This document shows, one piece after another, positions 1 to 64,000 of a stretch of 64,000 nt of DNA. The notes beneath the pieces were generated by a model. That model was given only the letters and a program-made list of their open reading frames with translations, was not told the origin of the DNA and made no database searches. Source of the stretch: Crambe crambe. Lineage: Eukaryota > Porifera > Demospongiae > Poecilosclerida > Crambeidae. The stretch spans positions 7,950,582-8,014,581 of the forward strand of contig OZ004583.1 of assembly GCA_963924555.1 (NCBI GenBank), read 5' to 3'. The number at the start of each line of letters is the position of its first letter. Positions within the stretch are counted from its first letter, which is position 1. The position numbers were made by a program, and so were the translations under genes.

Positions 1-524
1 ACGCGAACTAATGCAGTCTAATCGCCACCGTGAAATATACGGAAATTTAATTACGCGATGATGTCACGCCGGAAGTTATAATAATTTATTGATTCCGGAA
101 GTATCACTAATTCATAGTCTTTCTTCAGTGCCATTCTTGTTTTTCTGTATTTGAAGAAAGAGAAAATTACTTCAAGCTTCAGTCAAAAGGTAGGGAAGTA
201 GGTTACCATTGTGTTTGTACTGCCTACACAATTCCTCAGTAAAATATTATGCGTTGAAGTACATAGTGTAGCTTAACCATTATGTTCATGTTTACAATAA
301 GGACTATCTTTTTTCAAGAAAGAAGCTTGGACACAAAAGGTCTTAATGTCATTTCACACCCTATTACATGTAGAAGTTATATACACAATTGCAGCATGTA
401 GCATGCTCTATTCAGCAAATGGCCCACCCTCCACTATAGCTAACTTATGAAACAACATCAATAATATCGGTGTATAGAAGGCTATTATTAGTGCTCTGAG
501 TCACAAAAAACATGGCTTAGAATT

Positions 525-1253
525 TCATTGATCATCTTCGATGTCTTCTTCATCACTTGTTTCAGCCATTTCCTTTTTATTGTCATTCATTTCTTCCAGT
601 TCCATGTGATGAAGATCTTCATCTTTCTGTTCCTGGTGATATGTGTTAGCACACCCAGTGCATTGGCAACCAGGGCCACATTTGCTATGGTTTTTTCTGT
701 ATTTGCATCTCAGTGTTGTGCAACTTGCAGCCTTTCAAGACATACTCAAGTCTTCTATTGGCCTATTGGCCTTGGCAATGTTGCCATTGGTGTCCCACAC
801 CACATCAAGTTTTCCATTTTCCCTTTTCCATCCATACTCAACAAGTGCTGCATCATAATAATTAGCTATATAGAATGGGCAGTGAGCTAGCAATCTTTAT
901 AAATGTAGCTAGCTATAATGAAGCTGCATGCAATCAACCAAATATAATATAGGTTTGCCCCAAGCTGCATAGCTATGTACATACTACATACCTGGTAACT
1001 CAATCAGTTGCCAAGTGCCACAACTCCAAAACCCATAGACATTTATGCCAGTGGAGCCTCAGTGCATCAGTTGTAGGAACATTATGACTCTCTAGATCTG
1101 CCTTCATCCATACTCTTCTTCGAATAATGTCTAGCCATTCCTTACGTTTGCGAGTATCATTGCATGCCACGGCTCCTAAATTATTCAATATCTTCACCAG
1201 CTCAAGACTACCTCCATGACAAAGGATCATAGGTGTAGGAAGGAGTTCGGAAG

Positions 1254-1290
<37 letters not shown>

Positions 1291-2548
1291 AGGGGGGCAT
1301 TGCCCCCTCACATTCCACAATCTATTTTGGTTCTTTTTAAGGCATAATAATAAATATTATGACGACAACAGTGAGCATGGTAAACATGTACCTAGTTTTG
1401 CAAGGTGCATGCACACTTGTTACAATCTCACAGTATTACACTTGCCCCCCCCCCCCCCCCCCCCCCCCTTTCCTACACCTATCACAGTTATCATGCCACA
1501 TCTAGGAATTTTCATGAGAGGAAGGCTCACTCACCACACTCTCCATGCTTGTATACATACTTGACATGCTGCTTGTGGGTTTTGCCTGCTCAAACACAAC
1601 CTTGGAGTGCTTGAGTTGTAAGACTACATTGCTGAAAAGCCTGTAACAGTGACTACAGATGGTACTTGATGTAGTGAGTGCTGATGTTTCAATACATATG
1701 GTGGTAAGATACGAGTTAACCAGGTCTGATTCAGGGCAATGTCTGGTGTGCATTTTGGTTTGCTGTTGCAGGATGAGCATGCATGGCTGCGGGGCATATA
1801 GTGCATTTTGCATGTAGGTGTAATGACCCTTGCACAGTGGGGTGTCCTGCTCAGAACCAGAGATAATATGATTCCCAAGTATATGGATTGAAGGGATGTT
1901 GGTGAAGCCATCTGTGTTCGTCTGTATGTATCCTTATTATACCCAGCCACTCCACAGTATCCCTTCTTCCTAGTAAGTTTGTCTCTCCATCTGGGGTTGA
2001 AATTATTGGTGCCTACATTTCTGGTGGCTTGTCTATAACGTGCATGGCATATGCAGGACATGTTATCAAGTTGTTGCTCCTCTTCCATACAGGAACAAAC
2101 CAGCTCAAATAGTAGCTATATTGTGGATAATAAAGAGAGCTATGATGAACTCTTAAATAAATAAGTAGCTATTATCTAGCTAAGTGCATTGCATGCATAT
2201 CATAAGAAACCAAACACTACTTCAAAAACACCTCTGGCCAATTATAGTTAAGGAATTTTGCAGCTAATTTTCTCAATGTAGGAATATGGGACAATTAATA
2301 TCTATTGGTGTTTAATACTGCAGCTATTTGCCTACTTGTCTTACCTGTGTGAAAGTGCCAAGAGGACTATTCAGCAAATGGCCCAAGGTTGAAGGATTAT
2401 GCCCTTCAGAACTGTTAGTAGCTATAAATGTCGCCTGGTTTGTGGTAGAAATCCCTAACTTGAGCTGCATTTGCAGACTATTCAGTGCAGAAAGTTTCGC
2501 GATTTTGGTCATTAGCAACTGAACGATTCGCGAATTAATGAGATTCAT
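525..2548 (-). pseudogene. decayed multi-exon transposon-associated Cys-rich protein gene
   Basis: Read from right to left, coding blocks follow one another. A first exon runs from the ATG at 2548 to a good donor at 2345 and joins in frame to a block that starts at 2103 and stays open to 1624. A further block at about 1240-1000 contains LHWHKCLWVLELW, and a last block at about 860-525 contains EYGWKRENGKL, then CGPGCQCTGC, then an acidic tail ending at the stop 525-527. This order (CHGG motif, LHW..C.WVL motif, YGW...VWD, C-terminal CXC-like cysteine cluster) is one I associate with uncharacterised repeat-borne proteins of sponges and cnidarians. The last block must change frame twice between 'VWD' and the cysteine cluster, and a 34-base G tract (1255-1288) and a 24-base C tract (1445-1468) lie inside the gene, so I call it broken. 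Function unknown. Confidence 0.5.
1255..1468. repeat. long G tract and C tract
   Basis: There is an uninterrupted run of 34 G (1255-1288) and, 156 bp further on, a run of 24 C (1445-1468). They lie in introns of the decayed minus-strand gene. Such tracts recur throughout the window. Confidence 0.9.
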
Positions 2549-2654
2549 AACAATTTAGTATACGGAAAACCGTAAATTAAAAGGAGTGGCTAGTGCAATT
2601 AAATTTGTATTGTTCCTATGGGCACTTCCGGTAGGCGGCGACTAGACTGAATGA

Positions 2655-5399
2655 GGGAAAATGTATTAGTAACATATGATTAGCTAGAATAAGTGACCAA
2701 TTCACGGACACTTTTAGTTTCCGGACAGCTATATCAAGACAGTCAAAAGGAGCTACAAGATTTCAAATGCACCATCTGATCACCCATCATGTACTTACAT
2801 TGCAATCCAAAAATCTTCTTGTATTATCATCATAGGAGGCGGAAGGTGGGGGCTGGAGGGGCTAGAGCTCCCCCGATATTCAGAAGGTGGGGCTGAGCCC
2901 CCTCAAAAATGATGGATTATGACATCATGTTCTTAACAAGTGTAACTGAAATAGTTTGCTTTTTTTGTTGTTTTTTTTGTTCATATTTTTAGGCAGCTTA
3001 AAGGTAGTAGCTAGCTAACAAGCTATAATATTCAGTGGGAATTGAGACCTCACCCTAGAACCTCAGAGAACACACCAGATCCAATCCAATGAGGCTTAAA
3101 ATCCAAATATTTTCCTGGGGGAGCATGCCCTCAGACCCCCCTAGATGGCACGCTTTGCGTGCTAGTGTAGTCACACTTTTATTACACTCAGCCCCCCCAA
3201 AATAGATGACCTTCCTCCCCCTATGATCATTGTGTTCAGAAGCTAGAGGACCACAAAGTTGACGTCTGAAAACTGCAGATTCCGGAGAAACCACTCAGTT
3301 TACAGACTGCACCCAGAAAGGATTCAAACAAAAAAAAAATTTTTTTTTGCTTGTTCTGAGGTAATAAACAAATAACTCTGCCAAAGAGACTGCTGAATTA
3401 GTTAGCTAGTGTGGAGTTTGATGAGTTGAGACTCTATCATTCTAGCACTTTTTGGATTGCATCAAAAAATTTTGCCCCCCAAATTTTTCACAATGGTAAT
3501 CCCCCCCCAACCAAAAAAAAAAAAAAAAAAAAAATTGCTACTGGCTACATGTACTGTATATCTTGCATGCTAGCTTGTAATTGTTGTGATAAGTCAGTCA
3601 ATTAAGTGCCCCCCCCCCAATTGAAATGATCTTCTTCCACCTATGTTTGCTAAGTAATAATGGCAAGTTTACTGTCCTGTAACTAAACACTGTCCTGTAA
3701 CTAAATACTGTCCTGTAATTATTAATTAGCAGGTCAATATTTAGGGTCAAAGCCAAGGGGGCATTAAATAGATTTGTCAAGTGCTAAGGCAGGGTGGGGT
3801 TAAGTATGAGGATGGAGTGTGTGTCTCCTTGTATGGTTCATAGCTATCATGGCTCAGTGACATCACAAGTGAGTTTGATTGAATTGTAACTTAGCTATAG
3901 GCTGGGCCATCAAATGCAGCCACCATGAAGCCGTGCCTCTAGGGTCTAGCCTGATACCGGTCGCTAGGACCGTGCCGATACTGATCTCAAGGATCGTGGC
4001 ACATAAGAAGCCCAGCTAGCCTGGCCATAGGGCCGGTATGGGGGGAGAAGGTACTGAATAAGGGGGAGGGTACAACATACCTGTTTGGTTCCCACTGTCA
4101 TAGTCGATCATCTTTGAATTCAGAAATGTCAGTAGTTAGGCCATACCTATTTGATTTTATGTTTCACAGGCGAACTGGCTCTTGATATTGGGTCGGTAGG
4201 TAGCGAGATGAAAATGATAATGATTCTCATTAACAATTATTATTATTAAATAAAAGAGAACATTTACTCCTCAGTGAGTTTGGGTTTTTCAGCCATATTG
4301 TTTGCCTGCCTAGTGGAAGGTTGTTTGCCTCACCTATAGATGTCACACTAAGCCAAGCTATATTTGCTGTTTTGGGTGTTGGTAAGGGTTTAACCTTTGG
4401 CCCTAATCTATCATTTCCATTTCAAAGTTGAAAAAATTGGGTAGGTAGGGCCCGCGAAACATATAGTCATATTGGTATGGCCCTACCCTACCCTATCATT
4501 CCACTTTACAATCTAGAACTAGCTGAACTCGATCCCTCGATTGTTCATTACAGCTAACTCCTTTAACTTTCTCAATTCTCGACCAAATTTCAAAGTTCTC
4601 ATAGATAGGGACATGCAAATTAAGCTGGCATAGTTTTGGGCATAATGGGTTGAACCTTTATGCCAACACAATGCTGGATTTTTACTTCCAGGGGTTGGGC
4701 AGATATGAGGCATTGATGTTCACTCTTGAGTTCCTTTGTATAAACTGCTGAATTAGAGTAGCCACCTACGTAATTGGTGGTGGTAACAAAAATAACAACA
4801 AAACAACAACAACAAAAACAACAACAAAAAACAACAACAAAAACAACAACAAAAAACCGAAAATGAAAACAAAAAACAAAAATAAAACAAAACAAAATTA
4901 ATGTCTTCTGCTGCTGTTTTCTTTACTAAATTTTCCAGCAAACTAACTTGCTGCTGATACGGTTATGATGGATGACTAAAAGAGGCTGCAATTATGCTAC
5001 AATAAACCATCACTTATTAATTTTCTTATCAATTTTTAAAGCATAATAGGCATTTTTGTTGAGCATAATAGGGCAGGGGTTCTGGCATTGGAGCATAGCA
5101 TAATAGGGAAGAAAAAAGTGTAATTTGCATGTCTCTACTCATAGATCTTCTATCAGCTCTGCTGGTACATTAAATGAACCAAGAATCGAGAGAAAGAGAA
5201 AGTAAGAGCAGATATGGCGAATTAGCAAAGGGATCCAGTTATTATGATCTTGTTGTACTGTTGTTGGTGAGGGAGAACTGTGGGGTGGAGCCAACTCACC
5301 TTTACTACATGCACTGAGAGGAAGTATCAACATTCAACAATGACTGCGTCAAGTAAATATCTAAAAGAAGCTGAAGTGGAGATCCTAAATATGTGGACT
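2655..5399. other. gene-poor stretch with dispersed repeat ends
   Basis: No convincing gene. At 2831-2895 there is a GGAGGCGGAAG word followed by G/C-rich sequence, resembling the repeat ends seen near 7.2, 7.5 and 25.8 kb. Runs of A and C occur at 3500-3534 and 3609-3618. A triplicated CTGTCCTGTAACTAAA word lies at 3670-3720. An (AAC)n-type microsatellite lies at about 4781-4895. Confidence 0.5.
4781..4895. repeat. (AAC)n-like microsatellite
   Basis: An imperfect run of AAC and AAAC units about 115 bp long. Confidence 0.85.
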
Positions 5400-6320
5400 C
5401 CCTGAAATGCAAAAACCTCACAGTATTGGGGGAGAAGCCTTTTAGTGGAACCATCTCCCTGAAATGCTAAAACTCTATAGTCCACAGTATTAGGGGGAGA
5501 ACCCTTTTAATCATTACAGTGGAGCCCCTAAATGTGGACTCCTTGAACTTGAAATGGAAAACCTCACAGTATTGGGGGGAGAACCCTTATAATCAGTGGA
5601 GCCCCTAAATGTGGACTCCTTGAAATGCAAAACCTCACAGTATTGGGGGAGAACATTATAATCAGTGGAGCCCCTAAATGTGGACTCCTTGAAATGCAGA
5701 AGTATTGGGGGGAGAACCCTTATAATCAGTGGAGCCCCTAAATTAAATGTGGACTCCTTGAAGTGCAAAACCTCACAGTATTGGGGGAAGAACCCTTATA
5801 ATCAGTGGAGCCCCCCCTAAATGGACTCCTTGAAATGGAAAACCTCACAGTATTGGGGGGAGAACCCTTATAAATCAGTGGAGGCCCTAAATGTGGACTC
5901 CTTGAAATGCAAAACCTCACAGTATTGGGGGGAGAACCCTTATAATCAGTGGAGCCCATAAATGTGGACTCCTTGAAATGCAAAAGTATTGGGGGGAGAA
6001 CCCTTATAATCAGTGGAGCCCCTAAATGTGGACTCCTTGAACTTGAAATGGAAAACCACAGTATTGGGGGGAGAACCCTTTGGACTCCTTGAAATGCAAA
6101 AGTATTGGGGGGAGAACCCTTATAATCAGTGGAGCCCCTAAATTAAATGTGGACTCCTTGAAATGCAAAACCTCACAGTATTGGGGGGAGAACCCTTATA
6201 ATCAGTGACTCCTTGAAATGCAAAACCTTGGTTTTAATCAATACAGTGGAGCCCTGACTCCCTGAAATGCAAGAACCTCTATATTCCACAATATTGGGGG
6301 GAGAACTCTTTTAATTATTA
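5390..6320. repeat. minisatellite, unit about 70 bp
   Basis: At least ten imperfect copies of a unit that contains GTGGACTCCTTGAAATGC, then CCTCACAGTATTGGGGGGAG, then AACCCTTATAATCAGTGGAG. Units vary by internal deletion (some lack the CCTCACA part). Open frames across it are by-products of the repeat. Confidence 0.9.
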
Positions 6321-8140
6321 CAGTGAATGAGGTAGGTTGGAGGTAGGTTTGGGAGTCATAACATTGTGGGACTAATCAGATTGGCTACTTTACTATTAAT
6401 TATCTTGCATGTTCTGGTAACTATGAAGTGGAGAGACTCTGGAGACCTATCCACACCATTGCCTAGGCTGTACATATTATATGCAGAAGATCAGTGACCT
6501 TCATTCAAACTTCGTTGTCATTTTTCCTTTAAAGAACACTAGGCAATGAACACTCAACTTTTTTATGAAAAATGTAATATCATAGTTGTGTTTTTCTGAT
6601 ATAGCCAATGCTAAGTATAAAAATATTCTTTTTTATACATAGGCGATTAGCCAAGGTCAAAAGGTCAATATTGTCTGATCAAAATTTGCTTTGGTCTGAT
6701 ATTAGGCCTAATGCTATTGTTTTCCTTCTCAATTTTATGGCTGTAATATTCTGTTGCACTCAAGAACATGGCTAATCAAGTCTTGCCAGAGTCTCACAAC
6801 TCAATGGTGGTGCAGAGATCGATTTTGAGTGCTGAAGTGTTCGCCACTATGGTGACCTCTGTCACAGTGATATGGACACCTGGAGACTGTGTAATGTAAA
6901 CACTACATCATCCTCAGCTCCGCCTTATGCAAAACATACCTACCTCCCTCCCTTACTGAGGAATGCAGACAAGTACAGTTAGTGAAGTGATCTGTATAGT
7001 AATTGAAAAGTAAACACAGCGAGTCAGTTACATCCTTTTGGGGATCAGCAAGAAATGCTACACACAGTTCAAAATAATATGATGTACTCTTTCAGGACAT
7101 TTTTGTTGAGAATAATGTCCTGACTTTGTATATAGAGAGGTTGTACTCTTTTGGGTTCTTCTAGGATTTATTGAAGGTGTAGGGGCCAAGACTATGAATG
7201 ATCACCATGAAGGAGGGGGATCTAATGCATAGGCAGAGGAAGCAAGATAAAAGTGGGGGGGGGGGGGGGGGGGGGGGCCCAATGTAGTCTAGCTATATGT
7301 ATTGTAGTTTAACACAATTATCATTATAACTATTATGGGAAAGACAAAGTGCATATACAGCTATTACAGCTAAAAGTCATCAAAAAAAATTCTTCCTCCT
7401 TAAATCAATTTTTGGTCTGTTAGGTCCTTGTGTATATGTGATAGCATCATATTGTTTAACCTTTGGTTTACCTCACATGGCCAGCAAAAAAGTGGGGGGG
7501 GGGGGGGGGGGGGGGGCATGGCTCCCCAGGCCCCCCCTTTTCCTCCGCCTATGTAATGATTGGGTTTGTTTTTTTTTGAGATGGTTCCTGCATGGTGTAC
7601 TGTAGAAGCCAGGCACCAGTAACGAATAATAAGGCATAGGGGTAAGACATAAGGCATAAGGAAGGCATAGTGGTTCGTAAGATAATACAAAGGCACTTTT
7701 TCTGTTGAAAGGTTGTCCTCTTTCAGAGAGTGAAGTTAGTTCCATTATAATAGCATTCTCTGTCTGACCAAGATCCAATGATACCTGGCCCTCCTGCACC
7801 AGTGGGTGGGGCTATGGGCCAATGATGTTATATCCTGGCTGAACTGCTGCCTCATGTTTTCTCTACTCAGATCAGCAATTCGGTGCATCTGAGGTGCCCA
7901 TTCATCTCTAGGACATCCTATCAGTCATCACTAACTACTGAGGCTGGACTCCCTTGTGGAGCACAGGTACTCTGCTGAACACTTTTTTTTTTTTTTTTTT
8001 TGCTCTTTGCCTTATTACTTGCCTTTACATGTCACCCTTTAGATGTACATTCATTTTTTTTAAAAAATATAATTTTATGCGCATGCCCAGTAAAAACGCG
8101 CGTCTGCGCCGCGCGCGCCGCCTGAGCATGAGCTAGTCGT
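6321..8140. other. non-coding stretch with G tracts and dispersed repeat ends
   Basis: No gene recognised. Two 23-base G tracts lie at 7255-7277 and 7494-7516. The second is followed by CATGGCTCCCCAGGCCCC and CCTTTTCCTCCGCCTATG, a repeat end whose relatives occur near 1.3, 2.8 and 25.8 kb. A T tract occupies 7983-8001. Confidence 0.5.
7485..7556. repeat. dispersed repeat end with G tract and TCCTCCGCCTATG motif
   Basis: The arrangement G tract, CATG, C-rich block, then TTTCCTCYGCCTMTG is found here and at 25838-25890. Partial forms occur at 7214-7280 (GGCAGAGGAAGC before the G tract) and 2831-2895. This suggests one family of small elements whose end contains an unstable G run. Confidence 0.55.
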
Positions 8141-8330
8141 TATAACGTTTGCAGTTAGCTCGGTCAGCCAGTCCGTCCGTCGGTTGAAACTCAGTTGCTT
8201 GGTTGCTTTTTGCAGTTCAGTCGCTTTTGCAGTTCAGTCGTTCAGTCGCTTTTGCAGTTCAGTCGCAGTTCAATCGCTTTTGCAATTTTTCTTCGGTCCG
8301 TTTTCGTCAGTGAAGTCGGTAAGCTTAAAG
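8080..8330 (+). promoter_or_regulatory. promoter and untranslated leader of the 626-residue protein gene
   Basis: A GCGCATGC box and a CpG-rich block (8078-8125) are followed by tandem copies of TTTTGCAGTTCAGTCGC (about 8210-8290) and a good donor, GAAGTCG|GTAAGC, at 8318-8319. The first coding exon downstream opens directly after an acceptor at 9709, which fits a non-coding first exon here. This is inferred from splice signals only. Confidence 0.4.
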
Positions 8331-8429
8331 TTATAGTCACTGCAGAATGATGTGGTTATCTTGCATACTAAAATTTAATGGTTTGCAGCTAAATGCTCGA
8401 ACAGTGGCCTGTAGGGGTGATTATTAATT

Positions 8430-9215
8430 GTCATGTTGCAAATATGCATCTTGTCTCGCTATAGCTACACTTGTGTCATAGCAAGGGCGTATCGACCCGC
8501 CGAAGGCGGGGAGAGGGCATGCAACTCCCATACAGGCTGTATAGCCACCGAAATGCTGCAGGTTACTAAAAATAGATTTCAGTGCGCTATACGCGCGCAT
8601 GCGATGACGCGTGGTGAGCTCATGAATTAAATCAGCTGACTATTATCATATGACGTAGCTACACCAGCTAGCACTACAAGTACTATAGTATAGCCCTACA
8701 GATCGAGATGGAGTCACCAGAACTCCGCAAGGAATGTGTTGAAGAAGTAGAAGGACTGTAGAACCTATTTGTACTTCAATCTGTTCGTCAGAAGTTGCTG
8801 ACTAAGTTTGCTTCTCCAGCTGTAGCCTCAACGGCGGAAATAGGCTCGTTAAGCTCAATCTTTCAGTTATCAATTCCTGGTCTAATTCGAAATTTGCCTC
8901 AGCCATGCATGCTTTCAAAGGACTGTGGCTTTGGAGTTGAAAGCCAGCCGGCCGGCCGGCTAGCTGTTTGCGAGCGCGTGTGCGGTATACTATACTATAC
9001 TATGTACTAGTGATGAAATGTGACGCCAAACCGCAATCTATTTTTAGTAACCTCCAGCATTTCGGTGGCTATACAGCCTGTATAGGAGTTGCATGCCCTC
9101 TCCCCGCCTTCGGCGGGTCGATACGCCCTTGGTCATAGCCAGCAAAGTTGGTGTGCATGCAGGGTCGTTTTTCATACTACCTTTCTGTTAAAGGTAATGG
9201 TCATGTTGCAAATAT
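8430..9215. mobile_element. inverted-repeat (MITE-like) element between 16-bp direct repeats
   Basis: Two arms of about 97 bp, 8483-8579 and 9033-9131, are nearly perfect reverse complements; both contain the GCATGCCCTCTCC / CGGCGGGTCGATACGCCC words. The same 16-base word GTCATGTTGCAAATAT stands at 8430-8445 and 9200-9215, flanking the arms in direct orientation. The 450-bp centre has no recognised gene. It lies in the leader intron of the downstream gene. Confidence 0.65.
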
Positions 9216-9710
9216 ACTAGCTAGCTAATAGGATGTCCAAGAATTTGCCCAAAAACTTGCCCATCAATGGTTTTTAGAACCTGACTCAGACTTTGCAGTT
9301 TAACCTCGTGGAATTACATACTGTATAGTGTCCAATGTAGTCTTCAAGCTTGCATGGGCATTACAATTCGCTGTACTAATCATTATTTGAGTGACTACAA
9401 TCCATGCTATACGTAGTTAGCGCTGTACCCTCTAGAAAGTATCATGACGGCTAATATTAAGTACAGCAATTAAAATCACTCCAATTACATGCTAGCATGA
9501 TTCCAATGGTCGCCTCGGCTCATTAGAAAATCATGCCAGTGAACCTGTGGACATCTCTACTAGCTAGCTAGCTGGCCGATCAGATGCTTTTGAGGCATGC
9601 AATGCCAAGTAATTGTAAATTTCAAATTGATAATTCTGTGTTATATCCATGTGATAAGTATAGCCACCTATGCAGGGTCATAATCCTTGTTTACCTTTTT
9701 GTTTTAGATC

Positions 9711-12461
9711 ATGTCACATGTTGACCCATCTTCTGGCTGCCGGCGGAGTGATCGTTTGCGCAGCCGTGGGGGAGGTACCGCCCCAGAAGACCCCGTCCCC
9801 AGTGTACCATCATCTAGGCGGGGCCGACGGGGTGCGGGCAGGGGCAGGTCTAAAAGATCTGCTGCTGCTAAAGGTGCCTCCTCCTCTGCCACCGCCGGCA
9901 GCCATGACTCAACTGGCGTCACCTTGGCCACCACCTCAGTGACCAGCACCACCTCCACCAGTGTCACCACTGGTGTCACCTTGGCCACCACCTCTGCCAC
10001 CACCTCCACTGGTGTCGCCTCGGCCACCACCTCCCTACATCCAGCAACTACCCTCCCGGACCCTGACCATGGTGGTCGTTCCACTACCCCCCCTCTTTTT
10101 ACCTCTCCCTCTCCTCCTCCTCTTCCTCCTCTCTCCCTTTCTTTTCTCACTCCTGCTTCTACTTCCACTCCTTACACTGTTCCTCCTACCTCTGTTCTTC
10201 CTACCTCTACTTCTTCCACTCTTCCTACTACCTCTGTTCCTCCTACTTCTACTTCTTCCACTGTTCCTCCTACCTCTGTTCCTCTTACCTCTACTTCTTC
10301 TACTCTTCCTCCTCCTTCCACTGTTCCTCCTACCTCTACTTCTTCCAATCTTCCTCCTTCCTCTGCTCCCTCTTCTTCTGGTACACGTAGAAGGGTACCT
10401 CCTGGAACGTGCAGGAGGCGACGTTCTTCTGGTGCAAGGTACATGCAATAACTGTAGCTTATTGGTTGATTAGTAGGACACACTTGGGACCCATCCTTTT
10501 GTCCTTTGTAGAGAGGTTGTCCTTTTTTGGAGGTTATTTTGTAGTGGAACCTCCGAATAATAAACACACTTGGGACCCAGCCTATGGAGTGGAGCACCCC
10601 CTTCCAATTAAAATACAGCATTATTATAATAAATCTTGTATTATTTTTAGGCAACAGAAGCCATGGTTCAGAACTGAAAGGGACAGGAATGTGAGTATGT
10701 AGCTAGCTAGCATTGTTCTATCAATGTGTGAGCTTAAAGAGCAAAACCCCATCGCTCACAGCAACTGTTATTGTCTAGGCATTTAAAAAAAATGTCTTAA
10801 ATGTACAGTAAGCCTAAAATTGGTCGGATAAAGCCACCAAAATAGTGTCCCATGTTTTCCCCCCATTGTACATCTTTCCAATTATTTATTTATTATTATT
10901 CTTACCAACAGAATGAAAGGGCCACAAAGAAACAAGTGGCAGAAAGGCTTCGGGCAGCACGTACACTAGATCCTAAATTGCTGTTGTGCTGCCCGATCTG
11001 TTCTCGGAGTCGGACTGAGACCGTGTACTACAATATAACTTGGAGAAAATATGGCGGGGTTGAGATGCACGATGGCAAAGATCACCACATCATGGTGACT
11101 AATCGTTACATGGATCATCTAGCCATCGAGCATGGGATTCATGCGGATGACCTTCTGTATTCCCACCTCCCAGAGGTTGCGACACTTCGCTACATAAGAA
11201 ACCTCCCCAATCGTCTTATAGAGATGGGGAGGTATTTCTTAAACGAGGTGAACAAGCGCAACTCTCTGTTGAGGATGGGAATCCGGAAAGGTCAATTAAA
11301 GGCCGTCCAGGACTTTCTAAAGGAGGAAATGGTGACGGCACTGAGTAGAATTGTGGTAAGTTTAGTTGGTTATTTTGTTCTTCCCTGGCATTTTGTTTAA
11401 GCAGAACTCGCCTCATTGTGATATAACAGGGAATTATAAACAGTCTGACATTATGTCCAGGCAACTGTTGCCTTTTCCTGTTAATATTGCTCTGACACTA
11501 TTCAATACAGTGCTTATGAAAGAAAGCTGTCCCCACAAAGTATAGTACATTTAACTGGACATTGCATCAGTGTGCATTTTGACCAGTACTTTTGTCCTGA
11601 CAAACAAAATAATGACCAGACATATGGCTGTTATCATAAGCTCTGTATTCCAATAGAAAGAAGTGTTTTGAAATTTGATCAGGTCAACTGTGATCTGTTA
11701 TAATTGGCCTATGTTATTATTGAAAGACTTCTGTTCTACTCAATGTCTTAATGTGCACTCCTATTATGTGCATCTCCTTTTTCTCTCCCCAGCCTGACAT
11801 CGATGACTACATCGAAAGCCAGAGACGGCCTTTATCAGGGCGAGGACGGTCGGGCCGGCGAAAACGGCCCCGACCTACTGGGTCATCACACAGCAGACCA
11901 CCCCCCCGTTCAAAGCGGGTGCGGTTTTCTGATGAGGTGGGACCCAGCACATCCACCTCACAGGCTCAGGTTCCTCCTCCCCCTCAAACTCCCTCATCCT
12001 CCCACGACGATCCCTCGTCCGGTCCTTCATCCTCCCATGATCCCTCATCTGATCCCTCGTCTTCCGGCCCTCCCTCGTCCTCCGGCCCTCCCTCGTCCTC
12101 TGGCCCTCCCTCGTCCTCTCAATCCTCCTCCTCCACCACCTCTGCTGCACCCCGCCCTTTGAGAAAGGGGGCGTTGCCTGGCTCAAAAAGGGGGAAAGGG
12201 AGATTGGTTGAGCCAGAGCACCCCCAGGAGGGAAGGGGTGCAGTAGAGGGGGTGGAGACACGGCAGATGAGGAGGAGGAGAGGACTAGAGGAGGCGGAGG
12301 AAGAGGATATACGGCCACGGAGGAAGAGGCAGAGGAGAGAAATCTTCTCCTCGGAGGAGGAAGAAGAGGAAGGTCCACCACAAAGGAGGGTCCACCACAG
12401 AGGAGGAGGAGGAGGGAAGAAAGGGAGGATCAGGGTCAGGATCCAGGGGGAGGATAGATGA
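9711..12461 (+). CDS. unrecognised 626-residue basic, disordered protein with a Cys/His core
   Basis: Four exons join without a frame break: 9711-10438, 10651-10690, 10912-11355 and 11793-12461 (728+40+444+669 nt, 627 codons with stop). The ATG follows the acceptor TTTTAG by two bases. Residues 1-60 are rich in R, S and G. Residues 60-235 are Thr/Ser/Pro repeats (PPTSTSST-like). The exon 3 part (about 257-404) is the only globular-looking segment and holds CCPIC and, about 55 residues later, DHLAIEHGIH, a possible CxxC...HxxxxH zinc site. The last exon has RKRPRP, RPRRKRQRR and an EEEEEE tract, so nuclear location is likely. I recognise no family; it may be a sponge-specific chromatin or transposon protein. 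The opposite-strand frames are shadows of its low complexity. Confidence 0.6.
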
Positions 12462-15384
12462 AGACGGAGGAGGAGGAGCCATGTTGCCAGGTGGTGGATG
12501 GTCCTCGGTCTTCCTGTGATCTCCCTACATCTGAGCTCACCAATATTCATCGACGGCAGCTGTAAGTTGAAGGGGTGGGTGGGGCTGAATATGTGGTGGG
12601 AGACCCGTTGGGAAACGTGCCCCCATCGGGCCCCTGGAGTATTTGACTTTGTGGGAGTGGCAACTGCAATATGGGTGGGGTTGGCTGGCATGTTAGTTAA
12701 TGAGTAGTTAGTTCATTTTATGTGTGTGTGGGGGAATTCTCTGGTAAGATTATGCATTGCAAGTCCTTAAGATTGTTTTTCAGTATTCACTTGAACAGTG
12801 CACATGCAAGTGTCCTCTCTCTCTCCGTTGGTCTCTCTTGCATTCCTCCTCTCTTCCCTCCACATTCTTGCTTTACTTTTTCCTCTCCTTTTCTCCCCAC
12901 TCCTCTCTCACTTGCTTTTTCCACACTTTCTCCCTTCCCCTGCTCCTTTCTTTCCCTCTCTCTCCTCCTCCTCCTCCTACTCTCCCTCACTCCTTCCCTC
13001 CTCTCTCTCCACTTTACTAGCCTTGCAAACTCTCCTTTCTCTAGCTGGAGCTTCTCAACTCTCTCTTCTTTAGCTATTGGCTCATCAGCTCAAAACACAA
13101 GGCATAAGAGTTTTTTCCTTCTTTTTTTTGTTTGGTATACCTATGCCTTGCATTTTAAGTTGGAAAAGCTTCTATGCTTTTTTCCCTTCTTCTTGCCCAT
13201 AGCTTTAAGCTGAAAAGCTTCAGTGCTTCTTTTTCTTCTTCAGTGCTTTGCCAAGCTGCAGTTTTTTTCATTAATAATACATTATTATTATCATTGGCTA
13301 CAGTATGAAACTTTTATCACATCAGTTGTTTTTTTTGTTTTGTTTTGTTTTATTGGTATATTCGAACCAACCTAAATATCCTGAGGATTTAACATGTGAC
13401 CATCCACTGGCCGCTCATTAAAAAAAAAAAAAAAAAACAACCAAAAAACGAACACTTCCAACTTCTTCAGCTAAGCTCAAACTCTTCCCTTTTTCTCTAA
13501 AGAATCTTCAGCTCTAAAATGTATTGTATCCAGTGATGGTACATGTGGTAGTTTCATGCAGGAAATTTAGGTTGAGTGGTTTTAAGCATATGTAAAGTTC
13601 AAAGGTTATGCTGCTATGGTTACTGAATAATTGTGGTCATATAATTATTATACTGGGTCTGTACTGATCATTGTTTCATAGCCAAGCCTATTGCGTAAAA
13701 GTCAATCTTTTTTTAGAAGTCTTAGTCAGCATTGGTGTGCTTTTTTTCCAGGTGTTAATGAGAAGAGAAGCTGTGCTTTAAGTGGCTTATTTTGGGTGTT
13801 GAACTCAAGAAGCTTAGTCTTGAGCATCGGATAAGTGTGCCTTCTTTTTTTCGGGTTTGAGGGATTTGTGGGGAGTAGCTTAAGGTGGGGGGACAGGAAG
13901 GAAGCGTGAGAGGGGGAGCACGTAGGAGGAAGAGAAGCTTGAGGGATGTGAGGAGCAGGGGGAAGTGGGAAAGAGTGAAGGAAGTGTGCGAGTGGGTTGT
14001 GTGTGGAGATGGCAGAGGAAGGGGAAGCAGGCGTGTGAAAGTGAGAGATGGTGGAAAGGGGGTGAGACCATGAGAGACGAAGGAGTTTAATATTGTGCAC
14101 TGAAGTGAATACTGAAGGTCAATATGATGCCATGACATGCAATGCAATGCAATTTCTGTAATGCAGTTGGTTAATTTGCTGTGTGAACTTGATGTATGCT
14201 TTGTGAATGTGATGCAATGTACATAGCTAGCTTAGCTAGATGCATGTAATACAGTTAGGTCAATGTATGCATTAGGAATGTAAATGCAATGTGTTAACCG
14301 TTGTAATGCAATGTTACCTGCTGGGGGTGCATGGGATATCGTGCATTGTAACTTGGTTTGGGTGTAATGTCCAAGCTGTTGTAATGCAGTAGTGGTAATA
14401 TCTAAGCCATTGTAAATGTAATGCAGTGTAGCTTGGTGGGGATATAATAGCTAGGGTTGGCATGACAACGTTGTATAGGGATAGCCCCTTGTGGGGAGGT
14501 GGGGTTGCTTATTAGCTAGTATTATGCATTTGTGTGTTGGGGGGGGGGGGGGGGGGGGGGGGTTCATATCAGTTGCCACTTGCACAAATCCTTGATCCTC
14601 TCCAGTGAAAGGCCTGCCTACCTTGGGAGCAAAAAGGGCAGCTTGTAAATTCTCCATCTAAACAGTACGTTTTGGGTTTTTTTGTTTGGGGAGGGAATGG
14701 AGGGGGTAGCTAGTCTCCTAGGCTTTTAGGATTTTAGGGAGGGGTAGGGGGTGTAATGCATTTATCTCTTGTGGGGGGAGGGGAGGAGGGAGGGAGGGGG
14801 GTTGGGTGGGTGGGTAGGTGTACTGTTTAACAAGTGATGGAGAATTACAGGTTTGCCTGGCACGCTCATGGGGGTAGTTTCATTAGGGTCGCAGGGTAGG
14901 GAGGGGTGTGACAAGGGTCACACCCCACCAATTTCAGTCCTGCCCCTCTGCCTTTGAATGTTGGTGAGGTGGGACGGGAGATCAAGGAGGGACCAGCCCC
15001 CGCGTGAATCCATCAACCCTGCCACCAGTCCGACTCCCAGGACCCTTCCTGCCACTTGCTCTGCTGCTAGTCGGCCCTCAATCTGCTGCAGGTCAGCCCT
15101 CAATCTGCTACAGGTCAGCCTTTTATTCTGCTGGTCAGACTCGTACTCTTGCCCTCACTCTGCTCCCTTGATCTGCAGCTGCTGGTCGGCCCTTATTCTG
15201 CTGATCTAATTGCATCTTCATGCTCTCAAGAGCTGATGAAATAATTACGAAACTCTAGCTACTTTACCATAGACTGTTTACCCTCTTATGATCTCAATGG
15301 CCATTTCAATGTATCATGACACTATTTTGGTGTTTGTGATGATACTCCTTCAAATAATAAAGGCTATAAGCCTTCATCCTAAAT

Positions 15385-15560
15385 GTCAAACCATGGAGAA
15401 CTGTTACCTTTTCTTGGCGAAGCCTTCATTCTCCTAATGTCAGAAACCATGGCAACTGTTGCTAAGCTTTCATTCTCCATAATTGAAATGGCGACTGTTG
15501 CGTTTTCTTCATTCTCCATATTGATCAGAGACCATGGCGACTGTTGCCTGCACCACTCAA
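15385..15560. repeat. short tandem repeat, unit about 45-55 bp
   Basis: Three to four degenerate copies of a unit containing ACCATGGCGACTGTTGC and TTCATTCTCCATA. Confidence 0.7.
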
Positions 15561-15586
15561 CTCTTACTCTCACTCTCTCTATCAAT

Positions 15587-15589
<3 letters not shown>

Positions 15590-15640
<51 letters not shown>

Positions 15641-15708
15641 CTCACTCTCTCTATCAATCTCTCTCTCTCTCTCTCACTCTCTCTCTCTCTATCAATCTCT
15701 CTCTCCAC
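15590..15708. repeat. (CT)n microsatellite
   Basis: Long CT runs broken by TATCAAT and TTTCTTTCTCA. Confidence 0.95.
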
Positions 15709-16019
15709 CATAAGGTCAGGTGATGGGAGGATGTAGCGGATGTTGGTTGAGGTGGAAACATGAATGTGAGTCAAAAATAAGAGCTGGTCGTGTTGATACA
15801 ATTCAAAAATGATTTCAAGGGGTATTATTTTGATTACAGGGAATCGTTTCTGGTGGTGGTTTTTTTTTCTTGTTACACTCTAGGCCTTGATTCATGCAAT
15901 ATTCAATCATCTGAAAAAAATATAAAAACAACAAAAAAAAGACACGAAAAAAATAAAGAGATAAGCAAAAATTACAAAAAAAGAACTATTTACTCTGTGT
16001 GTGTGGTGAGAGTGTGATA

Positions 16020-16440
16020 TTTATGCTTTAAACTTGTGTGAGTGGTGAGAGAGCTGGTATATATGCCTTAATCTGGAGTGTGGTGAAAGAATTTTTCGAA
16101 TTTGAGTGTGTGGTGAGAAATTGTGTGATTTAAACTTTGAGTGAGATTTTTTGCAAGTTAGACTTCAAGTGTGGTGGGATAAAAAATTGTGAGTGAGAGT
16201 GTGGTGTGAGTGAGGGAGTGTGGTGAGAGAAAAAATTGTGAGTGAGGGAGTGTGGTGAGAGAAAAAATTGTGTGAGTGAGGGAGTGTGGTGAGAGAAAAA
16301 ATTGTGAGTGAGGGAGTGTGGTGAGAAAAAATTGTGCGATTGAGTGTGGTGAGAGAAAAAAATTGTGCGAGTGAGAGTGGTGGGAGAAAAAATTGTGCTA
16401 GTGAGTGTGTGGTGGGAGAAAAACTGAATGAGAGTGCGGA
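16020..16440. repeat. minisatellite, unit about 30-35 bp
   Basis: About ten copies of GTGAGTGAGGGAGTGTGGTG followed by AGAGAAAAAATT, with variable length. Confidence 0.85.
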
Positions 16441-17108
16441 GAGAATTTTTTCATGTGCGAGTTATGCATTGCATGCTTTTTAAAAAAATCCCCTTCTCTT
16501 ATCTCTTTTTATTTTCATTTCCTCTTCTTCGTGTCAAGACTTTCTCTTCCTTCACTCTTATCTTGCTTTCTTCTAATTTCATGCTTTTACCTCTTCAAAC
16601 CGAGGTTTACCTCTTCAAATTTCATGCTTTTACCTCTTCGAATTGAGGTTTACCTCTTCAAATTTCATGCTACTTGCCAATAATTAAAAAAAACCTTTTG
16701 TGGTTGAAAGCAAAGCCTGACCTAATTGCCAATAATAACTATAGCTTGGAAATATTTGCCTCTTATTTGCCAATAACTTCGTTTGATTCATTGCCTCTTG
16801 CTAATGATATGTAATTAAACTTGGAAAATATTTCATCGCCTCTTTGAGGCTAATCAAACTTGGAAAATACTTTCTTCATGCCAATTGCACTTTCTTTCTT
16901 TTTTTGGAAAAATATCTCCTTCATTGCCTCTTTTGAAACCACCTATATTGCTTTCTTTCTGAGCGTTGTCATACAAAACCTTTGAATTACAAGGTTAATA
17001 ATCTAATCAATCTAAGTGCTTTTTGAGCAGCAAAAATTTTTTTCATAACTTGAATGTGCATATATAACTATACTGGAGTTGGTGCGCGCACGAAATGGAA
17101 CGTGTTGA

Positions 17109-17279
17109 AAGTCTGCACATGTTGAGATCCTTGTAGCTGTGCCTGCCCAAGTTCTTCCGAGTTTTTTCAAGGAGGCAGAACCAACTGTTACAGAATCAAG
17201 TGCTAAAAACGACTGGTCCAAATGTGATGATCGCTCCATCCCTGCCACCCCTAACCCCCTACCACCTCCTCTTCACTCT
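17109..17279 (+). other. exon-like open block
   Basis: From an AG acceptor near 17108 an open frame reads through to the donor CACTCTG|GTAAGT at about 17280 and encodes a short Pro-rich, acidic segment with KNDWSKCDD in the middle. It has the look of a coding exon but no partner exon or family is recognised. Confidence 0.25.
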
Positions 17280-18691
17280 GTAAGTATTTTCAAAATAATT
17301 ATTATAATTTCATGATGTATTGACATTTTGGCCGGGACCAGAGTTTGAAGCATCTATATTATTATCAAAGTCACATTTCATCCATCCATTGTCTAACTCA
17401 ATCCATGAACATTTGCCATGCTAAATCCATCAATATAATAGGTCCTGGCCTGGCATTGAACTTCATAATAACTATAAATTGTAACATCGTATTTTTAACA
17501 TGTTATCATTTTCAATGTCTTAATGGCCACTCAATGGGTCCCATATTTTTTTCCCCCCTATCCTTAAACTTTATCATGCTTATATTGTATGCCTTTATAA
17601 TATTCAGAGTAACATTTCTTAACATTCCACCACTGCCATTAATGGACCGTATTTAACGGGTCCCTTATTTCAGTCCTTTTGGACTTTTTCTCATACTTAA
17701 CATAATCTGTGTAATGTCATATAACATCATGTGTCAGCATCTTGACATGTCTCGTGTAATGTCATGTAACATTGTGTAACCACCTTGACATGTATACCTG
17801 TTCATCACGTCAAACATCGGAAGCACAAATTGGTTACGAGAGATTATGTGGGGGGGGGGGGGGGGTAAAGTATCAAAAATGGCCACTAGCTAAGCAAGTA
17901 GTTCTCACTATTATTATACTCTTTGACTTGCTCGTTTCATTGAAACCAATGGCTTCTGTTTCCCATTAATTATCCTTAATAATATTGTACTCTATGGCCT
18001 TTTCTTTCATGTTTTTTTTTCATAATGCTAACATTGGGCGCTTGATTGCTTCCTATTTTGGTGCAGTTACTGCATTTCCCTCATCAGAAATTCTTTTTCT
18101 GACTATTATGATAATTATACTTTTCCTAATTATCCTTAATATTGTTTTCATTTATTTTATATAATGCTAACATTGGGTGCTTGATTGGTTCCTATTTTTG
18201 GTGCAGTTGCTGCATTTCTCTTGGAAATTCTTTTTCTGGGGTGTGTTGACCATTCCCCCTTATCTGGGGTTTTTTTTGTTTGTTTGTTCTCTACAAACTC
18301 CTCCACATTCCTCTGCACTGTATCACATTGATTAAAATTAATATCAGAAGACATTCAAACTTGCTCATCTTTGAACTACATATGCCTTCCTGCCTCAATA
18401 ATCCATCTATCCATTATTCTGAATCATTTGCAGAAGCCTCGTCATCAAAGAGTGACTTTGAAAACTTTAGGAATAGGCTCTCTAACATCTACTTGTTCTC
18501 ATCAAAGTACTAACAAATAACCATGAGTAATAAAAGATCAGGATGAGTACAAGACGAGATATCCTGCCTTAACGACCAACTGTAGTCGCTAATAATAACA
18601 AGATTGACATTCTAGAAACTCAAGATGCTTGGCTTGCAGATAAAGCTGGAGATTTTCGGAATGCTGGAATATATTAATAGTAAAAAAATAA

Positions 18692-18940
18692 TGTTACCTC
18701 AGACAGAGGACTGAAAGTAAGTTTGAAATAATTCAGCAATGGATCGGCAGAGACTTTGAAATAATGCATGTGGAGATGACCAGTTCACTAATAAAACATT
18801 TGAGTATCAATATAGTTTTGAACGAAACTAGACCCTCTACAGAAATGAGAGATCTTTTGGACCAATACCTCCCCCATGGCTCTGTTGCAAGTGATGGGTC
18901 TGCCAGCAGCCAGAGGACTTCCCGACATCACAATCGATAA
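18692..18940 (+). other. exon-like open block ending in a stop
   Basis: An open frame of about 80 codons ends at TAA 18938-18940. It contains KFEIIQQWIGRDFEIMHVEM and later MRDLLDQYLPHGSVASDGS. Its composition looks coding rather than random. Upstream splicing is unclear and the family is unknown; it may be a retroelement scrap. Confidence 0.25.
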
Positions 18941-20400
18941 TAAGCATTCTGCCACTGTTAGTACGACCTTGCTCGATAATCAAGTTAATGTGTGGATCAA
19001 ATCTTCCTTCTCTTTTTTTTTTGTTCTGTTTTTTTTGTTGTTTTTTTCATGTCTAATTTACCTTATTTAATTTATACAAATTTGATGGCCTGAAGGTTAA
19101 TTCGGAAAGCCCCACTTTAATCTTTCTAACCATTTTGTGCTAAAGATGCCCTTGACTAAAGAAAATCACTATTTCAGTAACTCTTAAAGAAAGCATATTA
19201 TTCCAAATCATGTAATCATTTATTTCAACCTCATCTGATCCTTATACAGCTGGGACTAGCTGTCTATGCACATTAAACTAAGATGGTCCTTTATAGATTT
19301 GTATATTTTCTTTTTTCCTCATCTCAGAATAGGGCTAGGGGGTGAACAGGGTGGAGCAAGAGAATCGAAATGAGGACCAGTCAAAGTCTTGCATGAAAAG
19401 AATTTCATCTTTGATACAGATAAAGGAGGCAAGTTAGTCCTGTATATATAGTTGCAAACTGTCTTCTCGTTAAACAAGGGAAGACCTCTTCCTTTATAAT
19501 CTGGTAAATCTTCCAAGTTGTTTCTTAAACTGCTCAAAAGGCATCTCTCTTCCATGGTTCAGGGTTCAATCTAATGAAGATTCTTGGCAAATAAATCTTT
19601 AATGCAGACTAGAGGAACCGAATTTAATTTCTAGCTCTCTCTTCTGGTGTTTGATGAGAATTGAGCATTAGTTACAGCAATTATAGTGAATGATCAGTGA
19701 ATAGGCCAAACAGGTTCAGTACATTACCTTATTGAAGCCCTCCAAATGTGAGACGATATTTCACACCTTGCTTCTTTTTCAGCACGATTTGTGAAATGCT
19801 ACACAAGTCCAACATAATTCTTAGTCAAGGATTGTCGCCTAAGTCATAATTTTAATACCTTTTCCACATATAACGTCCCACCAATGAGGTGATTCACACC
19901 TTTTTCATATACCTTCTATTGGTTAAATGCCTTCTTGTAAAAAGAGATCTCTTTCTCTTCATTCAAGCTCATTGGAGTTTGTTTCATAGAACATTGAACT
20001 GGTGATTTATCTCTTCCTCCATCGTCAAAAAAAGGTTGAGTGATGTTTCATTTCCCTCTTTATCGTCAATGAAACTGTTGGAGTATTCTTGAATGACCCT
20101 CTGTGGTCCTCTCAGCTCCCCTTCCCTACTCTTACTATATCTGGTTCACTCCTCCTTCGTTGCGTATCCTTGCCATCTACTGCACCCCCTTCTCCTTCAA
20201 GCCTTCTCTCTTGGGGTGTGCTGGCTCAAATCGTTTCTTAGCACTTCTTGTTGGCCAAAAAAAAAAAAAAAAAAAAAGCACCAACTCCAAAAAAGTGCAT
20301 TGAAGGTGACCAGCTCTTATTATTCAATGTTATTTTGAATGTACATGTATTGTTTGCTAACTCTGAACTCTGTTTCATGTACGAGTTCTTTTTTTTTTCA
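18941..20400. other. stretch with no recognised gene
   Basis: Only a T tract near 19012-19045 and an A tract at 20257-20277 stand out. Minus-strand frames around 19320-19560 are broken. Confidence 0.4.
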
Positions 20401-21860
20401 GCAGGTATGGAAATATTTGAAAGGCCTTAGTGGGTCACAGTGGATGGTATGCTTGTACTGTCAAATGTTAAAGGAGGATGTAATCCACAATTGCCTGGCC
20501 TATAATATTGTGAAAATGTTTAATGGAGAATATAATTCAAATATCTTCTTTTTCAGGAGTTGGCATCATTGCCTGGCCTATATCATCAAATGTTAACGAA
20601 AAATGTACTCAAATATCTTCTTTTTCAGGAGTTCGGCACTGGCAAATTTCAATGGCGGATGTAATTCAAATCTGGTATCATTGCCTGGTCTGTATTGTTA
20701 AAATGTTAATGGAAGATGCAATTCAATAGAAGACACTTTTTTTCAGGAGTTGGGGTATTGTTAAATTGATGTTAATGGATGCCTGACCCATACTGTCAAA
20801 TGTTAATGGAAGATGTGATTCCATATCTTCTTTTACAGGAATTGGGTATCATTGCCTGGCCTATATTTGTCAAAATGTTAATGGAGGATGTAATGTAATT
20901 CAAATATCTTCCTTTTCAGCCTATAATTGTAATGTAATTCAAATATCTCCTTTAAGAATTAGGCACAATTGCCTGGCCTATAATTTATTGTTAAATGTTA
21001 ACGGAGGATGTAATGTAATATTGCCTGGCCTATGTTAATGGAGAATATAATTCGAATATCTATCAGGAATTGGGTATTGTTAAATTAGATGCTTGGGTAT
21101 CATTGCCTGGCCAAATGTTGATGTAATTCAAACATCTATTCCAGCACCCCATTATGAAATGTAATGGAGGACAGTTTCTTTTTGTAGCCCATAATGTGAA
21201 ATGTTGTATGCTTTTTTTCTTCTTCAAGAATTAAGCATTATTGCTAGCCTATGTGAAAGTGTGAGTGAAATACAATCTATAGCATTGCTTCTTTTTCAGA
21301 AGTTCAGGTCACCTGGCCCAAAGTGTGAAATATCAATGGTGTTGACACAACTGATTCTTAAATGTGAATGAGGGACTATCTAATTTAGTATAATTTCCTA
21401 GGATGCTGTGACCTAAATGGTCTTTGATAGTGCAGTTACAAGTGAAGCACATCACTTCATGTTCTTTGCACACTTTAAGGGGTTGGCATCATTGCCTGGC
21501 CTTTATTGCCATCCTCAACACAGAGTTGCGTTCGTTCACCTTGCGCAAGAAATGCCTCCCCATCTCTATAAGGCAATTGGGGAGCTTTCTTATATATATA
21601 GCTGAGTGTTGCAACCTCTGGGAGATGGGAATAAAGGTCATCCGGGTATCATTGCCTGGCCAAATGTTAATGGAGGATGTAATTCAAACATCTATATACT
21701 CCAGCACCCCATTGTGAAATGTAATGGAGGACAGTTTCTTTTTGTAGCCCATATTTTCTTCAAGAATTAAGCATTATTGCTAGCTTATGTGAAAGTGCGA
21801 GTGAAATACAATCTAACATTGCTTCTTTTTCAGAAGTTCAGGTCACCTGGCCCAAAGTGT
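20400..21860. repeat. degenerate tandem repeat array
   Basis: Many copies of a unit with ATTGCCTGGCC, AATGTTAATGGAGGATGTAA, TTCAAATATCTTC and TTTTTCAGGAGTTGG. Units are about 60-130 bp and drift. A longer block at about 21090-21340 is repeated at about 21640-21890 (shared CAGCACCCCATT, AATGGAGGACAG and AAGAATTAAGCATTATTGC words), so the array itself was partly duplicated. Confidence 0.75.
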
Positions 21861-22300
21861 GAAATATCAATGGTGTTGACACAACTGCTTCTCTTTTGCC
21901 TAGGTCATTGTGAATGAGAGACCATCTAATCAGTATAATTTTCCTAGGTTGCTTGATGCACTATTTGCAGAAGTAAATTGCTGCACTGATTGATAATAGG
22001 CTGACTGCCACTCCCAATCCTACATACAATAATGACAAAAGATGTCAATTCCACCAGTTAAGTTTGTCTCTTCACCTCGGAAAGTTGCACTTACCGATAT
22101 TTGTAATCCCATTTCCAATATTCTTGCCAACACTTTCTCCTACAATAAGTTTCAACAGTGTTGCCTTATAAATCTAAGCACCCTACATAGCAAGAACCCC
22201 AGGTAAGGAGATCAACAATGGGATAACGGTTGCTGGCAAAGAGATAAGTGGTGAATCCAAAATACTGGTACGTAATGTATACCCTTTTTTAGCAAGCATA

Positions 22301-22812
22301 TTAGGAAAAGAGATTAACAGTGGGATTTAAAATGCTGGTATGCAAGTGTAAATGACTTGACACCTTCCACATTTGTAACCCGGCCTTCTCTAATTTCAAG
22401 AAGCCACTAGCTACATACCCAGTCACTTGAGGTAGGGATGGAAATTTGCCAGTCACCATAACTTCATTTCCAACCTCGGACACACCACTACAATATTCAT
22501 GTTTAGTTTTCTTCTGCAGGACTTCTTTCAAGTTTTTATCAAACTTGTAAATGTTTTTGCCACTCCAACATTCATCAAAATAGATGTTATCTCATTATCG
22601 ACAGCTACACTGGAGAGATTACCAAACTTATGATCAGATTGTTTGATGCTTATTAACTTTTTCCCGTCCTTGTCCAACACAACTACATCTCCATAATACT
22701 CTGCGACAACCATCTCTCCCTTTGAGTTAAAGGCTATACTGGATGGTTCATTCAGTCCAGGGATGATCTTAACAGGCTTGCCAATGTTAATTGGATGAAT
22801 GGAGACAAACAC
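22301..22812 (-). pseudogene. NHL-repeat protein fragment with a frameshift
   Basis: Reading right to left, the frame gives GLNEPSSIAFNSKGEMVVAE, VVVLDKDGKKL and FGNLSSVAVDNE, the pattern of NHL beta-propeller blades (as in TRIM/NHL ligases). Near 22590 the frame must shift by one base to continue as YFDECWSGKNIYKFDKNL and KTKHEYCSGVSEVGNEV. No start codon context, RING or B-box is seen nearby. It is probably a duplicated and decayed scrap of a TRIM-NHL-like gene; sponges have many. Confidence 0.6.
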
Positions 22813-23489
22813 AGGGAAGGGACTACTAAGCTATTCCATGTTTGCAGGATGGTTTGTTTTTTTTAAAGGTTAAAGTTCAAGTTATGATCCTTGCAATAAT
22901 CCTCTCATTTAGATTAAGTGTAATTAATTAATCCATTCCTTTAGGTATTAGAGATCCAGTTCTCCAAATCTTGATCGATTATAATCAGCATCATGGAACT
23001 CTCTCACTGGTCAACTGGTCGTGGAATTCAAAAAAAAGATGAGTTTTTTTGATATTTAAAGCTACACAGCTGCTTTCACTTGTCCCCTGGAATTGACTTC
23101 CAAGAAGCAGTGCACAAAGTGATCAAGTTAGAAATAGTTACGAGGACTAAGGGGGGACAAGTGACTGCAATAGTATTAGGTGCAGAGTTTTAGTGGAGTT
23201 GCCAACAAAGTTGAGCATTAGTTCATTGTTGAATTGTACAGTGGTACCTCGGACATGTAGGGGGGGGGGGGGGGAACCTTATAAAATACATGCTATTCAT
23301 AATGGATGATCTGTGTCTCTGCAAAATGCGCATGCTTTGAACCATGCAGGCAAAGAAAGAAAAAAAAAAAGCAAAAATAACTCTACCACCATCACCTTAT
23401 CAATGGGTCAGCTCAAATTCATAATTTAGTTCACCTATGTATGTATATTGGAAGTCATTCCTACATCTTGTGGTGGCTTTTAAAAAGAT

Positions 23490-24280
23490 GGTCATGTGAC
23501 TGTCATTCGTGTTGCATTCCTACATTATTGCAATAAATATTGTTCTGTTATTCCTACATTTGTCACATGTTAGTCATGTGACTCAAGTTCTGCCATTCCT
23601 ACATTATTGCAATAAATATGTATCATATGTTAGTCATGTGACTCAAGTTTTGCCATTCCTATATTGTTGGCATCACATGTTAGTCATGTGACTCAAGTTT
23701 TGCCATTCCTACATTGTTGGTATCACATGTTAGTCATGTGACTCAAGTTTTGCCATTCCTACATTGTTGTTTGTATCACATGTTAGTCATGTGACTCGAG
23801 TTTTGCCATTCCTACATTGTTGTTTGTATCACATGTTAGTCATGTGACTCAAGTTTTGCCATTCCTACATTGTTGGTATCACATGTTAGTGAGTTTTGCC
23901 ATTCCTACATTGTTGTTTGTATCACATGTTAGTCATGTGACTCGAGTTTTGCCATTCCTACATTGTTGTTTGTATCACATGTTAGTCATGTGACTCAAGT
24001 TTTGCCATTCCTACATTGTTGGTATCACATGTTAGTGAGTTTTGCCATTCCTACATTGTTGTTTGTATCACATGTTAGTCGTGTGACTCGAGTTTTGCCA
24101 TTCCTACATTGTTGTTTGTATCACACGTTAGTCGTGTGAGTCCTGTTAGGTGCATGTGCACACAATTACAAGTCAATTGAGTTATTCCTACATAAGTTGG
24201 GTGAATGTCACATGTTAATCGTGTGACCAAAGTCATTCCTACATAGTGAATATCACATTAGTTAGTCATGTAACTAAAAA
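23490..24280. repeat. minisatellite, unit about 50-55 bp, with palindromic core
   Basis: About 13 copies of a unit with GCCATTCCTACATTGTTG, optional TTTG, then TATCACATGTTAGTCATGTG and ACTCAAGTT. The CACATG...CATGTG pair makes each unit able to form a small hairpin. Longer (about 55 bp) and shorter units alternate. Confidence 0.9.
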
Positions 24281-24299
24281 AAGTAATTCCTCACATTGG

Positions 24300-26140
24300 G
24301 TGTCATTCCTACATGAAAAAAAAAAAAAAAAGGTTTATCTCATGGTACAGACGTACAAAAACCCTTGTGGCATTATCGGAAAGATAAAAGGTTTTGCATG
24401 TCATGATTTAAAGATATGCCTGGTAATTTTTACGTGGTAATTGGTATACCTAGTCATGTTTTTAAAGGTATAAATGGCAATCATTTTAATGGTAGTATTT
24501 CCTTTAAAAAAGTATGCAATCAATGTTTTATGGTGTTGAGGTTGTTCTCATGATGATACATGTATGTAGTCTGGCATAGCTGCCCCTCGTGCAATAAGAC
24601 CAAAGGGTCTGGTGATTCCAGCATACTGGACCAGTTCTTGTGGAATTCAATTATCACCTTGTGCATGCATATTCCAAATTACTTGTAATTTACATGCAGG
24701 CTTTCAGTCTTGTGTCTCTAACGCTTGGCTGCCTCCCTATCCAGACGTGGTCAGATCTAAGTCATTATACTGATTTTGAAGCTTGCAAGGCTTTTAATCT
24801 GTTGTATCCTAACACTTGGGCTTTTAGTCTGTCATATCATTGTTGTATTAAGTCTTAGCTGCCTCCTATGCAGCTTTCAAATCACTTGAACGGCCATCAT
24901 ATCTTACGTGGTCGGGTTTTTGTAGTGAAATAATGTTGTGTGGTTAGTTAATCAGCCAGCACCAGATTCTGGCGCTAGAACTGATCTGGTATGCATGCTG
25001 GAGTCACCAGACCCCTTCCCTTGGGTTGGTAAAGGGTCGGCTATGCCAGATTAACATGTATGGTATCAAGAACCATTTAGTTGGTTCTTCCTCAGTCAAT
25101 TCTTGTGAGATGTATTTGCTCAAGGAACTCCTCAGAACAAGTACGTGGCTCTATTATGTAGCCATACTCACCTGGTTTTCTTTTTTTTGTTTGTTTTTTG
25201 TTTTGTTTTTTATATGAAAAGAATATTGATCTGACCCAGCAGCTGGATTGAGTAACTTAAGTCATTCCCATACCTCACATGGTCTTAATTTAAGCAAAGA
25301 ACAATACAATCTTTTTATACACAAATAAAACAACAATCTTCATTGACATAGTTAATGTGTAGAGGTACCACTGTTTTAATCATAGTTATGTTAGCTATAA
25401 TTATTTGACTTATCCTTTGACTTCACTAACTTTGATCTTGTCCCAGTCCCTTAGATATGTGAGGATTGAAGGAGAGGCAGGAGTTCACCAGTTTTCTAGA
25501 GATTTGAACATAGTCACGAACATTAAATGAACAGCTAGCATTTGAACAACTTGCAACTATATATTACAGTATTTAATGCCTTCTATATTATTGTTCATTC
25601 TGTGGATGGAGATAAAATGAATTTATCAGTTTCACCTGTTACTATTAACATAGATAGTATATTACCGGGGCGGTATTATATAAAATCCAATTCCCTTTAT
25701 TCAATGGGCATGGGTCGGGCATAAATTGAATCGAAACTCCGCCCCTCATTCACGCATGTGCACACTTTCTTTGCATCAAGCAAGAAAAAAATGGCGCAAA
25801 ATAATTGAGGGTTGGAGTATGAAAGATCATTTCAATTGGGGGGGGGGGGCACATGCCCCCTGTGCCCCAGTGTTTCCTCTGCCTCTGATGATGATAGACT
25901 ACTATCAACTCGGAGATTTAGATTCACCAATCCATCTACTGGTAGACTCTATTTCAGCATCTTCGACCTCCAAGTATAGCTCAGCAATAACACAACACCT
26001 TGACTGGTTGATAAAATTAATGATTGAACGGCTGTGCTATTGGAGAACTATTCTTCTTTCATCTGTCCCTGCATACACATAGAAGAATGGACTCTATACA
26101 TAGCTAAAACCATAAAAGAGAGGGAAAAAAGACCAGGAAC
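24300..26140. other. stretch with no recognised gene
   Basis: A-tract at 24316-24331 and a G tract at 25838-25849 followed by GCACATGCCCC and TTTCCTCTGCCTCTGATG, a dispersed repeat end. No coding exons are supported. Confidence 0.4.
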
Positions 26141-26142
26141 AA

Positions 26143-26448
26143 GTAAGGGAAAAAGCATTTCGTGAAATGAAAAAAAAAGATGTAGGGATGACCACTGCTC
26201 TAGAAAGTAAGGAAACAAGAAGGATGGAAATGGGATCAATCTTTGTTCTGTATATCCAGCCAACAATCCCTACATATACGTCAGGTAGCTTCAGATTATA
26301 ATGCAGTAATGTACATATATGTAGGGATTGTTGGCTGGATATACAGAACAAAGATTGATCCCATTTCCATCCTTCTTGTTTCCTTACTTTTTGAGCAGTG
26401 GTCATCCCTACATCTTTTTTTCATTTCATGAAATGTTTTTTCCCTTAT
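26143..26448. repeat. large hairpin (inverted repeat, arms about 135 bp)
   Basis: The left arm from 26143 (TAAGGGAAAAAGCATTTCGT) is matched in reverse complement by the right arm ending at 26448, with only a few mismatches. The loop is about 40 bp. No coding capacity. This is a foldback MITE or a recent inverted duplication. Confidence 0.85.
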
Positions 26449-27261
26449 AGAAGAAGAAGAATCCAGCGATTTACCTGCTTGCCGTATTTCTGAAACGGTA
26501 AGCTCCCTGGTCCTGAAACTTGGTCTGCACATTGTAGTAGGCTCTAGTAGGCTGGATAATCATTCACAGTAGCTTTTGTTAGGTCTAAGTGGGGAAACTA
26601 GAATTTCACTTTTGTGTTAGTCTATAGGCGGCGCGCGCGGCCGTCCGAGTCATCCCTACACATAGAGAGTGCTACCGCACTCTCTGATAGACTACTGTAG
26701 CTATAGCTATAACTGGGTGGTACAATCTGTATTGCTGTGCGTGGAAGAGCTGAAAAAGCTTAACCATGTGGAGGAATCGACCTCTCGAAGTTCTGAAGTC
26801 CATAGCATAGCTAGTAACTTTACCACTTTACTGGAGCAAAAAGCAAATTTTTTTGCTGCATAGCTACCAACCTGTTTTGGCTTTGTGTACTTGTATCCCG
26901 AAAGAATAAGTTTGCAACTTACAGTTTCAGAGTTTAGTGTACACTCTACTTCATGCCCTCATACCTAAAATGTAGTGAACTTTGCATGTATTCAAGAGTT
27001 TCAGCCAATAGTTCACATTTGCTGGGTGTGTCTTTGCATAAAAAGTTAAGTCGTTTCTTGTGATACCCAATTTATATTCATAACAAGTAGCTAGCTACGC
27101 TTTCCTAATGTATACATTCCCTTGCCATGAAAAGCTCAATGATTAATTAATTTTTAATATTATATTCCTCAGGGGTGATCGACTGAGAGGGAGGCTTCAA
27201 CATCTTCACTCATACATATGTATGTACATACATACGCCTGGGGGGGTGTAGACCTAGATAT

Positions 27262-28015
27262 TTCCAATGTGAAGAGGGACTCGTCCCACAGGAGACAGTG
27301 ATGGCGACATGTCAACCAGATGGGACCTGGAACCCTGACCCTCTTAACTATTCCTGTGGCAGTCACACTATTACTACTAAAAAGTGAATCAAGTGACCAT
27401 TCTATTATAATTATTTCATGTGAGTAAAGTTTAATAGCTGTCGTCTAACAGTCCACCCTACGTAGCTAGTATTCCTGTGATACTGTAAACAGCTACTGGG
27501 CAACGACAACATGCCCCCCCCCCCCCCCCCCCCCCATGGTGAGAACATATCACATGGAGTTTGGAAAACAAAAGTAAATGTTAAAACACACCTGTTGCCA
27601 CTTGGTATTTCATGCTTGAACACAAAGTGCATTGTAACTCAATCATTAGCTATTAGCTAGAAATATTGAGCAGTTATTCCACTAACTTAACTAGACATTC
27701 CATCATGATATTCTCTGTTATCTATTATAAATCTTGATTTATCACAATCACTCCAGCAACAATGGACCTACTACCATCTGCATTGAGTACTTCCTCCATC
27801 ATTGCAATAGTCGTACCAACATCACTGGTTGCTATTGTCTTGCTGTACACATGTGGACTAGTGACTGGAATGTTTATTCAACGAAGAATCAGTAGGCTCC
27901 ATTCAGATGATTCACATCTCCAAACAAGGTCACATGATCTCCCATAGTCCACTCAACCCTCTTTCCACAAAAATTGAGCTGCAAGACCTACGGACCTGTG
28001 GGCTCTAAGTCTTAG
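27262..28015 (+). pseudogene. receptor-cluster copy A: CCP and TM exons only, broken
   Basis: A CCP (Sushi) exon begins abruptly in mid-domain near 27262 (homology starts at TTTCCAATGTGAAG), so its 5' part and all upstream exons are missing. A small deletion turns the linker into ACTACTAAAAAGTGA, an in-frame stop. The TM exon (from 27757) keeps its membrane helix but has CAG to TAG at 27945-27947. It has lost the stretch with the first tail tyrosine (YEEV) and ten bases before the second. The old stop survives at 28013-28015. An unambiguous relic of the same gene unit as the intact copies. A 22-base C tract lies in its intron (27514-27535). Confidence 0.9.
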
Positions 28016-28182
28016 ACAACCAGTCCTTTTACTATCATGGCAATTATAATTTCATTTGTATATGCATTGATGACCATGTTTCACATTCTGACATATTCAG
28101 TTCTGGAATGGGACGCTAGATTAGACAAGATTAGACAAGAGCATGCGCGCAGCAACCCACCGCTGTAGCTAGAGCTGTGAAG
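28016..28182 (+). promoter_or_regulatory. duplicated intergenic/promoter block of the receptor cluster
   Basis: The sequence from the stop of copy A to the start of copy B is nearly identical to 52245-52411 and 53996-54162, which stand in front of two other receptors. It includes GGGACGCTAGATTAGACAAG and GCATGCGCGC (28141-28150) 33 bp before the ATG. It is the repeated promoter of the tandem unit; the NRF-1-like box may drive it. Confidence 0.65.
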
Positions 28183-29984
28183 ATGCTGTATTTTATAATA
28201 CTTCTAGTATTTCTCTGTAAATCGTCAAAGTCAACTACACTAGACTGTTCCAGGACCAGGTCTTGTCCTGGAAACGAGTTTCACTGTGAATGTCAAGCTT
28301 CTCTTGTTCTGAGGTGGTTTGTTAGGCTTCCTGATGGCATACAGTGTATGAGAGAATATAATCTTGGTGATAATACTGTTGGTACCAGAATGCCTCTAGA
28401 CACTTGTCAGGCAAGTGTGATACTCACTAGCCTAATCATGAGCAATTTCACTTCAAGCCTTGATATATTCAACCTAACAAATCAGACAACTGTAAGTTGT
28501 CAAGGTAGAGATGGAACTAAGACACTGACTCTAAATACAACAAGTAAGTGATTATACATAGCTATAATTTTTCTTCATGCATCATGATTTACAGCCTCCC
28601 CTTCATCTCCGATGAATTTGAACTTCAGCTTAAATGGTACGAGTGTAAGACTGCAATGGGACCCTCCCCTGGACAATGGTGGAGTACCCATCACTGGTTA
28701 TCAGATCTTCATCAATTCATCTGAAGATGTATCAGTCAGTAATGACACTGAAGTGACCATTGTCCTGAATTCCACTGGAGAATACTTCATACAAATAAGA
28801 GCCATCAACTGCATTGGTGTTGGTTCTAATTTATCAGTATCAATCAATATCATAGGTATTAGCTAGCTAGATTTGTGACAGCTCTACATGTAAAAAATTT
28901 TTGTAGATCCTTGTGAGCCACCACCCAACAGTTCCCTCCCTGTTGGACTTCACGTCGTGTCTGTGGAAAGAGATCTCTTAGTTTTCCAATGTGAAGAGGG
29001 ACTCGTCCCGCAGGAGACAGTGATGGCAACATGTCAACCAGATGGGACCTGGAACCCTGACCCTCTTAACTATTCCTGTGACATAGTGACCACCAGAATA
29101 GGTTAGGATATAAGGTTTCTGGTCAACATGCCCACATAGAGTAGCTAGTAAGTAATAATAGCTACAGCTATGTACTGTAGTACAGTGCATGGCATGGTTA
29201 GAAGCTATCTTAACTATCTGGCCTGTAGATCACTAGCTAATTAGATATGTGCAGTTCTACTACGTATCTGCAGAGTCAGCTTCAATATCATAGCATGCTC
29301 AAATACAGAGGGCATGTATGTATGAGGCCATAGATATCAATCTGTTTCCACTATTAAAGCAGTTAGTTATCATGATATATATATATTTGTTTGTTTGTTG
29401 TTTTTTTGTTGTTGTTTTTTTGAGGGGTATCTATTATTGATAACTATTTATTCAGATTGTAATCCTCCAGTCTTTTGTCAGCTGAGGAATAATAGTACCA
29501 GGGAAGGGACCACTGTGTCCTTCCAGTGTGATGAAAGATTGTTTCCCTCTTCTAGTGAAGTCACTGCAGTTTGTGTTCATGGTGGGTGGGAAGTATTGAG
29601 CAGTTCATTCACTAGTAAGTATTCCATCACTATTACAATGGATACCTTAATCCTTTCTGTTATATAAACCTTGATAATCTTATCACAATCACTCCAGCAA
29701 CAATGGACCTACCATCTACATTGAGTACTTCCTCCATCATTGCAATAGTTGTACCAACATCACTGGTTGTTATTGTCTTGCTGTACACATGTGGACTAGT
29801 GACTGGAATGTTTATTCACCGAAGGATCAGTAGGTCCCATTCAGATCTCCAAACAAGGTCACATGATCTCCCACAGTCCATTGTATCTGCTCAACTAGTT
29901 CCAGAATATGAAGAAGTTTCTCTTTCTACAAAAATTGAGCTGCAAGAAAATGTTTCCTACGGACCTGTGTGCTCCAAGTCTTAG
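28183..29984 (+). CDS. receptor B: Ig-like / FN3 / CCP / CCP / TM with ITAM-like tail
   Basis: Five exons, 28183-28543, 28595-28855, 28907-29101, 29456-29614 and 29698-29984, join with every intron in phase 1 to give 420 residues. Residues 1-17 are a signal peptide. The first exon then carries a Cys-rich Ig-like domain (CPGNEFHCECQ, LRW, VSCQG). Exon 2 is an FN3 domain (LQWDPPLDNGGVPITGYQIF). Exon 3 is a classic CCP/Sushi module. Exon 4 is a CCP-like module that lacks the usual last Cys. Exon 5 holds one hydrophobic helix, basic RRISR after it, and Y396 (YEEV) and Y413 (YGPV) in the tail. A type I surface receptor is inferred; ligand unknown. Many N-x-S/T sites. The in-frame GTG two codons upstream is not used as start here. 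Confidence 0.88.
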
Positions 29985-30131
29985 ACAACTAGCTAATATA
30001 ATGGCAGTTATTATTACGTAATAGCTACTAATCATGTATGTACAAATGAATATCATCACCATGACCAGTATAAATCACACTGTACAATTCTTTATGTGTC
30101 ATGATACGTAAGTATAGCTACATACATTCAG

Positions 30132-31083
30132 GCTCCCCTTCATTTCCAATGAACTTGAACTTCAACTTATTAAATGGTACGAGTGTAAGACTGCAATGGG
30201 ACACTCCCCTGGACAATGGTGGAGTACCCATCACTGGTTATCAGATCTTCATCAACTCATCTGAAAATGTATTAGTCAGTAATGACACTGAAGTGACCAT
30301 TGTCATGAATTCCACTGGAGAATACTTCATACAAAAAAAAAAATAAGAGCCATCAACTGCATTGGTGTCAGTTCAAATTTATCAGTCTTGATTAATATCA
30401 CAGGTATAGGTATAGGTATAGTTGTTGTCTAACAGTGGAAATACCACCCTAAGTTGTGGAAATGGAACAGGTTAGCTGTAGCTGTAAAGCTACTGGTCAA
30501 CATCCCCCCCCCCCCCCCCCCCCCCCCCTCATAATGAGAAAATCATGGAGTTTAGAAAACAACACTTCTGTAATACGTTATAGCTAGTTATAATAGCTAA
30601 TTATCCAAATTTAGTAAACATCTGTACCCACTTGGTAAGCTAATAGATTTTCAGTTTACTACATGCTTGAATACACGAAGAACAAGAAAAAGTATTGAGA
30701 AGCTCATAGTACGTATAAGTAGCTAGATATAATCACCATTATAGCTAATGATGTGCTCTGTTATATTTATCCCAATCACTGCAGCAACAATGGACCTACT
30801 ACCATCTCCATTAAGTACTTCCTCCATCATTGCAATAGTTGTACCAACATCACTTGTTGGTGGACTAGTGACTGGAATATTTATTCAACGAAGGATCTGT
30901 AGGCTCCATTCAGATGACTCACATCTCCAAACAAGGTCACATGATCTCCCACAGTCCACTGTATCTGTTCAACTAGTTCCAGAATATGAAGAAGTTTCTC
31001 TTTCCACAAAAATTGAGCTGCAAGAAAATGTTTCCTATGGACCTGTGCTAGGCTATAAGTCCTACGTAGTAACAATTAGCTAA
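30132..31083 (+). pseudogene. receptor-cluster copy C: FN3 and TM exons only
   Basis: The FN3 exon (30132-30403) has an A run grown from 3 to 11, so its length is 272 nt and the frame is lost right after YFIQ. There is no signal/Ig exon and no CCP exon. The TM exon (30785-31083) is open, but seven codons are missing from the membrane helix (TSLV joins GGLVTG) and a short insertion replaces the usual GSKS end. Both tail tyrosines are kept. The intron between them contains a 25-base C tract (30504-30528). A truncated, probably dead unit. Confidence 0.85.
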
Positions 31084-31365
31084 GTCCTTTTTAATTTTTA
31101 TATGGACAATATCTAGTAGTCTATTTCATGTGTGGGCTGGAATTCACTTTCCATTGTTCCAGCTCAGCCCTTGCTCTCTTCTAAATACGATAAATTGTGG
31201 TGTAGCTAGCTACAATAGACATCCATCTCATATAGCTAGGTCCCTGTCTACACATGCAGTACAGTTAGTACTGAGTGCAAGCCATCTATTCCAAACTCTA
31301 CCCCTAGTCACCACGCCTCCTTGGAGTGCTGGTTTATTTCCTATGGAAGCCGAGAAGGGCAATTT

Positions 31366-31735
31366 CTAGCGATTTTGGGATCCGAAACGAAATTCCGAAC
31401 TGAAGAACCTTCCGCAGTGAAAATTCCGAACTGAAGAACCCTCCGCAGTGAAAATTCCGAACTGAAAAACCTCCGAAACGAAAATTCCGAACTGAAGAAT
31501 GAAATTCCGAACTGACGCCAGACTAATTCCGAACTGAAGAAAACTCCGCAGTGAAATTCCGAACTGAAGAACCTTCCGAACTGAACCTCCGCAGTGAAAA
31601 TTCCGAACTGAAGAAAACTCCGCAGTGAAATTCCGAACTGAAGACCTTCCGAACTGAAAACCTTCGCAGTGAAAATTCCGAACTGAAGAAAACTCCTTCC
31701 GAACTAGCTGCACTGAAGAAAACTCGCGCGGATCG
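31366..31735 (-). repeat. left inverted end array, unit about 30 bp
   Basis: Tandem units containing AATTCCGAACTGAAGAA and CCTCCGCAGTGAAA. They are the reverse complement of the array at 39060-39390 and define the left end of the insertion. The open frame through it is a by-product. Confidence 0.9.
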
Positions 31736-31989
31736 CGCGCTGACATGACGTCACCTAATAGCTAACGATTAATACCAGTTTATCGCTGTGCGAACTTTGA
31801 AGTAAGCGTACTACTTGGACATGGGCAAGACTTTAGATGGTAGGTAAATCCAAAGTAAATACTAAGTGAGCTGTTCATTCTTGGCAGTGATTCTCTGTGA
31901 ATTATTTTTTACATGGAGGCCATACAAGATCATTTTGGCTATTCTTAAGGAGAAGCATGGCATAAGAAGAAGGTAAGTATTTATCTGCT

Positions 31990-32280
31990 TTTAGACAATT
32001 TTATGAATAATTCCCTTTGATGTAATGAGGCACTATATCACGTAGTAACCACTTGCTAGGCCTGCAAGTGGTCAGGTATCTATGTGTCACAGTTAGAGAC
32101 CTGTGGTTTCAACTTAGAGACCTGTGGTTGTCATAAGACTATACACAGTTTATACTATTGTCTAAGTCAGTTAGATCACTCCAGTGAGTGACTACTCTGT
32201 TTACAATAGACACCTCGGCTCCGCCTCGGTATCTATTATAAACCTCGTAGTCACTCACTGTCGTGATCTAACCTATACTT
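31990..32280. repeat. dispersed repeat, first copy
   Basis: The segment starting AGACAATTTTATGAATAATT and containing GTAGTAACCACTTGC, AGAGACCTGTGGTT and GTGAGTGACTACTCTGTTTA recurs at 34722-34990 and, inverted, at 35030-35248. Its right half folds on itself around CACCTCGGCTCCGCCTCGGT. Confidence 0.75.
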
Positions 32281-32406
32281 AGTACCGTATTGTAGAGCCA
32301 AGAAAAATACTTCCAGGTTGGTACAAGAGTCAGTATTAAACTGAAGCGAGTGTAGTAGGTAATGATCAAGTGTAGTTCTAATATCGATCAATCAATGTTT
32401 ATAGTA

Positions 32407-33769
32407 TGAGATGGCTGAAGCAGCAATTTCAGCATTTGGGACTTAGAAGGCGTAAGCCAGATCCTCCAGAAATATACATCCACTACTTAATTAAGGTTAG
32501 TGTTATTTCTTAAAGCAAATCAATTATTAAATAATTACGTAGGCTGAACTGAGAACTTCCAGCTCTCTACTAAGTCTTGGTTATCGAGCTTTATGGAAGC
32601 TACTGCGTGATAAATATAGTGTGGAGACTCAGAGGTAAGGTAGAAGTTCATATTTCAAAAATTATACATACTACTAGCTTTTTTAGGGATACTATAATGA
32701 GAATTTTAAAGGCTGAAGATCCTGTGTGCAGGCTTAGAAGACTTTATAAAACAAGGTATGCTGAGCATATGGCAATGTGCCAAGAAGCATGCTAATTAGA
32801 TTGGTTCGTTTACTTAGGGACCAAACCATATTATGGCACGTGGATGGTTATGACAAATTGAGTCCCTATGGTTTCACAGTTCATGGTTGCATTGATGGGT
32901 TAGTTTTGAATAAAATTGATTCCAAGTGAACTTAAGTTTGAAATGTGCCATCTAGATTCTCTAGGAAAATCTTATAGTTGAAACTTTCTCCCTCTAATCA
33001 TAACCCTAAGTATATCTGTCGATACTACTTAGAACAACTAGAAGAGTTATCTGGTATGTTTCTGCTCTTATAATAGTATTAGTTATGTAATAACTATAGG
33101 ATGTCCTTCTGTGGTAAGATCTGATTATGGTACAGAAAACTGCAATCTTGCAGCTGTCCAGCTTGCAATTAGGAGCCAGCATGATAACGAGTTAGCCGGA
33201 GAGAGAAGTTTTATATATGCACCATCCAAGCACAATGTGGTATGCTATTGTAGCTACATCAACTCAATGACATGCAGAGTTTGGTTTTAGAGAATAGAGG
33301 GGTGGTTGTCACAATTACGACGAAGGAAGACTTATTTAAGACATTAGAAGATGGTTTGTTAGAGAAAGACTGACTTTCAAAGGTAAATAACATCACATTA
33401 TTGTTAATCAAGGTATTGCTTGACTTATGTGAGCCTTTCTCTTGAATATGAGCTAGAAAATTGTCAAGTATTGGAACTCGCATCTTATGTGCAAGAATAA
33501 ACAATTACAGACACCTAGTGGTGTGCCTAATGAAATGTACGAGATGCCTGCACTGTATGGTGAGCCGTTGATATTGCTATAATATAGTAGCTATTGTTAC
33601 TCTTTCAGGTAGTAGTGATCAGGTGAAGCCTTTTGATGTGGCTATATGGGTACATGCCATGTTAAATGAAAGTGAAACTTCATCCCCATTTCTGAGCATG
33701 AATTCTCAGACACGGGATAACATAAATCCTTCCAATATCCGTGCATTCTATTGTTTCTTGAGTCTTTAG
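32407..33769 (+). pseudogene. DDE integrase-core (rve) transposase-like gene, decayed
   Basis: Spliced blocks read MRWLKQQFQHLGLRRRKPD (an HTH-like segment), GYRALWKLLRDKYSV, DTIMRILKAEDP, WHVDGYDKLSPYGFTVHGCI, VVRSDYGTEN and WNSHLMCKNKQ. Their order and motifs are those of integrase-core proteins of sponge and cnidarian repeats (IS3-like/rve). The D of HVDGYDK and the D of RSDYGTEN fit the first two acidic residues of a DDE site. Exons splice in frame up to 32974, where the expected KILWL reads KIL-stop (TAG at 32975-32977). Two further frame changes are needed near 33320 and 33460. It is therefore inactive. Being inside the foldback-like insertion, it could be the remains of its own transposase or a separate earlier insertion. 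Confidence 0.75.
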
Positions 33770-34685
33770 GAACCACCTTCATTTCTAACTGAATAGGTAG
33801 TATCAGTAACTTTTGAGTATCTATAATTATTGAACTTTTGTCAGATGAGATTGAACTTTCATTAATTAAAAAAAAAATGCCAGAATGGACATTATCATAC
33901 GAGATTGAGTTTTACTACATGTAATTAAATGTCAATAGATTTGTTGTGTAGATCACTTTTCCCATAGGGACATTACCTGGTGGAAGCAATAATATTGATA
34001 CATGTGGCCACTATACAGTGAACACATACCTCAGCAGCAGATGGCCTCTTGCTATGTGCTCGTAGGCACTCTTTTTGGATTTCAAAAAGAGATAAACATT
34101 CTGCCTGGGCAAGTCGAGGGTCATGAAGCTTCTTAAATTTATCATATGATAATAAATCTTCCTGAATGTGGTCCACCTGTCAAAACCAAATGCTGAATAA
34201 TTCCAAGATATAACTGTGGTTCTATTACCAGTTTCTGGTCATCCCTATGCTTATCAAACACATATTGGCCTGTAAAGGTTTCTAATATCACCTGTGCAAA
34301 AAGATATAATATAAATGACATATAATGACTTGAGTATAGAACAGACCATTCCATAACAGTAAACATCACTACGGTCACTGAAGTGACCAGATGTGACCTC
34401 AGATGGGTAGTACCCTTCCGAACGGGCAATAGCTAAAGACGAAAACATAGTTTTGCCATGTGATAATTGTGGCAATTCAGTAGCAAATCCAAAGTCAGCT
34501 AACTTCCCGTGCATTGAACAATCTAGCAAAATGTTGGCTCTGTAAAAATAAATAAAAACCAGGCTTACATAGCAGTACTGACTTGCAAGTTGGCTGTCTG
34601 ATGCAAAATCTATAAAGTGCTTGAATAGATGTGGCTTTCCTTAATAAATAATTTGCAGACAACTAACTTGAAATTCTAAGTATAG

Positions 34686-35248
34686 GTTAGATCATGACAG
34701 TGAGTGACTACTAGGTTTACATTAGACAATTTTATGAATAATTCGATCCCTTTGATGTAATGAGGTACTATATCATGTAGTAACCACTTCCTAGGCCTGC
34801 AAGTGGTCAGGTATCTATGTGTCACAGTTAGAGACCTGTGGTTTCATACATTAAATTTCAAAATAAAAATTAAAAAAAATAGAGACCTGTGGTTGTCATA
34901 AGACTATACACAGTTTATACTATTGTCTAAGTCAGTTAGATCACTCCAGTGAGTGACTACTCTGTTTACAATAGACACCTCGGCTCGGTATCTATTGTAA
35001 ACCTGTAGTCGCTCACTGTCGTGCTGTACATAGATACAGAGGCGGAGTGGAGGTGTCTATTGTAAACAGAGTAGTCACTCACTGGAGTGATCTAACCGAC
35101 TTAGACAATAGTATAAACTGTGTATAGTCTTATGACAACCACAGGTCTCTCTAACTATGACACATAGATACCTGACCACTTGCAGGCCTAGCAAGTGGTT
35201 ACTACATGATATAGCTAGTGCCTCATTACATCAAAAAATTGTCTAAGA
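34686..35248. mobile_element. palindromic MITE in a kinase intron
   Basis: The left half (34722-34990) contains GTAGTAACCACTTCC, AGAGACCTGTGGTT and GAGTGACTACTCTGTTTACA. The right half (35030-35248) repeats the same words in reverse complement. The arms are over 200 bp with a short centre. Related to 31990-32280. Confidence 0.8.
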
Positions 35249-35321
35249 TCAAAGTTAACATCCTACCCATACAGCTGGACCACAGGGCTGAGACTACAAG
35301 GCACGAGGGCGGAGTGTTTAT

Positions 35322-35731
35322 CCAGCTACAGTGGATTTCAGCTGAGTTGTCCATAGACTTCAGAAATAGGAGTGTCTTAGTTGTTTACATAATGTTATTG
35401 TGATAAACCACCATTGTGGTTTTGGTTACAGGTCAAAGTACAATTTTGGCTCCAAGTAGCTTTTTAGCCATGGCTAACTTTAACTACTTCTCTCACTATC
35501 GCCATCCACACAGACCTCCATCTAAGGTCTTCAGAGTAGGCTCTGGGCATCTCTAACTCCTAAAAAATAGCTACCAAGTTCAGAAATTTGAATTCTAAGC
35601 ATGCTCAGTTGCAGTGGTGTATGTTTGTGTCTGAATGACCCTCAAACAGTCAGTTGTGGTTAAGTATGTAAACTGCTAAGACACTCCTATATCTGAAATC
35701 TATGGACAACTCAGCTGAAATCCACTGTAGC
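35322..35731. mobile_element. second MITE with 70-bp inverted ends in the same kinase intron
   Basis: 35322-35393 (AGCTACAGTGGATTTCAGCT then GAGTTGTCCATAGA) is matched in reverse complement at 35658-35731. The centre (about 265 bp) has no recognised coding sequence. Confidence 0.8.
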
Positions 35732-38700
35732 TGTGAATACACAACAGTGATCTAGTATCAGCTTTTCATTTTTTCTAGGCTCCAAGGTTGAAGTAATTCT
35801 TAAACTCACTGGAAAAGTTGTTCATAAGTTTTCATACAAGCATTTCCAATAACAGTTGGACAACTGAAGTGAAAAGCATCTTGACTACTTTCCCTCTACC
35901 ATCAGAGTGCAATTATAGGGTATGCTTAAACAGGTCACCTTGTTTAAGAACTATAGCTATGACCTTGACCCAGTGGTATCTTTGGCAAAATCCTGCTCCA
36001 GCAATTCTCTGTACTCAAATTACTACAAATGTCTGGAAGAGTTTAGATAGTTCCACCACTTGAAGGGACTGAGATATTTGGAAACTATCATTTTGCAGGA
36101 TTTCCCCCTCACTGGCAGCCAGAATCTAATAGTAAACAGACAAGCTAGCAAGTAGTACTTATTGACATGGGCAACTCAGGACCAGCCTGACACACCAGAA
36201 ATGCTTGTTGGAGTGTACTGACACAGAGAGAGAGAGAGAGAGAGAGAGAGTAAATGAAATATATTTCAACCCACGATTTGATATCTTGATGAATCATTGG
36301 TGGAGATGAACTGTGCAAGTACACTAGTCCTCTACAAGTATCCTTCAAAATTGAATATCTCTGCTCCCATGTGAGAGGTGCCTCGTCCTGCAAGGGAAGC
36401 TGAATTTCAGAATTCTAATTATTAGACCAACAGGCAGCTGCTATCACCTTTGCACTCCCATATAAAGTATCTCATACAGACATGCTGTATACCTTAAATT
36501 TGTGTATCTTGTCATATAAACTGCCATTGATCATTAATTCATAAACTAAAGCTTGAGGTTTCAGACAAAAGCCAGAGTTGCAATATATTAGGGTGCCGAA
36601 ACCTGCAGGATTGAGTGAAATCAAGGTTAATTCTTAATGTTGAGTACTTTATACCTTGTTAATGCTGTCACTTCTGACTGCATTTGTGCAGCTGGCTGAC
36701 ACTTCATTAAAGCATTTTGCCCCACCTGCCATAGATTGAATAACCTTTAATAACCTTTGTCATGCATGCCATAGTAAGATGATAATTATTATACACACTG
36801 ATGTCAAAACTTTCACTGCCACCTCCATACATCCTCTGACTGATCCCCGATATACACTGCCAAAACCACCCCTACCGAGAAGATTCCTCTTGCTATAATC
36901 ATTTGTAGCTTTTGCAAGCTCTGCACCATCAAATTGCATGCAGTTACCTAATAATAGCAATAAATAATGTTACTTGGCCAAAGATGACAAGCACAAACAT
37001 ACCAGCTTCAATCTTAGGCCCTGGTTTTCGACTACTCCTTGGTTGGTGCTGATTCTCTACTAATAGTTTCTGTCTCTTACCTATCGTAATAGTTATCACT
37101 TATTGCACGGTTTCTAATAAACTGTGCATACTTTGCTTGATTACAACTTTTGCAGGAATGAAATCCTCATCATCAGATGGCACAGAGATAATGGCACCTT
37201 TACCCATGGATTGAACTGCAGGATTATGAGTGAACTGACCAGATACATTACTTGGGATGGCTTCGGTGGAATCTTTCTGGGAGGATGGTGGTTCCTCATA
37301 AGGACCACCGAAAGGGAGAGTAGAAGCAATCAAATCATCTTCTTTTGCATCTTGATATGTGGAATAGCCACTAGAACCTGCAAGTATATTTTCTGAATAA
37401 AGTGTTTTTGTACCTCTTAATGACTTACATCCCATCTTTTCACATCTATCCTATACAAACATAAATTATGTATCAAGGGCATAGCCATAGGCTTTCTGAA
37501 GTTAACCTACCTCAATGTAGCCAATCCCAAGCCGCACTTCGGTTTTATGAATCCTGCGCAAGTATTTTCCAAGATTCCAATCAGGACTGTCTGAGATAAT
37601 GGCACCAGAAAGGTTAAAAAGTGACAGCACCTGACCACCATGCTGGCAGCTCAATTGGAATGCACTACGGGAACGTTCTAATAGTTGGTTATAATTGTCT
37701 GAAGAATCTGCCATCACTTCAATTGAAGCCCCATCACGTCCATATGCACCTCTTCTCCCCTTCTTCATCATACATACACTAACCTAGCACAACAATTTAT
37801 GGTTCTAGCTAGGTTTAGCTATTAATTTTTTTAAAAATTACTGTAACGTGATTATCATCCAATCTTCCTTTGCCTTTTTTAAGACGATTTTTCTGTTTTA
37901 TCTGTAGGGCTTTCCCTCTAGCTATAAGGGAAGCTGGATCTAGAGAAGGTGCTATAAAAGCAAGAGGATCAATTTAATACCATTAATAGCTCTATTATAG
38001 CTATACTTACAAACTGGAGATACTGCTTCTCCACCTAAGGCGGCCTCGATCTCTGTAGCAAACCTTTTAGTAATGTCCAATACCTTGCGCTTATCCATGT
38101 CCACGCCACCGCGGCTGTTGCAGACACGCATTGCAGTAACTGCAAACACGCGTACGTTGTTCGTAATAATAATTATGACGTCGACATCACTATGTACCTT
38201 GCTGAGCTCGAGGAGTCATTGCTTGAACAGCTTCATCAGCCTTGAGATATCATATATTTTATTATAACATCAACATCATGCATAGCCTACCTTATCGTAT
38301 TCCACGTTAGCCACATCCATGTACAATCTTATGACTACCTCGGGGACTAAAACATCCATTACATACCCAAATAACTAGGTATACAACCTTGTATAATATC
38401 ATAGATTATGGTAGCTATAGCTATACTTTCTACCTTCATATCATTTGGACAAAATGTCTTCAACATTTGTGAAGCTACCAGCTCATGTTGCTGTTCCGTT
38501 AAGTGGAGTCTAGAGCAGCATAGTTTTAGTGCTGCTATAGAGAGAATTTAAATATATAATTATAGCTGTGTAAACAAATGATGGGTGGGAGAAAACTTGA
38601 TGATTACTGTAGCTACAACAACCTAATACCCTTTGTACATACCCCTTTTCTTAGGTGGCCCATTTTTAAAGACACTGTGCCTCCATGAGTAAATCTACAA

Positions 38701-38975
38701 ATTAAACAACTAAGTTATAAATATAAATTTCCTGAGTAGGCTAACTATCACCTTTTCGGCTTTAATATCTAACACAACTTTATTTAACTGGTCGACCTTG
38801 GCCAGTAACTCGCATTCCTGATCTAGCAGAGAAAAAACAACAACAAACTAGCTAATGTAGCTGTTATACGACATGGAGCAACATAGAGTTAGCTAGCTTA
38901 CTGGCCAAAGACATAGCTGACAAGGGGAACGGACCTTCGTTCTTTGTAATAGGTACGACTAGTATACCACGACAA

Positions 38976-38990
38976 GCGCGCGCATGCTCA
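38976..38990 (-). promoter_or_regulatory. NRF-1-like box upstream of the IRAK-like gene
   Basis: GAGCATGCGCGCGC on the minus strand, 62 bp before the start codon. NRF-1/alpha-Pal sites (TGCGCATGCGCA) are a known metazoan promoter class. Confidence 0.4.
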
Positions 38991-39059
38991 GTTTACTCAA
39001 GGTCATCAAGCAAGCCTAGCGCCTAGGAACGTTAGGATGACGTCGTTAGATTCATAATA

Positions 39060-39390
39060 ATGTCAGTTCGGAATTTTACTTCTTTAGTTCGGAATTTCAC
39101 TGCGGAGTTTTCTTCAGTTCGGAATTTTCACTGCGGAGATTTTTCAGTTCGGAATTTTACTACGGAAGGTTCTTCAGTTCGGAATTTTCGTTTCGGAGGT
39201 TTTTCAGTTCGGAATCTTCACTGCGGAGGTTTTTCAGTTCGGAATTTTACTACGGAAGGTTCTTCAGTTCGGAATTTTCGTTTCGGAGGTTTTTCAGTTC
39301 GGAATTTTCACTGCGGAGGGTTCTTCAGTTCGGAATTTTCACTGCGGAAGGTTCTTCAGTTCGGAATTTCGTTTCGGATCCCAAAATCGC
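39060..39390 (+). repeat. right inverted end array, unit about 30 bp
   Basis: About ten copies of TTCAGTTCGGAATTTTCACT followed by GCGGAGGTTTT with variants (TTTCGTTTCGGAG, TTTTACTACGGAAG). Mirrors the left array of the insertion. Confidence 0.9.
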
Positions 39391-39455
39391 TTCCATAATT
39401 TCCCGAGTAGGCTAATTGGTCAGAATTTGCTATTTGCAATAGACTAGCTAGCAAA

Positions 39456-41096
39456 ATGCTAAGTTTAGTGTTGCTACTTGTTTTTTCCTGCAATTTGTGT
39501 GTCATGTCTGTAATACTAAACTGTTCTCATAAGAATTCCACCTGCCCTGGAGGAGAGTTCTACTGTGAATGCCAAACTCTTGGTTTTCTTTCTTTGGTGA
39601 TAAACGATTCCAGCATTACGTACTCAGGCTTACTAAATTCCTGCTCTGGGAGTATCACCATTCCAGGTATTCAAGAGATCCAGTGTACCAGTATGCGTCT
39701 GAATAACACAGCAAGACTTACTTCCAGATTTAATGGAACTCTCACAAGTAAACTTATCATTCAATGTCAGGATAGCAGAACTTCAGATATCATTGCCCTT
39801 CAGCCACCAAGTAAATACCCATTACCATAATAGCTAATGACAGAATTTAAAAAAAAAATCATGCAGGGTCTCCTTCATCTCCAAGGAATTTTTCAGTGAT
39901 AGATACATACACCAGTGGTAGTTCCTTAATTGTGAGACTACAGTGGGACCCTCCTTTGGACGATGGTGGAGCAGCAATCACTAATTATCAGATCTTTGTA
40001 AACTCATCTGATTCAGAAGTATTGTATCAAGTGGTCAGTAATGAAACAACCATTGTCCTGAATTCCACTGGAGAATACTTCATACAAATAAGAGCCATCA
40101 ACTGCATTGGAGTCAGCTCAAACTCAATTCCCATCACATTCACAATTACAGGTATCTATATTATCCCAATTTGATGTCAGCTGATTCCTATTATTGTTAT
40201 TATAGATTCTTGTGAACCACCCAACAGTTCCCTCCCTGTTGGACTTCACATTGTGTCTGTGGAAAGACATCTCTTAGTTTTCCAATGTGAAGAGGGACTA
40301 GTCCCACAGGAGACAGTGATGGCAACATGTCAACCAGATGGGACCTGGAACCCTGACCCTCTTAACTATTCCTGTGACAGTCATACTACTACTGAAGATA
40401 TTGGAACTAATGAAAGTAATCACACTACCGGTACTACAATTATTTTATGTGAGTATATAAATCGTGGAAATACCGATATTCTTGTGAAAATGGAACAGGT
40501 TAGCTAGCTAGCTGTAAAGCTACCAGTCAACATGCCCCCCTCATGGTGACATAATCATGGAGTTTAGAAAACAACACTTCTGTTATGTTATAGCTAGTAC
40601 AATAATTATCCAAAAGTAAACATCTGTACTCACTTGGTACCATAAGCTACAGTTCACTACATGTATTTTCATGCTTGAATACACAAAGAACAAGAAAAAG
40701 TATTGAAAAGCTCATAGTAGCTAAGTAACTAGATATAGTTATATTCCATCACCACTACTAATGATGTGCTCTGTTATATTCATCCCAATCACTCCAGCAA
40801 CAATGGATCTACAACTATCTGCATTGAGTACTTCCTCCATCATTGCAATAGTTGTACCAACATCACTGGTTGTTATTGTCTTGCTGTACACATGTGGACT
40901 AGTGACTGGAATGTTTATTCAACAAAGGATCTCTAGGCTCCATACAGATGACTCACATCTCCAAATAAGGTCACATGATCTCCCACAGTCCACTGTAGCT
41001 GCTCAACTAGTTCCAGAATATGAAGAAGTTTTTCTTTCCACTAAAATTGAGCTGCAAGAAAATGTTTCCTATGGACCTGTGGGCTCTAAGTCTTAG
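39456..41096 (+). CDS. receptor D: Ig-like / FN3 / CCP / TM with ITAM-like tail
   Basis: Four exons, 39456-39810, 39867-40151, 40206-40448 and 40798-41096, all phase 1, encode 393 residues. The signal peptide is MLSLVLLLVFSCNLCVMS. The Ig-like exon is a second sequence class (CPGGEFYCECQ, LVINDSSITYSG) and differs strongly from receptor B. FN3 has LQWDPPLDDGGAAITNYQIF. One CCP with a longer Thr/Asn-rich stalk replaces the two CCP modules of B and I. TM helix, then Y369 (YEEV) and Y386 (YGPV). The start codon is only 48 bp from the end of the 8-kb insertion, so transcription may depend on the insert. Receptor G at 51121 has the same first exon almost base for base. Confidence 0.87.
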
Positions 41097-41939
41097 TAAC
41101 TTCATGTTATAATAGTCGATCTACTTATGCTTTTTTGTTTTGTTTCTGTTTTTGTGATGAACTTTGACCCCAACATGAATCAAGCGCATGCTCATACTTA
41201 TTACTATTAGTAGAGCTAAGTGAATACAATAATAAATGTCAAGCTTGAAAGCTGCTGTCTTGCTTCTCTCCATCCATCAGACAGTATCGGTGACATTAAA
41301 TTGTTCTGCTTACACTGTGTCCTAGAAAAGCAACCTGCCAATGTCAAACAGACCCTGGTAGCTAGCTACATAGCTATCTTCTCACTCTTAGTGTCACTTC
41401 AAACGATGGTTCCACACTCATAGATCTATAGATTATTGGTAATAATGGCAACTGTAATAGATCTTCAGTCACAGAAGTTGTCATGTGATGGAGTGAATGA
41501 AAACACTAAGGCGACTTCACACTGCCTAGCAGTTAACTGTAACTAGTCGCTCTGCAGGCTTGGGCACTCATAGGAGGTTCAACATGATAGGGTAAGCTTA
41601 TTGATACTTAAACACCACTTCGTACGTGCAAGGGACTGTAAAAAAAGTATTATAATAACATAGGTGGACCGTGGAGGAAGACTGAGTGGGACAGGGACTG
41701 CATGACCACAAAAGGCACTGAAATGTACCAGATAGCTAGTTCAAGAAGTCTTTGAAGGAGGGCATGTGCCCTGGGTCCCCCCCCCTGGTTCTTCCAATAT
41801 GTCATTTTATCAAGTTCCTCTATAATTATAGAAAGATTAGTATATTTGTGTTCATTGATCATAAGTGATTCTCACTTGACTAAACCATGATACACTATCC
41901 ACTCTCTCTCTCAATACGTAATTGAGAAAGTTGTAGGAT
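41097..41939. other. intergenic, no gene seen
   Basis: A C-rich word GTCCCCCCCCCTGG at 41777-41791 resembles the dispersed G-tract repeat. Nothing else is supported. Confidence 0.4.
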
Positions 41940-41944
41940 GAATA

Positions 41945-42296
41945 ACCATGTACTCCCTTTCCCTCCCTTCCTCCTTCTCCCTCCCCTCCCTTCCTCCTTC
42001 TCCCTCCCCTCCCTTCCCCTCCCCTCCCTTCCTCCTTCTCCCTCCCCTCCCTCCCCCTCCCCTCCCTTCCTCCTTCTCCCTCCCCTCCCTTCCCCTCCCC
42101 TCCCTTCCTCCTTCTCCCTCCCCTCCCTTCCCCTCCCCTCCCTTCCTCCTTCTCCCTCCCCTCCCTTCCCCTCCCCTCCCTTCCTCCTTCTCCCTCCCCT
42201 CCCTTCCCCTCCCCTCCCTTCCTCCTTCTCCCTCCCCTCCCTTCTCCCTCCCCTCCCTTCCTCCTTCTCCCTCCCCTCCCCTCCCCTCCCTCCACA
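41945..42296. repeat. pyrimidine minisatellite, unit about 42 bp
   Basis: Repeated CCCTCCCTTCCTCCTTCTCC blocks alternating with CCCTCCCTTCCCCTCC. One strand is pure pyrimidine for about 350 bp (triplex or G-quadruplex prone). Open frames on both strands are artefacts. Confidence 0.95.
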
Positions 42297-42680
42297 CGAC
42301 AGGACTATTGCTAATGATTTTAAACATGGATTGCTCGTGAATGTTTATGGGATCAGCTCTTTTCTTTTTGGCTGGATTTTCATGGCTGCATGCATCCTTC
42401 TTAATTGTACGTAGCTACGTAGTAAGTTATACAAAAAAAACTATAGAATGCAATTGTGTGGCAAGAAAAGTGAATTTTAACACAAAATATCATGGCTGCT
42501 AGCTAATTAAGTTTCACAATGTAGCTATATATGCAATTAAGGAGGACACTGGTAAAACCTTAAGGGTAGTTATGTGCGATAGTTATTATCTAGTCTGCTT
42601 AGCTAGATGATGTATAATCATGAATCTGTAATTATTTCACATGTAGCTATCACATAGGCTCTTCACCTTCAACATTATCA

Positions 42681-42790
42681 TCGATTGCAAAGAATTAAGA
42701 AACAAAGGATCTATTTTTTCCTGGACCAATAATAAATTATTATTGGTCCAGGAAAACTAGATCCTTTGTTTCTTAATTCTTTGCAATCGA
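42681..42790. repeat. near-perfect hairpin, arms about 53 bp
   Basis: TCGATTGCAAAGAATTAAGA and following bases return in reverse complement up to 42790 with almost no loop (centre CCAATAATAAATTATTATTGG). Confidence 0.85.
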
Positions 42791-43166
42791 CGTTGAGTCA
42801 TAATTATTACTAGTCATAGTAGTCATTATGCTTCTAAGCAAAGCAAGGCCGGCCCACACTAGTGATGATGATGATGATGGCCTCTGATCCTCATATGCAG
42901 ACATAAATATGTATATAGAGTAACTTTTAGTAGTGATCACCATCATTTAGTAGTGATAACCAGCTCACCCCATATTACATGCAATCCCCTAGTATTGTAG
43001 GTAGGATTATGTCCCTACCTGTAAGTTATTCCATGAAATTGGCTATAGCACCAGCAATTAGAAGGTTCTCAACCAGCAGATAAGAGGTTCTCAACATTCA
43101 TTATTAACTATATTATATAGCTACTTCTCTCTTGCAGAGACTGTGAAATGCAAGATGGTGAAGAGA

Positions 43167-43451
43167 CTAGGAAAGCCATAACAATTCTGCATAAACTAGA
43201 TATAGAAATAAATGCACACATGCTGTAACCACAAAACCACCATATTTTAGAGCATTTGGATTTTCAAGAATCAAAAGATCAACATCCAAAGGTTTGTCTT
43301 TGTCCTCATCATTGGACATGTCCATCATTTCATAATCTGCTGCTTTATGGTTGGTCATAAGGTCTTTGATGATGCTGTCATTTCCCATGTATACTTTCTG
43401 CAGATGTGAATACATTTGATAGCAAAGCATTTTTGTCTGCTTAGTTATCAT
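43167..43451 (-). other. exon-like acidic block
   Basis: An open frame contains MTNHKAADYEMMDMSNDEDK and PLDVDLLILENPNALKYGG. It looks coding, but no neighbours or family are recognised. Possibly one exon of a lost minus-strand gene. Confidence 0.25.
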
Positions 43452-43926
43452 TAAACTATTAGGTCAGTTCTTCAAATTTCAAATCGAATGCATGGATGGT
43501 TAGTTCTCTAGTGATGTTTTATAGTGAATGATCAGGGTCAAGGTGATGGTAATTTCTGCATGTAGCTCTATCTAGTAGCTAGCCAGAATTAGAAGTTACA
43601 GTATTGCTATAATTATTTTCGAGTTTGGATTCTGAGAGATGCATCAGGGAAGCCCATTCACATCAGGACAGGGCTACACAATCAGGAACTCCTCATCAGA
43701 TCTGAAGTTGGCTTTCAAGTGGAGGATGACAATTAGTCATCACAAGCAATCCTATAATACTCATGACCCTCTTCCAGACTAACCCTCATTCTAAACTTAT
43801 TCTATTAACATGAAAAAAATATTTTCCACTCAAGAATTATGATTAATTTTGACGCTCAAAATTGTGCGAGGTAGGTATTGGTCGTCATAGTTGCAAAAAA
43901 ACCACATGCACATGTACGTACAAGAG

Positions 43927-43936
43927 GCATGCGCAG
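43927..43936 (+). promoter_or_regulatory. NRF-1-like box of the dispanin-like gene
   Basis: GCATGCGCAG lies 34 bp before the start codon of the next gene. Confidence 0.4.
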
Positions 43937-43969
43937 ATCTGCTCAAGTGATTGAAGGTGTTGAAAAGAT

Positions 43970-44986
43970 ATGGAGAGCGGTAAGTAGAGTGGTAAGTATG
44001 TAGATACACCGTAGACGTAAAGAGTCAGGCCGCTATACTATGACAATACAGGCATTGCAAGTTATCAGCAATATGGTAGTACTCAAGAAGATGATAATTT
44101 CGCAACAGTGGCTTTTCAGCAGCCAGTAATCACGGTTAGTATGGGGGTCAGGAAATCGTGAATATTATTAACTTGTATCTTAATACTTAGACACAGCCTC
44201 GCCGCTCTATGGAAGGTCCACGGCATCATCAATACCAGCAGCTAGAAAATGATGAAGAAGTGGATGGTCTAGATGATATTAATTTGAATTGCATTCGGAA
44301 GTTCAAAAACCATCTCATAGAAAAATATCCAGAGCCGCAGCAGAAGAGCAAACACTATGGCTTTATAACAAGGCTAAACACGGCCTTGTGCCTTTGCCTC
44401 TGTGCGTGCTGTGCGTGTCCGTTCATTTGTTTAGCACGCAGTCAATCAGAACAGGTACGTGCCAGAGTTTATTCCATGCTTTGATGCCATAACACCCAAT
44501 AATTTTAAGTTGAGTATTTTATATTAAGGCCAACTCTACATTGATGATAATTTCTTTTTTGTGGCACCAATGGTTTATCGGTTTACTTAAGTTCCATTAT
44601 CATGTGGTCTCTCACTGTCCTATTTTGGTCCACTATGGCACCAATGGTTTATTGGTTACTCTGTATGGTCTCTATCACTCGTTGGCATCTGTCCTGATAT
44701 GGTCCACTATGGCACTAATGATTTATTGGTTACTCTGTGTGGTCTCTTTCACTCATTCACATCTGTCCTGAAAGATTTTATTGTGTGGTCTTAATTAACT
44801 AACCAACTCAACACCTGTCTACAGGTAAAAGTCCTGAACAGACAACGTGATTACCTCAGTGCCAGATCTCGCAGCAAGATAGTTGTGGCCTGCAACATTA
44901 CTGCTTTTATTTGCATATTCATATCAGACATTTTGATACTGATTCTTATAATTCTTATTCTTGTTGCTATATCACACAAAAAATAA
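43970..44986 (+). CDS. dispanin / IFITM-like (CD225) small membrane protein
   Basis: Exons 43970-43979, 44052-44134, 44191-44454 and 44825-44986 join cleanly to 172 residues. The first ATG gives phase 1, the only phase that keeps exon 2 open, which decides the start. The N-terminal 100 residues are polar. They are followed by a Cys-rich hydrophobic segment (CLCLCACCACPFICLARS), a basic loop with VKVLNRQRDYLSARSRSK, and a long C-terminal membrane helix ending ISHKK. The layout helix, S.+V....GDY.xA..S+KA-like loop, helix is that of CD225/dispanins, whose vertebrate members (IFITM) restrict virus entry. The clustered cysteines would suit palmitoylation. Its stop lies 16 bp from the stop of the convergent pore-former-like gene. 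Confidence 0.6.
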
Positions 44987-45002
44987 AATGTAAATTACTG
45001 TT

Positions 45003-45941
45003 TTACAGATCATTTTTCTGCTTTCTGATCTCCACTTGTTCACTGATGTAACTAACTTTCGCGTCCCTAGTAAACTTCACATTTTCATTGACAACTTGGA
45101 ATCCTTGTTCTCCTTCGAATAGATCCCTAGCCAAGATATATGTAGTGGAAAGGAAATAACCACCCAGCACACGTGAAATGTGTGATCGATATCGGACTGG
45201 GAGGGCTAAATTGGCATCAACTGTGAACACAAGGGTAGTGTCTGCCTCATATGTCACTGCCCAAGTAGTAATCTGTGCTTCCACTTTTTTCTTCGGTGGG
45301 ATGTGCAGTTTATCCACAATTTCGTACGCCTGAGACAGTTTGGTGTCTCTTGATTCATGAAGAGTTTTATTTTCTGTCTTCTGTTGATTATAAGAGGCAT
45401 TTATACCAAGTTCGGGTGCCACTCCACCTCCAGCAAGATTGAAGAAGCCTGGATCAGCCTTTAGACCAATATTGCCTCCAATTTTAAAGCCATGACTCTC
45501 GGTCATCTGTAATGTGTAGGATTTATTCTTATGTACGTCCAGTCCTTTCTTGCTGGTAATAACAAACTCATCATACCAGTCCATTGGCCTGTCTTTGTCG
45601 TGTGATTCATCATCACCACCTTCTTGTCGAGCATAATTTCCGTGACTTTTAGAGTCAATGTCTACTATAGTCCTCGAGACTTCACGGGGCTCAGAGATCG
45701 TTCCCTCGGCTCTGTAGCCAACATGTCGCCAAAAATTTCGTATTTCCCCCAAAGTGCTGCCCAACACGAATATGCTTTCACCGAATTTTTGTTTCACGAG
45801 TCTCTCTACTTCATCAAAGCATACGTCAGACATTTTATCAGACTTAGTCGCCCGACATGTACAGAAGACCTTACGTATACAACCAGAAGTGGCTCGGAGA
45901 CAGGAAGACAAAAGGCCTTGGGAAGACTCTGACTTGGACAT
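45003..45941 (-). CDS. aerolysin-type beta pore-former-like protein
   Basis: A single-exon frame of 312 residues from ATG 45941 to the stop at 45003. A longer reading upstream only adds a Pro run from a G tract, so I take the ATG next to the NRF-1-like box. After a basic, Cys-containing N-terminus (1-45), the rest is rich in Ser/Thr and alternating strands: SYTLQMTESHGFKIGG, a Gly-rich FFNLAGGGVAPELG stretch, then IPPKKKVEAQITTWAVTYEA. This 'strands, glycine insert, strands, xIPPxxKVE' pattern is what I know from aerolysin/ETX-MTX2-type proteins. No secretion signal is obvious, so it may be cytosolic or non-classical. Assignment rests on pattern only. Such proteins serve defence in many animals. 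Confidence 0.5.
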   Translation of the reverse strand: MSKSESSQGLLSSCLRATSGCIRKVFCTCRATKSDKMSDVCFDEVERLVKQKFGESIFVLGSTLGEIRNFWRHVGYRAEGTISEPREVSRTIVDIDSKSHGNYARQEGGDDESHDKDRPMDWYDEFVITSKKGLDVHKNKSYTLQMTESHGFKIGGNIGLKADPGFFNLAGGGVAPELGINASYNQQKTENKTLHESRDTKLSQAYEIVDKLHIPPKKKVEAQITTWAVTYEADTTLVFTVDANLALPVRYRSHISRVLGGYFLSTTYILARDLFEGEQGFQVVNENVKFTRDAKVSYISEQVEIRKQKNDL

Positions 45942-45960
45942 TAGAGATGAGAACAATAAA

Positions 45961-45972
45961 TGCGCATGCGCA
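45961..45972 (-). promoter_or_regulatory. perfect NRF-1-like palindrome before the pore-former-like gene
   Basis: TGCGCATGCGCA, 20 bp upstream of the chosen ATG on the minus strand. Confidence 0.5.
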
Positions 45973-46041
45973 ACAATACATACATTAGTCTCGTGAATGA
46001 ACCAGACCCCTACGCGCGAAAAAGCGGAAGGGTCTGGTGCA

Positions 46042-46083
<42 letters not shown>
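46042..46083. repeat. 42-base G tract
   Basis: The longest homopolymer in the window; length in the genome is uncertain because such runs are hard to sequence. Confidence 0.9.
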
Positions 46084-46084
<1 letters not shown>

Positions 46085-46507
46085 CGGATAAGGTCAATTA
46101 TTGCTGAGTAGGCACTTTTTATTCACATAGAATTTCAATACATTTTTTGAAGTTGCTATTCCTCGAGATGTGTACGCTTTGAATGAACTTGAACTGGACT
46201 GTAGATAGATCTAACAGGTAGATTTCTGAAAATCGACTGAACCCAATCCATCCCCGTCCTGTTTTGGAGATTCAGAAAAAGGTTAATTGCTCACTGAATT
46301 TCAAACCCCAGCTAAAACTGGTTTGCTTTCTAGCAACTAGCTTACTAGATCTTTCTTGTGCCAAGGTAAAATCATCTACAAACGCTTAAAGCTGGAGAAA
46401 CAGCCTATCAAACATCAGGTTAATTACATTCCAACCATTCTTTACTGCGCAGCCAATTTCGCGAAAAGCTTGTCCGACCCCCCCTAGCCCTGGGTCTGGT
46501 GAGTGTA

Positions 46508-46672
46508 CATGTGTGATAGTCGAGGGTAGAAATCAAACTTTATTCACGTTTTAGTCAAAGTTTCCTTTTGTCATGACTGATGCTTTACAATTTTCTGCCT
46601 TTCGAACTTTTTTTTTCGAAAGTAGAAAGCGTGAATAAAGTTTGATTTCTACCCTCGACTGTCACATGTGCT
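46508..46672. repeat. hairpin, arms about 42 bp
   Basis: GTCGAGGGTAGAAATCAAAC and following bases return in reverse complement before 46672, around an 80-bp centre that itself contains TTTCGAA words. MITE-like. A wider inverted match (TAGTCTCGTGAA.CCAGACCC) links 45985-46040 with 46960-47010. Confidence 0.8.
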
Positions 46673-47289
46673 ATACCAGTTTTGTTGCAGGATAATACTT
46701 TGCATGTGGAGAATCACGTGCTCACATAAAGATTAATAAAATGCGACTGGCTTTGCAAATTATTTTATCACAGTCACAGGATCTAGAAGTTGAACTACAT
46801 CGATGGGGAAGTCATAGCAAAGGTAGCTTCACTCGACTTACCGCCTGAAGAAAGCAAGAAGAGAACGCCTTGCGCGCGCATGCTATTACTAATGATATTC
46901 ATAGGTTTGTGGGCATATAATCAAATTCCTCTGCAAAACTGGTATAACACACTCACCAAACCATTCTGCTTTTTCGCGCATTGGGTCTGGTTCACGAGAC
47001 TATATACGTTGCTCAGATTGATTGATTGATTGAATCGGGGCTATCCCTTTCGACATTCTATCACTTAGCCTCGAGTATAAATAAAGTCCTCAAAGGCCAA
47101 CAGGCAGGAAGAATAATGCATGAGACATACATCCAAGAATAAGATTAGTTGCGGCTGGCTCGCGAGATTACTGCCGTAAGAAAGAGCCTTATACAGGTCA
47201 AGAATCAGCATAAATTTACAAGTCAACGCACGCGAATGAAGCCTGAAAAAGAAAAGGTGGGGATGCTTTCCCTGGCTACCCCACTGCTG
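46673..47289. other. intergenic, weak open block only
   Basis: An open stretch at about 46788-47029 contains YIDGEVIAKVASLDLPPEES and a hydrophobic part, but no splice partner or family is seen. Confidence 0.3.
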
Positions 47290-47545
47290 AGTCCTGAAGA
47301 AAGTAATCACACTATTTCATGTGAATAAATAAATAATATTAATTTCACCCTAAGTTATTATTCCTGTGATAATGGTTATTCCACTGGAATAAGTTAGCTA
47401 GCTATATCATAAATGAGGAACTATGAAGCCGTGAGCATGCCCCATGCTACACTAGTTAGCTGTGAGACAGGACTATTTCTCTGTAACTGTCAGAATCTGT
47501 TATATAGGACCAGGTCTTGTCCAGAGACCCTATTTGCAAGAGGAA
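47290..47545 (+). pseudogene. receptor-cluster scrap
   Basis: 47296-47330 (GAAAGTAATCACACTATTTC then ATGTGAATAAA) matches the 3' end of the CCP exon of receptor D. 47510-47530 (AGGACCAGGTCTTGTCC) matches the first exon of B-type receptors. Nothing in between is coding. A remnant of another unit. Confidence 0.55.
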
Positions 47546-47984
47546 GTAAACAAATAATGTTAAACACATCTGTAGCAATACACCCACTTGGTAGCCGTGC
47601 CATTGATAGTTTTTCATTTCTACCGTAGCTAGTATTTTTCTACCGTAGCTAGTATTTTTCATGCTTCTTCTCCAGAATCTCACTATTCTCCAGAATGGAA
47701 CGGACAGAGCTCCCTGGTCCTGAAACTTGTTCTACACCTTCTAGTAGACTTTATAGTAGGCAGGATATGCATTCACTGTAGCTCTAAGTGTAGCTCTAAG
47801 TGGGGGAACTGAAATTTCACCACGTTGTCCACTCTCTCTGATACAGTACTTCCTATAGCTAATTATATTAGCTATTGGTTGTTATCATTCAGCTAATCTA
47901 TCCAATATCTCCCAATTCAAAACATCCAATTGGTGTAGCTACAACACATTAAATTATAGTTAGATCTTCACGCGAGAATTTGTC

Positions 47985-50780
47985 ATGGTATCTTTTTTGC
48001 TTATTAGCACTATATTTTTGTGCTCCATCTATGTTGTCTTGGGAATTCCTGTTCTGGACTTCTACTTTCCTTCACGAAGGGAAGCTCCAAATGTGTTCAG
48101 GTTTGAGTGTCGTGATCTAATTGATGGTATGGCTTACCCTGATGCAAGATTCGAGATTAATGACAGTAGCTATGGGTGTACTAATCAGAAATCGATCTAC
48201 AGATATAAATGAGGAGTATTTCACATATGACATAACTGAAGATTTCGAGGCCAGTGTTCGCTGCATCACTGGAGAAGAATACTCAAAGGCTATCATGTTT
48301 TATGGTAATTATAAGCTATAGCTACATGCAATGTCATACCTGCAGGTGCAATGGGATTTACAACATTGTAATAATTATGTATAACTAATTATTTCTTGAA
48401 AAAGTCAATAGTTTAGTGAAGTATCTAAACATAATAGGAATATCTATAAATTGTCTCAGGGTGACAACCTCTACACGAAGGATCTCCATTTTATCCCTCA
48501 CTAATATACATTGTAACACCATAATTATATCCCAAGGGGGCATAGCCCAAGATGTCTGTCATGTAGCTAGCTATTGCAATAATGTAGCTACATGACTGTA
48601 CAGTTACAAGTTAGTTACTAAAAATAGAATAGCTGTCTATCTTGGGGAATTCTAATCTTTTCTTCAGAGGAAAGATTTACATAACAAAAATAAAAATTAG
48701 TATCGATAAACATGGCCATAATGTTCTTTGGGACATAGCTAGCTAGCTACCATATCAAATTGTTTGTTCCTTGATGCTTCCTCTAGCTACGTAGCTATCC
48801 ACACTTTTATTCATCCCCAAAATACTATTTCCTCCACATAAATAATATACAGACCTACAGACCTCTTGCAATCAATTATATTTATTCTACTAGCTAAGCA
48901 TATCCATGCTTTTAACGTCCCAGTGTGTTTAATATAAATATCTGGCAAGTAATAACCACGAAATGCATAGCTACCCTCAATATTATTATCAGTATTTAGG
49001 GGATGAATAAAAGAGGTATGGATATTTCTAACTAGAGAGTAATATCTATGATGATGCAGCTATCCCAACAGTGTCTAATCAAACTACAATGACTAGTGTA
49101 TTCCATGGTGATTCACATGCAATGTTGATGTGCCCCATACCACTGCCTACTGTATGCAGTTCATACACTATAATATGGGAGCAACTTGTGGATTCAACTC
49201 CAATACAAATGATTCAGAGTCAAGAGGATACTACATACTCTCTCAAAATAACAGAACCCTTTCTGTACTGATATCTAACTCCACTGATCAGATGGTATTT
49301 CGATGTAAAGTAATATTGAAACGTAGCTCTGATCCTCAACGTTGTCCATTAGATACAATACTGGGACCACTCATGGAATTTCTTATAGGTGAGATCTTAC
49401 ACAATACCATAAGATGCGTATTATCATGATACTACAATAATAGGTCAAAGTTTAATTATTAAGCTACAGTTATAACTAGCTTTGCTATCCTCCTTGTTAT
49501 TATTTGGTAGATCCTTGTGAACCACCACCCAACAGTTCTCTCCCCATTGGACTTCACATTGTGTCTGTGGAAAGAGATCTCTTACTTTTCCAATGTGAAG
49601 AGGGACTAGTCCCACAGGAGACAGTAATGGCGACATGTCAACCAGATGGGACCTGGAACCCTGACCCTCTCAACTATTCCTGTGGCATAGTGCCCACCAG
49701 AACAGGTTAGCTAGCAAAATTGGCTAGTGTTTCATGGTGAGAAAATTAATTTTACAATCACATGATATAGAGTTAAATGTTGTGAAATAGTGTAGCTAAA
49801 TAAACTTAGCTATCTAAGCTACAGCTACAAAGCATGGATAGATGACATAGCTAAAGTCTATTTCTAGCTAAAGTCTATTATTTTGTATTCACCTTGCCCC
49901 TTGATCCTTCACTAGCTATAACTGCTATAACTTTCTCAATTCTTAAGAGAGAGTGGATGATCAGCTCTCTGTTGATGCATTAAAGTAGAAATTTGGTTAA
50001 GAACTGATAGTGAATGATCAAGGGGCAAGGTGAATGCAACCTATTATAATGATGGCCTTAGCTTATGCTGACTATCATAGTATGCTCAAGTGTAGTTATA
50101 AAGCTAACTGGGAATTACCAAGTAATTAGTTCATGACTCTCTATCCTACAGGACATGAGGCTGTGTAGTAGTATCCATGGAGCTTGTAACCTACTCTGGT
50201 AGTTGAATTTTCCTCATAGCTATTATACGTAACTATTGAATGTCATTGATTCAGATTGTGGTCCTCCAGTCTTGTCGTTCTTGTGCCAGCCGAGGAACAA
50301 TAATTCCAATTCCAGGGAAGGGTCCACTGTTTCCCTCCAGTGCGATAAGAGATTGCTTTTCTCTGGTAGTGAAGTCACTGCAGTTTGTGTTGGTGGTGGG
50401 TGGGAAGTATTGAGCAGTTCATTCACTCGTAAATATTCCATCACTATATCAAATATTTCCTTACTACATGTATTTATCCAGCAACAATGGACCTACTACC
50501 ATCTCCATTGAGCACTTCCTCCATCATTGCAATAGTTGTACCAACATCACTGGTTGTTATTGTCTTGCTGTACACATGTGGACTAGTGACTGGAATATTT
50601 ATTCAACGAAGGATCAGTAGGCTCCATTCAGATGACTCACATCTCCAAACAAGGTCACATGATCTCCCACAGTCCACTGTAGCTGCTCAACTAGTTCCAG
50701 AATATGAAGAAGTTTCTCTTTCCACAAAAATTGAGCTGCAAGGAAATGTTTCCTATGGACCTGTGGGCTCTAAGTCATAG
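47985..50780 (+). pseudogene. receptor F: two Ig-like exons / CCP / CCP / TM, two frameshifts
   Basis: Exons 47985-48304, 49060-49388, 49511-49705, 50255-50428 and 50482-50780. The signal peptide is MVSFLLISTIFLCSIYVVLG. Exons 1 and 2 are Ig-like and unlike the other copies (FECRDLIDG...VRCITGEE; AMLMCPIPLP...RTLSVLISNSTDQMVFRCKV). There is no FN3 exon. Exon 1 is 320 nt where 319 or 322 is needed, and a stop appears at 48210-48212. Exon 2 is 329 nt where 327 or 330 is needed, with the break in a CTCTCTC run near 49238. The two shifts cancel, so the CCP, TM and YEEV/YGPV tail exons downstream are intact and in phase. Either a recently broken gene or two single-base sequence errors in a working one. 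Confidence 0.75.
48305..49059. other. intron 1 of receptor F
   Basis: 755 bp, AT-rich, with CCCCAAAATACT words on both strands; no gene seen. Confidence 0.5.
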
Positions 50781-51120
50781 AGCTGACTGAAACAGTGGAA
50801 AGCAAATTCCAGCCCACTCATTAAATGCATGAAATAAATATTTTCCTTATAAAAATTAATGGCAATAAAAGGACTTGTTACTAAGATTCACAGGTCATCA
50901 ATGTTACTAAAACAATAAAAATAATCCATACTGGTTGTCTTGCTCTCTTCTTACACTGAGGGCTAGCTATTAAAAAAAAAAGATGATTCTGGATGCCAGC
51001 TATTCCAAACTCTATCTCGAGTCTCCTCCTAGTTTATTACCACGCCTCCTTGGAGTGCTGGTTTTAGGCTAATTGGAGAACACATCAGAATTTGCTATTT
51101 GCAATAGACTAGCTAGCAAA

Positions 51121-52244
51121 ATGCTAAGTTTAGTGTTGCTACTTGTTTTTTCCTGCAATTTGTGTGTCATGTCTGTAATACTAAACTGTTCTCATAAGAA
51201 TTCCACCTGCCCTAGAGGAGAGTTCTACTGTGAATGCCAAACTCTTGGTTTTCTTTCTTTGGTGATAAACGATTCCAGCATTACGTACTCAGGCTTACTA
51301 AATTCCTGCTCTGGGAGTATCACCATTCCAGGTATTCAAGAGATCCAGTGTACCAGTATGCGTCTGAATAACACAGCAAGACTTACTTCCAGATTTAATG
51401 GAACTGTGTATGTATCTATCACTGAATAATTCCTAGGAGATGAAGGAGACCCTATTATACGTATATATGATTTTTTAACTGTCATTATCTATAATATGGT
51501 TATAGGTATTTTACTTGGTGGCTGAAGGGTAATGATATCTGAAGTTCTGCTATCTTGACATTGAATGACTAGTTTACTTGTAAGCCAGTGGTAGTTCCTT
51601 AATTGTGAGACTACAGTGGGACCCTCCTTTGGACGATGGTGGAGCAGCCATCACTGATTATCAGATCTTTGTAAACTCATCTGAAGCAGATCTTTGTCAA
51701 CTCATCTGAAGTATTGTATCAAGTGGTCAGTAATGACACTGAAGCCACTATTACTTCATACAAATAAGAGCCATCAACTGCATTGGGGTCAGTTCAAACT
51801 CAGTTCCAATCAATATCACAATTACAGGTAGCTATCTATAATTATTATCCCGATTTGATATTATTATTTATTTATTTTTCTTATGTTAGCAAATGAATTC
51901 GCTAACATAAGTATTCCATCACTATATTAAATATTTCCTTAATCCTTAAACTACATGTATTTATTCAGCAACAATGGACGTACTACCATTTGCATTGAGT
52001 ACTTCCTCCATCATTGCAATAGTTGTACCAACATCACTGGTTGTTATTGTCGACTGGAATATTTATTCAACGAAGGATCTGTAAACTCCATTCAGATGAC
52101 CCACATCTCCAAACAAGGTCACATGATCTCCCACAGTCCACTGTAGCTGCTCAACTAGTTCCAGAATATGAAGAAGTTTCTCTTTCCACAAAAATTGAGC
52201 TGCAAGAAAATGTTTCCTACGGACCTGTGGGCTCTAAGTCTTAG
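51121..52244 (+). pseudogene. receptor G: class-2 copy broken by a micro-inversion
   Basis: The first 285 bp of coding sequence match receptor D almost exactly. At 51406 the sequence turns into the reverse complement of D's exon1-intron1-exon2 junction (D 39741-39912) and returns to the normal direction at about 51585. The FN3 exon that follows has an internal duplication (CAGATCTTTGT.AACTCATC twice) and lacks the VLNSTGE codons. No CCP exon. The TM exon (from 51969) has a 23-bp deletion after VIV that removes half the helix and shifts the frame; the tail with both tyrosines is then open in another frame to 52244. Clearly dead. Confidence 0.9.
51406..51584 (-). other. micro-inversion inside receptor G
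   Basis: About 179 bp, from GTGTATGTATCTATCACTGA to GTTTACTTGTAAG. It spans the end of exon 1, intron 1 and the start of the FN3 exon, aligned in reverse complement to receptor D. Breakpoints are sharp, and flanking sequence on both sides is collinear with D. Confidence 0.85.
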
Positions 52245-52359
52245 ACAACCAGTCCTTTTACTATCATGGCAATTATAATTTCATTTGTTTATACATTGAT
52301 GACCATGTTTCACATTCTGACATATTCAGTTCTGGAATGGGACGCTAGATTAGACAAGA

Positions 52360-52369
52360 GCATGCGCGC
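52360..52369 (+). promoter_or_regulatory. NRF-1-like box of receptor H
   Basis: GCATGCGCGC in the duplicated intergenic block, 43 bp before the ATG; the same box precedes receptor I at 54121-54130. Confidence 0.4.
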
Positions 52370-52411
52370 AGCAACCCAGCTAGCTAGAGCTAGCTGTAAA
52401 GACAGGAAAAG

Positions 52412-53995
52412 ATGTTATATTTTATAATGCTTCTAGTACTTCTCTGTAAATCGTCAAAGTCAACTACACTAGACTGTTCCAGGACCAGATCTTGTCCTAG
52501 AAACGAGTTTCACTGTGACTGTCAAGCTTCTATTGTTTTGAGGTGGAGAGTTAGGCTTCCTGATATCATGCTGTGTATGAAAGATTATAATCGTGGTGAT
52601 ATTACTGGTATGAGAGAGCCTTTAGTAGGCACTTGTCAGGCAAGTGTGATACTCTCTAACCAAACCAATAGCTACTTCAACTCAAGCCTTGACATCAACC
52701 TAACAAATCAGACAACTGTAAGTTGTCAAGGTCTAGGTGGAATTAAGACACTGACTCTAAATACAACAAGTGAGTGCCAGCTGTTATACCCATAGCTACA
52801 TATAGCTAGTTTTCCTTCATGCATCATATTTACAGCCTCCCCTTCATCTCCGATGAACTTGAACTTCAGCTTATTAAATGGTATGAGTGTGAGACTGCAA
52901 TGGGACCCTCCCCTGGACAATGGTGGAGTACCCATCACTGGTTATCAGATCTTCATCAACTCATCTGAAGATGTATTAGTCAGTAGTGACACTGAAGCGA
53001 CCATTGTCCTGAATTCCACTGGAAAATACTTCATACAAATAAGAGCCATCAACTGCATTGGTGTTGGTTCTAATTTATCAGTTTTGATAGGTATATTAGA
53101 TTTGTGATGTTAGCTACAGCTAGAACTATAACTGTCCTACATGTAAATTTAGATCCTTGTGAACCACCACTCAACAGTTCCCTCCCTGTTGGACTTCACA
53201 TTGTGTCCGTGGAAAGAGATCTCTTAGTTTTCCAATGTGAAGAGGGACTCGTCCCACAGGAGACAGTGATGGCAACATGTCAACCAGATGGGACCTGGAA
53301 CCCTAACCCTCTTAACTATTCCTGTGACAGTCACATTATTACTACTGATGAAAGTGAATCAAGTGACCATTCTATTATAATTATTTCATGTGAGTAAAGT
53401 AATAGCTGTCGTCTAACAGTCCACCCTAGCTAGTATTCCTGTGATGATGAGAACTGTAAACAGCTACTGCATGGGCAATGACAACATGCCCCCCATGTAT
53501 AATTATCACATGGAGTTTGGAAAACAAAGTAAATGTTAAAACACACCTGTTGTCACTAGCTAGGTGTTTTCATGCTTGAACACAAAGTGCATCATTAGCT
53601 ATTAGCTAGAAATATTGAGCAGTTATTCCACTAACTAGCTAGATATTCCATCATGATGTTCTCTGTTATTGTATAAACCTTGATTTATTCCAGCAACAAC
53701 TGACGTACTACCTTCTTCTGCATTGAGTACTTCCTCCATCATTGCAATAGTTGTACCAACATCACTGGTTGTTATTGTCTTGCTGTACACATGTGGAATA
53801 GTGACTGGAATATTTATTCAACGAAGGATCAGTAGGCTCCATTCAGATGGCTCACATCTCCGAACAAGGTCACATGATCTCCCACAGTCCACTGTAGCTG
53901 CTCAACTAGTTCCAGAATATGAAGACGTTTCTCTTTCCACAAAAATTGAGCTGCAAGAAAATGTTTCCTACGGACCTGTGGGCTCTAAGTCTTAG
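52412..53995 (+). CDS. receptor H: Ig-like / FN3 / CCP / TM with ITAM-like tail
   Basis: Exons 52412-52769, 52836-53090, 53153-53389 and 53694-53995, all phase 1, 383 residues. Signal peptide MLYFIMLLVLLCKSSKS. The Ig-like exon belongs to the B/I class (CPRNEFHCDCQ, LRWRVRLPD) but differs in the middle (MLCMKDYNRGDITGMREP). The FN3 exon is two codons shorter than that of B, having lost the 'NII' end. One CCP with a stalk rich in D, E and S (as in D) leads to the TM exon. Tail motifs Y359 (YEDV, a variant) and Y376 (YGPV). It combines the N-terminal class of B with the CCP type of D, which points to exon exchange between copies. Confidence 0.88.
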
Positions 53996-54162
53996 ACAAC
54001 CAGTCCTTTTACTATCATGGCAATTATAATTTCATTTGTATATACATTGATGACCATGTTTCAGATTCTGACATATTCAGTTCTGGAATGGGACGCTAGA
54101 TTAGACAAGATTAGACGAGAGCATGCGCGCAGCAACCCGTCGCTGTAGCTAGAGCTGTGAAG

Positions 54163-56138
54163 ATGCTGTATTTTATAATACTTCTAGTATTTCTCTGTAA
54201 ATCGTCAAAGTCAACTACACTAGACTGTTCCAGGACCAGGTCTTGTCCTGGAAACGAGTTTCACTGTGAATGTCAAACTTTTGTTACTCTGAGGTGGTTT
54301 ATTAGGCTTCCTGATGGCATACAGTGTAGGAATGAATATGTTCTTCTTGATACTGTTGGCATGAGACGTTTAGACACTTGTCAGGCAAGTGTGATACTCT
54401 CTAACCAAACCAATAACTACTTCAACTCAAGCCTTGACATCAACTTAACAAATCAGACAACTGTAAGTTGTCAAGGTGGAGGTGGAACTAAGACACTGAC
54501 TCTAAATACAGCAAGTAAGTGATTAAACCTAGCTAGCTATAGTTTTTCTTCATGCATCATGATTTGTATATTTTATAGCCTCCCCTTCATCTCTGATGAA
54601 CTTGAACTTCAGCTTAAATGGTATGAGTGCAAGACTGCAATGGGACCCTCCCCTGGACAATGGTGGAGTACCCATCACTGGTTATCAGATCTTCATCAAC
54701 TCATCTGAAGATGTATTAGTCAGTAATGACACTGAAGTGACCATTGTCCTGAATTCCACTGGAAAATACTTCATACAAATAAGAGCCATCAACTGCATTG
54801 GAGTCAGCCCAAATTTATCAGTCTTGATCAATATCATAGGTATATTAGATTTGCGATGTTAGCTACAGCTATAACTATCCTACATGTAAAATTTAGATCC
54901 TTGTGAACCACCACCCAGCAGTTCCCTCCCCTTTGGACTTCACATTGTGTCTGTGGAAAGAGATCTCTTAGTTTTCCAATGTGAAGAAGGACTCATCCCA
55001 CAGGAGACAGTGATGGCAACATGTCAACCAGATGGGACTTGGAACCCTGATCCTCTTAATTCTTCCTGTAATATAGTGCCCACCAGAACAGGTTAGCTAT
55101 AGGATATATGGTTTCTGGTCAACATGCCCACATAGAGTCAACATTACAAGCTAGCAAGTAAGAAAGCAAACTTCTGCTAGCTATAATAGTGCATGGCATG
55201 GTTAGAAGCTATCATAGCTTAACTATCCGGCCTGTAGATCACTAGCTAATTAGATATGTGACTCCAATTTGTAGTTCTACTATGTATCTGCAGAGTCAGC
55301 TTTAATATCATATAGCATGCTCAAATACAGAGGGCATGTGTGTATGAGGCCATAGATATCAATCTGTTTCCACTATTATAGCAGTTAGTTATCATGATCT
55401 TTTTGTTCGTTTTGTTGTTTTTTGTTGTTGTTTTCATTTTAGTTTTTGGTTTTTTGTTTGTTTTTGTTGTTGTATTTTTGTATTTTGTTTTTTGTTGTTG
55501 TTTTTGGTTGTTGTTTTTTTTTGTTTTTTGTTTTGTTTTGTTGTTTTTTTGTTTGTTTTTTTGTTTTTAGCTATCATTGTTTATTATTGATAACTATTTA
55601 TTCAGATTGTGGTCCTCCAGTCTTATGTCAGCTGATGAATAATAATTTCAGTACCAGAGAAGGGACCACTGTGTCCTTCCAGTGTGATGAAAGATTGCTT
55701 CCGTCTGCTAGTGAAGTCACTGCAGTTTGTGTTCATGGTGGGTGGGAAGTATTGAGCAGTTCATTCACTAGTATGTATTCCATCACTATTACAATGGATA
55801 GTCATACCTTAATCCTTTCTGTTACCACAATTGCTCCAGCAACAATGGACATACTACCATCTGCATTGAGTACTTCCTCCATCATTGCAATAGTTGTACC
55901 AACATCACTGGTTGCTATTGTCTTGCTGTACACATGTGGAATAGTGACTGGAATGTTTATTCAACGAAGGATCAGTAGGCTCCATTCAGATGACTCACAT
56001 CTCCAAACAAGGTCACATGATCTCCCACAGTCCACTGTAGCTGCTCAACTAGTTCCAGAATATGAAGAAGTTTCTCTTTCCACAAAAATTGAGCTGCAAG
56101 AAAATGTTTCTTACAGACCTGTGGGCTCTAAGTCCTAG
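54163..56138 (+). CDS. receptor I: Ig-like / FN3 / CCP / CCP / TM with ITAM-like tail
   Basis: Exons 54163-54514, 54579-54839, 54897-55091, 55606-55770 and 55840-56138, all phase 1, 423 residues. Same architecture as receptor B. The Ig-like exon shares CPGNEFHCECQ and LRWF but diverges after it (RNEYVLLDTVGMRRL). The first CCP ends SSCNIVPTRTG; the second CCP again lacks the last Cys. Tail Y399 (YEEV) and Y416, where the motif reads YRPV instead of YGPV. The last intron (55771-55839, 69 bp) has no stop and is a multiple of three, so an unspliced form would add 23 residues in frame. Intron 3 carries a (GTTTT)n-type expansion at 55400-55570. Confidence 0.88.
55395..55572. repeat. G/T-rich simple repeat in intron 3 of receptor I
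   Basis: Irregular TTTTTGTT units; receptor B has a much shorter form at 29385-29422. Confidence 0.85.
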
Positions 56139-56320
56139 ATAACCAGTCCTTTTATTACCATGGGGCAATTAAATTCTATTGAAACCATGTACATGAAAGA
56201 AAAAATTAATGATTTAAATTATCGTTAGTTGTGCGCTTGCAGCTCTGCTGAATCATGTCGAAGAAACAGCTACAGGAAGGAATGGCATTGGAATTTAATT
56301 ACATCGGCTAACAGAATAAA

Positions 56321-58723
56321 TTAATGAATTTCATGAGCATAGGCAATGATACTGACTAGTATCAGTGGATTAGAATTCACGTTCAATTGTTCCAATTCAG
56401 TTCTGGAAAAGGAATGATTTAAATAATCCCTTGCATGGGAATGAATCAAAGGAACATTCAAATCGACAATGTGTCTGTTATCACAACTTCCTTGTTTCGA
56501 TGTCTCTTTGCTTGATTTCACTCCTGATGGCTGTTCTTTCGATGTCTCTTTGCTTGATTCAACTTCAAATGGCTGTTCTTTCGATGCTTCTTTGCTTGAT
56601 TTCACTGCTGATGGCTGTTCTAAAGATGTCTCTTTGCTTGATTTTACTCCAGATGGTTGACAGAGACGAGAAATTGAGTTGATTATGATGAGGTAGGGCA
56701 AACTACAAGCACAACTAAATTCAGAGTCACAAAATTCAAATAAACTGCATGAAAGCAATGGAGATGGGTGGGGGTGATCACTACAAGGCAAAGGTATCGA
56801 GTTCAGTAATTTCATGTCCATTATGCACCGTTTCCATCGACTCAGGCCCTCCAAGATGCGTGTCCTCCTAGCTTCCTCAACAAGCCTCTCATAAATTGAT
56901 CGGACTGAACCCACATAGTTTTCAGAGAGAAACTCAGTGAAAGGATACATCTGTTCGCCAGAATTGTGATCAAAGACATGGAGAATGTCATCCTTTAGAA
57001 TCAAAAAATCCAACTCACCAGTCATATCTCCACACTGCTTCTCTATAACTGAAAACAACTCCCCGGCTTTGTTCACATGCTCAATCTTGTCTTTATGATC
57101 CTTGACGAGGATAGAGTGTAGCTGAATGTGAATATGACAGGTGTGCGGCTCAGAATACCAGCTTTTCTTCATTAACGTAAAGTCTTTCACAAGTCTTTCG
57201 ATATAATGTCTATTATCATCATAGATGAAGACTCTTTCCAAGGATTCCACAGGGAGCTTCAAATTAAGATCTGTAGGGCACCAATGGATTGTGAACGAGG
57301 TCAAATTGGTGCAAGCAGTTAAATCCAATCGAGATAAGCAAACGTTCTTCAATTTAAATGTATGCAGTTTTTTTAAACTGATCTTCAAGGAGGGTAACTG
57401 ATTGAAATATCTAACAGAATCACGCAGGGTGTTGATTTCTTGTATTGCAAAAATGGAGAGAGAGCTAAGGAGAGGAAGGATTGCTAAACAGCTCTGGATG
57501 TTGAGGATGCTGGATTGTTGCTGTGTGTCAAGATGTCGGTTATCCCAGGGAAGGACAAGCTCTGTGAGGGTATGGGGAAGAGCAAGTGCTGAAAGAGAGC
57601 CAGTAAAGGAATGAAGGGAGAGGGATGAAATCTCAGGACACAACTTTAGAAATTTTCTATAGTGGTATGTTTTGACCATATTTCCTGGATCAAAGTACAT
57701 CTTGGTGTCAGCAAGGCCTGTCATTTCAAGCGACTTCAGTTGCCGAAAAGAGACTCCTTGAGATATCAGCTGCTCGAAGAATTGTTTCACCAAAATGGTG
57801 GAAGGCAGGCAGATCCTTCGAAGAGTATCTTTACACTTTCGACAAATATTAGCAACAATTGATGCATACTGTTGCAGAGAAGCAAGAGAAATATGATGGT
57901 AAGAGCTAATGAATACTATTTCTAAGTCTTCAAATTCCATAGCCTTCCAGTTTGAGAGTGCAGTTTCTAAGACTATGAAGTCCACAAGTCCAAGCTGTAG
58001 ACTCTTTAAGACCTTGCTCTTGACAATTATTCCAATGAGCTCACCGAGATGGCCAAAGTTACCAACACAGCAAAACTTCCTGACATTCGGGAAATTTAAA
58101 CCACCAATACCCATTACTACTGGATAAAGCTTACATCTGATCAAAGCTATTTCAACACTTGCAGAAAAATAGCTCAAGGTTTGAAAGTCGATGAGAGCAT
58201 CTTCCAAGTGGAGCATACTGATATTGCCAAAGAGAAAATACCGTGAAATGGGATCAGGATGAGCTCTTGAAAAGGACGATACATTTACCTCTAAGAAGGC
58301 AATGTGGCCATCCACATGTTGAACTGCCTCCATGAAGGTTGTACTATCAATGAACTCCACTTCAGTTATGCTTGTATGGCATGTTGCTGTCTTCAGAGTT
58401 TCCTGGGTGGAGTAACTTGGACTACAGTGGCTATTGGAGAGATGGGGAGGGAGGTATGCTATGCTTCTGGCCAATGGACAACGTCTCAAGAGATTGGAAA
58501 GAGCTTTCAGCGGTAATGGTACTACGTGAGGTTCATACTGCCTGAATATGTCGTGCTTGATGTGGTGGTGATAAAAGTTGAGGGACTTGAGAGTGGACAA
58601 GTAGGATGACACAGCCTGATAAAGACGTTGGCTGAGGTGTTCCAATTGGAGCACATTTCTCAGTGTTAGAAAGGAGAAGATGTGGAAGAGAACGTCATCA
58701 GGAAGGCTTGTAAATGTCCGCAT
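56321..58723 (-). CDS. F-box protein, FBXO38-like, intronless
   Basis: One open frame of 800 residues. Residues 5-48 are an F-box (SLPDDVLFHIFSFLTLRNVL, QLEHLSQRLYQAV), which would bind SKP1 in an SCF ubiquitin ligase. Residues 50-480 alternate L-rich strands and helices like a degenerate leucine-rich repeat. The segment LKNVCLSRLDLTACTNLT followed by ERVFIYDDNRHYIERLV and CHIHIQL resembles the C-terminal part of FBXO38 as I know it. Residues 715-770 are four copies of a 14-residue repeat QPSGVKSSKETSKE, encoded by a 42-bp DNA repeat (about 56498-56665). It ends 182 bp from the last receptor, tail to tail. The single-exon form in a region of many-exon genes suggests retroposition. Orthology to FBXO38 is tentative. 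Confidence 0.75.
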   Translation of the reverse strand: MRTFTSLPDDVLFHIFSFLTLRNVLQLEHLSQRLYQAVSSYLSTLKSLNFYHHHIKHDIFRQYEPHVVPLPLKALSNLLRRCPLARSIAYLPPHLSNSHCSPSYSTQETLKTATCHTSITEVEFIDSTTFMEAVQHVDGHIAFLEVNVSSFSRAHPDPISRYFLFGNISMLHLEDALIDFQTLSYFSASVEIALIRCKLYPVVMGIGGLNFPNVRKFCCVGNFGHLGELIGIIVKSKVLKSLQLGLVDFIVLETALSNWKAMEFEDLEIVFISSYHHISLASLQQYASIVANICRKCKDTLRRICLPSTILVKQFFEQLISQGVSFRQLKSLEMTGLADTKMYFDPGNMVKTYHYRKFLKLCPEISSLSLHSFTGSLSALALPHTLTELVLPWDNRHLDTQQQSSILNIQSCLAILPLLSSLSIFAIQEINTLRDSVRYFNQLPSLKISLKKLHTFKLKNVCLSRLDLTACTNLTSFTIHWCPTDLNLKLPVESLERVFIYDDNRHYIERLVKDFTLMKKSWYSEPHTCHIHIQLHSILVKDHKDKIEHVNKAGELFSVIEKQCGDMTGELDFLILKDDILHVFDHNSGEQMYPFTEFLSENYVGSVRSIYERLVEEARRTRILEGLSRWKRCIMDMKLLNSIPLPCSDHPHPSPLLSCSLFEFCDSEFSCACSLPYLIIINSISRLCQPSGVKSSKETSLEQPSAVKSSKEASKEQPFEVESSKETSKEQPSGVKSSKETSKQGSCDNRHIVDLNVPLIHSHARDYLNHSFSRTELEQLNVNSNPLILVSIIAYAHEIH

Positions 58724-58739
58724 GGTGGAGTCTCCCTAC

Positions 58740-58910
58740 CATGTACCAGCCTTGGAATGTGTCTGGTAAAGTACGTACACGTGTCTGCGTCTCTCCGCCC
58801 GCGCCCGGCGCCCCGCGCCCGGCGCCCCACGTCACACGTACACGTACACGTCACGTAGACGTACCGCGCGCTCGTATCATTTCTGCCATCCGCATTATTT
58901 CCGGAATGGA
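58740..58910 (-). promoter_or_regulatory. CpG-rich promoter of the F-box gene
   Basis: Directly upstream of the ATG: GCGCCCGGCGCCCC twice, CACGTCA (CRE-like) and a run of ACGTAC/ACACGT words, then TTTCCGGAA (ETS-like) near 58900. It is the most GC-rich stretch in the window. Confidence 0.5.
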
Positions 58911-60185
58911 CAGGAAAGGAGTATTGAACAACCAGATATAAAAGCTACAGTTCGATCTTTTAAATACTGCTTGTGATCATTATCAGATCATGCTTAGCTA
59001 TCTAGTACACTGTTTCTAGGCAAAGATTCTTTGATAACCCTGAATCTGAGCAAAGAAAATCGGTGAGTCCTCTAGCTAGCTACCTAGCTAGTACTTGCAG
59101 CTCTACAAATGAACTTCTGCATGAAAAATGTTCCCTTCCTGTACAAAAGATTCTGGCAATAGATCATAGCAATATAATTAACTTAACTAAGTAGCTATAT
59201 GGATAGCTTGATATACAAAGTCTCCCCAAACCAAATTAATGTGAGTTGAGCATCTGGTTGTCAATTGAAAGCTCTCCTCTGACCCCAATTAGGGGTGGAC
59301 TGGTCACATGAGATACTCTATCTAGTTGTGAATGTAGCAGAAGTCTGGATGCTCTCTGTAACAATTGGATAAAGTTCAAAGTTCATAGCTAGTTTGATGA
59401 ATGGTTATAGTCTTCTCAGCACTTTTGCAGACTAGACAAAACCACAAAGTCCCAATATAGAATTCCAAAGTACACACTTCAGTACTATACTCGGGTTCAC
59501 ATGGATTAGCAAACATTGTATTGACAGCCTAGCTGTAGTCTTGTTTCTTCTCTGTCATACATTTCTGGCATAGCTTTAATGAAATTAGCTTTTATGTAAC
59601 AAATCATTTTGTTCAGTGAGGGAATTACTACACAATAGTAGCTTCACAACACTGTAATAATTATGTCTTCCATGACACCATTATATTTCAGGGTGTACCA
59701 AAGAATGGTAAAGCAGGGTAACTCCAATGGTGGGGTAATCTTATGAGTTCTATTTTGAAAAATATAATAATAATTCTACTGATTATATCTTCCAACTTTG
59801 AGCTCAGTTATTTGAACTGTTCGGAATTACCCTGCTGTTCAGAATCATCCCACTTTACCTTCAATGTCTCCAAGCTTGACTATTGAAACACATTAGCAAT
59901 GTTTGCAGCCATAATCTGTGTGGGTTAATCCCCCAGTCACATTGATTTCAATATCGATTGTACTCCTTTTTAGGCTGTTTCAGCATATTTTATGCTAATG
60001 CTGATTTCAAAGTTTACCAAGTCATCCAAAAACTGTCACTGTTGTATTTGTAAATTCTGTTTTGACAGCAACTGCCAAAGATTTATGAGTAGCTATGAAT
60101 ATGCCAAATGCTTTTGTTATTTTCGTGTTAACTATTCAATGGTCTTCTGTTGCTTCGGACTATCTTATTCATATTGATCCTTCAG
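58911..60185. other. upstream region of the beta-helix gene
   Basis: No coding exon could be proved. The next gene's open frame starts right after an acceptor at 60184-60185, so a first exon with the signal peptide should lie here or further left of it. Confidence 0.35.
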
Positions 60186-63100
60186 CTGGAAAGAACAGTG
60201 ATGAATGTTTCTCTTCCCAAGTCCCCTGTCGTAACCTGAGCTGGGCCTTCCAACCACAGCATCGCAGAAACTCCACTCAGTATGTCCTGTCCCCGGGGAC
60301 ACACTTCTTGACAGACCCCACACCCCCCTTCCAGGATCTCACCTTCCTGGCTTTCACTGGAGCAGGTTCTACAGTGGACTGCACCCAAACAGAGGACACT
60401 GGACTGGCATTCATCAACGTCAAAAATATAACCTTCTTCAACATTACCTTCCATGGGTGTGCTGCTCTGAGAAACAGTACAAGCAGACAGTACGATGTTA
60501 GGACGGACTTTCACTTCCAACTATACAAGTTCTACGTGGCATTATACTTCTTCCAGTGCAGCGATGTAAATATGACATCGTTGGAGATTAGGGAAAGTCC
60601 CAATGCTACGGGGCTTGTCTTGTATAATACGGTAGGAAACAACATTTTCAGAAAGTCAATTTTTTCACAGAACCGAGTAGAAGATACTGATTTGGCAGAA
60701 TATCCTGGAGGAGGTGGTGTATATATTGAATTCACATACTGTATCCCTGGAGATATCACTTGTACTGAAGAATACATCGATGACTCGATATACCAGTTCA
60801 ACCAGAATGCAAACTACATCTTCGAGGCAACTGAATTCAGCTACAACAAAGCAAGCAACCTGCAGAATTTCAAAGTCCAGGAAACCTACATCATTCCTTA
60901 CAAGAGGATTCAAAACACCTTTGGAAAAGGAGGGGGGCTGGGCATAGTTTTAAAAGCAAATGCATCCAATAACAGCTTTGTGATACTGAATTGTAACTTT
61001 GAAGGGAACGAAGCTGTGAGAGGTGGTGGAATGCTTGTCGAATATCAAGATAAATCCAGCAACAACACAGTGATCATGAAGGAGACTGTGTTTTCTGGGA
61101 ATTCTGCCCCCCACAGTGATGATTTGGAAACGGCAGGTGGTGGGGTAAGAGTCGGGTACTATGTCTACAACACTCGGGACAATAAAGAAACGTTCAAGAA
61201 CCAATTCATTGTCGAGAGTTGCGAATTTTTGGACAACCATGCTCTAAACGGTGGGGGACTCTCTTTCTTCCCTGTCCGACAGCTGATAGATTTCGATGAC
61301 CAGCTCTTTGAGTTCACCATCTTCAACACAACATTTAGAGAGAATCACGCTCACATTGGCGCTGCCTTGGAGATCACTGTTTTTTCACTCTTCATCGAGG
61401 GATATGAACCTCTAGTGGTTCTTGATTCTTCAAGATTCATAGACAATGACATTGTTGAGAACTCCAACAACTCAATGATACGGGAGGAAGGAATAGGCAG
61501 CGTTTATACAAATGGTATTCGAGTTCACTGTCGGAGAGAAATCTCATTTGTGGGCAACATGGGATCAGCTCTTGCTGCGGTGAGCACGCTGGTGAATTTC
61601 ACCGGATGCAATGCGACTTTCGATTCTAATCACGGACGTGATGGAGGAGGCATCAACCTCCTTGGTTCTGCTTTCATTGTGATCGGAGATTCAACTTCAA
61701 TGACATTTGAGAGGAACAAGGCTGAAGTGAGAGGTGGAGCCATTTCTAATATTTTCATTGAAAGGGAGAACAATTTTAAGACGTACCCAAACTGCTTCGT
61801 TCGTCATATGAATCCATTTCGACACCCTAAAGAGTGGAATGCAAGCTTCACTTTTGTTGACAACGAGGCTAATTTGCTTGGTAAGTCACTCTATACCACT
61901 TCACTCTCTCCTTGTGCGTGGGCAGGGGGTTCTGGTGTGGGTGCGTACTCCGATATCCTGTGTTGGGTTGGGTGGAGTTATATGAGAAATGAATCCGTGT
62001 CAAACTGTTCAGACGAGATCAACACAGCTAGCGGACGGATTATTTATCATAACAAAGTCAATGACGGTAACATCAGCAGTAATATGACCATTCACGATGC
62101 CGAACCAATCAAAGTCATTCCTGGGGAAGTGTTCCGACTCCCTCTCTTAATAACAGACGATCTCAAGAAAGAAATAAACAATCAAACGGTCTTTACTGCC
62201 CAGACAATAGACACCAATGTATCCGAGGTGAACCAGAGATACACGTTCGTGTCAGGTGAATACGTGCAAGTGGATGGCTTTGGTGGTCACAACACCACCC
62301 TTTTGTTACACACAGACAGTGAGAGAGTGTGGCACGTGGAGCTGGATATCGCACTTCAAGATTGTCCTCCAGGCTTTCTACCTTCCAGTAATGACATAAG
62401 TTCCTTCTGTAAATGCAACACGGATAACTATCAAGGAAAGATTACCTGTTCCCAGCAGGCCATGAAAGCTCACATAATCAATGGATACTGGTTTGGAGAG
62501 ATAGAGGAATATGATGAACTCGTTACGTCGCTCTGTCTACCAGGATTCTGTCGCAAGGACAGCAAATCTCATCATAAAAAGCTGCCGAGAGATGCCAATT
62601 TGTTGGTGGAAGAGCTCTGTGGGGGCGAGAACCACCGCAAGGGAATTTTATGCGGGGAATGTGAAGAAGGTTACGGACCTGCTATTAATTTGAATGATTA
62701 TCAATGCAAGCCTTGCACAGGATCTGTACCCATAAAGGATGGGATCTTGTATATTGTTTCTCTCTATGTTCCTCTCCTGCTCACATTCATCTTTATCATC
62801 GTATTCAGCATACGACTAACCAGTGGACCGGCGAATGCTTTCATTTTTTACGCACAAATAGTTTCCAGTACGTTTGACTTGAGTGCTGATCGACATATCC
62901 CTATTGACCTAATCACAGGGATTGAAAACAACAGTGAATACTTGCTTACTGCCTACAGATTACCCTATGGAGTTTTTAATTTGGACTACATTGAGAATTA
63001 TGTTGGACCGTTATGTATTGGGTCAGGTCTAAATGCCCTGGACGCTTTGGAGTTAGATTACGTGGTGGCCCTCTTCCCCCTCCTGATGATAGCCGTGGTC

Positions 63101-64000
63101 GTAATCCTCGTGAAGATCAAGAACAGCTCCTACTTTAGTTACTGCTGCAGCTGGAGTTTCAGAAACTCGAGGTATAAATTCCTCCGTCACTGGAAAGCTG
63201 GGGAGTCACTCCTGCACGCATTCTCTGCTTTCTTGCTTCTTTCCTACATCAAGTTTAGTCTGACTTCGTCCTATTTGATCAACATCCATGCATTTTACAA
63301 TGCTAAGGGTGACGAGGTAGGTGTGCGCCGAGCCTATTATGCTGGCCAGTTCAGAATCGATAATTGGATGTATATCCTACGATACAGACTACCCGGCATT
63401 CTTGTCCTCATCCTTATCACTCTACCTCCACTGATCCTCTTTGGCTATCCAGTAGTCTGGTTCGAAAGACTCATCATAAAAATTGATTGTCTCTGGCGAC
63501 TGTACCCAGCTGATAAAGTGCAGATATTTCTGGATACTTTCCAAGGATGTTACAGAGACAATCGTCGTTTCTTTGCTGGAATGTACTTTGCCTTCCGCCT
63601 GACAATAAACGTGACTTACATCTTAACAGACAACTGGTTACAGCAGTTTGTGGTCCAGCAAATAGCGTGCACTGTATTCATCTTCATTATAGCGTTTTGT
63701 TGGCCGTACCGTGACGAGCAATGGTATCTCAACTACGTGGACCTCTTCATCTTCACAAACTTAGCAATCGTAAACGCCTTCAGTTTATACTTATTCACCT
63801 TCTCCCAAATCAATCAAGTCCAACCCCCTCCTCTTTGGCCGTTCATCCTTCAATATATCCTCGTCTTCTTGCCACTAGCTTACATGGTCCTCTATGTCAT
63901 CTGGTACCTCCTCAAACCATCCCACAAAGAAGCGCTGAAGAAGTGTGTCATGATGCCCATTACGAAACTAAGGAAGAGAAGGAGAGACAAGTTCCTTCGC
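60186..64000 (+). CDS. giant beta-helix ectodomain / Cys-rich / multi-pass membrane protein (partial, both ends)
   Basis: After the acceptor at 60184-60185 one frame stays open for 1271 codons to the edge of the window. Codons 1-700 are extracellular: many N-x-S/T sites and repeated GGGVYIEF, GGGLGIV, GGGMLVEY, GGGVRVGY, GGGLSFF, GGGINLL, GGAISNI, each followed 20-40 residues later by an F..N.A pattern. This is the signature of right-handed beta-helix (pectate-lyase/PMP-like) repeats. Codons 725-850 are Cys-rich with CGECEEGYGPAINLNDYQC, an EGF/TNFR-like module. From about 850 on there are eight to nine hydrophobic segments (e.g. LYVPLLLTFIFIIVF, LFPLLMIAVVVILV, GILVLILITLPPLILF), then basic KLRKRRRDK. 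This architecture is a large family in sponges; function unknown, presumably a surface receptor or adhesion protein. First exon and C-terminus not in view. Confidence 0.8.

Follow-up and report, generated by a model that had tools for sequence, protein, structure and literature searches.

A tandem family of candidate recognition receptors with variable Ig-like fronts and a common tyrosine tail in the sponge Crambe crambe

Organization of the receptor array

The window, i.e. the whole analysed stretch of 64,000 nucleotides of Crambe crambe DNA, contains a tandem receptor family between 27.3 and 56.1 kb, made up of four genes that are intact (383-423 aa) and some five broken pieces. We consider it probable (roughly 65%) that this is a birth-and-death family of single-pass recognition receptors with a variable Ig front, an FN3/CCP stalk and a tail for tyrosine phosphorylation. 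The pairing of a variable outer Ig-like domain with a near-constant signalling tail makes it a good candidate for the means by which the sponge discriminates between self and other or between friend and microbe, and it may have an immune or self/non-self role. The units and their exons are as follows (all on the + strand):

27262..28012, +, scrap: 3' part of a CCP1 exon, plus a TM exon carrying a deletion and a stop
28183..29984, +, U2, intact, 420 aa, two CCPs: exons 28183-28543 (signal + Ig-like), 28595-28855 (FN3), 28907-29101 (CCP1), 29456-29614 (CCP2), 29698-29984 (TM + tail)
30134..31083, +, U3, broken: FN3 split by an A-run frameshift, TM exon shortened
39456..41096, +, U4, intact, 393 aa, one CCP, N-terminal domain divergent: exons 39456-39810, 39867-40151, 40206-40448, 40798-41096
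41236..41485, +, what is left of an N-terminal exon of a different type, resembling the gene at C5:7,945,760 (tblastn with P0015 and P0017)
47985..50780, +, U5: two extra extracellular exons, Ig-like by eye, with a frame change inside each; open exons CCP1 49511-49705, CCP2 50255-50428, TM + tail 50482-50780
51121..52241, +, U6, broken: one piece inverted, stops in FN3, deletion in TM exon
52412..53995, +, U7, intact, 383 aa, one CCP: exons 52412-52769, 52836-53090, 53153-53389, 53694-53995
54163..56138, +, U8, intact, 423 aa, two CCPs: exons 54163-54514, 54579-54839, 54897-55091, 55606-55770, 55840-56138

The spliced models of U2, U4, U7 and U8 each read without interruption from ATG to the stop codon, and all their introns are GT-AG and in phase 1, in agreement with the count of four intact units in the first-pass annotation. 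Exons and modules coincide one to one, in phase 1: the first exon codes for signal peptide and N-terminal domain, the next for FN3, one or two further exons for a CCP each, and the last for TM and tail (signal peptide and TM were assigned by reading the sequence). The earlier count of eight units plus a scrap also agrees with ours of four intact and four or five broken units. Among the latter, the scrap matches 53229-53893 at 86% over 714 nt, and the N-terminal exon of U6 shows 100% identity (rounded) to that of U4 over 300 nt. Searches for the N-terminal and CCP exons of U3, the FN3 exon of U5 and a CCP in U6 found none of them, and Pfam matched neither of the two frame pieces into which the second extra exon of U5 falls.

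In-register repeats (the tail region seven times, CCP1 six times, FN3 four times) bear out the head-to-tail arrangement claimed previously. The run is, however, broken at 31.3-39.4 kb by a block that carries kinase-like exons in the opposite orientation and sits between satellite stretches whose inverted arms measure 132 nt. Nor is 27.3 kb the start of the array, as had been supposed: six further complete family genes lie at C5:7,932,655-7,949,887, the last of them stopping about 0.7 kb short of the window on its left side. Altogether, ten array genes read open, and family outliers occur up to 0.6 Mb from the array. In the wing at 8.20 Mb, one gene is followed by a CARD-containing ORF. Two candidates were discarded, namely a Death-like exon (by eye) in a gene at C5:8.572 Mb, which had no Pfam match, and the kinship with this family of FN3 hits at C9:2.3-3.5 Mb, where tail, FN3, N-terminal and CCP queries were all without a hit.

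Domains and the N-terminal fold

Pfam searches against curated cut-offs were run on two proteins, U2 and U4. Both passed for fn3 (35.6 and 32.4 bits, respectively; cut-off 25) and for Sushi (35.9 and 20.8 bits; cut-off 20.7), in the latter case U4 by the narrowest margin. No SRCR, TIR, NACHT or kinase domain was matched in either. The full U8 protein had no relative in a large protein database at E up to 0.01.

As for the first exon, none of 20 family members had a hit to any Ig model of Pfam with E up to 1, and the best of its six matches to PDB sequences (E 0.099) was not to an Ig. The predicted structure of the domain (pLDDT 91.6) is nevertheless an Ig fold, its strand order being V-like; in fold comparison TCR V domains ranked at the top, with MHC-II Ig domains a close second. 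The Ig core residues are retained. Judging from this model, the N-terminal domain has an Ig beta-sandwich fold and belongs to the Ig superfamily by fold but not by sequence profile, which the fold does not demand; the Ig-like label given at first holds for the predicted structure and finds no counterpart in Pfam.

Divergence and exchange between copies

Synonymous divergence falls along the gene from 0.50 in the N-terminal domain to 0.07 in the TM/tail. Variability is highest in the CDR2-like stretch (C'-C'' segment) of the N-terminal domain. pN/pS is below 1 across most of this domain, and a pN/pS test for positive selection at the variable stretch gave no significant excess. Birth-and-death evolution of the family, suggested in the first-pass annotation, is well supported by the side-by-side presence of intact, broken and mosaic copies together with the divergence gradient.

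On a second contig there are eight N-terminal domains related to these, and for four of them the identity to any found here is only 72-84%; this contig is known from proteins only, the protein database being clustered at 90%. It probably represents the other haplotype, and the N-terminal domain apparently differs strongly both between copies and between the two versions of the region. Not all copies vary, since array gene G7 is 99% alike on both contigs. A partial check of whether the family lacks polymorphism, which had been named as evidence against a recognition locus, gave no refutation: other N-terminal variants stand on the second contig, though not for G7. P0015 (99% identical to the assembly) and P0014 (100%) were dropped as independent neighbours: P0015 is the first exon of G7, and P0014 is a distant Ig-like exon that also forms one row of A1. 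P0001, P0002, P0007 and P0011, whose contig is of the other length, match the assembly exactly; length alone separates the two contigs.

Tandem duplication, together with unequal exchange via the phase-1 exons, probably gives rise to new copies. The 3' half would be homogenised by recent exchange or gene conversion, while the 5' exons would diverge and swap between copies. In this way, each haplotype would come to possess its own front ends on a common signalling tail.

The cytoplasmic tail

Two tyrosines, in YEEV and NVSYGPV, are common to the family and conserved. They are 17 apart in 11 of 15 aligned tails and 14-16 apart in the remainder. The second tyrosine fits the ITIM consensus, (S/I/V/L)xYxx(I/V/L), in 14 of the 15 (the exception is R1 with NAAY), and the first in none; NxxY at the second tyrosine is also compatible with a PTB site. 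The ITAM consensus (YxxL/I, 6-12 residues, YxxL/I) is not fitted, as the first motif has V at +3 in 14 tails and S in the remaining one. When phosphorylated, these tyrosines would presumably dock SH2 and/or PTB proteins; the outermost Ig domain with its hypervariable C'-C'' segment would most likely bind the ligand, and FN3 and CCPs would provide a stalk and spacer. The tail motif is seen again in other contigs, offering a handle on other receptors sharing the same signalling end.

Comparison with known receptor families

KIR and LILR are tandem Ig receptors with birth-and-death evolution, haplotypes of differing gene number and tyrosine motifs. We know of no FN3-CCP stalk in them, and the likeness of these vertebrate NK/leukocyte clusters would be convergent at most. 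Sponge aggregation factor genes are candidate sponge allorecognition molecules. Their domains are absent from U2 and U4 by Pfam. The aggregation factor is described as an extracellular proteoglycan complex (available text of PMC11999971), and work on its gene family is cited in a Botryllus review (available text of PMC12065747). Sponge SRCR, NLR and Ig-TIR receptors are likewise large or characteristic families, and SRCR genes may combine FN3 and Sushi modules (excerpts of PMC6208332 and PMC8242945); U2 and U4, by contrast, show no SRCR, TIR, NACHT or kinase domain.

Close counterparts are found in Botryllus schlosseri and Hydractinia. In the available passages of PMC12065747, FcoR is a clustered receptor with a V-type Ig, sushi, two C2 Ig domains, TM and a tail with ITIM or hemITAM, and fester-family haplotypes vary in gene content. 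The sponge genes similarly unite Ig, sushi, TM and a tyrosine tail in one clustered type I protein, with an intervening FN3 as an extra. FcoR differs in its two C2 Ig domains, with no FN3 mentioned in those passages, fester in its three TMs, and both belong to a chordate (PMC12065747). Hydractinia Alr comprises 41 genes of the allorecognition complex, whose V-set and I-set domains are unusual (available text of PMC11999971), and candidate genes there carry ITIM/ITAM motifs (PMC12065747, as above). This cnidarian family has a tandem V-set + I-set ectodomain, unlike the intact genes of the window, all four of which have a single Ig-like domain. A pair of Ig-like exons occurs here only in the broken U5, where they are Ig by eye. 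To our knowledge, Alr proteins have no sushi domains. The sponge family probably works like fester/FcoR or Alr, the comparison being one of architecture. Within the literature examined, no described family has exactly the Ig-like/FN3/CCP/TM/tail order, in agreement with the first-pass annotation, FcoR being a close analogue (PMC12065747, in part). Titles and abstract beginnings on sponge receptors, allorecognition and Crambe immune receptors contained no description of it.

Possible functions

In its available part, PMC12065747 describes how invertebrate allorecognition works as a complete mystery, and no sponge receptor is named there. With a compact cluster, defined variable and constant parts and an open reference assembly, the question becomes testable in a sponge; an alternate assembly of the specimen is GCA_963924525.1 (PMC12166358). 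One tentative reading is that the variable domain tells self from other sponges at tissue contact, like alr/fuhc: a single cluster with variant front ends, a common tail and a variable V-like domain is in keeping with it, but paralogue and haplotype variation is equally typical of microbe-sensing receptors, and G7 is nearly the same on both contigs. FcoR, analogous in architecture and gene-content variation, speaks for it (PMC12065747, in part). The receptors may instead be directed at microbes, symbionts or debris, their diversity being microbe-driven and not kin-driven, a reading to which we give about the same probability. It gains from the CARD-containing ORF mentioned above and from Ig-, FnIII- and Sushi-domain genes of A. 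aerophoba that shift expression upon microbial elicitors (excerpts of PMC6208332), although kinship of those genes to the Crambe crambe family is not established.

Ordinary adhesion or matrix receptors, duplicated in tandem by chance, with front ends drifting under relaxed constraint, seem unlikely. FN3 and Ig are frequent in adhesion proteins, and the pN/pS values above suit such receptors; pure relaxed drift, however, does not predict variability confined mainly to one stretch, a retained Ig core and ten open array genes. It is more improbable still that the cluster is fixed and the second-contig variants stem from another population or species or from an assembly artefact. That contig is seen only as proteins from the clustered database and offers no outside control, its conserved ORFs, P0014 and P0015, being family members or similar to them; yet the identity of these two ORFs to the assembly is as expected within one species, and the exact matches of P0001, P0002, P0007 and P0011 also argue against this reading.

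Beyond a birth-and-death family of recognition receptors, one can speculate, with little confidence, that the array makes up the receptor side of a histocompatibility locus in the sponge, with haplotype-specific sets of V-like Ig domains, a diversified CDR2-like loop and exon exchange onto a homogenised two-tyrosine tail. If so, sponges would have combined a variable front with an invariant tyrosine-signalling back independently of, or before, the tunicate, cnidarian and vertebrate versions. As for SH2 candidates, 135 matches were found among 150 scored of 166, some of them in close pairs (C5:1.47-1.52 Mb).

Architecture of the receptor genes

The receptor family is variable at its front and constant at its back, its genes are mosaics of phase-1 exons, and a second contig (2,571,004 bp) carries other variants. 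In the window, ATG-to-stop open models were obtained for the four genes U2, U4, U7 and U8, with GT-AG introns in phase 1 throughout and one symmetric exon per domain: signal peptide plus Ig-like N-terminal domain, FN3, CCP1, an optional CCP2, and TM plus tail. In both window genes without CCP2, the end of CCP1 is longer and rich in Ser, Thr and Asn. The remaining family units of the window are broken pieces. Pfam cut-offs were exceeded by FN3 and Sushi (U2 and U4), and U8 matched titin and complement-type chains in sequence. Other features on the minus strand of the window were:

31341-39447, minus strand, kinase-like exon block within the receptor array, flanked by satellite stretches with 132-nt arms of 100% complementarity
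45006-46097, minus strand, 364-aa open frame
56321-58735, minus strand, open frame of 804 aa, adjoining the last receptor gene and containing an F-box that exceeds the cut-off

One ORF piece of the first block matched Pkinase (E 3e-6, 27.2 bits, below the cut-off of 31.7), and by eye its kinase-like exons resemble Pelle/IRAK or RLK kinases. The 364-aa frame scored 18.1 bits with ETX_MTX2, below the cut-off of 22, and possibly encodes an aerolysin-type pore-forming animal protein.

Variable front and constant back

Variability was computed with gaps counted as a letter from 16 N-terminal domains of type I, eight from this assembly and eight from the second contig. Variation peaks at residues 37-51 (mean entropy 1.56 vs 0.57), which comprise strand C' and the turn from C' to C''. 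A 15-residue stretch with a value as high arose in 1 of 20,000 shuffles for the 16 domains, and in 26 of 20,000 for the second-contig domains alone. The pN/pS ratio was 1.32 at residues 37-51 and 0.69 in the remainder of the mature domain, neither being significantly different from 1.

Among 45 pairs from ten complete array genes, synonymous difference fell from 0.50 in the N-terminal domain to 0.29 in FN3, 0.18 in CCP1 and 0.07 in TM; CCP2 (seven copies) gave 0.18. As synonymous change should hardly depend on protein constraint, this gradient points to more recent shared ancestry in the tail half, via exchange or conversion. Exon by exon, the closest relative of a gene differs. The array genes G4 and G7, for example, share 95% identity in CCP1 and 98% in CCP2, and the N-terminal exon of G7 reached at best 45% with any of the other genes compared. 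Over 1.4 kb, U2 and the scrap before it share 91% identity with the matching stretch just left of the window, while the CCP2-TM end of U2 is 91% identical to array gene G1 and 85% to the gene of that left stretch.

A probable second version of the locus

A profile search with the alignment of family N-terminal domains (A1) retrieved 18 proteins, which, grouped only by the length of the longest contig, fell to contigs of 1,366,394 bp (n=4) and 2,571,004 bp (n=14). The four former ones (P0001, P0002, P0007, which is U7, and P0011) match this assembly exactly. Of the second-contig proteins, P0015 is the first exon of G7 (99% vs the assembly), and P0014 (100%) is the distant Ig-like exon located at 8.249 Mb, also an A1 member. 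For the eight full-length type-I ORFs of the second contig, mature domains were compared with the nearest of the eight here: four reached 92-94%, and P0006, P0008, P0009 and P0013 72-84%. P0012, P0016, P0017 and P0018 gave 63-84% over their longest matches, and the seven intact tails of the second contig 90-97% vs the nearest tail here. In a comparison of proteins only, all of them family members from a database clustered at 90%, certain genes of the second contig are nearly identical to this assembly and others are without close counterpart. The plainest reading is that this contig stems from the alternative haplotype or from a different individual of the species.

Tail motifs and putative signalling

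The tail carries YEE(D)V followed by NVSYGPV, with the tyrosines 14 to 17 residues apart. Both tyrosines are kept in 15/15 aligned tails, the first site being YEVS in one; this set consists of the long open tails and excludes broken copies from the 23 matches on C5 (very probably chromosome 3) as well as the divergent tails encoded at 8.20-8.23 and 8.29 Mb. A tail profile search, which scored the 7,999 candidates with most words in common, additionally recovered ten proteins at 35-47% identity, nine of them from contigs of 0.6-3.3 kb and the tenth from a contig of 1.8 Mb. YE(E/D)(V/I) and IE(L/M)xEN(V/I/M)(A/S)YGP occur together in 8 of these 10; P0035 and P0039 each depart from one of these motifs. 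The tail module is likely common to different sponges.

YEEV is similar to ligands of Src-family SH2 domains, and NVSY conforms to the ITIM pattern as well as to an NxxY PTB site. SH2 exons are abundant in the genome (135 matches). Many are clustered at C5:1,468,041-1,522,148 (minus strand), on the same chromosome as the receptor array; several of them are paired about 420-445 bp apart and perhaps encode tandem-SH2 proteins.

In the mechanism that we propose, the V-like domain would bind a ligand, the tail tyrosines would be phosphorylated and then dock SH2 or PTB domains, and the family would serve recognition. Such a mode of working may be likened to that of Botryllus FcoR and Hydractinia Alr. 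Variable Ig receptors that lie in clusters and carry tyrosine tails are a known kind; the family itself appears new relative to the portion of the literature available to the search, which likewise held no receptor candidate of comparable evidence for the question of sponge recognition.

Distribution in the genome

The searched genome comprises 143.14 Mb in 119 contigs (C5, 9,494,484 bp; C9, very probably chromosome 6, 8,843,633 bp), and the window occupies C5:7,950,582-8,014,581. All 17 matches of the N-terminal exon lie on C5, as do 23 of 24 tail matches, the other being on C16 at 35% identity; of 30 FN3 matches, 7 lie off C5, each at ≤40% identity. HMMs of the window exons were used to annotate four C5 stretches, gaps between them left out, which together cover all 17 N-terminal matches. 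The array spans C5:7,932,655-8,006,719 and contains 10 complete genes, including six to the left of the window; broken pieces are interspersed among them. Since gene modelling favoured frame-keeping splice sites, "complete" means that such an open model exists. More complete genes were found at 8.246 and 8.450 Mb.

On the opposite strand, a wing of N-terminal and FN3 exons occupies C5:8.20-8.23 Mb; the copies examined have a Ser/Thr-rich exon in the CCP position and a shorter tail. Directly behind a receptor gene of this wing (8.197 Mb; positions 2132-3724, minus strand, of the fetched stretch L036) lies a 531-aa frame with CARD above cut-off, and pieces resembling it by eye lie behind two further wing genes. 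At 8.572 Mb, the wing-type ectodomain precedes another kind of TM and EYAAV-type repeats. There (fetched stretches L050/L051, C5:8,572,091-8,574,811), the EYAAV motifs are repeated within frames, and a Death-like exon was without Pfam support.

On C9, many FN3 matches are spread several kb apart across about 1.2 Mb (2.34-3.53 Mb), with several FN3-like exons consecutive in the fetched stretch L008. They form a further very large family, which the queries used do not link to the receptor family. Finally, FN3 and CCP exons alternate in tandem gene(s) at C9:1,727,900-1,731,700, which bear a distant likeness to the receptor family (38-39% in FN3).
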